Of a stretch of 64,000 nt of DNA, positions 1-64,000 are shown piece after piece. The notes below the pieces were generated by a model. The model searched no databases. It was not told the origin of the DNA and saw only the letters and a list, made by a program, of their open reading frames with translations. Numbering within the stretch: position 1 is the first letter of the stretch; each line of letters begins with the position of its first letter. The stretch comes from Diphasiastrum complanatum (Eukaryota; Streptophyta; Lycopodiopsida; Lycopodiales; Lycopodiaceae), in the NCBI GenBank assembly GCA_029204225.1, contig CM055100.1:65753812-65817811 (forward strand), in the 5' to 3' direction. Made by a program: the position numbers and the translations under genes.

Positions 1-534
1 TGTTGGCATGCACAAAGTTTGGTAGCATGCAAAGGTAGGTAGAATGTTACTAGGAGAATTCTACATTTGTCTAGGAAGTAGATATGCAACTTTTGTCACC
101 TCATGCATGTACTTTGAGATGTGGATCTATGATAGTAGAGTTAACTAAAACATGTGGATCAAGCATTGTACACTTGGAAATCCACCTAGGAATTCCAGCC
201 TCATTGATGTAGGGAATTTTTGGCTTGTTTGGTTATATTGTGAATATTGAGATTTTGGTGATTTTGGCTCATTCTCTTTCTACCCTAGTGTTTGGACTCC
301 ATATTCTCTCTCTACCCGAGAGCAGGCTATTTTTCCCATTATGAGCACTTAGAATTATTTCTGACATCTATCTCTCATAGTGACGACTTAGTTTTTTGAG
401 TCTGTGGTATGCCATTGTGCTCTTGCCTTTGGAAGTTTCATGTAATCTGTTCATTGATCATTCATGTGCAATCACAACACCTCAGTAAGATCCTATAAGG
501 TGTGTGGTGAAGTTCACACATGCTAAAACCTTCA
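1..534 (+). repeat. 5' LTR (or its 3' part) of the first copia element
   Basis: The stretch ends in CA at 534, two bases before a tRNA-Met type primer-binding site. Position 1 reads TGTTGG, a usual copia LTR start, so the LTR may begin exactly at the window edge or further left. The internal text resembles 6880-7236. No 3' partner LTR was found in the window. Confidence 0.6.
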
Positions 535-536
535 CG

Positions 537-548
537 TGGTATCAGAGC
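537..548 (+). other. Primer-binding site, initiator tRNA-Met type
   Basis: TGGTATCAGAGC directly after the LTR is complementary to the 3' end of plant initiator tRNA-Met, the usual primer for copia reverse transcription. Confidence 0.85.
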
Positions 549-1311
549 TTTGTGCTTTGTAGAGGTGAGGGTGCATACATCATAACTTGAGAGAAATTGC
601 TTGCAGGAACTCAAATATGGGAGAGGAATACAATCTCGATTTCAATCAGAACAATTTTGGATCATAGATTGATCAAAACAAAATTGATTTGCATTAAATG
701 AGACCTATATGGACCTGTAATTCTGCACGTGTGAGATCATCCTATTTCAAATAGGTGGTATATCTCAAGTATTGATCCATTTGTTGTGTTTGATAGCTTG
801 TTAGAGAGGTATTAAAGAGTTGATTGTGTTGCTCAACTTTCTAAATCAATTTGATTTGTCTTTAGAAGATTTTTAGGCAATCAGAGAGATAGGAAGAGTA
901 CTCATCTTGAGTGATATGCAAAGTGAGCACACATCAGTTCTTTTCATCAATATTTTCAATCTTCATTATCAATCAAGTAGAATTGGATTAAGTCAAGTTT
1001 TGTGAGGTCATAGACATTTCATTTCATTGGAAAGTGTTGTGTTTGAGCTGAATGTGAGTTCCTAGAGAGTTTTTCAGTTCTTTGAAACTCGTGGGAGAGA
1101 TAGACTTCATACTTGCATGTGCTTCATCATCTGATAGAGGCTAGATCCAAATTCAAGATAGATTGATTTTTCTATTGTGAGCTAGATCTCACATATTGTT
1201 GCTAGATTTCATAGGTTGGATCAACACTATAAGTGTTAGATCCTAGGTTGAGATAGCAAGCAACATATTCAATTCCATCTTTTGTCATTACTAGAATTTC
1301 TCAAAGAAAAC

Positions 1312-2251
1312 ATGTCCTCTACTGGTTCACATTTTTTTGGAGCATGCAGAGAGATTAACATCTTCCAATTATGCTATGTGGAAGATAAGAATGGAATATT
1401 TATTGATTCTACAAGATGTAATGGACATTGCGAGTGGAGCTGAAGAAGAACCTACAGCTCCTAATGAAGCTACAACATTCAAGAAGAGAACTAGAATTGC
1501 TCTTCATTTCATAAAAATGAATGTAACCAATGAAGTGCTAAGGGAAATCAGTACTTGCACTATTGCCAAGGAATCTTGGGACGCTCTTAAAACAATCTAT
1601 GAAATTAAGAATACATCAAGATTGCTAACACTTAGAAACCAAATATTTCTAAGTTATCAGAGAGTAGTTGAGAGTGCTTCAACTTATGTTATGAGAGTTA
1701 AAGATCTTCATTAAGAGTTAGCTGGTATTGGAGATGCTCTAAAGAACACTGAGTTGGAGACTCTTCAAGGAGTTCTCATTGCTGAAGAAAGCAGGCAAGA
1801 GAACAAGATGCTGAGGATCAATAGACTTTCATTGAAGGATGATGGAGATGACAAAGTACTCTTCACCAAAGACAAGTCAAGAGGCAAGGGAAAAGGACAA
1901 CCACACTTCAAGAAGGACAAGGACAAAACCAAAGAAGGTGGTGAGGATCAATCCTCACAAGCTACAACATCCAGTGACAAGAAGAAGCTGTCAAAGATCA
2001 AATGCTTCTTTTGTGGCAAGAAGGGCCACTACGCATCAAACTATTTCAAGAAAAAGAACCAGTCCAAGCAAGCTAACCTTACTAATGAGGCAGAGTGTGA
2101 GGGTAATGAGAGTGAAAGAGAGGATTCTTTAATGATGTCTAGTTTTTCATCTTTTCCTTTCAAGAGTGAAGAAGTATGGTGGATAGATAGTGGGGTTATT
2201 CCCATATGTCTAGTTCTAGGAACTCTTTCACAAGTCTCATGCCATATGTAG
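1312..2251 (+). pseudogene. copia gag and start of protease, broken
   Basis: An ATG at 1312 begins a typical copia Gag start, but a shift in the T-run near 1330 moves the reading frame; from 1337 the text reads as Gag with the SSNYAMWKIRM signature. A TAA at 1712-1714 interrupts it and the same frame continues to 2251. The zinc knuckle near residues 90-105 of the second part reads CFFCGKKGHYASNY, so the fourth ligand of the C-C-H-C set is Tyr instead of Cys. The protease start WWIDSG is visible near 2178 but the frame is lost just after it. Gag would package RNA in the cytoplasmic particle; this copy cannot make a complete one. Confidence 0.8.
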
Positions 2252-2330
2252 GTACAAAAAGAGCATTCTATACTGCTAATGATGTAGAGTGTAAAATTGA
2301 AGGAATAGGAAGTATTCCATTGTACGCATT

Positions 2331-4505
2331 ATCATCAAAAAAAAAAAATTGCATGATGTACTTTATGTGTCTAAACTAACCAAGAACCTCATTAGTGTTG
2401 TTGATAGTGGTTTAGATGTCAAATTTCAAGCTGACAAGTGTGTAATCTCAAGGGAGAATGAAGTGATAGCTAGAGGATCTAGATTTGGAAAGTTGTACAA
2501 GCTAGATTCTAAAGAGAGTGCTAGCATTTTTTATGTTGCTTATGAGATCAAGGTTCATCAAGAGGATATATGGCATAAGAGATTGGGTCATCCCAATTTC
2601 AAAGCCATGCAATCTATGGTCAAGGAAGGAAAAGTTGTTGGATTACCAAAGACATTGATATAGGAGCTTCAACCCTATGAAGCTTGTGTTTTGGCAAACT
2701 CACATAGAAGATCTTTTCCAAGATCCAGCATCAAGACTCAACATCCATTTGAGCTCATGCATTCTAATGTTCATTTCTCTTCTTCCAAGAGCAAAGGAGG
2801 AGCAAATTGTTTTGTGTCCTTCATAGATGATTACACAAGATATTCTTGGGTTTACATGTTGTCTTCTAAAGCCATGCAATCTATGGTCAAGGAAGGAAAA
2901 GCTGTTGGATTACCAAAGACATTGACATAGGAGCTTCAACCCTATGAAGCTTGTGTTTTGGCAAACTCACATAGAAGATCTTTTCCAAGATCCAGCATCA
3001 AGACTCAACATCCATTTGAGCTCATGCATTCTAATGTTCATTTCTCTTCTTCCAAGAGCAAAGGAGGAGCAAATTGTTTTGTGTCCTTCATAGGTGATTA
3101 CACAAGATATTCTTGGATTTACATGTTGTCTTCTAAAGCCATGGTTTATGATGTCTTTCTTACTTTCAAAGATTATGTTGAAAAGCAGTTTTCTTTCAAG
3201 TTAAAAGCTTTGAGTGATAGTGGAGGTGAATATACCTCTAATAAGTTTAAAGACTATTGTGAGAAAGATGGGATACAGAGAGAGTTTTCTTGTTCTTATA
3301 CACCTCAACAAAATGGAGTTGCTGAAAGAAAAAATAGGACACTTTGTGAATGTGCAGAAGCCATTAGGCTAGAAGCATCTCTACCCAAAGATTTTTGGGG
3401 AGAAGCAGTTGCATGTGCAAACTATCTTTGTAATAGGCTTCCTAATCTTGCTATAGAAGGAAGGACACCATTTGAAATGTTGTACAAGAAAAAACCTAAG
3501 GTAGATCATCTTAGGATCTTTGGTTGCTTATGTTATGTGCATGTTCCTTTAGAAACTAGGAAGAAGGATGATCCTAGTGCTATTAACGATATTTTTGTTG
3601 GATATGCATCTTCTAAGAAAGTATATAAAGTTTATGTTCCCTCTATTAACAAGAATGTTGTAAGTAGAGATGTGATCTTTCATGAAGATCAGAAGTTTAA
3701 CTTGGATGTGGCAAAGATCAAGGAATCTCATGCAGGATCTACAATTGTCAATCTTGATGTTGTTCAAGATGTGTTGGGGTCGAGGCTTGAGGAGGAGCAA
3801 CTTCAAGCAATTATACCTAGAAGATCCACAAGAGAAAGATCTGAGACAAGAAGACTCACATATGATGAGGGAGAAAGGCAAGTGGAAGATGAGACTTCCT
3901 ATCATGCATTCTTCATATCAGATGAAGAGCCTAAAGATGTCCAAGAAGTACTTCAATCCAAGGAGTGGGTTGAAGCAATGACCCTCGAGTATAAGCCTTG
4001 ATGTCAAACAATACATGGGAGCTTGTGGAGCCACCTAACAACATGCATGTCATTGGATGTAAGCGTATTTAGGATCAAGTACAATAATGATGGATCCATC
4101 AACAAATTCAAAGCAAGACTTTGTGCCAAAGGTTATTCACAAATCAAAGGTCTTGACTATGAAGACACTTTTGTACCTGTTGCAAAAATGGTTACTATAA
4201 GAATTCTCATTTCTCTTGCATGTTATCACAATTGGAGGATGTTTTAACTTGATGTATCTAATGCTTTCCTCAATGGTTACCTTGAGGAGGAGATCTATAT
4301 GGGGCAACCACCTGGATTTGTGATCTTTGGTGAAGAAGCAAAAGTTTGTCTTTTGCTCAAAAGTCTCTTTGGACTAAAACAAGCACCAAGGTCTTGGTAT
4401 GCAAGGCTCAACTCCTTTCTCATGTCACTCGGATTTCATCTTAGTGATTATGACCCTTCATTCTACATTTAGTTTGTAAATAACTATGTAGTTATTCTTC
4501 TCAAT
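2331..4505 (+). pseudogene. copia integrase and partial reverse transcriptase, broken
   Basis: Reading rightward: a GAG-pre-integrase domain with IWHKRLGHPN (2566-2595), an integrase zinc motif whose first Cys is Tyr (YEAC), then the integrase core. The DDE acids lie in DDYTRYSW, SDSGGEY and NGVAERKN. An in-frame TAG occurs in both copies of the duplicated unit, at 2661 and 2928. After about 3998 the frame shifts into RT text ([11 protein letters not shown], then VSNAFLNGYLEEE near 4258), with another stop at 4246. RT is cut before the YVDD box. Confidence 0.8.
2601..3134 (+). repeat. 267 bp tandem duplication inside copia integrase
   Basis: Unit 1 spans 2601-2867 and unit 2 spans 2868-3134, nearly identical. 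AAAGCCATG stands at the start of each unit and again at 3135-3143. The duplicated part covers the end of the zinc domain and the first catalytic Asp of integrase. Confidence 0.9.
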
Positions 4506-5560
4506 GTGATTCAAGCCTTTATCCAATGCCTTGCGAAGAACAAGGTTGTTAACAATGGTACAATAAGTAGAAACAGCATGTCCAAATTTGTCCGATATAA
4601 AAAAATTAAATTGTTTGAGATTAAAGCATTCACAAGGAGATAAGCTATCAATTTCAAAATCACAAAAAATTTCATAAGGAAAATATTGATCGTGCTTAAC
4701 ATTGGGTAGGTAGGACCAACCAAATATAATATCATGAAAAACTTCATCAATAACACCAAACAGTCTAAGTAAAATGTGAGCATAGAATTGCTTCGCATGG
4801 ATAGTCTTAAAAACTCAATTTCGGTAACTTTTCTTTATTTTCGCAAGTATTGAGCTAAAGTCGGTCGATAGCATTAGTAAAAGTTTATCTTTTGGCTACA
4901 ACATTGTCACCCCTGCAAAGCAATCAGTCCCGATAGAAGTTTAATTTTTTCACAGGTAAGTTGTTCTTCGTGTTACTATCTTCCTCTTCCCTTTCTCTGA
5001 AAGCATTGAATTTTCTTCTCTTTCCTACACGTGAACCAGAAAGTTTAGAACTAGGATTGTTGAGGTTAAATGGGTCAATTCTTTTGCCTGAATTCTGAAA
5101 GTACTTCTCTTGAATCGTAGAAAAACTAGGTCTTTTTAATAGACGTCAATTTCACGGATATTATCAGGATCACCTAGTTTAGCAAGGAGCTTGGCAGAGG
5201 AGACAATGGCAAGTTCCATAGAGGCATCAATCATATATTGTATGATAAAGAAAAACTTAATGTGTGTTTTGACAACATCCCTAGCGTTGACTTGATTATG
5301 TGAAAAAACTTTTCCAAATTATTCATCATAAACCATACTGCATGATCAAACCAAATAATAGATGTATTATTTCTACACTTTCCCCACATCTACATTTAAA
5401 AAATGGTCTCTTTCAATTCCAGATTCATGCTTGATATCAAAGTGACCTCTAACTATGGCCCAGGTCTGCTCAAAAGGACGACAAGAGGGTTCAAATTTGT
5501 TCATGTGAAGGATACGCACTAATCCATCATAAAATTTGAAGACCTAAGAAGATCCAAAAC
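4506..5560 (-). pseudogene. Decayed minus-strand coding remnant, family not recognised
   Basis: On the minus strand, coding-like stretches appear in shifting frames with stops. From the right they read approximately KFYDGLVRILHMNKFEPS, MIDASMELAIVSSAKLLAKL, and near the left end HDIIFGWSYLPNV. The composition is that of protein and not of random sequence, but I cannot assign a family. It begins immediately where the copia RT is cut off, so it may be the site into which that element inserted or a recombination partner. Old retroelement, captured host gene and integrated viral sequence are all possible. Confidence 0.35.
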
Positions 5561-6879
5561 AACATGCAAAATGACCAAATAGCAACTGAAAGCAATGTCA
5601 AAAAACATGTATTGATGCCATTGAGCACATGAATTTATTAAATAACCACTCATAGGCTAGAATCATATATGTGCTTATATAAATCAACTAATTCTTTATA
5701 GGTCTTGAATGAAAACTGGGACCTTTGATACTTTGACTTTCCCAAGTCTCAACTTGGCTCATGAAGCTATATATACTTTATATTTATGATTGCTGGATTC
5801 AGTTTATAGGCTAAGTTTATGCGCAAGACATGAATATTAAATTATTGAATCATTGACACCGATTCCTTGATCTTTTACCTGTGCCCTTCAAATGAAACAA
5901 ATCCTTCGGCAAAAAAGTTGTTCTAAATGAACATCTACACTCAAAATCAATCAGGTCAATTTTTGTGAAAATTTTAGGTGATCGAAAGTGTTCGATCTAG
6001 TTCAAAAATGATAGCATCAACAATAAATGTTAAACTAGTCACTCACTAGCTTGCTAATTTGATCAAAACACTGACCAAATGCACATGGAATCAAATGGAA
6101 CTTGAAATCTACTTAGATCTAAATATCACCCTCTATAAAAGGGCCATGCAATAGTATTATTGCATTTAATTATTTCAAAAATTGTACATACATCAAGCTT
6201 ACAACACAATTTCTACTCACATGTTGAAGAGAGCCAAAAATGAATGATAGTTTTTCACCAAAACTTCTCCAAATCACAAATGAACTTTGGGTAACCTTTT
6301 TTTCCATGTCATGCATGCTATTCATATTGTAAATCATAGCTGGAATGAGAAAGGGATTTTTGTTGTAAAACATGTTATGATTCTTTGTTTCTTTCAGTCT
6401 TATCTGTGTCTAGTTTTGCTTGTACAAATCAGATCCGTGACAATATAGACTAAAAAATGTGAAATTTGATTTTCTTCATCAAAACTCAATTTCACTACCA
6501 TTAGTCTAGATTGAAAGGATTTTGAACATGCATCAAATTCACGTGCAATGATTTACGATAAATTTTGTTGAAAATAAAAAAGCCATCTATCTTGACTTTT
6601 GGGGTTTGATGAAATTTCCATCATGCATGTAGTTGTAGAACTTGAAAAGGCCAAAAATGGATTGGTAGGAACTTGAGCCAATCCACATGCATTAAGTCAA
6701 GTTTGCCAAATGTGGCATGCAAAGAAAACTCAAACTTGTATTGGCACATGCATGAATATTTGTACATATGTATTCTAGAACATGACACATGTAGGAAAAA
6801 TATAGATGAAGTTGCATTTCTCAACATGCAAAGTTGTAGGTGTCAAATTTTTGGTAGAAACGACTCTTAGAAGTGGACC
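5561..6879. other. No recognisable gene
   Basis: AT-rich sequence with only short chance reading frames. The part after about 6560 may belong to the following copia LTR. Confidence 0.5.
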
Positions 6880-8140
6880 AATGAGTACCATTCACTGTAT
6901 ATGTAAGTGAGCTTTCTCACTATTTTGTTCATGAATCAGTCATTCAAGCCATTCTAGTCATTTTGGATTTTTGTTTTGTAAGCTTGAATTGTCCATACTC
7001 TCTCTACCTGAGGAGAAGGCTTTGCTCATACATTAATTTTCTTTGTACTCTCTCCACACGTGTGAAAGTATTCAATTATTGATTGTTGGCATGTTAGATT
7101 GTGATTTAGCCATAGAATCTAGATATAGATCTTGTTTTTCAAGCTACAATTGATCTATGTGCAAACACAAAGCTTAGGAAGATCATTCACACTTTGAAAG
7201 TACATCCCACATGTGTGAACTTCTGGAATTTTCACATCGTATCAGAGCCAAACTAAGCTTACCATGCTATAATCATTTCATGTATGAGAAATTTTTAATT
7301 ATATTCAATCTAGAAAGCAGTTTTCCACAATTTTCTATCATTTCTTGAGAAGTTTGTGAATCAAAGAGACCAGAATATAAGGTTTCAGGTCTGAACAAGT
7401 ACTGTACGCATTTTTGAGATTTCACACGTGTGAAAATTAGTCCACTTCATTCCTCTTGTTCTCTTTGATGCTTAATCCAAAGATAGTGACTAGATAGCCT
7501 GTTGGAATGGTAGAAAAGTCTAGTTTTCATTGCAATTTGTCTCAAGTCAAGTTGATGAGCCAATCAAAAGTAATATCCTTTTGATTAAGGGTATGTATGG
7601 AACCTAGACCTATGTGGACACTTTTTGATTTGATCAAAAATTGCTTGTTTGACCCAAAAACCCATATCTATGCATACCAATCACACAAACTTGAGATTTA
7701 GACATTCTTCTGAGTTGTTTGACACATTGTTTCATACAAAGCCATCGTATTTGAGTCAATTGTGGTTTCTTTGAGCATCCCACACATGCCAAAGAAATTT
7801 TGTGCCAAGACTTCTCTAAATTCCGTTGCAAAGTGAGAGGTTGATCTAGTTTGAATAACATTGGTAGAAATTTTGAGATCTATCTCAAATTATGTTGCAA
7901 GATCTTGCATAGGAATTGGTGGTACACCCTTTGTGAGTCGTACAGTGAGAGAGAACCAACATATCTTTTTGTTCATTATAAGGATGTTTTCACACATTAA
8001 TGGCCTCTATGGGATCCTACCTCTTAGAAGCTAGTGAAAGACTGAACTCTTCTATTACTCTATTTGGAAGGTTAGAATGGAGTCAATCCTGAAAGCTTCA
8101 AATTTGATATTGTAATTAGTGTTTTAATTAGATTTTCTGT
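6880..8140 (+). mobile_element. copia LTR 3' part, primer site and leader, no coding region
   Basis: The text up to 7236 resembles the LTR at 1-534, including a CTCTCTCTACC stretch followed by a GAG-rich turn. It ends in CA and is followed by TCGTATCAGAGCC, a tRNA-Met primer site with one change. The leader that follows shares words with 650-780. Three CACGTG or CACATGTG palindromes lie at 7055-7064, 7208-7215 and 7420-7435. No gag follows; another LTR-like stretch interrupts it. Confidence 0.6.
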
Positions 8141-8534
8141 ATTCAGTTGTGTTCGAGACGTGATCGTTAGGATATATTGATCGGGCACTAATCCCATAGA
8201 CGGCTACTTGGGTTAGTCGGGTAGCCACACGTAAGAAAGCTAGCATGTACAACATAATCTTGCTTTTGTTATGCTATACTCAGGGGCATGTCCTAAGTTT
8301 GTCAGTATTTTAGACCATGTTGGGCCTATTAGTCAGACACATGCCTTTTTAGTGTGTTGACACTTGTCGAACCCATGTATGTTGGGGCTTTTGGCATATG
8401 TACAATTTTCTCTTTGTAATCTAAAGCATTTGTTGTGCCATCTTTGAGAGCTTGTGAGGAGTGTCTATGGTGATTGATTGATGTTATCTACATACTGCAC
8501 TAGATCCTAACATGATTTTAACACGGTATCAGAG
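8141..8534 (+). mobile_element. Second LTR-like end with primer site
   Basis: The stretch ends in AACA at 8523 followed by CGGTATCAGAG (8524-8534), a tRNA-Met type primer site. The LTR start is not certain; its partner was not found. Confidence 0.45.
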
Positions 8535-10700
8535 ATGCAGGGTGATGCAGGAATGCACGATTCATGGGAGCTATGGGATAGCGTCTTTCACCAAGAAAAA
8601 TAGCACTCAAAGCGTCTCAGGAGAGAGGACTCCACACGGGGTATAGGCAGTCTGGATTATAGGAGACATCAAAGTTCCTTCGATTGGAGCTTCGAGGAAG
8701 TGATCAAAAAAATCATCGTAAGAGAAATTCATGGAAGAATTTCGAAGAAACTTGCAATTCGGTGGTTTCGGGAAAATCATCGGTGATGGCTAGCTATTCA
8801 CTGTGTGGATAGCGATTTGGCGCAACGGGACTTGCAAGGGATTTGCAAAGAGTAGTGATAGAGAGCCATAGCAATTTAAAGGGTCAGATTGGGTGAGAAA
8901 CTAAGAAATTATGGAATTTTCCAATTCTATGAGCTATAGAGGGATTTCTCAGATTAGCGGACTAATTGCAGTCAATTGGGCACCAATCGATGAGCTGCAA
9001 AGTACATTAGAGAGGCAGAGGTAGGGTGACCCCGATTTGATAAAGAGTTGCAAGTAGAACCTCAAAGAGAGGTGGAGTAGAACCCATGAAGCCTACAAAA
9101 TTTTGAAGCTAGGGTTTGAAGGTACAAAGATTTGGATCTTCCTCATTTTATAAGTTTTTACAGTGTTGTGAAAGCAAGTAGCTAGGCACCCGTGGGTAAG
9201 GAAAGCTATATTGAATAGTTGTGCCAGGCCGCAAAGAGGATAAGGAGATCCAAAGTCATATTTCCAGCATCTGCCATAGCTAAACCCCCCCTTGAAGAAG
9301 AGAGGAAGGCAGGAGGAGCCATGAAGCTGGACTATCGCGCGCAACAAAACGGATTAGGCTTGTAGCGTATCCAAGTGCCCAATGGACGCAAGAAGAATAA
9401 TTTGGTGTGAGAACGAGTAAGGCCATAGGATCTTGCATCAAGTGGATCCACGATGGAAATTAAAGAAAATCCAGGCCATCAAATCTAGGAAGACCATTGG
9501 ATTCAATTGAAGTGGACCCGAAGGGCAAAGAAGTGCAAAGGGAACTTTATTTTCATAAAAAATCTTCAATTTGAAATCTATTGAAAAGACGACCCAACTT
9601 TTAAAGTCGTTGATTCTTCATTAAGAAACTTCAATTTGAAGTCCCAGTTCATTTTTGCAAGGCATTTTGGAAATGGACCTATCTTTGCTAGAAGGCACAT
9701 TCTTTGGCCGTCCTTGGGCCAAATTGACCCTTGAAACTCACTGCTCAAAGCCAGTGGATAGAGCGACGTCATAGAGTAAGGGATTTTAGGGAGTTTTCAT
9801 TATCATTTCATCGAGCGGAGTGTGGGTGACCTAGTGATGGGCTACATTCACCATTTCAGTATTGTAGGGCCAAATTTGGAGCAATTTTTGGCTACTGAAA
9901 CCTGTTACAGGGCGGTATAATAAGGCATTATCATTTAAAATCATTAGTACTTACTTCTAACAGGGTAACAAGTGTTTGGAGGCGATAATTGCAGTATGGG
10001 GGCGAATGATAGCGGTTGGAGCTACCTTGGGGAAATACAAGTGGGCACTACAGGGTAGATGCTCAAATCTTCGAGATCGAGGATGACATGGGACACCTAA
10101 TAGGGATGGATTGCAGGATGACATGGGATGATCATCAGGTGACAACTATTTCAGATTGGAGTTGAGTCATTGGACAGGACTTACAGGGGCTATTCATGAT
10201 GGAATCAGGATGCTACAAATGCAAATGGGCAAAGCGTGAAGCTTTGGGAGCCAGCTCTAGTTTGGAGGGCTGATGGAGATCGCACAGTTGGGTGTGATCG
10301 GAGTGCAAACACTTGATGGGTGTTTTGCTAGTGATCTACTGGAGGGGACACTGATGGGGAGGACTTCATGGTGTGCTCATTTCGAAGTTCAGGATGGCAT
10401 TACAGCAGGGGGCCAATCATTGGCATTGGCATCGATGGGGAGACATCTACCATCATGGGCGTGGATAAGCTATCTTTAGCTTTCATGCATTTGGATGTAT
10501 TTGCAGGAGTCTAGGCTTGGCACAGGTGTTGAAACCTGTATGGTTTAGATCCGTAGGTGGTGAGATCGGGAACAACCTAGAGGAAGTCACTCAAAGCCAT
10601 ATACCTCAGTATGATCATGGAGACAATAGCCTCGGGATCCCTGAGCGGCCTGAAAAATCTGTATATACTTATTCTTGGAAAACACAAAAAAAAAATTATG
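8535..10700. other. Retroelement leader or non-coding region
   Basis: More than 2 kb after a primer site with no coding frame that resembles gag or pol. It may be the internal part of a non-coding LTR element or heavily decayed sequence. No gene is supported. Confidence 0.4.
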
Positions 10701-10721
10701 AAGGCTCGAATTTCCAACAAA

Positions 10722-10757
10722 GGATCGAAAAAATTCGGGATCGAATTTTTTCGATCC
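10722..10757. repeat. Perfect 15 bp inverted repeat with 6-base loop
   Basis: Arms 10722-10736 and 10743-10757 are exact reverse complements around GGGATC. It opens a stretch to about 11080 rich in diverged GGATCGGAT and TTCGACCTTGG words, which looks like a short decayed tandem repeat. Confidence 0.8.
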
Positions 10758-11529
10758 AAGCATATTTTTCGACTCATTTTCACTCTTGCCAAAGAGAGAT
10801 TTTTTCGACCCTGGGTTGGGTCGGATCGTTTCTAATTTTTTCGAACACCTTTGAACTTGTTCATTTCGGATCTGTTCTAATTTTTCTGGACGTCTTCGAC
10901 CTTGGATTGGATCGGATTGGGTTTGATAAATTTGGGCGTCTTCGACCTTGGATCGGATCAAATCGGGTTTAATAAGTTCGAACCTTTGTATTACTTTCGA
11001 CCCTTTGTATAAATCTGACCCAATTTATAAATCCAACCCCTTGTAGAACTCCAACCCTTGGTAACTAAAATCCGACCCACATATAGTTAAAATAATGGCT
11101 ACACTCTGTGGAACTGTAAGTAGTTTAACTTAGGATTCCAGTGCACTGATCAATTGGCTTCCAATCATCAATGATGGAGTTGACGCTCTGACAGACATCT
11201 TTTGTAACAATGATTCAGACATTATTCTATAACGAGGATCTGTGATTAAGTAGATTTTGTAGAATCAGTTAGAGTGTTCCGATTTTCTAGCTATGAACGA
11301 TTCTTGAATATTTGCTACCATGCTTCAGATCTGTCATCCATTCGCTCATCACTTCCACTGCTCCTCACCACATTTCCATCGATTTTTGATATGGTATCAG
11401 AGCAGGTGTCTCAATAATATGTATTTCTACTACAGATTCAGTCTTGTTTCTACCAAGACTTCATTTCAGCACGCAGCCAACAGTATCACACTATTGTTGT
11501 TTCTACCAACATTATCGGACTATACCAGA

Positions 11530-11877
11530 ATGGATTCGAGTTCTAGTTCCTCTCTGATTGACAAGCTCGATGGAGAGAACTACCATCTCTGGAAGTTCAA
11601 GATGAAGGTCGTTCTATTAGCCAAGGAGCTGTGGGACATTGTTGATGGTACTAAAATCAAGCCAGAGGCTGATGTAGTTGGCATCACCAAATGGAGGCAA
11701 CGAGATGACAAGGCTTTTGCCTTAATCACTTTGAATATCAGAGACTCCCAAATCAGTCATATCCGATCTGCACAGATAGCCAAGGATGCTTGGGACATCC
11801 TAGATACCCTCTATGACATCAAGAATGTCACTTCCAAACTGCATCTGAGAAAGAAATTCTTTACTCCAAATGTCTGA
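11530..11877 (+). pseudogene. copia gag N-terminal part
   Basis: About 115 codons from ATG 11530. The motifs GENYHLWKFKM, AWDILDTLYD and KLHLRKKF are those of the UBN2-type Gag of plant copia elements. A shift near the end gives the stop; the next Gag words (SLPEAYET) follow in another frame. No zinc knuckle follows because of the deletion. Confidence 0.8.
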
Positions 11878-12242
11878 TGCAAACACCATGACTGCAACAG
11901 GATCGAACATTGAAGATTCAGATGCAATAATGACTCTATTATCGAGTCTCCCTGAAGCCTATGAAACACGAGATCAAGCCATGTGAGGCTTGTGCAATAG
12001 CAAAATCACATAAGAATCCATATCCAAGGTCTTCCATCACGACTACACATCCATTGGAGTTGATACACTCGGATGTACATTTTTTTTTCATCATTCAAAA
12101 GCAAGGGAGGAGCCACTTGCTTTGTTACTTTTATTGATGATTTCACAAGATACACATGGTTATATCTTCTTTCCATGGTGTATGATTATTTTCTTATTTT
12201 CAAAGCTTTTGTTGAAAACAACTTTCTTACAAAGTCAAGGCT

Positions 12243-12680
12243 TTGAGGTGTGATAGAGGTGGAAAGTATATCTCCAACAAATTCTATGACTTTTGTGAGC
12301 AAGAAGGGATCAAAAGGGAATTCCGTGGTGCCTATTTCCCTTCACAAAATGGGGTGGCTGAAAGAAAGAATAGATTCCTATGTGAGTGTGCCAAAACAAT
12401 TCGAACTGAAGCCTCTTTACCTATTGATTTTTGGGGAGAAGCTATAAATTGTGCAAACTACTTGTGCAATAGATTACCTCACAATGCTCTTGGAGGAAAG
12501 TCACCATATGAAGTCTTATTCAACAATAAGCTTAAGGTTGATCACCTTAGAGTTTTTGGAAGTACTTGCTTTGCTCATATTCCCTTGAAAACAAGGAGGA
12601 AAGATGATCCAAGTTCACTCAAAGGGATCATGGTTGGGTATTCATCCAACAAGAAGGCATATAGCAACTACCACTTATAG
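12243..12680 (+). pseudogene. copia integrase core fragment
   Basis: About 145 codons that read CDRGGKY (second catalytic Asp), [11 protein letters not shown] (catalytic Glu), DFWGEAINCANYLCNRLP and DHLRVFG. The first Asp region lies upstream in another frame near 12131 (FIDDFTRYTW). The stop at the end coincides with loss of homology. Confidence 0.8.
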
Positions 12681-15102
<2,422 letters not shown>

Positions 15103-15150
15103 GGGTATGTGGAGATGCCAAGGAGTACTCCTTGGCATCTCCACTTACCC
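15103..15150. repeat. 48 bp palindrome without loop
   Basis: The centre 15109-15144 is a perfect 36 bp palindrome. Five more pairs extend it to 15103-15150 with one mismatch (15108 against 15145). There is no spacer. It lies about 840 bp before the petC start codon. Confidence 0.95.
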
Positions 15151-15907
15151 ACCATGTCAGCATTTTCTAAGCCAAGTCATCTGCCGCATCGGGGGATTTC
15201 ACTTTCCTACATGAAATGAAATAAGGGCATTTCTATCTTTCCTCTCCAACAAAGATTGATTTTTTGTTTCAACAAATGCATAATGCCTAAGGGCCTCTTC
15301 ACATGTAAACTTGGTAGCCATTCTTGATGTATGTCATCCCATCCTCGGATCACACCACCGTTCTCACAAATCCACTTCCAATGTCACCACCCTGTCTCCA
15401 TGCATTTCACTTGTTCTTACCTGCTGAACGAGTCTGCCAACAGCCATGAATCTACTGTAACAGGTGAATCACCAAAGATTTGCTCCATAGATATCGTATT
15501 ATCTGTTGAGCAAGTGAGGATGGGTTGAAGGTTGACCTGGTCTCGCTCGACTCGAGAGGAAGAGAGAGAAGTTGGTCAGGCTGACCCGTGCAATCGCTGA
15601 CCCAAACGATCCATGCAATCGGGATATATTGCAGCCCGGCCCGTTCTTGACGTCAAGAACGGCCGGGGTGTGCTTCATGCAAAAAGCTCTAATGCTCTCT
15701 TGTCTAATCACCCCAATTGTCATCATTAAATTAAAGAGTTTTATAGAGACCGTGGAAACATGAAGGAATGTGATTTCAAATGGTGAGGATAAGGATAGGG
15801 TGAAGCAAATACATTTGTGGCTCTCTTTTTTCTTCCCCTTCCTTCGCTTTGACGGTACATTTTTTGAATGCATTAAACAAAAACGAGAGCCAGGACGAGA
15901 ACTAGAA

Positions 15908-15938
15908 AAGGAGAGAGAGGGAGAGAGAGAGAGAGAGC
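15908..15938 (+). promoter_or_regulatory. GA-rich stretch in probable petC 5' leader
   Basis: A GAGAGAG-rich run about 50-75 bp before the petC ATG. Such runs are common in plant 5' leaders and can bind BPC/GAGA factors. A transcription start cannot be fixed from sequence. Confidence 0.5.
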
Positions 15939-15984
15939 GAGATGAACAGAAATTGAGCAGAGCGTTGAGAGAAGGCAATAAACC

Positions 15985-19091
<3,107 letters not shown>

Positions 19092-19725
19092 AAATTGCCT
19101 GCCTCTGTATAGAATGCAATTATCGGCTCAGCAAACCCTGACATTATGCAGGCTATCAAGTTCTATTTTATGCTGGAGATATATTTCGTAGGGCCCAAGG
19201 TTTTGTTCGAGGGAAATGACAATTTAGCCTCTCTCATCTCTATCCATTGTATTTGATTTCAATTGGGAACCCATGTCAAGCATTCTTCTTGAGATACTAG
19301 CGTGTGATTTTTGCACAAGCTATAAAAAAATAGCAAGTGCTACATATAACTGAGTTTCACTTCAAGGAATGATAAGTTTAGCATGCAAATTATATTATGC
19401 ACCTGCCACCATATGTTGCTAACATGCCTTGCCAACTTGTATAAAAGGTCTTGTACTTGCCTTATCATTACATCATTACCATGTAACAAAACCAAAACCA
19501 CCGATTATTACATCTTATATCATAAAAATATCATGTGCTCTCATTCACAAAAAGGATCAAATTGGCACAGGAAAACTGAGCAATAATACAACTTTGTGAT
19601 TTTGGCCAGTGGCATCCCACTAGCGCGGCTTAGTCCAATTGCACCCACCAAAATATGCTACACACTTATGAAAGAAAGTGATCTTTTAAAAATCTTAAAA
19701 TTGGAGTTAACTTTGCTAACTATGC

Positions 19726-19728
<3 letters not shown>
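19092..19728. other. petC 3' flank, no further gene seen
   Basis: The petC 3' untranslated region must lie at its start. No clear single polyadenylation signal can be chosen. No other coding frame is supported. Confidence 0.5.

Positions 19729-19762
<34 letters not shown>
19729..19762. repeat. (TA)n microsatellite
   Basis: Uninterrupted TA dinucleotides, about 17 units. Confidence 0.95.
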
Positions 19763-19768
<6 letters not shown>

Positions 19769-19817
19769 ATCATAGTGATGAATAAGCAAGTGATGATAAG
19801 ATTGGCAACATTAAACA

Positions 19818-20056
19818 ATGGTCCTCAAATCTTTGGCTTGTTTGTTGAGACCTTTCCTCCTATGGTTTGGAGTTTCGTTCGACTCAACCGCGTAGGACTT
19901 GCAATAAAAAAACATTAAACTACTAAGGGTGGTTTCATGGTCCTCAAATCTTTGGCTTGTTTGTTAAGACCTTTTCTCTCGTGGTTTGGAGTTTGATTCC
20001 ATTGGACTGCATAGGACTTGCAAGGAAAAAACATTAAACTACTAAGGGTGGTTTCA
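19818..20056 (+). repeat. 119 bp tandem duplication
   Basis: Unit 1 spans 19818-19936 and unit 2 spans 19937-20056. They share the words TCCTCAAATCTTTGGCTTG and ACTACTAAGGGTGG with scattered substitutions. No coding function is seen. Confidence 0.9.
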
Positions 20057-20099
20057 ATTGGAAGGGGGTTTGTGAAAAATGCAAAAATAAGCTTGGTAG

Positions 20100-22442
20100 A
20101 GGCCAAAAATCATGTATATAGGATGATTACACATGTGTGGAGCCTGTTCCCACGTGTGAAAATAGTGTATTTGTCATGTACCATAATCATATAGGTTGTA
20201 CATATGATTTAATTCAAATTCTAGTGGCTAAAAAGGTCAAAAACTAGTTTTCTAGACATACAACACATGGCATCAATTTATTAATTACATGAGCCACATC
20301 CTTTGGTTAGGTGTCATATCCCATGTGTAGAGGACAGCTCACATGTGTGGAATAAGCTGAAGTAGGCGAATTTTGACTTCTAGAAGATTTTCAAATAGAT
20401 TCATATAGAAGGAAATGAATCAAAAGTGCTCAAAATAGAAGGTTTTGTCCAAGTGTCAGTTTTGCATGATGAATCATCATATGACAAAGCACCTTCACAC
20501 ATGTGGGATCATAGGGATGACCAGTACCACGAGCTCCCACTTATTGTATATATAGAGCCACATTTGGCCATAATCAAGTGAGACATCAATCTTGGTTTTG
20601 GAAGCAATTTTGAGTGATTCTTTTCATTTGTCTACATTTGTTTTGATTGTTTTGAGGTTCTATCAATGTATAGTTGATTTTTAGGTTGGAGTCCGTACTC
20701 AGACAGTGTTTCACACGTGTGAAACCAGAAAGTACACTTAGCTTCAATTAATGATTGTTCTTGTTAGGATTTTTTGTCTAGAATTGATCTAGATTGATTT
20801 TAATCTGAAGTAAATTGATAGATCAAGTAATCTGACAACCAATCCCTCTTGAGGATCAGATTAGGATCCACTCTTGGTCCTTTTTGTACATTTTGCACAT
20901 GGTATCAGAGCCTAGTACAAGAGGTATTGTTGAAACTGATAGAGTTAATCCAAATCAAAGCCAAAATTAGCAGTTTTTTGAAAACTAGTCAAATTTTGTG
21001 TAGTGAGTTGGATTTGATAGCTATCCTCAAAATTTTTGATCCAGATCTTGTTGTGGGCTGTAGGAACCCTTTTCACACGTGTGAGGCCGTACAATTTGAC
21101 TCACACACCCAATTTGAGAGATTTTTATTGCAAAATCAAGCATTTTTATAGAGAATCTAATCTCTTGATTAGTTCTTGGATTAGATCAGCCAAAAAATTA
21201 AAATTGAAGCTTGAATTAGGAGCATTATTTTCTCTGATTTTTTGAGTGCATGTTGAAATTGAGAGAGATTTTGCCAAAATTCTTAGATTAAGGAGTGATA
21301 TGCAAGGTGAGAGGATAAAATCCATTGTACCATCACTCTAGATTTGTTCAAGAGTGATAGGGTCAAGTTTAGAAACATAAATTTGCTAGAAAACATCTTT
21401 GGATTTGTCCTCCAAATGAAACTTTTGAGAATTTCTAGTGCACATAGAGCATCTATGCAAATCTTTGTAGAATTTGACATAGATTGGCTTCAATTGAGAG
21501 TTCTAGAAAAGAGATTGAGATCCAAGTCACATTGTTCAACCCTACTCATTTGTTTGAGTGATTGTAAGGTTTGAAAAGATTCATTAAGGTGTCTATGGCA
21601 AATGTGTAGAGAGAGATCCAATTTTCTAAGAGTTCCTTCCTTTATAGAGGGCAAGATCTAGAAGCTCGTTATGTGTTGTTATTGGTGGAGAATTTGTATT
21701 CTCCTAGGTGATCAAATCTTTCTAAGTGGCATTAGCTCTTTGAAGCACAATATTTTAGCGAGAAAAATCACAGCTTTTGATTTTGAATTTCATTCCAAGT
21801 CTTAAAAAGTAGAGTAATTGGTGGAATCCAATAGGAGTGATTGAATTCAATTTATTGAGCAAAAATTGACATAGTATGTATGAAACTCAAATTAGTTCTA
21901 TTCAACTTTCTTTGTGAGAGTGTGAGGGTCAATTTGAGATCCCATTGAAAGTCTAGAATGAGGAGGAGTCCATATATAAGTATTCATGCATAGTTGAGAT
22001 CTTTGTGAATCCCTGGTTGTCTAATTTTTTAAGCTTTGTGAAAAATTGGTGGTATAGTTTGTTGTCAAATCAAATCAAATTCATTCTAAATCTCAAGTGT
22101 GAGATTATTTGGGTCAAAAGTGAGTCCAAAAGAAGTGATTAAGTTTGATTTTCATGTATTTGAAACAAAACCCATCTTTTGTTCAAGAATCTCAAGTGTT
22201 AAGAGAACTAGTCAAGTGAAAAGGAAAATCTAGGTGTCAAATACAAGAAGGACAAGTCCAAGGAAAGGTGTTTCCTTTGTGGAAAGGTGAATGAGGCTTG
22301 GAGTCTCACAAGGATTTGCAAGATTTGTCTTCAAGAGTCCATCATAACACATGTCAAATCTTTTGAAATTTTTCATTTGGAAGTGCATTGTTTGGTTCAA
22401 GATGCAAAGATAGATGTCATATTAGAAATCAATCAAGAATAA
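20100..22442 (+). mobile_element. copia LTR, primer site, leader and decayed gag end
   Basis: An LTR-like stretch ends near 20899 and is followed by TGGTATCAGAGCC (20900-20912), the tRNA-Met primer site. The leader resembles those at 549-1311 and 7250-8100 in words and in its CACGTG palindromes. At 22212-22442 a frame without ATG reads KKDKSKERCFLCGKVNEAWS, which looks like a Gag zinc knuckle that kept C-x2-C but lost its His and last Cys. LTR start is uncertain. Confidence 0.6.
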
Positions 22443-22485
22443 GGAGCATCAATCACAAAATGAAAATAGTTTCATTTATGCTCTC

Positions 22486-22938
22486 ATGTCGACTTATGAA
22501 GATCTATTTTGCTTTGAAGGAATTTTTGTATCTCAAAGGTGGCTTAAGGCATTGCTAGTTGAGTGTGATGCCTTAAAAGATAGCAAAATATGTTTTCCTT
22601 GTAAGCTTACATTAGTTATGAAGTCAACGAAATGGAAATATCTTCATAATGTAGGATCTTTTGGTTTCAATAAGATCATGAATGATGTGTTCATTTATAA
22701 AGATGAAAATTGTAAGTTTTCAATCTTAAAGACAAGGTGTAAACTTCTTATGAGAATAAGTGAAGCATCCAAAGTGGACACTTATATCCATAAGCAAGTA
22801 GTTACCCTTATTGAGATGGAAATACCTTTTGATTTCAATATTGAAAAAATCATACCAAGTTGTGGTGATTTTTGGACTTATGTTTCACATTCTATCTTTC
22901 CCACACTTTCAAAAAGTGTTTATTCAAATGAAATTTAG
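22486..22938 (+). CDS. Unassigned 150-codon reading frame inside retroelement debris
   Basis: An ATG-started frame (MSTYEDLFCFEG) follows 43 bp after the decayed Gag-like text and ends at 22936-22938. The protein is Cys- and Lys-rich with KICFPCKL and a hydrophobic C-terminal part (FWTYVSHSIF). After the stop the same frame is quickly closed by further stops. I recognise no domain. It may be a decayed Gag or pre-integrase part, or sequence captured by the retroelement. Copia RT text starts about 180 bp downstream, so the region between gag and RT was replaced or deleted. Confidence 0.35.
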   Translation: MSTYEDLFCFEGIFVSQRWLKALLVECDALKDSKICFPCKLTLVMKSTKWKYLHNVGSFGFNKIMNDVFIYKDENCKFSILKTRCKLLMRISEASKVDTYIHKQVVTLIEMEIPFDFNIEKIIPSCGDFWTYVSHSIFPTLSKSVYSNEI

Positions 22939-23115
22939 ACTAATGAACTTTGAAGCTTCTACCTTTTGGAGGCAAAGACATCAAATGCTCAAATTTGAAA
23001 TGGATAATAAATGCATAGCTTTTATTGGATGTGAGCGAAGGGCCAACATGTGATGAAGCATGGACTATGAGCATGGCATCTTGACTCGTCACATGGTGGC
23101 ATCATTCAAAGCCAA

Positions 23116-24570
23116 ATGAAGGGTTTCTCTCAGAGATATGGTATTGGCTATTCTGAAACCTTCTCTCCTGTCGTCAAACATTTGTCCCTACGTCTGTTGT
23201 TTGCATATGCAGCAGCTTATGACCTCAAGATCCACATTGTGGATGAGAAGACAGCCTTTTTGCATGGCGAATTAGACGAAGAGGTCTACATGGATCAATT
23301 CCCAAGATTCGTCTCGAATTCACTTCCTGACTATGTATGCAGAATGCATAGAAGCATCTACGGTCTGAAGCGATCAGTCCGACAATGGTACAAGAAGAAG
23401 GATCAGGCCCTGAAATCATTGGGATTCAAGCCTTTGTTGGCTGACTCCAATGTGTATGTCAGAGTTACATATGGGCAGATCATTATAGTGGCTATTTATG
23501 TGGACGACACTCTGATACTTTGCAAGAGTGAGCAGCTAATTGCTGAAGTAACGACAAACATCTCGAAACATTTCGAGATAGTGGATCTGGGAGAAGCCAG
23601 GTGTTACCTAGGCTTACAAATTGAAAGGGACTATGAGGGAGACAAGTTATACCTTCACCAGTCGAGATACACCCAAAAGGTCCTAGAGGACTTTGGGATG
23701 CTGAATAGCAAAGGAGCGAACACTCCAATGCTCGCATGGACAGTGCTAACAAATGACGACTGTCCAAAGACTGAGGAAGAAAGAGAACAGATACAGCTCA
23801 CATCCTACAGGAGGCTGATAGGTTCACTGATGTACCTTGCAGACAACACACGTCATGATATTGCTTATGCAGTATTCAGAATGAGCCAATTCTGCACGAA
23901 TCCAGGTTCAACACATTGGAAGATTGCAAAATGAATTTTGCAATATCTTCAACTAACGAGGGATTATGGCTTGTGTTATTGTCATGGTGCAGGTCTCAGG
24001 ATACTTTCCTACAGCGATGCTAGCTGGGCATCTCTCAGGGACGACTGTAAAAGCGTCTCAGGAGGATGCACCATCGCATCAGGAGCAGCAGTTCTCTAGG
24101 TCAGCAAGAAGTAGACCATTGTAGCCCAGTCATCCTGCGAAGCAGAGTACGTAGCAGCAGCGAAGATGGCCAACGAAATTTGGCTAAGGCAATTCCTTGA
24201 TGAATTGGACGAAACAAGGAACGAGCCATTGTTCTTGCAAATGGACAACACCTCTGCGATACACCTGACGAAAGATCATGTGTTCTACTCAAGAATGAAG
24301 CACATTGCGATCAAGTATCACTTGATCAGGGATTTGATTGAAAGGAAGATGATGCAGACCACCTTCACAGGAACAAAAGATATGGTTGTTATCATCTTCA
24401 CTAAAGCTCTATACAAAGGGCTCTTTGAGAGGCAAAGGAGCAGTCTCGGGACCATAAAGCTATCATGCTTGGAGAGGGAGCTGAAGAAACAAAGTGTTTC
24501 TGATTACAAAACCTTGTTCAGTCCTTCACTTGACGAAGATGTTCGCGAACTCGAACATCTGAAGACATGA
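23116..24570 (+). pseudogene. copia RT and RNase H, copy 1
   Basis: RT is open from 23116 to a TGA at 23932. The YVDD box is present (23499-23510). RNase H text continues past the stop in the same and other frames: SYSDASW near 24006, a TAG near 24098, and KHIAIKYHLIRDLI near 24298. The C-terminal tail (KKQSVSDYKTL onward) has a stop at 24568-24570. Reverse transcriptase would copy element RNA in the particle; this copy is broken. Confidence 0.8.
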
Positions 24571-24807
24571 AACACGAAGAGTTTCGTGAACACGAAAGTC
24601 AACGGAGACGAAGACGAACGGTTCGCGAACACGAAGGATCCACGAACAAGATTCCTTTGCGGTCTAGCAAGAGAGAAAGACATACGAGGTAAGCGAAACC
24701 AACGGTGGAAACGAAACTCGTTCTGTGCTTGCGCTCCAAGGAGTACCACCAAAGATCACGCAAGTACCCAGAAGTATAGAGATCTGACCTGATGGCATGA
24801 TGTCAGC

Positions 24808-26210
24808 CCTGAAATCATTGAGATTCAAGCCTCTGTTGGCTGATTCCAATGTGTATGTCAGAGTTACAGATGGGCAGATCATTATAGTGGCTGTATATGT
24901 GGACAACACTCTGATACTTAGTAGGAGTGAGCAACTAATTGTTGAAGTAAAGACAGACATCTCGAAACATTTTGAGATAGTGGATCTGGGAGAAGCCAGG
25001 TGTTACCTAGGCTTACAAATTGAAAGGGACTACGAGGAAGGCAAGTTATACCTTCACCAGTCCAAATACACTTAGAAGATCCTAGAGGACTTTGGGATGT
25101 TGAACTGCAAAGGAGTGAACTCCAATGCTCGTAGGGACGATGCTAACAAATGACGACTGTCCAAAGACTGAGGAAGAAAGAGAACAGATGCAGCTCACAC
25201 TCTACAGGAGGTTGATAGGTTCACTGATGTACCTTGTAGACAACACACGTCCTGATATTGCTTATGCAGTATTCGGGATGAGCCAATTCTGCACGAATCC
25301 AGGCTCGGCACATTGGAAGATTGCAAAACAAATTTTGCAATATCTTCAATTAACGAGGGATTATGGCTTGTGTTATTGTCATGGTGAAGGTCTCAAGATA
25401 CTTTCCTACAGTGATGCTAGCTGGGCATCTCTCAAGGACGACTGTAAAAGTATCTCAAAAGGATGCACCATCGCATCAGGAGCAGTAGTTCTCTGGGTCA
25501 GCAAGAAGCAGACCATTGTAGCCCAGTCGTCCTGCAAAGTAGAGTACGTAGCAGCAGCAAAGATGGCCAACGAAATAATTTGGCTAAGGCAGTTCCTGGA
25601 CGAATTGGGCAAAACAAGAAATAAGCCATTGGTCTTGCAGATGGACAACACCTCTGCGATACACCTGACGAAAGATCTTGTGTTCCACTCAAGAACGAAG
25701 CACATTGCGATCAAGTATCACTTGATCAAGCATCTGATTGAAAGGAAGATGATGCAGACCACCTTCATAGGAACAAAGGATATGGTTGTTGACATCTTCA
25801 CTAAAGCTCTAGACAAAAGGCTCTTTGAGAGGCAAATGAGCAGTCTTTGGATCATAAAGCTACTTTGCTTTGAGAGGGAGATGAAGAAACAAAGTGTTTC
25901 TGATTACAAAGCCTTGCTAGCTTTCAGTCCTTCACTTGACGAAGATGTTTGCGAACTCGAACATCTGGAGACACAAAACACGAAGAGTTTTGCGAACGTG
26001 AAAGTCAATGGAGACGAAGACGAACGGTTCGCTAACACAAACGGATCGCGAACACGAAGGATCCACGAACGAGATTCCTTTGCGGTCCAGCAAGAAAGAA
26101 AGGGAGATGAGGTAAGTGAAACCAATGGTGGAAACGAAACTCGTTCTGTCCTCGCGCTCCAAGGAGTGCCACCAAAGATCACGCAAGTACCCAGAAGTAC
26201 AGAGATTTGA
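24808..26210 (+). pseudogene. copia RT C-terminus and RNase H, copy 2
   Basis: The repeat starts at CCCTGAAATCATTG and reads through the RT C-terminal part, where the box is YVDN (24896-24907), so the second catalytic Asp is lost. A TAG at 25073 and a shift near 25120 follow, then a frame of about 360 codons from 25125 to 26210 covering RNase H (YSDASWASL, VEYVAAAKMANEIIWLRQFLDEL) and a long charged tail after DIFTKAL. The tail is unusual in length for copia and is rich in ACGAAC-type words at the DNA level. Confidence 0.8.
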
Positions 26211-26229
26211 CTTGATGGCATGACGTCAG

Positions 26230-26960
26230 CAGATACTTCCTAGGTCATGGCTAATCTGCCACTCTTGTAAATCTTTGGTTAGTTGTAGATGCTTAATCAC
26301 TCTAATCTTAGATTTGCACACAGAGACCGTACTTACTAAATTATACTCGACACATATCAGAACATGATACATAGAGTGTAACTAAGAAAAGAGACACTGA
26401 AGAAGTCTGATGCTAGTAAGCAATCAAGACGAACACAGACAGAAGCTCTGCCTGCGTGCGAGAAGATAATTTTGTCTAGGATCAGAAGATCCAATTGTCC
26501 GCTAGTGAAGTGAGACTACTACTCGTGAGAGAACCGTGCTTCTCTCACGCCAACGCACTGCGTGGATTCACATGCAGTGCCCTGAAGAAAACAGAGAAAA
26601 TCAATATAGATTATTTTTCTGGTTGTGTCTGATCTTGGATGTCGAATGCTTATGCTGTTTATTTTTCATATGTCTGAGTTTTCTTGTTCCCTTTGAATTC
26701 CTCACCTTGGTTGAAATGAAGTTGAATGCTGTATTAATTTTATGAACGTAGATCAGTAGTAACTGACTACTCTCTGGAGGATTGCAGGAGTGTTTCAGCT
26801 GGCAATGCCCAGCGAACGCATCTGAACTCCACCCGAATCGTGAAAGAGAGTCGCGAACGTTTTGAATCTCGAAAGAGAGTCGCGAATGTTTCGTGAATTT
26901 TCTTCTCACGATTCTCATCAGTCGTATCGAAGCAACACACGACTCCCAACAGTGTCCTGA
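26230..26960 (+). mobile_element. Probable 3' LTR region of the copia above
   Basis: It directly follows the RNase H frame. Near 26838-26896 two GAAAGAGAGTCGCGAA units lie in tandem. LTR borders cannot be set without a second copy. Confidence 0.4.
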
Positions 26961-29900
26961 ACATCTCCTTGTTTAAGGCCTTACCATCTTCTTGTTTCCA
27001 CTTGGCAATGGCTTGCACATCTACGGGTCATGGTTTGACCTCAATACCATCAACTATGTCCCATAGTTTCTTAGCCATGAAAATGACCTTCACTGTAAAA
27101 CCTCTACATATGATAAATGCTTCCGGCTAGGTTGTTGATGATTGAGATTGATTTACTGGAAGAATCCATATGTGTTTTTTGTGATAACAAAGCGAATCAA
27201 TTTTTTCTATAAGAAAAATAAGAATACATATATGTTGGATTCCGTTTTGATACACGATCAAGCAATAACATGCTTTGATATCATCATGTAGGAGATCAAT
27301 ATAGGGATCGTGACTCGAGTAATTGAAGCTCTAACACCATGTTGGAAATCATTATGGTTTCTTATATTAGATAGGTAGAACTATTGAGCTACCATTCAGT
27401 TTTGTATGGTATAATGTGTGTGTGTTGGTAACATAACTACAAAGGGAATAGATCATATGAGCTTATTGGAGACAATTGAGATGTTGTTGATAGTCATTAA
27501 AATAATTAATAGCAAAACTTTTCTAATTTACCTAGTAGTGAAACACACTAACATACATAACAGAGGTAGACAAATTGTGGATCATGACAATGTACCAAAA
27601 TATAAAAGATTGTAGAAACAGAGAGGCTAGCTTAATTCATTCAAGAAACAAATCAAGTTAAGGATATTGAGTTAACTTGGATTCCTGACAAATGATAAAA
27701 GATCAATCTCCTCTTTTCTTCTATACATATTTCTTTCAATTTCATCCTATATTTATATGCAGATAAACTATAAATTTCTGGTAGTTTGATTCTTCTAAAC
27801 AATGTAATTACTTATGTACAACCATCGCTTAAATGAAACAATCAACAAAACTCTTCTATAATTCTGAAAGGAAATGTGATAGCCTTCAAAAGAAATGCGA
27901 CTTCTGTGACTTTTAGTTCATTTATGCAAATTGTGATTCTATTTCATGTGTATTTTTATGGGTCGTAGTTTGTCACAATAACTAGGATAGTTTTGAAGAA
28001 ATAGTTCCATGACATGACCGCATTACAATTTTAGTTCAATCAATTGTCGAACTCCAAGATGTAGCAATTCTCTAAATGGCTACAAGAAACCTTATCAACC
28101 ATTTCTTGTTCTTCTTGGAGTTTGTCTCGTATAAGTATCCATTTGTAAATCTTGTAGAACCAACCTAGTCGACACTTTCTAACACATGTTTATCTTTCCT
28201 TCAATTGATTGTGATGAAATTTCTATAATGTGTGTGATATGGCTGGAAAGACATGACTGAATGGATATTTGAAGCCTGGCTAATGTTGAAACCTCTATTT
28301 CTTATTCCATGTTGTCATTAGCATCAAGTTAACCATGCAAATGCAAGCCTAGATAGTTTTTGAGCAGTACAATTATTTCATCTTGTCATGGACTAGGACT
28401 AAAATTTGAACGTTAAGAGAACACATTCACAACATACTTCTTGCTAATTTCACAATATTTTTTTTTTGAAATTCTTGGCTTTTAGATAAAGTTATATATT
28501 TCAATTTACCTCTTTAATTTGAAAATAAAGTTTGTAGAATGATCTTCAAGTGACATTTTCCGAACTTGTTTTTGCTATCATGCAAAAGGCAAGGAGGCCT
28601 TTGAAGGGCAATATAGCTTGGGAGCTTAAAAAGATGCCCTTATGCCAAACCATTTGTGACCAATGATTGCAAGGTTAGTCAATTAGTTGAATATTTGGGT
28701 AGAGAAAAGGGACATGTTAAGTTGGCACATTATAGCAACTCTTCAATATTTGGGTTTTCATATATTACAACCATTCAAATACTTTTGTGTGTATGTGTGC
28801 GCACATGGAAGGGGTCTTGGAATCATGTGAATGATTAAACTGCTCACATGTGTGAGTCATAGACATTAGTTTGCATGTGTGAAGGATTTGGGGACATACA
28901 TGTTTTATTTCCAAACCTCGCTACATGGCAAAAGAAAATGGCTGGATAAGGTTGACAGGGTTGAATCTACATTTGACATTGTTTTTAAGCCCCAATGATA
29001 GTGGGGTGTGCGAGCTATGATAATCGGTCTCATATGGACATGGGAGTGCAAAAGTAGGAAACTCCCATGTCTGTGTTTCTCAAACAAAAAAGGTTGCATT
29101 GCGGTTGCCTGTACTTTTCATAGATGAACACCCAAGATGCAGATTGCCTATCAAAATGAGTGGTGAGCATATTTGGACTTGTTATTGTAAAACTTTTAAA
29201 TCTTCCAAATGACTAGTCTCCCTTTGGGTCTTTTGTCAAACGACATGTGTAACATCTTGCCCTTCGTGATGACTTGTCATGAAGTCTTTAATCGGATGTA
29301 CACATCAAGTTTGAGGACCTAAGGAAAGGGCTTATTTAAGGCTGGTTTGAGACACAAGGGGGCTAAAGTCCAATTTCAAATTGGAGATACCCCCCATATT
29401 AACGGGAGCACGTGCTTTCACACAAGGGTTGAATTTGTATAATATATTATTGCATTTTATCAAAGATTAGACCATGGCCCCACAATGTAATCGGATGGCA
29501 AGTCAACTTACACATGTTAACGTCCATTGTTATCAAATAGGATGCCATGTAGTGGCCATGTGCTTGCAAGTTAACACTTATATTCAAATCATCCAGGGCC
29601 ACATGTCTATTACTATTTTCCAATGAGGTTGATTGCCATTCTAGTCGTCTTCACATTTGTTTATAATCATGACTAATAATTGCAATTTTTCTTCATAGTA
29701 CATTAACCTTCAAGAAAATAGAACTAATCTCACAACTAGCCACACAAAAATGGCCACACAAAAATTGTGATAAAAAGTAAATTACAAAATAAAGAAATTC
29801 TAATTACATGAATATGAAATAAGTATGACATGCTCCAAGAAGACAATGACAAATTTAAACCACGACAAAATAAATGAACCTAACAAAATCAAGAGCAAAA

Positions 29901-30640
29901 AGAAAACAAAAAGAAAAGTAACAAACTCAAGAGGCTTGTGATGCATGGGCAACAAAATGTATACATGTTACAAAAGGATATGTTAACAAAAAGAAAAGAA
30001 GCATGCAATGAAAAAACAGGCACCCTATTGATGGATTTATTCCTCTAGTGATGGACGCATGCGGCTCTTTGGGCAGCATAATGTAACCATATTTCTGCTT
30101 CAGTGCTCATGGTTGTCTTCAAACAATGAATTTACATCGCCTTGCAATGTCCTCAAGGCTTGCTACAAAGGCCAACGGCTCAAATTTTTCTCACTTCCCT
30201 TTGCTAGTTGACTCCCCACCTAATCACTTATCTTATTTGTTGTACTCAAATGGCGAAGTTCCAAAAACAACATAGCTTTTTATTTTTGTTTATCATAAGA
30301 TCATGTTGTGATCTTAGTTGTAATACAAACTCGTTAATCTAGAATTTTTTGAAAAACTCTCTTGGGGACGTGTGTTTCTTTGTCATCATTGTTCTCACAA
30401 GTTTTCAACTAATAATGGCATCATGGCGTTTTTTCTACGAGCAGTTGGAGACGTTCTAAATTCATAGTAGCAACGAGCAAATTGTAGATTAAGTTATTGC
30501 ACTTTAGCAAATTGTTGCAACACCCGCTATTGCATGTAGCGAGTAACCGAGGGGGCAAGTTAAGTTTAGTCACTTTTCCACTCTTTTTTTGGTACTTTGT
30601 GTGGCATGTGTCATTTAGCATTTACCATTTCGTGAACTAG
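26961..30640. other. Long stretch without recognisable gene
   Basis: AT-rich sequence with short chance frames. An A-rich patch lies near 29700-30020. No LTR, RT or host exon was recognised. Confidence 0.5.
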
Positions 30641-30645
30641 TTTAA

Positions 30646-31060
30646 TTAGAGTAGTTTATTTCCTATTCTTGAGTTGTAGCCTGCCACAATTGATGCTCCT
30701 CTGGGTGTGAAGGCTGAGAGAGACAACATATCATCATGAGTGGGATCAATAAGAACAATATCCCCCAAGGTACGAAGCCTATCATGAGAAAGAACAATGT
30801 CAACGCGCTTGCATGAAGAAGTGAGACATAGTTGAAGGGAAAACATGAGGTTGCTCTCCGAGGGCATGAAACCATGCATCTCATGCTATAGTGGCTATTG
30901 CACCTCTAATAACATCGTGGGTTGATATTCACTCACTGCCAAAAGAGCATCAAAGGAGATGGATGGTGAGAGCATCAATAAGCTGACCAAAGACACCTCG
31001 AGAGACCCAAGGCCGAAGAATGAAAGGAGCCCAAGCAAAAACGAAGTGTGAAGGCAAAGA
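30646..31060 (-). pseudogene. Decayed minus-strand transposon-type ORF end
   Basis: The minus strand reads CKRVDIVLSHDRLRTLGDIVLIDPTHDD and, before that and in other frames, text like STHDVIRGAIATIA. The RVDIVL...DIVLIDPT pattern resembles a domain I recall from the C-terminal part of LINE-like elements in plant genomes, but I cannot name the family with certainty. It ends within about 200 bp of the UTP10 start codon, on the opposite strand. Confidence 0.4.
31028..31033 (-). promoter_or_regulatory. Site II-like element (TGGGCT on minus strand)
   Basis: AGCCCA on the plus strand, about 230 bp before the UTP10 ATG. Site II motifs (TGGGCC/T) often accompany telo-boxes in promoters of plant ribosome-biogenesis genes. 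A six-base match alone is weak. Confidence 0.35.
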
Positions 31061-31166
31061 TGGTCGCGTGGCTATTATATATACACTTTTGTGTGTGTAT
31101 GTATGTATGTAGTGTGAAATTGAAAGTTAAAGTTGGGAAAGGGAAAATAAAAGAATAGAATGGGAC

Positions 31167-31183
31167 TAGGGTTTAGGGTTTAA
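31167..31183 (-). promoter_or_regulatory. Telo-box (AAACCCTAA) in UTP10 promoter or leader
   Basis: TAGGGTTTAGGGTTTAA lies 79-95 bp before the ATG; its complement contains AAACCCTAAACCCTA. Telo-boxes are typical of plant ribosomal-protein and ribosome-biogenesis promoters, which fits this gene. A TATA-like ATTATATATAC lies near 31073. Confidence 0.6.
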
Positions 31184-31261
31184 GGAAAGGTGTGTGCTGC
31201 TGAGTTGAGATCATTCATACACAATAAGCTTTAGCGAGGGCAGGATCGCGCCTTGCGAGCC

Positions 31262-34200
31262 ATGGCAACGTCGTTGGGCGCTCAGCTGCGCCAACTCGCA
31301 ATTGCGCAAGGACGGGATGGCGATACTCCTGCCGATCTTCGCACCAAGCCCTCACTCATTTTCACTCCATCTGAAGCCGCGGACATTGATCTTTTGACAA
31401 TCTATGGCATGGCTCGAGCTGGTGAGTGCTCGCTTTTCCTGTAGTGATAGGGTGAACGGACGCCGGAAGCTTTGAATCATGGTTTCCAATGCTCATTTAG
31501 ATTTAGCTACCTAGTCCTAATTGAAGTTTATGCAATTTCAAGCTTCAATTGAATCAGGATTTATTTTAAATTAGGCTTAGAAAACGTTGAATTTCAATTC
31601 ACTGGGTTGCTGTCTCTGTCATCCCTCTTTTTTTCTGGGAGTTCGTATGCAGAGATAGTAGAAAAGCTAAAATTTGCCAGCCAACAAGATGGCACACACC
31701 GCAGGGAAACCACTAAAGTGGTAGTACTAATCAAAGTTTAAAGATAGTCAACCTGACTATTACAATCAAGTATGGATTCAGCCAGTCTATTTCTCGTGAA
31801 TGCTCCTTGGATTCTGTGTTGCCCACAACAAGCTTACATTGCACAAGACCAAGAAAAGATTGTTGTTTAAGAGGGCAGTGACATTATCAAGACGGGGTTT
31901 GAGCTTGTTGGATTGCTCAAGAAGTGCAACGGAGAAATATTATAGTTCTTTCAGTGTCGGAGTTGCAGAGGGGACAGCTAGTTGGGCTAGAATGGCCATT
32001 TAGAGCGCAGGGGGAGAGAAAGTGGGTGAGGATACAATGAGAAAATGTTCTGACCTTAGCTTGCAGGACTTTCTTGATAGTGTTGAAACATTCTTTGGTG
32101 ATTTTAAGGAAGAAGTGGGGGAAGCCCAACTATTTGCAGCAAGTGGAAAGTATACCATCCATGTTGATTCAAATGCTTTGTCTAGGTCAATTCTAATAAG
32201 TACTGCAGGCAAGGATGAGCGTAGCCGAACTTTGAAAGTGGAGTTAATTGGAAGGGTGTGGAGCAAGGTGATCGACACGGGCTTTGGAAATGATTTTGCA
32301 AAGAATTTTAAGAAGCACATTAAGGGGACTGAGACGGTTGATGAGATTGTGGCACGAAGTTTAGGCATGTGATAAAAGAAGGAAAGGATCCATTAAGAGA
32401 GCAAGAATTAATTAATATTTTTGTGTTTGAGATGATACCAATAGAGTATACCAAAATGACTCCATTGTGGCCAAGGGTCTTCTTCTTAGGAATCAGTCTA
32501 GGTGAAGCTTCAATCAATTTCTAGTTTGAAGAGGCTTTCTAGAAATGTCCTACATATTGCAAAGGTTTCCAGAAGGGCCATGTTTATGAGGGGATGAGAC
32601 AGAGAAGTTGAGATCTGATTCTTTTAGAGCAATCAAGGGAATTGGAAATTTAGTAACTATCAAGGAGAAGAGAGTGAATGCTAGAGGCCTTGCATGTTAT
32701 TTTAAAGGAGGAAGAAGGGACATCAATCTTGGCCAATTCTAGTTTGGATCTTAGCTTCATTCTCAAGGCTTTGTGATTATCATTTTGAAGCATAGGATCT
32801 TCATGTTATTGAATTTAAGGGGATTAGGTCTCTTAATATTGGCTAGAGAGCTTTTGGCAACTCGAAAGAGGAGGTGGCATTGTGAATTTTAGTATGGCAG
32901 CTCCCTTGGAGACAAGGAAATCACTTATCATGTGAAAGCTATTACATTTGGTTTGGCTACAAGGGGGATAACATATGGGAGAGTGTAGGAGAATTGCATA
33001 AGCACCTCACAACACCAAAAGTTAGAAGAAGAAATGAATTGCTAGAGAGAGAGAGGAGGGCGTGGGTCGTCCAAGTCCCTTGTGAGGCAAGCACCTTAGA
33101 TACATGCATAGAAAGTCTAGGTGTCAACCAGGTTTTTTCAAGAATTTGGGAAGGCAACATTGGCTTGGACTGCTTGGTTTTAAGCTTTGTAGTGAACAAT
33201 ATTAGCGTCTACATTTATAGGAGAGGCACCATGTAGCGACGCATGAGACATGCCCAAAGATTTCTTTGATTATGGGAGGGTCAGATATAGGCCCACCATC
33301 CACACACATGCATGTTTGCATGCATCACCGTCGAACTTCATCATAAATGTATGAGCATGGAGAGACACATGCAATATTAATCAGTTAACGGATCTTGTAA
33401 AATGAAGATCCACCATTCTGGGATTAGGTGCCAACCTTGAAGCATGCTGGTTATGAACATACATTTTGCTTTTAGGTAGAATCTTGCAGTTTTAACCTTA
33501 AACAACAACTCACAAAAAGTTGAAGACATTGCGTGGACAATCTCTTGATGAGGTGATGATATGGTTTGACCTTCAGAATTTTTGGGGTTATTTGAATTGC
33601 TGGCTACATTCCTTTTGTTTGCTTTTGATTATTATTTCAGGTTTGGAGGAACTTTCAGAAATGGATGCACGGTTTGAACCTTTTAAGAAGACTCTTTTTA
33701 ACCAAGAAAGCACTCAGATTGACAGGGAATTGCAGACAAAGGATTTCAATGACAAGCTGAACATCTCACTTTCAAATTATCTACACTTACTTTCTGGCTA
33801 CTTGTTGCTTCCACCTGCACATCAAACATTGGAGTACCTTATCAGAAGATATAAGTTAGTAATAACTATTTGTCGGTTGTGCTTTTTACATATCATGGTT
33901 TATTCAAGCTTGCATGAAGTTTCCTGTTTTCCAACAGTTATTGCAGTTTTTTGAAGGAAAAACAGTTTCTTTATGCCATGCAACACGTAAAATACTTGTT
34001 GGAATTGTGATCTTCACAGTGCCGCTTGCGAGGTTCTTACACTTGTTATTCTTACTGGTATAAATTTTCAGATCAAGCAGTGAATCTGACTTCCATTTGT
34101 GAATTTCAGGATCCATGTCTACAATGTTGAAGATCTTTGCATGAGTATGATTCCGTATCATGAAACCAGCATCTTTGTTCGAATTTTGCAGATATTGCAT

Positions 34201-36017
34201 CTGAAGTAAGTGCAATGTGATATTCATTACTTGCTGTTTGATGGTCAAGGATATTTCAAAGCTCATTTCTATGAATTTCAGAGCATGTCAACTTTTTGGA
34301 CCTGCAAAATATAAGTGGCTGTAGCTCCTTACTCTAAGTTGTGAAGGGTGAATGCTTTCTGGCTTGTAGGAAAACGTGTTGGGCTTTCCTGGATGGGGTA
34401 AAAAACTCAGGTGCAGCTCCACCGCGTGCAGTCCTGGTGCAACAATGCATACAGGATGTGGCCTTATTAGAAGCCATTTGTGGTGCTGTAAGTGTCTGCA
34501 CCTTGACGAGGGAGTAAATATGGCTTTCTCGTTGGAGAATTTGTTTAATAATTAGTCCTTCATTGAAAAACCATTCAAGGTTGAGAATTATGTTCTTTTG
34601 TTTGGTTCAGGCATCAATAGGCTCCAATGCATCTTCAAAGTCGAGGGCAATGACTTCTTTTGCTGTTGTCATATTGATGGAGACTTTGGCAGCTGTACCC
34701 AGTATTTCCAAGGAGATTGTCACAAGAATGCTGCCTTTCATCCTCCAAAGTTTTGATAAGGGGGTTTCTGAAGATCACCGCGTATGCATCTAGGGCTAAC
34801 ATTGTTGCTTTTTTGCAAGTTCTTAATTTTTAAGGTGCTACGATCATAGGGACTAGATGCTTTACTGTTGGTTAGGCTCGAAACATTAACTCCTATTTAA
34901 AAGATGCTAATGTCTTTCCTTACCAGCCAGTGATGCTATGTCCCTCCTGACCAACCAGGGAACCTTATTCAATGCATTGATTCTATGTTTTGTTCTTCAG
35001 TTTGATAATAAACAATGTTTGTTCATTCATTTATTATGATGATGCTATCAGGTAGGGGCTTTGATGGTTGTGGGAGCCTTGGTTGGTAAAACGACATTGT
35101 CTGTATCCTTAATTGATACTATTTTTAATTCAATGGCTAAAAGTTTTCAACAAGACGTGAACGAGTTAGATGGCGTCTCGAGAATTCGTTTGCCATTGAT
35201 GGTGATGGTTTTAATCACACAGGTTTGTGCTTTTTGTTTTGATATTATAGTCCCTCATACTGATTCTTTATAGAACTCAGGCATCTATGTGCACAAAGAT
35301 GTCTGTCAGAATGTATTTGTTCTCAGCTGTTGGTTGCTTCTATATATGATGTATCATTTGAGAAAGAGTCATTCTAGTGACTTCTATATAGTAAAATCTG
35401 TCAAACTTTCAGTTCATTTCACTGCCCTTTTGACAGAACTTTTGACCCACTTCTACTATTTTTACATGCAGACTCAAGTTTATGAGGCTGTAAAACTTTC
35501 TGCTTAGTAGAGCTGTTCTAAGACAGCTTAGGGTCTCATAGTGATTGGGCACTTGAGAATCCATACACCTGGAATGTTATTTCCTAGCATCACATTGCTG
35601 ACATGTCTAGTCTCTCCAATTACCCCTTTGAACTATCCAACCTTTTTGGTGATGCTGATATAAGAAAGTAAGTAATTTCATGCTGTGGCTGACGGCATCC
35701 AATAGTAGATGCATTATCTGTTGCCTGGCCTCATAATCCATATCGCATTTGATGGAAATGCCATCTTGTATTGATCTTTTGGGACTACCAGCACTTGGTT
35801 GTAGTTGCGAACAAAAATTGTCCAGAAAATTGTACCTTTCTTGGCCTGTCACATCTCCAAGCACATTATTTATGAATGGATGGGGAAAATGATCCTTGTG
35901 GATGACTGCTTTCAACTTCTTGAAATTGACATAGATCCTCAACTTTTGGGACTATCACATTGATCAAAATCCATAAAGTGTGTTTGATCTTGTAATGAAG
36001 GCAAAATATAGTAACCT

Positions 36018-36078
<61 letters not shown>

Positions 36079-36894
36079 TATTAATGTCTTTTCCATGCCA
36101 AAAGGCATATAAGACTAATGAAGTACATGTCAAGTATATGATAACCATGGGAGCGTATAAAATGTCTCCAAAACTGTAATAAAGAAAACATCTAGTGCAA
36201 ACTAAAATAGACACGTATGCGAGAGTATGTGTGCATAATAATCTTATGTATCCATGTCAAGATGTCAAGACTGTGCTGATGCTGCTGCTGTAGAAAGATG
36301 TAATGCGAGCCGCAACATGAGAAAGCATTGGAGCCTGCTGGTGTCGTCTATGAGCATGAGCATGCGTAGTAATAGTACGTCTTTGTAATGTCTAGTGATC
36401 CTGGCGGTAACGTGATGATGGGAAGTACACTGTCTATGATCTCTATGAGCATGTAAGCAGCTATCATCCTCATCGTCGTCATAATCCTCATCCTCGGGCA
36501 CTAAATCACGTGATCTCCGCCTAATAAAGAAGGAAGTAATCAATGGCTGTGAGGTAAAATGCTGGGATGTCCCGTATAGATCTCTCTTCAATATGAACAT
36601 CTCGCGTACCATCAAAGCGACACATCGTAGGTCCTCATAGGCTATGAGAGAGTGTAGAGTGGTAGGCTTGTCTCGAAAGAAGCAGTGATATCGCCCTCTG
36701 ATCTCGTAGTATACAGGGCATCTAAAGATAAAATGCTCCTCAGACTCCACCTCACCTAGAGAGCATAATTGGCAATACCATGGAACCTCCTAGTCTCAAT
36801 AGCTAGCTGATGAGAAGACATCTTGAGTTGTCCCCGTGTGAATCTGAGGCAATGTGATAGTCCCGAATCCAAGTAGCGTGGCATGACCGGGGTC

Positions 36895-36955
<61 letters not shown>

Positions 36956-39900
36956 AAGAAAGAAAGCTTTATTAACGTCTTTTCCATGCCAAAAGGCGTA
37001 TAAGAAAATGAGTACAACAAAGTAAATGGAACTCGGACGGGACAATGCCGTCAACAGAAAGCTAAACTAAAACGTAAATCGCTATGTAAAAAAACTCATC
37101 TCTCGTGCAAGAGAGGAAATAAATGACTGTAGCTCAAACATCTCTCACGTAGGAGAGGGAGAAGAATCTGAAATTTTAAGTTCTACAATTTTAACCAAGA
37201 CCGGGTGTCCATCTCGAAAGAGAGTCCGGAAATCGTTGGCCTTAGCATCTGCGATAATTTTTTTTCTCTCTGTCCATTGAATGGGCGTCAAGTCTTCATC
37301 CATACAAACAATAGATCCCTTCAGTCAACCTCTTTTACGTAGAACCTTTTGACGAAGCAAAGCATCTTTGAAACGCAGAAACACTGTGGTGGATTGGAGC
37401 TTACCCACCCAAGCAACAGATACGACATCCTCTTTGAGACCAAAGGTGGAATGAATGAAAGCATTTGCCTCAGCCACGAGGTCCTTACTCGCAAAAGAAG
37501 CTCCCCTAACCTTGACATTGAGGGCCTTGAGATCTCGTTTTTGATGTTCTTGAATAGATCAGAAATAACTTGCTTAGATCCCTTGAGCACGTTGGCCCAA
37601 GAACTCTTCGATTGCTGAAATTGCTGCTCCAAGGAGTGACTTTATCATCAAGCTTGGTTCTTACCTTATCGGCAATGAAAGCATAAGCCGTGCACCAAAG
37701 ATGCGAAAGTGAGAAACAATAGGCTTCTTACCATACCAAACTTCATAAGGAGTTAATACCTTCAAGGCTTTAGTAGGACACCGATTACTAATGTATGCCA
37801 TTGTTATAACTGCTTCAGCCCAAAACTTGTGAGGTAGGCCCTTTGCCTTGAGCATGCATCGAGCCATCTCCATGATCGTGCGATTCTTTCTTTCGGCAAC
37901 ACCATTTTGTTGAGGTGTGTAAGGAGTTGTCATTTGATGATGGATACCTTTGCTTTAAAGATAAGTACCAAACATATTCTTTATATATTCCCCTCGATTG
38001 GTGTGTAGGATCTTCAAAGAGTGCCCAAATTGATTTTCTATCATTGCAGAAAATCCTTAAACTGTTGAAATACTTCAGATTTTGCCTTCATAGGATAAAT
38101 CCATGTAAATCTAGAAAGGTCATCAATAAAAGTAACAAAGTACTTACACCTTCCAATGGATTCGGTCCTCATTGGACCACACACATTACTATGAACCAAA
38201 TCGAACTTGCCACTAACTCGAATAGTTCCATCAATTGGAAAAGCTTGCCTTTGAAATTTTCCAAGTATGCATCCTTCTCATACATGTCCTTCGGGATGCT
38301 CAATATTAGGAATGTCTTCAGCCATATCGAATCTCTTCAACATCTTCAAGCTAGCAAAGTTGATATGTCCAAACCTAGCATGAATGTGCTCATAAGATCA
38401 ATAAGGCATGAGATTCTATCATCAGGCGTCGTAGGTAAGCTCCCATAATTCAGCCAACTCCAAAGAATGTGAACCTGATGCAACAAGACAAAAAGATGAT
38501 GAAGCTCTTCGCTCATAGATATCCATAAGGAACAATCCACCACGGAATGTTCCCGAAGCGATGATCATAAGAGATCTCTTTGGGTCTTTGATAAGACATT
38601 TGTCTTCTTTGAATTTCACAACCAATCCTTGGTTCATAATTGTAGAGACCGAAATGAGATTCTTTTTATTTTTGGAACATAAAGTACATTATGAATGTAC
38701 TTCTCCTCACCATTGGGTAAGATAATGGGGATCACTCCAATACCTGCAATAGGATAAGAGGTGTTATCAACACCTTGAACTTTGCTTCCATCATGCTCTT
38801 TTACAAGCTTGGTGAAGACTTCTTTGTGATAAGTCCTATGGCGTGTGGCACCGCTATCAATCACCCAATCAATAGATGAAAAAACAGCAACTTGTAAAGC
38901 TGAAGATGAGCTGTTTTCTGCTGAAAAACCAGCAAGATTTGAAGCGGTAGAAATCTCATCTTGAGGATAGATGAGATTATTAGTGACAAAAGCATAATCA
39001 TTATTGAAAAAATTATCCTCCTTTTCAAATTGTTGTTCCAAAGTAATGATTGCGGTACTTGTGTCGTCACTTTTCTCTTTTTCATTTGCAAGCCTCATCT
39101 TACATTCTTTGATGTGAGGCCCAAACTTCTTGCAATAGTGGCACTTACCCTTCTTCTTGGAGCCTTGATCTTGAGCTTCCTTAGATTTTTGATCACCTTT
39201 GGAAGTGTTGAAAGAAGGCTTCCCTTTCCACTTGCCTTTGCCTTTGCCTTTTGCAAAATAAAGCTTGATCTTCTTGTTCACCAAAGTTGATCCTTGTTTG
39301 CTCTTCTTGAAGAAGTAAGCCAACAAGTTCGTCGAAGGAGATTTGCTGTCCCCTAAGAGAAATGCTCAATGATGACACAAATGGAAGGTAAGAATTAGGA
39401 AGAGAGTTGAGAATAATAGATACAAATTGTGAGTTCTCAATCACCTCATCAATACTAAGAAGCTCCTCTCGAAGATCCTTGATCTTCGTCAAGTGGTTTG
39501 TAAGCAAATCACCTTCTTGCATCTTCAAGATAGAAAGTTGATTTCGAAGATATACCACTTTTGCCACATTCTTTACTTGAAACATCTTGGCAAGAGTCTC
39601 CCAAGCACTTTTGGAAGTCTTGCCACATAGGTCTTTTTGTCTCCACCTTGTTGTTCCAACTTCCCTTTGTTCTTCCATCTGTCTTTGTTGGTCCCCTATG
39701 CTTGTTGATCATGATTTTACCTTTGATTCGACTTCCTCTTAGGCTTTGATTGTTTCTTTGGCTTTTCTTTGTTGTTGTAGAGGGCTTGGTGTTACGAGCT
39801 CGTAACCAGTGCCGAACCCTAGAGAACACAGATAGGTTAGATACCATAGTCAGGGTCGTGTCCAGCGTACATGACCAACAGGGCAAGACAGTGTGAGTAG

Positions 39901-42900
39901 TGTGCCCAGCACGGTCCATAGCTATGGCGGGCCTAACACAGCCTAGGGACCCTGTCAGCAGGATAGGGCCCCCAGTTGGGTCCCGACGTGCAGTCGGCCA
40001 AGTCAGTGCCACGTGGCCGACACTTGGCAGTAGCATGCTACCAGTCCTCACACTGGGCTAGGAGGGGCTTACTCTATATGAGGGAGTAGGCAAGGTTGGG
40101 TGGATCAGTTATTGTTTGCCCTACTGTGGTGTTAGGAGCTATTACACTGGTATCAGAGCCATCTCCATTCTAGGGAGTTTAGGAGCAGCAGTAGAGAAAG
40201 CTATCAGAAGATAGGAAGTGTTTCTCAGGTTCTCAGAAAAGATTAGAGGAGGAGAATCGCTGTAGGTGCAGCCTTCAAACCCTTGAAATTCACTGAGAAT
40301 TTACAGTTGAAGGAAGTAGAATTTCTTCTGTAGGTAAATCGCTGGAAAGGCAGCAATCTATATCAGATTTCAGACATCTGATAGGAGATTTTAGAAAGGA
40401 TTTAGAGTAGAAACCAGCGAGCAGGTCCATCGTTGTGGGATCAGACATCTACCTCTGAAATTTCAGAGAAATCCAAGGAAGTTTGAGGGGTTTTCAAGCA
40501 AATTTTCTTAGCAGGGCCAGCGCTGGACAGGGAGGTGAAAAATTGGTTTTTCATCACTGTTTTTGAGAATTTTTCAATAGTTTGAACATCAAACTAGATT
40601 GCCACATACCAGCGACCTACTACTTGAAGTCAAATCAGAGTTTCAAGCAAGTTTTGGGCCTTAAATTTTAGAAAATTGGGCCAGACAGGTGGCTGTCCAG
40701 CCAGCGAGGGTAGAAATCAGAAGTAAATGAGCCAATTGGGTTGCAATCAGACCAGCGAGCTACTATCCTCAGAGAACCGGGAAATTTGGCACCGTTTTGA
40801 AGCTTCAAACTGGCATTTTTCGGGACAGCAGGTCTGAAATCTTGGGGAAAAGAACTGAAAGGGTTCCTCTTCATTCTTTCTTTGGAAGTACAGTCCTCAG
40901 AAACAGCTAAGTCGTCTTTCCTTTCCCTTGTACAGTTGTAAATTAGTCTTTTAGACTTTTTTTCCTTCAGAAGTTAAGGTAACTCTCTGTCAGTTCCGAA
41001 AATGACCACTCCTCAGGGACCTGATCAACCCCAGGAGAGAGGCTTCGACGAACTTGAAACAGAAGCCTTGGCTTACAGAAAAGGGAAGGAACCAATGGAA
41101 GTGGAAGAACAGGAACAGTTCGCCGAAGAACTCGACGAACTGGTTACCAAGGAGCAGTTTCTCCAATTGGTAACAGAAGTGGATGAACTGAAGTTGGCAT
41201 TAGCCAATTTCAAGTCCAGTGTGGACGACTCGTTCGCTGAACTCAAAAGCTTGATTTTGAGTTCCGCGAAAGGAAGCCTTCCCTCCACTTCTCAGTTATC
41301 CCCTTCTCCACTTCCATCGGTTTCGGGTGAGACTTTACGGTCTCACCCCAGTGTTTTTAAAGATTTAAAACCTCCTACTTTTAATGGGGAAGAGAAGGAT
41401 AGAAATGCAGATATTCTACAAACCTACCTCAGCAAATGGAAGAACATTCATGCTCTTAAACAGACCCCTGACCATTTGCAAGCAATTGAGGCCAGTCTTT
41501 CCTTAGGGCCTATGGCCTATAAGTGGTGGTTAAATCTCCAGGAGACTGGGCAGACTCCCCGGTCATGGAAAGCTTTTGAAGAAGCTTTCCTAAGAGAATT
41601 TCTACCAGAAAATGAACTGGATAGAGCCTGGGAAGCCTGGGAAAGAACAGTAATGGATAAATCCCTCATCCAATATATCTCGCAGTATCGAGAAGCAATT
41701 TTAAAGATTAAAAATATGGATGACTATCAGAAAATCAGGGGATTTGTCCGTGGCCTCAAAGATGAATATAAAGTAGAGGTCCAGAGAAACTCGCCTACTA
41801 CCCTTGAGCAAGCTCTCAGATATGCTCAAATCTATGATGATTCAGTGGGTAGAAAGAAGGCGAGACAACAGCCACTTTCTGAGCAGCCTTCTCAGAAAGA
41901 CTTTCAATTTAAAAAGAAATTTTTAAAAAGAAAGAAAGAAGACAAATTCAAAAGTGAAGCTCCTCAGAAACGCCCTTCACTCATACAGCCCTTAAAACCA
42001 GATGATTTTGAGAAAGCCAAACAAGAACGTTTGTGCTTTGTGTGTATGGGCAAGGGACACACAGTCAGACAGTGTCCCAAGGGGCCTTTCACTAAAAAAG
42101 ATAAGAAAGATAAAAAACAAGTTCATCTTGTTCAGACTGTATGTTTCCCCAGTGACTCGGCAGCTTCCGAGATCAAAGTGTATTATGAAGATCATGAACA
42201 CTGTTGCCAGCTGACCTCTGCAATGCTAGCGAGACCCTTCAGCTTTGGGCCGCATGACCTAGTACGTATGCATGGGAAAGTTGGTAACCAGTCAGTAAGA
42301 GTCATGGTTGATGATGGGGCAACCCATAATTTCATCAACCACACCCTGGTTAAAAAGCTTAAACTACCAGAAGTACCTAGTCAGCATAGGTACATAGTTT
42401 CATTAGCTAAGGGTGAAGATAAAAAAATATGGGAAACTATGGTAAGTAAGTTAAATCTTGGTATTCAGGGGTACCAAGATGAAATAAACTTTCAGATAAT
42501 GCACCTGGATCGAACAGACATTGTTCTCGGGAGAGATTGGCTCTACAGTTTAGGACCTTCCCTCCACAGAAACTATCAGGAGAACACCCTCAGCTTTCAG
42601 CATAAAGGCCGAGAGATCCAGTTGCATGGGGAGCATGATGTTCCCAACAGCCCTATGGTCTGCAGTTCAGAGCTCTGTCAGCTAATCGGAGACGAAGACC
42701 ATCAGGTATTCTTATGTGACTTTCAATTTATTCCTGAAGTTTCTATTTCCAGTTCTATTCAGCAGAAAATCAGTAAATTAGAAACTTTATTGTCTAAATT
42801 TAAAGATGTTTTTCCTGAAGATTTGCCACATGGTTTACCACCTAGCAGAGAGGTAGATCATGTAATAAACCTAGTACCAGGTACAGCACCTGTTTCTAAA

Positions 42901-45900
42901 CCTCCGTATCGGGTCAGCCGAACAGAGGATGAAGAAATAACTAGGCAGTTAACAGACTATCTTGGGAAAGGCCAAATTCAGACCAGTAGTTCACCATGGG
43001 CCTCACCAGTCCTATTGGTGAAAAAGAAAGAGGGGTCTATGCGTCTTTGCGTAGATTACAGAGCCCTCAATAAAGTCACAATCAAGAATAAATACCCTAT
43101 GCCTCGGGCAGACGAGTTGTTTGATCAACTCGAAGGGGCTAAGTTTTTTAGCAAAATAGACCTCAGATCGGGATATCATCAAGTCCGTATAAAATCGGAA
43201 GATGTCTCGAAAACAGCTTTTAGGACTCGTCACGGTCATTATGAGTTTAAGGTGATGCCATTTGGGCTCACAAATGCTCCAGCTACCTTTATGACCTTGA
43301 TGAACAGTGTCCTCAGACCATACTTGGGTAAGTTTGTAGTCGTATTTTTAGATGACATCCTCGTCTACAGCAAAACGAGGAAGGAGCATCTAAAACACCT
43401 CAGAAAGGTGTTTCGACTGCTCAGAAAGCATAAGCTTTATGCTAAACAATCCAAGTGTGAATTCTTCGTTGAAGAAGTAGCATATTTGGGTCACATTATC
43501 TCTTCAGATGGGATTAAGATGGACCCAAATAAGGTTAAAGCCATACTCAGTTGGCTGAGACCTCAAAATATTTTGGAACTTCAGATCTTTCTTGGTTTGG
43601 CGGGATATTACAGACGATTTGTCAAGGAACATGCTCAGATAGCAGTTCCCATGACAAATCTTCTTAAGGGGAAGGGAAAGGAGTTCATTTGGGAGTCCGC
43701 ACAACAGGAGAGCTTTGATGCTCTCAAAACAGCCTTAGCTACAGCACCAGTTTTAAAAGCCGTCGACCCCCGATGCTAGCGACTTTGCAGTAGGTGCTGT
43801 GCTAACTCAGGGTGGACGACCAGTTGCGTTCGAGAGTAAAAAACTCGAGCCAGCTCAGACTAGGTACAGTGCCTATGAAAAGGAACTCTTTTCTATAGTC
43901 CATGCCCTTAAGACTTGCAGGCATTATTTGTATGGTGCCAACTTTGAGGTCCTGACAGACCACGAGAGTCTCAGATACCTTTGCAATCAACCTAAGCTTA
44001 GAGGTCGGAAAGCTCGTTGGGCAGAGTTGATGCAAGAGTTTGACACGTCTATCCGATATAGGCGTGGAAAATTCAATACAGTGGCAGATTCCCTTAGCAG
44101 AATGCCTATGATAAACGAGCTAAGTTTTACTCAGATTCGTAATGAGTTACTCGAGTCCTTGAGAGGGAAATGCCAGCATGATGCATTCTTCTCTATTATC
44201 TGGAACTCAGTCCAGAACAAACAGTTACAAACTCCAGAACCAGTTCCCGGGGCTGGTGCCAGTTCATCCAAGAATACGGCAACTTCCGTTGAGGATGATG
44301 ATGAGTCTGAGTATACGTCGTCAGATGACGTTGAGGATTCTGAGCCTGTATTACCCAAGCAAACCCAAGTGGTTGAGGGTCAGTTGACTCGAGGATTCAA
44401 ATGGAAACAGTACTCCATTCAGGATGAGTACTTGCTCTATAGAGATAGAGTATGTGTCCCCAATTCATAGGATTATAGGCAGCAGGTCCTATATGAATGT
44501 CATGACAATCCTAGTGCGGGACACCCAGGCATACAGAAGACCTATGAGCTTCTTCGTAGGCAATTTCTCTGGCCCAGGATGAAAAAGGACGTCCACCAGT
44601 ATGTAACTAGTTGCCAGAAATGTCATGTAAACAAAGCAGAGCGTTTAGAGGCAGGAGGGTTGTTGCATCCCTTAGAAATACCAGCTGGTAAATGGGAGAG
44701 TATCTCCATGGATTTTATAGTAGGCCTGCCTAAATCCCAAAAGGGTAATGACGCTATATGGGTCACAGTTGACCGTCTGACCAAAATGGCTCATTTTATT
44801 CCGACCAAAACAACCGTTAGAGCTCCAGAGTTAGCGAGGTTGTTTGTAGACGGGCTATTTAAATTGTACGGTCTACCTTCCGGCATAGTCAGCGACCGGG
44901 ACAGTAAATTTACTGGGAATTTTTGGAGGGCAGTATTCCATCATCTCCATACTAAACTTAATATGAGTACCACCGACCATCCACAGACGGACGGTCAAAC
45001 AGAAAGGGTAAATCAAGTGCTGGAGGATATGCTTCGTGCATACGTCAGCAAGAAGCAGACTAATTGGGAGGAGTATCTCTCGATATTAGAGTTTGCTTAC
45101 AACAGTACCAAACATTCAGCTACGGGATACAACCCATTTATGCTGATGTACGGTTTTCAGCCACGCTCACCTACAGCTGTAGGGTTTAAACAAGAAAAAG
45201 TTGAAGCAGCCAGAAACTTTTTAGAAGACCTAAACCAGATGATAGAACATGCTAAGCGTAGCATTAGACAATCCCAGGATCGAGCCAGGCATTATGCAAA
45301 TCCACACAGACGGGATCTGCAGTTCTCCACTGGTGAGAAAGTCTACTTGAGAGTCCCAGTTGACTCTAAAACCCTCAAATCAGGAGTGTGTGCTAAGTTG
45401 TCTCCAAGGTATTGTGGTCCCTTTACCATCAGTAGGAGACTAGGCGAGGTCACCTATGAACTAGAACTCCCACACAACAGTAAGGTTTTTCCAGTCTTTC
45501 ATGTAAGTCAGTTACGAAAAGCCTTAACCAGATCAGGCAATCTGGTAGGGGACAGTGTTCTAGTTCTCCCATTGGATCCTCAACAACCTCCACATGAACC
45601 AGAGGAGATTCTTGATAGTAGAGAGACGCAGACTCGTCATACTCTATACCGAGAATATCTGGTATAAGTGGAATGATCAGCCTGTTGAGAATGCCACTTG
45701 GGAAAGAGGCAGCGTCCTTCGCAAGATTTTTCCAGACTTTGTCTTAGAGGAGCAAGACGGTTCTTAAGGGGGAGGGAGTGTTACGAGCTCGTAACCAGTG
45801 CCGAACCCTAGAGAACACAGATAGGTCAGATACCATAGTCAGGGTCGTGTCCAGCGTACATGACCAACAGGGCAAGACAGTGTGAGTAGTGTGCCCAGCA

Positions 45901-48900
45901 CGGTCCATAGCTATGGCGGGCCTAACACAGCCTAGGGACCCTGTCAGCAGGATAGGGCCCCCAGTTGGGTCCCGACGTGCAGTCGGCCAAGTCAGTGTCA
46001 CGTGGCCGACACTTGGCAGTAGCATGCTACCAGTCCTCACACTGGGCTAGGAGGGGCTTACTCTATATGAGGGAGTAGGCAAGGTTGGGTGGATCAGTTA
46101 TTGTTTGCCCTACTGTGGTGTTAGGAGCTATTACACTTGGTCAGAAGCATCCTTGTGATCAAGGTGCTATCTAGCCTCGACTTCCTCTCGAATCTCGACA
46201 ATTGCCTTTTCGAGGATCATGGTAAGATCTTTTGCTAGCAGGGTTCTGGTTGTTTGGAAGGACCTTGGTAAGGCTCTCAACAGATAAGTGAGCTGCTTCT
46301 CCGCTGACACTACATTTTTTGCTCCAGAATTGTGTAGCGATAGGAAAAGATCCTTCATCTTCCTAACAAAAGAAGTGAGGTCTTTGCCATCCCACTGCAG
46401 GTTCGTCAGCTGATCTTCAAGCATCATTATCTGACCGCGTGATTTCGTTTGAAATCTTGTGAGTAGTGTATCCCACATCTCTTTTGCCTTGGAGAGTGTT
46501 GCCAGGTCAAGCGTGAGGCTATCTTCGATGGATGATGATAGCAAGGCTACTGCCTTGTCATTTTTCTCCCTCCATTCGCGTAGCTCCTTGCCTATCGTCG
46601 TAGGCATCTCTTCGGTGCCATCTACCCAGGGGAATAATCCTTCACCCTTTAGTATCAGCAAGGTCTTGATTTAATATGAGGAAGGATAGATCTCTTCACT
46701 GATAATGCAATGACGGAATGTGCTTGTGCATCTCGTCGGTCCTACTTCTTTAACTCATCGAAAAACACCTCCGTAGATGATGTAGTTGTTGTTCTAGATG
46801 GTGTAATAGGTGCCAAGGTAGGCGGCTCTCTTCGTCACCATTAACTACTGCCGACAAACCTTTAGCAATTAGAAGGTTCTTTATCATGTAGCACCACAAG
46901 GAACAGTTTGTGCCATCCAGCCTATCTTCATTAAATAAAGAACCAATAGACTCTGATTCTTTAGCCATAACATAAAAATCAGCTTGTAGTAGATAGGAAA
47001 TAGACTTTCCAAGACAAAATCTACTCAAAGGCAGCAACCTCAAAGCTGAAATCATGAGCACAATAATTTGCAATACTCCACATGCAATTTGCTCAACAAG
47101 TAATGAAATAGGTGGCTGATTTCTGCACAAAAAACAGAATGCTCACAAATAGGTAGACTTCAAATGAAGCCAAAACCAAAACCAGAAATTTGTGGCTAAA
47201 AAGAGTGCACACTATGTGCATATAGAGCTGATGGTAGCGCCCTACTTCAAGCTCACCAACAGAGAAATTTCAGCAAGAAATGTGTCCAAAACACATGTAT
47301 CTTCATTTGTAGATGGGCGCCTCCTACAAAGAAGTAAATCTGAAATTTTCAGGATGTAATTGAGTCAAAGTCACATGCAATTGGTTTGAGCATGGGCGCC
47401 CTACTGCTAGCTCTCAAATAGGTGAAGGTGCCTTGCAATTTCCTGCAAAAAAGTTATAAGAAGATGAACAAATTCTTCTCCTGCAAAAATCAGCAGCTTG
47501 ATGATTTTCTGCTACCAAAAGGGGAAGAAGATAGCTTCCTATTGGGCGCCCTCCTGCAAGCAATTTGATCACCGAAAGGCTCCGATACCATGTAGGAAGT
47601 AGAAGCCTAAGGATTTAGAATCTTAACTATTCAATCACACAAAGCATTCTCAAAAGGAAGAGAGAGATGGCTAGAAACCCTCTTGTAGAAACTCGTGGAC
47701 AGCCAAGGAGAATAGTCACTATTGCTTACAAAAGTATCTCATACAAATGGGATGCACACATATACATAGTCCAAGACGACTATCTAACTTCATGACTATT
47801 GGCTATCCAACTACTTGACTATTGACTATCCAACTTTCTATAAGTTACATAAAAAGAATAAGTCAAGTTGGGGTACATAATGTCACAATTAGGCCTAGTG
47901 GACCCACGAGTCCCTACCAAGTTAAGTTCATACTAACTTAGCTAACCCTAAGTTTAGTAGGCCTAATAGAGATAAATAAACCATGGTTACACAACTCTTG
48001 ACCTTTTAGGTCAAAGTAACCTATGGTAATGTAAGCAATTCCATTTACGTTCCAACATATTTTTCCCCTTTGGCTAAGCACTAATGTTGTAAGTTGTACA
48101 TTACTCATGGGGCACGTTATTAATCAAATACATGGGACCCCCTATTGGTATCTTAAATAAATTAGTGTAGGTGGCCTACTTGGCCAAGTAGCTCACTCAT
48201 ATGGTTGACACCTAGACTTTTCATGCATGTACTTGAAGTGCTTGCCTCACAAGGGACTTGGAGGACCCACCCTCCTCTCTCTCTCTAGCAATTTATTTTC
48301 TCTTCTAACTTTTGTTGTGATGTGCTTATGCAATTCTCCTTGTATTTGATGTTTTCTATAGCTAAGTTTCTCAAGGTTAAGATGCTCCATAGCTAGGTCT
48401 TGCAATTCAACATGGTATCAAAGCAGGTTGTCTCTAGCCTGTGAGTCAGAGTGAGAAACTTCAGTGCTTAGATTCTCGAGTAGAGTCTCATCTTCCACAA
48501 GCACCTCAATCTTGTAGGGGGCTGCTTTTGTTCTACATGAGTCAGATCAGGTTGAATCTTGTACTGTTGGAGAGCTGTTGGCAAGGAGAGTGGGATGATC
48601 CAAAACTTTCTAATTTTGGCTGAGTTTTGGGAAGACTTTTTGGAGGAGCTTACAGAAAAGTAGGGGAAGAAAGGGGAGGAACTCAAAGCAAAACTTGGAG
48701 CAGCAAGTGTCCAAGTTGCAGGTTGGAGAGGAGACAAGCACCAATTTCTCATCTACACCCAAGAGGAAGTGTAATTGCAACTATTGTGGCAAGTATGGGC
48801 ATTTTGCTTTTGAATGTCGAAAGAAGCAAAGTGATCAAAAGAAGAGCAAAAATCAGTAGGGTCACTTTGTTGGTAAAGTTGTAGAAGAAGAGCAATCCGG

Positions 48901-51900
48901 TGTGCTTGATCTATTCACCGCAGCCCTATCATCTAAATCCATGTTTGGTGGATGGTAAATTGATTCTGGAGCCTTGAAGCACATGACACCTCATACTACT
49001 CCTAGAAGTTCTCAAATTTATCTTTACTAAGTCCCTTAGTAAAAATATCTGCCACTTGATCATCTGTACTATAGTAGATAAGCTCAACTTCTTAATTTTG
49101 AAGTTTATCCTTTCTCCTTAACCAAATTGCCTCACATGTTGCACTTTTTGTCACTCGACAGTTTGCTTCTATAGAAGATAAAGCTATAGTGGGTTGCTTC
49201 TTTGAACTCCAAGATATAGCGCTTGTTCCAAGGTAAAAAACATAACCTATAGCAGACCTTCGATTTTTTGCATCTCCAGCCCTTGAAGTTTGCAACTAAA
49301 TATCCTTGAAGTCTAAAAAACTCTTGTTTCCCATAGTAGATTTCAAAAGGTAGAGTTCCTTTGATATACCTGAGCATCTGCTTTGGAGGTTTTTAATGAA
49401 TTTCCTTTGGATTAGTCATAAACCGATTATCCATACTCACACCATATTCATTATCTGGTCGAGTTTGATAGATCAAACTTCTCACAAATTGTCTCAATAA
49501 CGTCTCATCCACATAATGATCTTCCTCGGAATTTGTAAGTTTGCAACTATAATCATAAGGAGTTGATATTGACTTGCATTATGACATTCTAAACTTTTCC
49601 AAAAGTTCAGCATACTTTAGATTGAGAAATAAATATTCTGTTTTTTATTCTCAAACCTCAATCCCAAAAAAGTACTGTAATGTACCAAGATCTTTCATGT
49701 CGAATCTTGATGAGAGATCTTCCTTTATTTTTAGTATCAAACCCTGGTTAGAACCTGTAATGACAAGATCATCAACATACATCACCACATAACAATATGA
49801 TCATCTTTGACCAAAACATATAGTGTAGGCTCAGAACTACTCCTATGAAAGCCAAGCTGCTCAAAGTATGAATCAATCGTTGTGCACCATGCCTCGGGTG
49901 CTTACTTAAGACCATGTGATGCTTTGTCTAACTTGCAAACTAAGACCAATTCTTTGAAATGACGTGAAGGCCAAAGTGGGCATGGAGGACCCAACAATGT
50001 TGATGTGTCATGGCAAGCCTCAATAACTTTCAAGGACTAGTTACGGAGTGAACTTTGCTAGCTGGATTAGTTTGTTATTTGAACTGGAAGTAGCTGAATA
50101 TGTATGTTTGGGACTTGTGGGAGAGATCATTGTTTGGGTCCTTTTTGTATTTGGATCTCTTCCCTTCTCCTCTCCTTGAGCCTTTTTGGCGATCTCCTTG
50201 GTTTGTGTGCCCGCTATAGCACAATAGCATTGCCAAAGTCAACGAGAGTAATCACCCTATTGGTTTTCAACATTCGGTTTCTACAATGTACTTTTCATAT
50301 TCTTTAATGATTTGCTTTCTGTAGTTTGTAGAATTGTTCATTGGATGATCCTATTCTTTACTCCATTTGTAGATAACTGTACTGTGAATTGTTGTTACAT
50401 GACAAATAACTCAGCCTCTGATATGCCTCAAACCTCAGTGACGTAATATGAATAGGGAGAAATTTGTTGAGATCATTATCTTACCTTTATCATCTAGTGT
50501 CCCTTTCCTTTTGTATCGACTTATTATGGAAATAGGGCTTCATAGAATTAGTTATTTATGCCATTTTACTTTACAACATGCATCAACATAGAGTAAAGGC
50601 ATTCATTTGATTATTAGCTCAAATTTTCAAACGTTTACTTTCATTAAGTAATCAATATAATCTGGCAAGTTGAGAAATTATCAGAGGGAAATTGCTCGGA
50701 AATTTCAGTCCTGCAGAACAACTCCGGTCATGGAACAAACATGAACTAGTTTTTGAAACTTGATTATATACAAGTGCTTTACAGATTGAAACTTTATACT
50801 AATGCTTTAATTCTGATAGCTCAAGGCCATTGCTTAACTGTTTTTATTTATATTTTTAACCTCTTAGCCAGCAGGATAGCATTCCTTGATCATATTTTTT
50901 ACGGAATCTTGTGGAACTGGTATATAGTAGATACAAGCATAGCCTGTGTCTATCTTTCTATACCATAAAAGTGAGAAATGCATTGAAAGCGCTGTTGCCC
51001 TGATGTTTTGGTGGAGGTAATTCCTGCTGATATATTATATCCTTGCTTGGTGTTAATTTTTCAGACTCAGAAACTTGAGAACTTTCCTTTGAAGGCTTTC
51101 AAATTCCTCGTCAAAGTCAGGTAATCTCAGGATTTTGTACATAGAGACATCAATATTTGCCTTTAAAATAAGCCGATTTTAGTTAAAGTTTCATAAGGTC
51201 TGTTTGTTGCTATTCACACTTACATCTTCCATGACTCACATCATTTTTGGCATGATAAAGCAGATCTAGAAGGACTCTTTAGGTAAAGTACCAAGTAGCT
51301 TACATTTATTACTTTCCTTTAGACTTGACAGTGACAAGAAACAAATTTTTTATTATCATCGGAAAAAGCTTACTCAGGGCTGGTCAGTTTGTAGCGTATG
51401 CTCTCATTATCATGAAAAGGGGGTGTTCACCTACAGATAATTGGGAGTAGACAAAAAGTGATGATTTTGAGGAAATTCTTTTTCATTGGCATTGGTGTTG
51501 GTTTTTATAAGCAAAACTGAGCGAGAGCGCATACCGAGCACGTATGGAGGAGCAGCAGCAGCGACTGGGCCCGGGTACAGATTGGTGGGCAGTTAGGTTC
51601 TATTGGCACAAGATCAGGGGTAGCGGGGCGGGGCGGGGCGGGGCGGGGCCATCACGGCCTAGTTCATCAGCAGCAGGCCCATCACGTCCTTCATCAACAA
51701 CAGCAGCATGGCCATCATGGCCTAGTGCATTAGCAGCAGCAGCAGCAGGGCATTACAGTCTAGTCCCTCAAGAGCAGGGCCATTCCTCACTTCTTCGGCA
51801 GAGGCAGGCCCATCACGGCCACCATCAGCCACAACAGCAGGTCCATCATCTACTTCCATCAGGGGAGTCACTCAGTTGGGGGAGGCCCTACTGAGGGTAG

Positions 51901-54900
51901 TGGCCTAGTAGTAGAGGGGACAGTTCCTATGGCAGCTATGGGAGGTGCTGCGGAGAGAGCACAGAGTGGAGCACACACAAAACCCTAGAGTCAGGCCCCG
52001 ACCACATGCAGCTACACAAGACAAGGGCAGGCAGATATCGATAGACCACAGTGCCTGCAGGGTGGTAGCGGACACACCATGAGGCAGCGAGTAGACTTAC
52101 ATGCTAGTTACTTTTATAGTGGCATCTTTGCATTTTCCTTGGCCGACACCACTATCTTCCGTGACATTTTGCAGCTTGTGATGCCACTTGAAGACCCCCC
52201 ACACGCTAGGCTCTTCGTACTCGCCATTTGCATCGCGAGAGAGCTCAGCCCCATACGACATGCTTGGGCCACATATGGTTGCTCTATTCTATCAGATGGG
52301 TGGACTAATATTAGGTGCAAGCCTACTATCAACATCTTGGTTTCATGTCCGTTGCTGGGCAATATTTTTTAGGGGTGTGGATGCCTCTCGAGATGGCGCT
52401 GTTGAGTTGGGAGAAAACATCTATGACGTGCAACAGTCATTGAGGTGAGGGCACAACATGTGGTGCAGGTGTCATGGACAATGCCAGCAACACTGTGGCT
52501 TTTTGAGAGGGACTACCCTGCTATTGTATGGACTCCTTGTGCAGCACACTGCATCGATCTTTTGATGCATGACATAGGAGGCCTTCCCGGGGTTTCCACT
52601 ATCACATCCAGTGCCATCTTCTTGGTCACATTTGTAACCAGGAAGAAGAGGACCCTCGCCATGTTCAAGACATATAGCTCGCTGGATCTGAAGAAGCCAG
52701 CACCCACACGATTTGCCTACCACTTCATCGTGCTGGAGTGGTTGCTTCGAGTTCGACCTGCATTGTGCCAGATGGCAGCCACCCCTAAGTTCACATAGTG
52801 GCATTTTAGCTGTGAGCTGACTGAACTTAGGTTTCAGAGGATTGTTTTTGGAGATGGTTTTTGGCTACAAGTTGAGCAGTTGGTTGAGGTTCTATAGCTA
52901 GTGTACCATGTGCTGAGGTTGGTGGATCGAGAGGGTTCTACACTCGGCCTCTTTTACGAGTTTATGGACAAGATCGGGGAGACCCTTCAGTGACCGTTTT
53001 TTGATGAGCACAGGTACACGTTTTTTGTAATATGTTTGGTGCATTTGTTTTGTAAAAGCTTTTAGCATTGTTAAATTGTTTTTTCTACAATGCAATGATT
53101 ACTTTTCTGGTTTCTGTAGGATGTTAACTATTCGAGAGACGTGGCTTGACAGTTGGAATTTCTTCCACAAGCCCATACATGCAGTTGCTCATTTGCTTCA
53201 CCCTATGTTGGCTACTGGAGCCATACGCAACTTGTGGACGACTGGAGGGACATACACACATAATGTGTGTCTAGGTCACTCGTTTAATTGTCAATGGTTT
53301 GCTTGTGATTTTTGACCACTCGTTCATTTCGAGAATCCGACAATGTCCCGTCTTATTGCAGGTCATGGCCTCTTGTTGCGCGGATCGAGAGACAAATGCT
53401 AGATTTTGAGCACAAACAGGGATGTTTCATTGGATCTCACGGTGAGTATGACTTTTCTTTGCCAAAGCCACTCACATGGTGGGGTGCGGTGGGCAAACAA
53501 ATCCGCCCCTGATATTATTGCTCTTGCCACTCGCATCCTTGCTCAGGATTGTTCCGCCTCGGCTTGTGAGCGGAATTGGAGCACTTGGTCTCTTATGCAG
53601 ACAAAGAGACACAACGGGCTCAACGTTCCCTAGCTGAACAGGTGGTTTATTGCACCACCAACTTGAGGCTAGTCAGGCACATACAAAGAGATGGTACACC
53701 TAGGTAGAAGAGTGCCTTAGATCCATGGATACTGCAGTAAGCCATGCACACACAAAGGACCACTAGATCCATGGCCAAGGCCGATGCAGAGGGTGCAGTA
53801 GAGGAGGGTGGGGATGAGGCTAAGGGGGGTTTGGATGATGATGAGGATGGGGAGGATCAGGCCTTGGATGATGAGATGGAGATGGACATTGGAGATGATG
53901 TGGGGTGGGTGGATCTTGATGCTGAGACACAGGTCGAGCCTGCATCACCTATACGTAGAGAGGGGGGGGGTAGGCGTAGGGTACGCTTGATGGATTTACA
54001 TGTTGAGCCAAAGGCAGCAGCATCACAGGCAGAGGGAGCAGTGGCCCGGCGAGGCCCTGGTAGACCTAGAGGCAAAGGCAGAGGTTCAGGGACACAATCG
54101 CACATACCTGATGAGGATTTCTTGTCTTCCTCCTAGTCTACCACTGATAGCGATGAGGAGGAATCCCCATTTGATCATGATGCCTTTGAGTCATAGAGAT
54201 TCATCAGTCTACAAGTCTATTGTCCATTTTCCATCTATTAAAGTCATGTACATGGCCATTAGCTGACTCATTGTATATATCAGAGCTTTATCGTTTATGA
54301 CATCAAACATCTTGATCATTCTCATGAGGCATGTGTGGAATGTGGATCAGTCGCCATGTTTTTGTATCATATATAATTAGCACTATAGTATGCATATAAT
54401 GCTTGTTCTCTTTCAACCATGAGGGTAATAAATTATCATCAAATTTTTTGTTATTCTTATAACTTTGATTGTTACCCAAATCTTCCATTTTTGTGTGCTG
54501 CGTGGAAATTTCAGAAAGTTCCTAAAAGGCCTCGGTTTATTGTAGCAGCCTGTAAAACTTACGCTAACTCACCTTTTTAAGTGGCTAAGTAAACTCCTTC
54601 AAAGCCTTAAACTTACTCAAGGATGCAGATATGTTCCTATGAATTGTAGCTGGATTTAAAACGATTCTGTTGGTATAATAGAAGTGATAAAGTTTTTCAA
54701 CTTTTCTCGTACTTTAGAAGACAAAACCCAACCTATGACTTCACGACACTATACACTAAAATTGACTTGGAAGATTTGAAGTTTCATGTTAATAAGCTAA
54801 TTCGAGATGCTTTTAGCAATAAGCTAAAGAACACACGATGCAAAATACCTCCTCCATCTCTTGCCAAACTTCTTTTGGGCAATTCTAGTTTCTAGGTTTC

Positions 54901-56767
54901 TACGTTCTTTAATCTTCTATTCTTCTCGCTGATTGTCATTTGCTTTTTAGTCAACACTGGGTTTACCCAAGAGAATCCTGATTCTTTCGAAACCCAGTTA
55001 GCAACTTATGCTTGGCCAAATTTTCTTTGTTTATTGAATTCTATATTATTGTTTCGATTTAGATCGTTTGACTTTTTGGGTTCCACGTATATTGTTTCTA
55101 AGCTTTAACCACATGACATCACTGACTGTTCAATTAAATTTGTGAAATTGGATATATTCTAATTTTGCAAATAGATACATCTGCCTGAATTTTCTTTTCT
55201 TGCAAGAGTAGGGCCCCTATAGTCAGTTCGGGCCCAAGGAAGATTCTTGGAAAGTTGCACATAAATCTTCCACAACTCATGACATCATCATCATGCACCA
55301 CCATCACAACCGCTTTCATATACATGTCTCGGAATGCCCTTACAGATTTTTACCTATTATATAGTCTGTTTCATGGTCGTTCTTGCAGGTGGGCTCCTTA
55401 GTAGTTTCTCTTTGACTGGTTAGTCATGATTTCCACTTTATGCTTTAGTTATGTTGCATTTTTATAAGCTTTTACAATTTTTTATCAAAGATATTTTCAT
55501 GCTCCTGAGATGTACTTGAGATGTACTTCTAGTCTTATATACCTTTTGGTACCCAAAAAGATATTACCTCAGGACTATCTCGTGGGCTTCGGTTTCTACT
55601 GGGCCAGTTCCGAGTTTCTTCATACTAGTTGGCGATTGAGACTGGACGCTTTCAAAGGTACCCCGTTAGAGGAGCGGCTTTGCCAATTGTGCTCATTATC
55701 TATGGTCGAGTCCGAGGAGCATTTCCTATTTATATGTCCAGTTTACTATGAGATTAGAGGGAGATATCACTGCCTTTTTCGTCAGTCACTAGTTGCACTG
55801 CGGTCCCTTATCTCATACAAGGACCCCCGTTGTGTGGCACTGATGATATGTGAGATGTCCCTCCTGCGACAAGACCTATGTCAGACAGCTTTGCATACTT
55901 ATCCAGCCACCCAGTCTCAGATTACATCCTTCTTCTATTGAAGAAGATCGTGTTCTGATACAGACATGAATGACAACGATTGCGACGACAAAACCAGACC
56001 TAGGACGCAGAGACGACACACCACCCAGCCTCAGTCGACCACGAGAGCTACACGTCCCATTATGAGGGGCCCTACTTCCCAACGTACACCAGAGACAACA
56101 TCCAACCACCCATGCAGCAGCTATTCCTATCACATCATTTTTCACAATCCGCATTTGACCTAGGTCTTTCAGACCTTCGTATTGCGGCTATAGTACTCAT
56201 GCTAGTCATTTACATTCAGAGCACATTAGTTTCTCTATATGTACTTTTTATTTCGTATTACTTGGAGTTGTTACACATGCTCCCTCTGTTACCACACTTC
56301 ACATGCATCTTTTAGTCTTTTTGTGCATGTCCATTTTCAACGATGCTAAGGATAATAAACTGTATGCTTTTATTTAGTCACCGTTTCTTTTCTATACAGG
56401 GAACTACCAAGCCTTCTGACTGAGCTTTCGAAGAACTTCAACACTAAAAATTTTCTCTCTCTGTTCCTGGACACACTCACGGAACATAGGTTGGTCTCAA
56501 GATTTCCAATTTTCATCCTTTTCAGCTTCTGCCTTTCTCATTTTCCGCTTTTTTGTGTTATGGAGACTTGGCTTTATTAACAGTATTCTTATTATCCCTG
56601 CAGTGTGATTCATCAACACTATGAACAAGTATTTGCTAATATAATCAGAATTGTTCCTATGGAGAGCCACGTGGAGTTGATTCTTTCTCGACTCATGAGG
56701 CTTGCATTAAGGAAGGAAGCAGAGGAGTTGGATTGGACGAAAGCAATCAAAATTGGGAATGAATCAA
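31262..56767 (+). CDS. UTP10: U3 snoRNA-associated protein 10 / HEATR1, N-terminal exons 1-9
   Basis: Exons 31262-31421, 33641-33854, 34110-34205, 34370-34487, 34611-34781, 35052-35222, 51065-51120, 56400-56489 and 56604-56767 join in phase to 413 codons plus one base. The start [13 protein letters not shown], then [29 protein letters not shown] and [16 protein letters not shown], match the N terminus of plant UTP10; [19 protein letters not shown] follows. UTP10 is a large HEAT-repeat protein of the small-subunit processome in the nucleolus, needed for early pre-rRNA processing. The family is about 2000 residues long, so most exons must lie beyond 64000. Introns 6 and 7 (15842 and 5279 bp) are filled with transposons, yet no exon shows a stop. 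Exon 9 could also end at 56782, which would add SKSWA-type residues. Confidence 0.9.
32022..32900 (+). pseudogene. LINE-like ORF1 end and ORF2 start in UTP10 intron 1
   Basis: A 116-codon frame (32022-32372; [17 protein letters not shown]) is followed in other frames by text reading [18 protein letters not shown] and [12 protein letters not shown], which resembles the C-terminal part and zinc knuckle of DUF4283-type LINE ORF1. Near 32810 [10 protein letters not shown] resembles the start of an endonuclease domain. All parts are short and broken. It is unlike the CT-tailed LINE family of this window. Confidence 0.35.
32985..33145 (-). repeat. copia LTR fragment, inverted relative to 48.1-48.4 kb
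   Basis: Reverse-complement similarity to about 48172-48345: shared words AGGAGAATTGCATAAGCAC, TTGTGAGGCAAGCAC and AGTCTAGGTGTCAACC. No primer site or coding region is attached. It lies in UTP10 intron 1. Confidence 0.6.
35607..35990 (-). pseudogene. Ty3-gypsy reverse transcriptase scrap
   Basis: The minus strand reads [27 protein letters not shown] and then YNFLDNF, the pattern RVCVDYRKLNKAT..DHFPLPFIDQ..L...YYCFLDGF of gypsy RT. Later text is frame-shifted. It is about 110 codons at most and adjoins the tail of a LINE module. Confidence 0.7.
36020..36898 (-). mobile_element. CT-tailed LINE, ORF2-type unit A, 5'-truncated
   Basis: On the minus strand the unit holds only the C-terminal end of ORF2 (36265 to about 36890), then a 3' untranslated part, the hairpin ATGCC-TTTT-GGCAT (36095-36108), TTAATAAAG and a (CT)n tail (36020-36075). 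Its 5' edge meets the tail of unit B. Such 5' truncation is usual for LINE copies made by target-primed reverse transcription. Confidence 0.85.
36265..36890 (-). pseudogene. LINE ORF2 C-terminal zinc and PIP-box region, unit A
   Basis: Minus-strand text: [26 protein letters not shown], then a shift, [25 protein letters not shown] (zf-RVT type H-x4-C part), then [15 protein letters not shown] (Q-x-x-I-T-S-F-F at 36526-36549), an acidic run [11 protein letters not shown], a His-rich linker, and ITSFY (36290-36304) in another frame. The first Cys pair CQLCSL lies just before a frame break. Confidence 0.75.
36899..37635 (-). mobile_element. CT-tailed LINE, ORF1-type unit B, 5'-truncated
   Basis: The minus strand carries the C-terminal half of ORF1, a 3' untranslated part sharing words with that of unit D (GGACAATGCCGTCAA / GGAGCAATGCCGTCAA), the hairpin module (36986-36998, one stem mismatch), TTAATAAAG, a CTTT run and a (CT)n tail (36899-36951). 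Its 5' edge cuts a copia integrase at about 37640. Confidence 0.8.
37160..37635 (-). pseudogene. LINE ORF1 C-terminal domain, unit B
   Basis: Minus-strand text: [10 protein letters not shown], then in another frame [46 protein letters not shown], a stop, [22 protein letters not shown]. It aligns with unit D ORF1 (SWADVLKGP, ALNVRVRG, GTTIYLDEDLTFIQ). The domain is like the RNA-binding C-terminal part of L1-type ORF1. One shift and one stop are visible. Confidence 0.7.
37661..37933 (-). pseudogene. copia integrase fragment
   Basis: Minus-strand text [24 protein letters not shown] (catalytic Glu) and [21 protein letters not shown]. It ends at a stop shortly before the LINE junction. Further integrase and pre-integrase words lie in broken frames up to 38640. 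Confidence 0.85.
38634..39678 (-). pseudogene. copia gag, zinc knuckle and protease
   Basis: Gag text [20 protein letters not shown] and [12 protein letters not shown] (39640-39200) leads into a basic linker, a zinc knuckle [14 protein letters not shown], and the protease site [10 protein letters not shown], followed by YIHNVLYVP. One frame change occurs near 39300. The catalytic Asp of protease is intact. Confidence 0.85.
39790..40146 (+). repeat. Gypsy 5' LTR
   Basis: 357 bp. Bases 39791-39806 form a perfect 16 bp palindrome (GTTACGAGCTCGTAAC). A G-box CCACGTGG lies inside; in the 3' LTR it reads TCACGTGG. Confidence 0.97.
40148..40160 (+). other. Gypsy primer-binding site, tRNA-Met type
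   Basis: TGGTATCAGAGCC one base after the left LTR. Confidence 0.9.
41002..45766 (+). pseudogene. Gypsy gag-pol polyprotein, three lesions
   Basis: From ATG 41002: Gag capsid region (about residues 130-260), zinc knuckle [14 protein letters not shown] (about 347), aspartic protease [13 protein letters not shown] (434; Asp-Gly context DDGA where DSGA is usual), RT with VDYRALNK and [11 protein letters not shown] (about 780). One extra base in a C-run near 43768 throws the RNase H start [11 protein letters not shown] out of frame and gives TAG at 43777. The next frame runs through RNase H to a TAG at 44468, then through integrase: zinc [30 protein letters not shown] further shift at 45664 separates the C-terminal YLVKWND...ATWE, a chromodomain-like end. 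Confidence 0.93.
45766..45778 (+). other. Gypsy polypurine tract
   Basis: AAGGGGGAGGGAG directly before the right LTR, the primer for plus-strand DNA synthesis. Confidence 0.9.
45779..46135 (+). repeat. Gypsy 3' LTR
   Basis: 357 bp, two C/T differences from the 5' LTR, at element positions near 50 and 235. Confidence 0.97.
46167..46661 (-). pseudogene. copia gag, upstream part
   Basis: 164-codon minus-strand frame: [57 protein letters not shown] then a stop. This is the UBN2-type Gag of copia elements. The N terminus lies in other frames upstream ([22 protein letters not shown] near 46920-46850). Beyond the gypsy insertion the text continues as [19 protein letters not shown]. Confidence 0.8.
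47579..47590 (-). other. Primer-binding site of minus-strand copia
   Basis: On the minus strand TGGTATCGGAGCC follows the LTR directly, a tRNA-Met site with one change. Confidence 0.75.
47591..48057 (-). repeat. 5' LTR of minus-strand copia
   Basis: 467 bp; on the minus strand it begins TGTTGGAACG and ends CTACA, and the primer site abuts it. No second copy was found in the window. Confidence 0.75.
48085..49005 (+). mobile_element. copia LTR, primer site and gag fragment
   Basis: An LTR ends in AACA at 48412, followed by TGGTATCAAAGC. The gag part is reduced to its end: broken frames give [17 protein letters not shown] and the zinc knuckle [14 protein letters not shown] (48768-48810), then [14 protein letters not shown] of protease with a stop. 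At about 49005 the text switches to another copia on the opposite strand. Confidence 0.7.
49005..49930 (-). pseudogene. copia RT end and RNase H, minus strand
   Basis: Minus-strand text in several frames: [100 protein letters not shown] (RNase H), [19 protein letters not shown]. Several stops and shifts. No LTR follows. Confidence 0.8.
49931..51064. other. Intron 6 end, no recognisable gene
   Basis: AT-rich intron sequence with no supported coding frame, ending at the acceptor TTTTTCAG before UTP10 exon 7. Confidence 0.6.
51544..54190 (+). pseudogene. hAT-type transposase (DUF659 and dimerisation domain) with AT-hook tail
   Basis: The start is Gly/Ser/Ala/Gln-rich and contains five GGGGC units at 51624-51650. 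The DUF659 part (52079-52800) reads [21 protein letters not shown] and [18 protein letters not shown] with a frame change between. [20 protein letters not shown] and VVEVL text follow. Probable introns lie near 53013-53119 and 53262-53362. The hAT dimerisation end reads [27 protein letters not shown] (53540-53620). After a stop the C-terminal tail (53744-54136) is acidic, then basic with [13 protein letters not shown], an AT-hook-like motif. Terminal inverted repeats and the 8 bp target duplication were not located. It sits in UTP10 intron 7. Confidence 0.85.
54191..55500. other. Intron 7 sequence, no recognisable gene
   Basis: AT-rich, short frames only. Confidence 0.55.
55510..56158 (+). 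pseudogene. LINE ORF2 C-terminal fragment, unit F (plus strand)
   Basis: A 143-codon frame with [27 protein letters not shown] (zf-RVT C-x2-C ... H-x4-C) and QSQITSFF (55912-55935), then TGA at 55939. After a shift the second motif PITSFF lies at 56126-56143, followed by a stop at 56156. No terminal hairpin or CT tail follows. It is the only copy of this family here in the sense direction of UTP10, about 240 bp before exon 8. Confidence 0.8.
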
Positions 56768-56859
56768 GTAAGTCTTGGGCAAGTTTTTCTGTATGAACAC
56801 ATTTTGACCAGAATGTTGGTTGATTGTGATTGATAATTTCCTTTATCAGTTAAGTCTTT

Positions 56860-56880
56860 GGGGGGGTGGGGTGGGGGGGG
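56860..56880 (+). repeat. G-run with quadruplex potential in UTP10 intron
   Basis: Runs of 7, 4 and 8 G separated by single T, about 90 bp after exon 9. Four GGG tracts with short loops are possible. Confidence 0.7.
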
Positions 56881-57628
56881 AATATTCCGTTTACTATAAG
56901 ATGTTCAGGCCTATGTGCCTGGAACCTGGAAATGTCAGCCTTTTATAAGTTCCGCTTTTGGATTTCCAAGGTTTTGCATGCTGTTGCTTGTAACATCTAG
57001 ATACGGTAGACCAGTTCAGAACTTGCCCAACCAGTAGAACGAACAAGCTTTTCTTTCAATAGATTCATTACTGTTAGATATGACTTCTCTTTCTTTCTTA
57101 GAAATATTCTTTGATCCTTTTGATTTGAGATCTTCCCCCACTATCTTTGAAGGGTGAGCATAGGCAAAGCTGTATGAACGAGCTGGGGTATGTGCCACAA
57201 AGAGCATTTTGACGGTGTTATCTGCTAAGTACCCCTGAGTGAAGTAGTCACTCTCTAGGAATGATCAACTTGGACATTATTTTGGCTCACAAGTGACAAG
57301 GTTAGGACTGCTGCAAAGTAGATTATTGTGCAGGTGATAATAGTGGATGCAGCTTCTATACCCGGGAGCCCCGAGCTCCTATTGTGAAAGGAGGTCGAAA
57401 TATCTCGGTTTGCCATCGATAAACACAACCCTTTGTCCTTTTTCTTTTGCTTCGTGGATAATCTATTTTCTTGCCAACCATTGAGATCATCCATATAAAT
57501 GAAGGTGCCTTTAAGCTTTGCCCGAAGCCGAAGGGTTGCATTGCGTTGTTGAAGAGAACATGGTCATCAAATTTACTACGCCATGCAGTATCGAAACCAT
57601 CAGCAACATGAAATAACTTGAAAACGAG

Positions 57629-57679
<51 letters not shown>

Positions 57680-57899
57680 TATTAACATCTTTTCCATGCC
57701 AATAGGCATATAAGACAAAAAGTACATATCAAGTGTGTGGTGCAAATAGGAGTGTGTGAAATGTCTCCGATAACAATAAAGAAATCATAAATGAAGTGTA
57801 GCTACTAAAAAACACCATCAAGTAGCTAAAAATGATGGGGGTGTTGGTAAATATGTATATGCTCGTAATAGAGTCATAAAGAATCATAAAGCTCCATCA

Positions 57900-58560
57900 A
57901 TCAACTCTTGCTGCCACTGAAGAAAGATGTAATGGGGACTATAGCTGGAGGTAAGGTGTGCTGATGACGTCATCCTCGTCTAGGAGGTTGTTAGCATAGT
58001 GTGTGTCTCCTTATATCAATGATCCTACGAGCAATAGGAATCTGGGTGATACGCCGTCTCACGTTTGTGTCGGGAGTCATCATTAGTCTCACTATCCTCT
58101 GACTCTGGATCATGCCATGATCTCCTACGAGAAAAGGAGGTGATCTGGAGCTGTGTGTCAAGGTGACTAGACTGGACTGGACTGGACTAGACTGTCAAGG
58201 TGACTAGACTAGACTGGATTGGCTGATGTGGATCCTGTCACAGAATTAACATCTCTCTGATCATGAGTGCCACACAACGTGGATCCTTATATGCTATGGT
58301 CGATCGTAGAGTGATGGGTGCATCTCAAAAAAGACAATGATATCTTCCTCTGATCTCATAGTATGTTGGACATCTAAATAAGAAGTGCTCCTCGGACTCT
58401 ACCTCGGATAATGAGCACATCGGGCAAATCCGCTCCTCTCGTGGTGTACTGTGAAAGCGTCCAGTCTCAATCATAAGCTGGTGTGATGAGACTCAGAGCT
58501 GACCCAATATAAACCTTTGACCATGAGATAATCTTGAATCCAAATAACGTGGTAGAACTT
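57900..58560 (-). pseudogene. LINE ORF2 C-terminal zinc region, unit C
   Basis: Minus-strand text: [92 protein letters not shown] (58130-58153; one Phe lost from the motif), and ITSFFSGSKS at the C terminus (57919-57933). A GACTG/GACTA repeat lies at 58164-58215. Confidence 0.75.
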
Positions 58561-58928
58561 GAAACCCTACTGTATCCAACTCCAAGAAGTGAGTTCGATT
58601 AAAGTCGGGTTTGACTCCAAGGTGGCCCTACTACACTCGACTCAGGTATGCTCGTAAACATTTGATGTAGTCATGGGTATCTGATGGAAGGTCCGTGATA
58701 GAAATGCCAAATGTGTCAAGTAAACAGGAGGCTTGAGAAAACCATGATAATTGGAAGCCCTGACTGTGAAGATGCTGAGATGAGATAAGCACTGCCTGTG
58801 TATACCTTTGCTCATCCAATGGGAATAACCTGACTTTCTGAATATAGCTGATAAGTCGAAAAATGGCATCAAGCTGAATGGGTGGAACTACAAACTCAGC
58901 TAAAATGATTTGATGTGGAATGGACAGC

Positions 58929-59477
58929 TTAGCCCGTATCATATGTGATAGCATAAGGATCTGCATGTGAGATACTGGCCCAATCAGATGAGGAGAGACC
59001 TGTACACCTTGCCTGTGCTGCATATAATGTGGTAGGGGAAACAAGAGTATCAAAAAGCCGACACTTACTCAGGGCATCCCGAATAAATCTTCGAAAACAG
59101 AACCTCTCTAGTTGTACCAGGGAAGCATGTCCTTTCCCAACTCTAGCTGTAGCAGCCAGTCTCATAGCAAATACGGGACCAGTGAAAAGGACACCTAAGT
59201 AAGTGTAAGATGATACAACCTCCAGTGGCTGTCCGTCAAAGATAAGCTCCTGTCGATGCTTGAAAGCCCTAGATGTATTGAAGACCATAACCTTGGTCTT
59301 CGCAATATTAACCCCCAAACCCCATCTGGTACAAAAAGCATGAAGACTGTCTAACTGTCTCTGTAAGCCCTCTCTAGTCGGAGAAACTAGAGCCACATCA
59401 TCTGCATAAAGAAGGATGGCAATCAGAATGTTACCAAGCCTGCAACCTGTATCACCGCACTGCTCAATGACTCTCAA
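58929..59477 (-). pseudogene. LINE RT palm-thumb fragment, unit C
   Basis: Text GNILIAILLYADDVALVSPTREGLQRQLDSL (YADD box), GVNIAKTKVMVFNTSRAF, SSYTYLGVLF. The upstream RT part (as in unit E: FVDFRKAFD, GVKQGCSLSPILFGLYIDELE) is absent; endonuclease text joins RT at about 59474. A later region (58929-58640) continues in other frames. Confidence 0.85.
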
Positions 59478-60450
59478 TCAGCTTGTGTTTCCAATGGGCT
59501 ATCATGGGGAAAGTGTCTTAGTAAGGAAATGAGGGCCTCCTGGTATTTCTGGATATATGTGTGAGTGAAACTATATCTGGGTGCACGGTCAATGAAGGAA
59601 TGCGCGGGAGATGCTAAGGGTAATATAGAACCCAAATGGAAAGACATGAAAGAGTGGTCGGAGAGAGTAGTGGGAGAATTTGGAAGTCTGATATCAGTAG
59701 GATAAGCCCATGAGGTAGTCGTTGACACTATGTCCGCCCTTGTGGGGATGGCACGTGTAGCTGCTCGAATTATGCCAACAAGCTAGGCCATTATAAATGG
59801 CTAACTCACGGGCTTCGCCAAGTTGCAACAAGTACTCTCCATATGCAGTGATAGGTCCATGTGAATTAGCTGAAATCTTAGTAACTCCCATATCATCACG
59901 ATCAATGGCTCGTATACGTAACTGATCAACAACATCATGAAAGTTGACCTATAGCGTAGCAGTCTTGGCATTAAAGTCGCCAATGAGAAGAACATGCCCT
60001 CGATCAACAAATCTGATAATATTTGCAGAAAGATCAGCGTATGGAGAACCAATGCCCTCCACAAATGAAGAGGAATCTGGGGGGAAGTAGCAAGCTGCAA
60101 TAAAGAGATCCTTGTCCAAGCTAATATTGCGCCCTGAGAGGTGAACCCAAATATAACGTGCATGTTCATCATGCATGATGAACTCTATAGCTGGATGTAA
60201 TGTCTCCCTGTATAAGCATGCCACACCATCTAAACCTTTGCCACTCATTGCTCACATCTCTGATCGATATACTGAGTCCCTTCTATATCCTGGAAATGTA
60301 GGCAGTCCTCTAATCTGGCTCTCATGTGTCTCGATAAAGAATAGAATGTCTCTCCCTGTAATGAAATCAACAAGGTCTCTAGCAGTGGAAGACGAGTGTA
60401 TACCATTACAACTTGTAGGTGAGATCGTCATCCATGAAAATTCGTGTTAG
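59474..60450 (-). pseudogene. LINE ORF2 endonuclease domain, unit C
   Basis: Minus-strand text in shifting frames: SCNGIHSSSTARDLVDFITGRDILFFIETHESQI (catalytic Glu region), GLDGVACLYRETLHPAIEF, LFIAACYFPPDSSSF, HVLLIGDFNAKTA (metal-binding GDFN), LSDHSFMSFHL (SDH motif near 59660). This is an apurinic-type endonuclease/exonuclease/phosphatase fold used to nick the target. Stops lie near 60240 and elsewhere. Confidence 0.8.
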
Positions 60451-60521
60451 GTAGTGAAGGTGGATGAGTGGGCGGAAGGTGGCTGATAGTGAAAGAGAGA
60501 AAGGAGTGATCAGGAAGGGTG

Positions 60522-60523
<2 letters not shown>

Positions 60524-60558
<35 letters not shown>

Positions 60559-61970
60559 AGCTTTATTAACGTCTTTTCCATGCCAAAAGGCATATAAGAC
60601 GAACAAGTACACCAGAAAAAGTGAACCAAGACGGAGCAATGCCGTCAAACAACATAACTAAAACCAAACTAACTAAGAAGAGGATAATGTCTAGGATTCT
60701 ATGGTACGAAGACCATTTATAGACTCAACTGGCATCTCTTCAGTACTGTAACTCTCTCACTAAATCTGAACAATCTCAGATATCTCATTAATAGCAGCAG
60801 GTTTAATATCTACAAAACAAATGATACCATCCCTATAGATCAGCCGCTTTCCATTGGTTAGAGCCTCCTGTTTTACCTTTTTCTGTTCTTGAACCTGAAT
60901 GAAAGTAAGGTCTTCATCCAAGTATATCGTAGTGCCCTGCAGTGTAGATCTCTTTCCTAGCACTTCATGACGACCTGTTGCAGATGCAAAGCCTATGACA
61001 AGAGTACCTGGGTCTTTCTTAGTTCGCCATGCCGTATCCATATCATTGTGGTGGTGCTGAAGATTCTCTTCAAGAAACTTTTTAGCTTCACCAACAGCAT
61101 CATGGGAGTTCGTAATACCTCTGACTCGGACATTAAGAGCCTTTTGCTCTCGCAAACGGCTCTCTATGAACGTAGCTGAGATATATGAAGGTGGAGGTGG
61201 CAGAACAACAATATTAGGACCTTTAAGCACATCTGCCCAGGATCGGACAGCGGTATGATGCTGTTCCACTTGACTTTCAAGCTGTTGGATCTTAGCTGAA
61301 GTAGTCGAATGAGAGGAAGCTTCGATTTTGATAGCCGTAACTTCTTTCTTGCGATCATCGATAGGCGAATCTAGTTTTTGAAGATGAGATTGCACAAATT
61401 GGATCATAGCTTCAAGAGAAAGAAGTTTTTTTTGATGGTCGTTGAGATATTCATATGAATGTAACTGATCTACACGAATGACAGAGATCATAAAGGCTGG
61501 AGGCACAGGTGATTCCTCTTCTGGGGTATTCGGGGTCAGAGGGTCGGCTATAATGGATTCACTATTAGCAAGAAGAGGATCAGATGGAGAGATAGGGATT
61601 GCAACTGGAATAGAAGGTGAAGGTGAAGGTGGATCGAAGGTAGATGCGATGGAAGATTCAGATGTGATGCCACCTGAGGCAGGTACGATGGCAGGAGCAG
61701 GAGCAGGCACAAAAGGCAGACCTGCGATGGAGGCAGATTTCGGGCCAGCAAGGCGAGACTCAAGAATGGAGGCGGAGGCTTCAGGACCTGCGATGGAGGA
61801 GGCAGAGGCTTCAGGACCTGCAATGGAGGATGCAGGGCACGGTTCAGGGCCAGCAGGGTGCGGTGGAGGATGGGGGGAGTTATCTCCCCCCCGCTTACGT
61901 GGAGTTATGCTGAAGATGGAGCGCTGGCAATAAAGCACCCAGCTAGGCAGCCATCGCGGCTAGACAGCCA

Positions 61971-61974
<4 letters not shown>
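60524..61974 (-). mobile_element. CT-tailed LINE, ORF1-only unit D
   Basis: The minus strand holds a complete ORF1, about 170 bp of 3' untranslated sequence, the hairpin (60580-60593), TTAATAAAGC and a CT-rich tail (60524-60560). No ORF2 text lies between ORF1 and the tail. The 5' edge meets the tail of unit E at 61975. Confidence 0.85.
60760..61938 (-). CDS. LINE ORF1 protein, open 392-codon frame
   Basis: ATG at 61936-61938 on the minus strand, stop at 60760-60762. Residues 20-150 are rich in Pro, Ala and Ser (repeated AGPEASASI units) and likely disordered. Residues about 160-230 (SYEYLNDHQKKLLSLEAMIQFVQ, IQQLESQVEQHH) look like a coiled coil. The C-terminal domain has SWADVLKGP, KALNVRVRG, LVIGFASATGRHEVLGKRSTLQGTTIYLDEDLTFIQ, as in L1-type ORF1 RNA-binding domains. 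The layout coiled coil then RNA-binding domain is that of L1 ORF1 proteins, which coat element RNA. It is uninterrupted, unlike the ORF2 regions nearby. Function is inferred by layout. Confidence 0.75.
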   Translation of the reverse strand: MLYCQRSIFSITPRKRGGDNSPHPPPHPAGPEPCPASSIAGPEASASSIAGPEASASILESRLAGPKSASIAGLPFVPAPAPAIVPASGGITSESSIASTFDPPSPSPSIPVAIPISPSDPLLANSESIIADPLTPNTPEEESPVPPAFMISVIRVDQLHSYEYLNDHQKKLLSLEAMIQFVQSHLQKLDSPIDDRKKEVTAIKIEASSHSTTSAKIQQLESQVEQHHTAVRSWADVLKGPNIVVLPPPPSYISATFIESRLREQKALNVRVRGITNSHDAVGEAKKFLEENLQHHHNDMDTAWRTKKDPGTLVIGFASATGRHEVLGKRSTLQGTTIYLDEDLTFIQVQEQKKVKQEALTNGKRLIYRDGIICFVDIKPAAINEISEIVQI

Positions 61975-62034
<60 letters not shown>

Positions 62035-62221
62035 TTTATTAATGTCTTTTCCATGCCAAAAGGCATATAAGACCAAATGGAGTACATGTCAAGTATGTGA
62101 AAACCGTGGGAGTGTATATAAACGTCTCCAAGAAAAAACTATGCATAAAAGAGAAATGAACAACATAACTATAAATTACAAATTGCCAATTGTCCATATA
62201 GCTGCCAGGAGTAGAGTAATA

Positions 62222-62887
62222 TCATGTAGTGCTACTGCTGAAGAAAGATGTGATACGAGCTGCAACATGAGGTAACATGGATCGTCGCTGACGTCGTCTA
62301 GGAGGGTGAAAACTGTGCGCGCTCGTAACATGGCGTGAAGTGCGAACTGCAGCATGACTATGAGTGATACACTGTCTCTGACATCGGTGAGGTGGTGTGT
62401 CATCGTCATCGTATTCAGACCGTGTCCGTCTCCTGGTGAAGAAGGATGTAATCTGAGCCTGAGAGCTAGGATGTGGCTGGTTAGCTGACTGGTACATATC
62501 CTGGCGCAGCAAGACCATCTCTCGTAGCATAAGTGCGACACAACGAGAGTCCTCATAATTAATCAGTGCTCTGAGTGTAGTAGGCATGTCACGGAATAGA
62601 CAGTGATATCTCCCTCTAATCTCATAATATATGGGGCATCTGAAGATGAAATGCTCCTCGGACTCTATCTCATGAAGGGGACATAGCAGGCATAGTCTCT
62701 CTTTTCGTGGTGTACCCTGGAATCTACCTGTCTCAATAGCCAGCTGATGGGAGGAGACTCTAAACTGTCGTACGGTCGAGATATGCTCTGTATAAAAAAC
62801 ATCTAATATACTGGTGTGTACCCAAAGGGAGATCAGTGATAGTGATACCAAATACTTCCATGAGAGTGTGATGCCTGAGAGAACCAT
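62222..62887 (-). CDS. LINE ORF2 C-terminal region, unit E, open to natural stop
   Basis: Open minus-strand frame: [54 protein letters not shown] (zf-RVT C-x2-C ... H-x4-C), SRCVALMLREMVLLRQDM, SQAQITSFFTRRRTR (Q-x-x-I-T-S-F-F, 62438-62461), EYDDDD, an Arg/His-rich linker, then AARITSFFSSSTT and stop. QAQITSFF matches the PCNA-interacting-peptide consensus. The frame is the least damaged of the four C-termini; upstream text (63056-62888) is in another frame. Confidence 0.8.
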   Translation of the reverse strand: MVLSGITLSWKYLVSLSLISLWVHTSILDVFYTEHISTVRQFRVSSHQLAIETGRFQGTPRKERLCLLCPLHEIESEEHFIFRCPIYYEIRGRYHCLFRDMPTTLRALINYEDSRCVALMLREMVLLRQDMYQSANQPHPSSQAQITSFFTRRRTRSEYDDDDTPPHRCQRQCITHSHAAVRTSRHVTSAHSFHPPRRRQRRSMLPHVAARITSFFSSSTT

Positions 62888-63300
62888 GATAGCCTGTATC
62901 CCTGAGTCTGGAGGTGATGAGAGGACATGAGTGCAATCTGCGTATACCGCCTCTCTGTATCAGGAAGTGCCTGAGCTCTCCGGATGTACGTGATGAGCTG
63001 GAAGGCTGCCTCAATCTGAATAAGGGGGGTGGCAAACTATGCAAGGATGATCTCATGTGGAACCAAGGGCTTCGCTCGAATCATGCGAGCTAACATGGTA
63101 GTCTATAGGCGTGAAATGCTGGACCAATGTGAGGATGATAGTCCTGTACACCATATCTCTTCCACATACAATGCTGAGGGGGTGACGATGGTGTCAAACA
63201 GTCTGCACTTACTCAGGGCATCTCGAATAGACTTACGGAAGCAGAGTCTCTCCAGCTGGACTAGGGAAGAGTGGCCCTTCCCAAGTCTAGAAGTAGCCGC

Positions 63301-63995
63301 CTATCTCATACTGAAGGTAGGACCAGAGAAGAGCACACCCTGGTAAGTGTACGAAGAGACCACCTCTAGGGGTTGTCCATCAAAGGTAAGCTCCTGGCGC
63401 TGCATGAAGGCCCGAGAGGTATTGAAGACCATAACTCTGGTCTTCGAGAGATTCACCCCTAGACCCCACTGAGTGCAAAAGGTGTGTAAACAGTCCAACT
63501 GTCTCTGTAATCCCTCTCTGGTATGGGAGACTAGTACCACATCATCCGCATAGAGGAGGATGGCAATCAGAATGTCCCCAAGCTGACAACCGTCCCCACC
63601 GCACTGAGAGATGACCTACTCTAGCTCGTCAATATATAATCCAAAGAGAATTGGTGAGAGAGAGCATCCCTGCTTAACCCCAATAGTGCTCCAGATCCGC
63701 TCAGATATGCCACTACCATGACGGAAGCAACCCAAAACCCTCTCATAGATGACAGCTAGGATAATATCTGTAGAGAAACCCAGGTCTCGAAGTCTCTGGA
63801 TGAGTAAGGAGCGCGGGACATCAAAGGCTTTTCTGAAGTCCACAAAACAACAGTAAACCTTTTCTCTCCTGTGTCTAGTTTCCTCAATGAGGGCTCGAAG
63901 TGTGAATATGTGATCTGTAGTGGAATAATGTGCACGGAACCTTGCCTGACCCAAAGCATGTAATCTCCTGGACTCTGCCTCTGAGGTAACTGCAT
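63301..63995 (-). pseudogene. LINE reverse transcriptase, unit E, partial
   Basis: Minus-strand text: FRAHYSTTDHIFTLRALIEE, YCCFVDFRKAFD (catalytic Asp), GVKQGCSLSPILFGLYIDELE, then after a stop near 63616 GDILIAILLYADDVVLVSHTREGLQRQL (YADD), GVNLSKTRVMVFNTSRAF. It runs off the window edge. Confidence 0.88.
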
Positions 63996-64000
63996 ACTGG

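Follow-up and report, generated by a model that had tools for sequence, protein, structure and literature searches.

An array of LINE units in the genome of Diphasiastrum complanatum raises the question of how ORF1 and ORF2 of one family come to lie on separate units that end in the same 3' module. The array was analysed within a stretch of 64,000 nucleotides, referred to here as the window, and in further stretches of the same genome. Our analyses indicate, with good confidence, a CT-preferring L1-like LINE that carries ORF1, ORF2 and one 3' hairpin module, accompanied by separate, old ORF1-only lineages that probably use its endonuclease and reverse transcriptase in trans.

Eight family units are present in the window, arranged as three head-to-tail clusters. 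On the minus strand, one cluster reads E (ORF2), D (ORF1), C (ORF2) and G (ORF1). Unit E (62033-64000), an ORF2 copy with the first 3' UTR type that is cut by the window end, contains the reverse transcriptase (63999-62836), a C-terminal part to 62225, a module (62033-62073) and a CT tract (61974-62032). Unit D (60560-61973) is an ORF1-only element with an open frame at 61959-60763, the second UTR type and a module at 60560-60600, and CT tracts flank it on both sides (61974-62032 and 60524-60559). Unit C (57676-60523) is an ORF2 copy that begins some 90 bases upstream of the ORF2 start and carries the endonuclease (60413-59706), the reverse transcriptase (59468-58250), an internal deletion near 59500, a module (57676-57716) and a CT tract (57632-57675). 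Directly after that tract follows Unit G (57385-57631), a decayed and 5'-truncated ORF1 with no recognised module, whose alignment to Unit B scored 64, compared with 42 for the best of 150 random segments and 44 for the best of 100 shuffles. A further minus-strand cluster reads B (ORF1) and A (ORF2). Unit B (36966-37636), which Copia sequence adjoins on the 5' side, is a 5'-truncated ORF1 (37632-37148) with the second UTR type, a module (36966-37006) and a CT tract (36897-36965). Unit A (36075-36896) consists of an ORF2 C-terminus truncated at the CT tract of B, with its own module (36075-36115) and CT tract (36020-36074). On the plus strand, the decayed module X (55529-55580), the sixth in the window, is directly followed by Unit F (55569-56370), a 5'-truncated ORF2 C-terminus with the first-type 3' UTR and no recognisable module.

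The division of the reading frames described in the initial annotation, with ORF2 parts in A, C and E and ORF1 in B and D, was confirmed, as were its five minus-strand modules, four of which match the module pattern without a mismatch and one with a single mismatch; 100 dinucleotide shuffles gave no match. The claim of two 3' UTR texts also held. Between positions -70 and -30 before the hairpin, identity was 0.72 to 0.80 within a type and 0.53 to 0.65 between types (shuffled pairs averaged 0.58, with 0.68 as the best of 100), while further upstream, from -130 to -70, identity does not separate the two types.

The 41-base module is 0.90 to 1.00 identical across all ten pairs of the five window copies and forms a two-part hairpin, in which an outer stem (GUCUU/AAGAC) was found beyond the ATGCC/GGCAT hairpin noted before. 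Compensatory changes occur in two diverged copies, and X carries one in its stem. As a conserved 3' stem-loop, 92.8% of the cells were paired and two double changes were seen, each value being reached by 7 of 500 shuffles. A search of the genome returned 7,863 module matches (none in the reversed control), and locus L002 has a homologous module; an Rfam search of window positions 35000-64000 gave no matches. The loci sampled from the genome were modules with exact matches on part of one contig.

The encoded proteins assign the family to the L1-like LINEs. ORF2 has the APE-type endonuclease, reverse transcriptase and CCHC motif of an L1-type non-LTR retrotransposon: RVT_1 was detected in E and C, relatives carry PF03372 and PF00078 and their endonuclease aligns to Unit C, and the CCHC was identified as a sequence pattern, with Pfam zf-RVT appearing only below the cut-off. 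A PCNA-binding motif is probably also present. As regards the L1 clade in the strict sense, one relative (P0001) matched R2 chains in the PDB (E 1e-24 to 1e-17) no less well than L1 chains (E 6e-18). ORF1 is predicted to have the coiled coil, RRM and C-terminal domain of an L1-type LINE, its secondary structure being taken from a low-confidence AlphaFold2 model (mean pLDDT 51). With this low-confidence model as the query, human L1 ORF1p (2yko) ranked first in the PDB by Foldseek (E 1.9e-4). L1 ORF1p was absent among the best 50 matches of a second structural list, which held mostly single RRM domains and is hence hardly informative on the other parts of ORF1. ORF1 had no Pfam match, protein searches with it found no relatives among the candidates sharing short words that were scored, and none were found in the viral contigs searched.

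Taken by itself, the window suggested that separate ORF1 and ORF2 units were the rule and that every copy lay in tandem, a reading that the genome stretches overturned. Nine elements, spread over 8 of the 20 stretches (L017, L019 twice, L021, L022, L023, L024, L032 and L033), carry parts of both ORFs before one terminal module. Four of them match every ORF2 part tested; five are internally deleted, and in-frame integrity was shown for none of the nine. Since both ORFs share one element elsewhere, the ORF2 units of the window are best read as 5'-truncated copies. These elements also bear on two of the explanations offered in the initial annotation. A family split into an ORF1 RNA and an ORF2 RNA that complement each other, with no element carrying both, would fit the window, where no unit has both ORFs and the module is common to the two kinds, but the nine elements make it very improbable. 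The order ORF1-module-ORF2-module, seen in D then C and in B then A, would equally suit a single element that bears the module internally as well as at its end. This is hardly tenable either: all nine spacers between ORF1 and ORF2 are devoid of a CT tract and of a recognisable internal module, with up to 11 of 41 mismatches allowed, the best matches to the module core having 6 to 9 mismatches of 18, and at L026 ORF1, module and CT are followed by no ORF2 match in the next 2.4 kb. The same annotation had held that intact copies with both ORFs and a single terminal module, together with a lack of independent ORF1-only insertions, would speak against ORF1 and ORF2 units that stand apart. Elements of the former kind were found, none shown intact in frame; independent ORF1-only insertions do exist.

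These ORF1-only elements form separate, old lineages. Among the matches listed, the second 3' UTR accompanied 11 of 13 exact G-variant modules and none of the 29 A-variant modules fetched, of which a script typed 28 as the first kind and visual inspection the remaining one (L029). ORF1 lies just upstream at nine of the 11 second-UTR loci, with ORF2 between in none. ORF1 without ORF2, with its own 3' end and in independent insertions, was thus seen as in HAL1 elements, at 11 of the 13 G-variant loci and at L026. The elements D, L026 and L044 measure 1.35 to 1.41 kb and have their own 3' UTR, and L026 and L044 have CT tracts on both sides. The earlier idea that such elements parasitise the ORF2 machinery thus stands in its anatomy, that of independent ORF1-only units with the module; mobilisation in trans by the full LINE, as of a HAL1-like partner, is inferred as probable.

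CT tracts were scored beside the modules and at the 5' starts of the segments. (CT)6 or longer occurs within 75 bases at 38 of 49 modules, against 222 of 5,000 random windows, and 16 of 41 module-ending segments begin at a CT end, against 298 of 6,600 random positions (4.5%); for four of the 16 the reference start had been set there by the analyst, and 12 of 37 remain without these. The 5' junction thus falls at a microsatellite above chance, short of strict site specificity: 25 of the 41 segments start away from a CT tract, in some of which the homology gives out short of the true 5' end. Three of the four visible starts among L048-L056 also have no CT, so the targeting is a preference. Seven 5'-side tracts are plain microsatellites with no module before them (L020, L026, L027, L030, L031, L042 and L045). 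L017, L036, L028 and L023 were dropped from this list. The L017 tract (2992-3058) is flanked on either side by similar sequence and may lie inside the 5' region of the element, that of L036 is 62 bases from the start of homology, that of L028 may follow a decayed module, and the L023 module is cut by the 110-base frame used. The CT described earlier as a tail does lie beside the modules; it is not only a tail, and (CT)n is largely target DNA. Searches for target-site duplications gave no clear or convincing case. Since CT starts exceed chance, plain microsatellites included, insertion at CT explains most cluster junctions.

Two further explanations concern the origin of the ORF1-only elements and of the clusters. 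LINEs often give rise to nonautonomous deletion derivatives, and the ORF1-only elements could be recent derivatives of the full element with ORF1 free of selection. In the ORF1 tree, copies of the B type share a group with L019b, an element with both ORFs (support 88), so more than one ORF1-only origin is possible, and dN/dS reached 0.74 for L026-L044, 0.51 to 0.75 for pairs with L038 and 0.53 to 1.04 for pairs with the short L036. Recent derivation is nevertheless improbable: the eight D-type copies form a group of their own on a long branch, separated with support 100 from every other ORF1, and dN/dS was 0.30 to 0.51 in nine of the ten pairs among the five longest D-type copies (D, L026, L040, L041 and L044). 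For the tree, the ORF1 of L031 was counted with the two-ORF group, even though no ORF2 could be recognised downstream. Alternatively, the clusters might stem from single insertions in which the ORF2 protein copied one RNA directly after another. L1 ORF2p has been described to jump between templates (PMC10830420), 5'-truncated units do abut the 3' ends of others, and X and F are joined with no CT between them. Such jumping is unlikely as the source of the clusters, as 5' junctions of this kind, at a CT end, are also found where a plain microsatellite has no preceding unit (L020, L027, L030, L031 and L042). By hand count, the frame of D runs through 399 codons free of in-frame stops, in contrast to the broken C, E and G; the difference in stops between D and C came to 0.013, or 0.056 counting only the conserved 243 codons.

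For the CT-preferring LINE and its ORF1-only lineages, we propose that reverse transcription is probably primed by the nicked GA strand, annealed to the CU, UUUC or UUC repeats of the pyrimidine-rich end of the RNA. To judge from the junctions, new copies would land beside old ones because CT remains next to inserted copies, giving head-to-tail clusters. ORF1-only lineages, having the same module, would insert into CT likewise, and their endonuclease and reverse transcriptase would have to come from full elements in trans. More tentatively, and with somewhat less than even confidence, the ORF1-only lineage may be long-lived, with its own RNA-binding protein under selection and endonuclease and reverse transcriptase supplied wholly by the full LINE; the shared hairpin and CT target would bind the two members into a stable system, where ORF1p serves its encoding RNA and ORF2p acts in trans. 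The family matters as a CT-repeat-preferring LINE in a plant, present with thousands of module copies. An ORF1-only lineage with a selection signal in ORF1 offers a natural test of whether ORF1p works in cis and ORF2p in trans, and CT seeking offers a simple way for scattered microsatellites to give rise to LINE arrays.

Several known systems share parts of this arrangement. Kibi-type microsatellite-specific LINEs, reportedly described from TC repeats in fish by Kojima and Fujiwara in 2004, also insert into TC/CT microsatellites; the family here differs in being from a plant, in having an L1-type ORF1, a 3' hairpin that is conserved, module copies by the thousand and an ORF1-only partner, and in preferring CT without being strictly specific to it. 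HAL1, the mammalian half-LINE, is likewise ORF1-only and needs the ORF2 of another element, a dependence that would hold here too, whereas the elements described here have in common a structured module at the 3' end and CT as a target, and their D-type ORF1 branches apart from those of the sampled two-ORF elements. At Drosophila telomeres, HeT-A lacks a reverse transcriptase and lies among RT-coding TART elements in head-to-tail arrays (PMC5537684), a similar layout, but at chromosome ends rather than at CT tracts, which were located here by their local junctions. In green algae, Zepp and Zepp-like LINEs also nest 5'-truncated copies into existing ones as tandem arrays (PMC8226300, PMC3446292); Zepp is described as targeting existing copies, whereas the family here also uses plain CT microsatellites. 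The Stringent type of plant L1-clade LINEs likewise has a conserved 3' stem-loop, which shows compensatory changes, as found here, and is thought to be recognised by the reverse transcriptase. According to the review cited, most plant L1-clade LINEs end in poly(A) (PMC3747384); the family described here conserves other letters and ends in CT, TTTC or TTC repeats instead.

The five minus-strand modules (the roughly 41-base 3' hairpin elements that end the LINE units) were recovered at the places claimed in the initial annotation, and 100 shuffles gave none. Its view that only the terminal module is common to both unit types also held: the 41 bases are 90-100% identical in all ten pairs, and a 40-base stretch before the hairpin (-70 to -30) sets the ORF2 pieces A, C and E apart from the ORF1 units B and D. 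A search of the genome to which the window belongs (1.745 Gb) with a 32-base module core (up to 3 mismatches) returned 7,863 matches, and the reversed control returned 0. The module's fold has an outer stem, GUCUU/AAGAC, and an inner one, AUGCC/GGCAU, capped by a UUUU loop. Folding z-scores were -2.4 to -4.4 for the modules of A, C, D and E and weak for B (-0.9), the decayed module X (-1.0) and contig L002 (-0.3). In a seven-copy alignment 92.8% of cells are paired, and X and L002 each contribute one pair in which both bases have changed; pairing and double changes were equalled by 7 of 500 shuffles, and a shift by +2 or +3 columns also yields one double change. When these seven modules were used to build a covariance model, it recovered only the same seven at E <1 in the window and contigs L001-L006. 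Contig L002 is binned with an uncultured Trichormus genome, which we take to be that of the Azolla symbiont, so that L002 is perhaps fern DNA; its positions 3501-4200 (-) hold an RT-like stretch on the opposite strand, perhaps another LINE. The ORF1-only UTR has its own hairpin, GACGG...CCGTC, common to B and D (60630-60645 and 37036-37052, minus strand).

The eight window units form three clusters, each arranged head to tail: E|D|C|G, X|F and B|A. Immediately following the CT tract of C is G, a broken ORF1 that scores 64 against B (maximum of 150 random segments 42, of 100 shuffles 44) and 52 against D (39 and 35, respectively). X lies on the plus strand and is immediately followed by the truncated ORF2 F. 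A frameshift-aware scan of the window gave no additional ORF1 or ORF2 that clearly belongs to the family. F (55569, +) and A (36881, -) start within about 15 bases of one ORF2 position. The window also holds a Gypsy-type LTR element (39789-46151, +; LTRs 39789-40163 and 45778-46151, 98.1% identical) flanked on both sides by minus-strand Copia-like frames.

Elements with both ORFs were found in a genome sample of 20 stretches, 19 of them 10 kb and the other 9 kb long, taken around the first module places listed. Eight of these contain nine elements in which sequence matching ORF1 precedes sequence matching ORF2 and a single module follows, as judged by homology rather than intact frames. Four (L017, L022, L032, L033) match every ORF2 part tested, and the others, two in L019 and one each in L021, L023 and L024, are internally deleted. 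Full length is about 5 kb, with the 5' end not fixed. The initial annotation had proposed a family split into two complementing RNAs, which is not supported, given these nine elements holding both ORFs before one module. Its alternative of a single element with an internal module fares no better: between the ORFs of the nine, an ungapped scan that allowed as many as 11 mismatches in 41 bases found no module, the best 18-base module-core match has 6-9 mismatches, and no spacer contains a CT run of five units. Since the nine carry both ORFs and one module, the best reading of A, C, E and F is as 5'-truncated or incomplete copies of two-ORF elements; C begins about 90 bases upstream of its ORF2, and E is cut off by the window end.

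The 100 exact modules listed comprise 13 with GACG and 87 with GACA. All 13 GACG modules were fetched (L026 and 12 others), and 11 have the second UTR type, that of B and D; L039 and L043 have the first, that of A, C and E. ORF1 homology lies just upstream of the UTR in 9 of the 11, L042 and L045 having the UTR alone, and in none of the 11 does ORF2 lie between ORF1 and the module. Among 29 fetched GACA modules (20 in L015-L034, 9 in L048-L056) the second type is absent: 28 are of the first type by score, and L029, undecided by script, is so by eye. With unlisted neighbours included, the second type is found in 12 of the 14 G-variant modules and in none of the 36 others. The 5' ends of L026 and L044 are the same and lie immediately after CT, with CT also beyond the module; D likewise begins at CT, its first bases aligning poorly with theirs. 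Judged by sequence, ORF1-only elements are real, and this part of the initial proposal stands, the sorting of genomic copies by 3' UTR type that it suggested having yielded ORF1 units without ORF2; they probably use the ORF2 machinery in trans. Literature searches, judged from search results, gave no ORF1-only partner in plants. Two junctions of D-type ORF1 were also seen: a piece fused straight to a full-element ORF2 with no module or CT between (L050, 1-121), and an ORF1-only unit adjoining an ORF2 RT fragment without CT (L038, 987-1284).

NG86 dN/dS over seven ORF1 sequences (21 pairs), with codons holding stops or gaps left out, was 0.30-1.04. Nine of the ten pairs of D, L026, L040, L041 and L044 gave 0.30-0.51 and the tenth (L026-L044) 0.74; values were 0.51-0.75 with L038 and 0.53-1.04 with the short L036. 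In a tree of 23 ORF1 sequences, eight D-type copies split off at support 100. Of the 12 ORF1s in the other group (nine on two-ORF elements, L015 and L034 followed by the endonuclease, L031 with nothing recognised after it), 11 cluster at support 91; the twelfth, L019b, joins B, L037 and L035 at support 88. Given the D-type split and the grouping of L019b with B, ORF1-only elements either comprise two or more old lineages or have more than one origin.

CT is a preferred target of the family, not a required one, since CT starts are enriched yet absent in some units. Starts fall at a CT tract end in 20 of 61 LINE segments and in 16 of 41 module-ending segments, compared with 298 of 6,600 random positions (16/41, binomial p 1e-11); in four cases (L017, L026, and D and C of the window) we had cut the reference at CT ourselves, and without these the count is 12/37. 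In L020, L026, L027, L030, L031, L042 and L045, seven cases drawn from a hand-picked list of 16 5'-side CT tracts, the tract is clearly a plain microsatellite, as the 110 bases before it hold no module. (CT)6 or longer lies within 75 bases of 38 of 49 modules, and before CT the tails often open with TTTC (21/49) or TTC (7/49) repeats. Little or no CT occurs on the right side of L016, L039, L040, L042 and L045. By eye, among L048-L056, L052 begins at a CT tract, and L049, L055 and L056, whose starts are in view, do not. A plain CT then CA microsatellite at about 13895-14042 (-) carries no unit of this family and is an empty potential target. No plant LINE targeting CT repeats emerged from literature searches, again judged from search results.

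A mechanism can be proposed in which the RT recognises the hairpin and the pyrimidine end of the RNA would base-pair with the nicked GA strand. Early stops would leave 5'-truncated copies, and the leftover CT beside each copy may attract the next insertion. ORF1-only RNAs would reach the ORF2 protein via the same hairpin. Template jumping is a rival explanation that may apply to some junctions, X|F in particular.

RT is present in the ORF2 pieces and an endonuclease in C; named ORF2 relatives come from the fern Adiantum nelumboides, Taxus and Klebsormidium. The D ORF1 has no Pfam match and no sequence relatives in protein searches, and is 37-39% identical to that of B. An AlphaFold2 model of this ORF1, made from two sequences and with a mean pLDDT of 51, predicts long helices, an RRM-like fold and a small C-terminal domain, in that order; Foldseek ranks human L1 ORF1p first among its matches (E 1.9e-4). 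ORF2 ends, after CCHC, in a PIP-like (PCNA-binding) motif, QxxITSFF or QxxITDFF, in the window at 36265-36789 (-), 62222-62959 (-) and 55468-55941 (+) and also in relatives P0002-P0025. Among the 17 relatives with CCHC and at least 90 residues beyond it, out of 120 listed, the motif follows CCHC in 14 and precedes it in none; shuffled ends average 0.16. In human L1, according to a passage of PMC10830420, the PIP box sits between the endonuclease and the RT.
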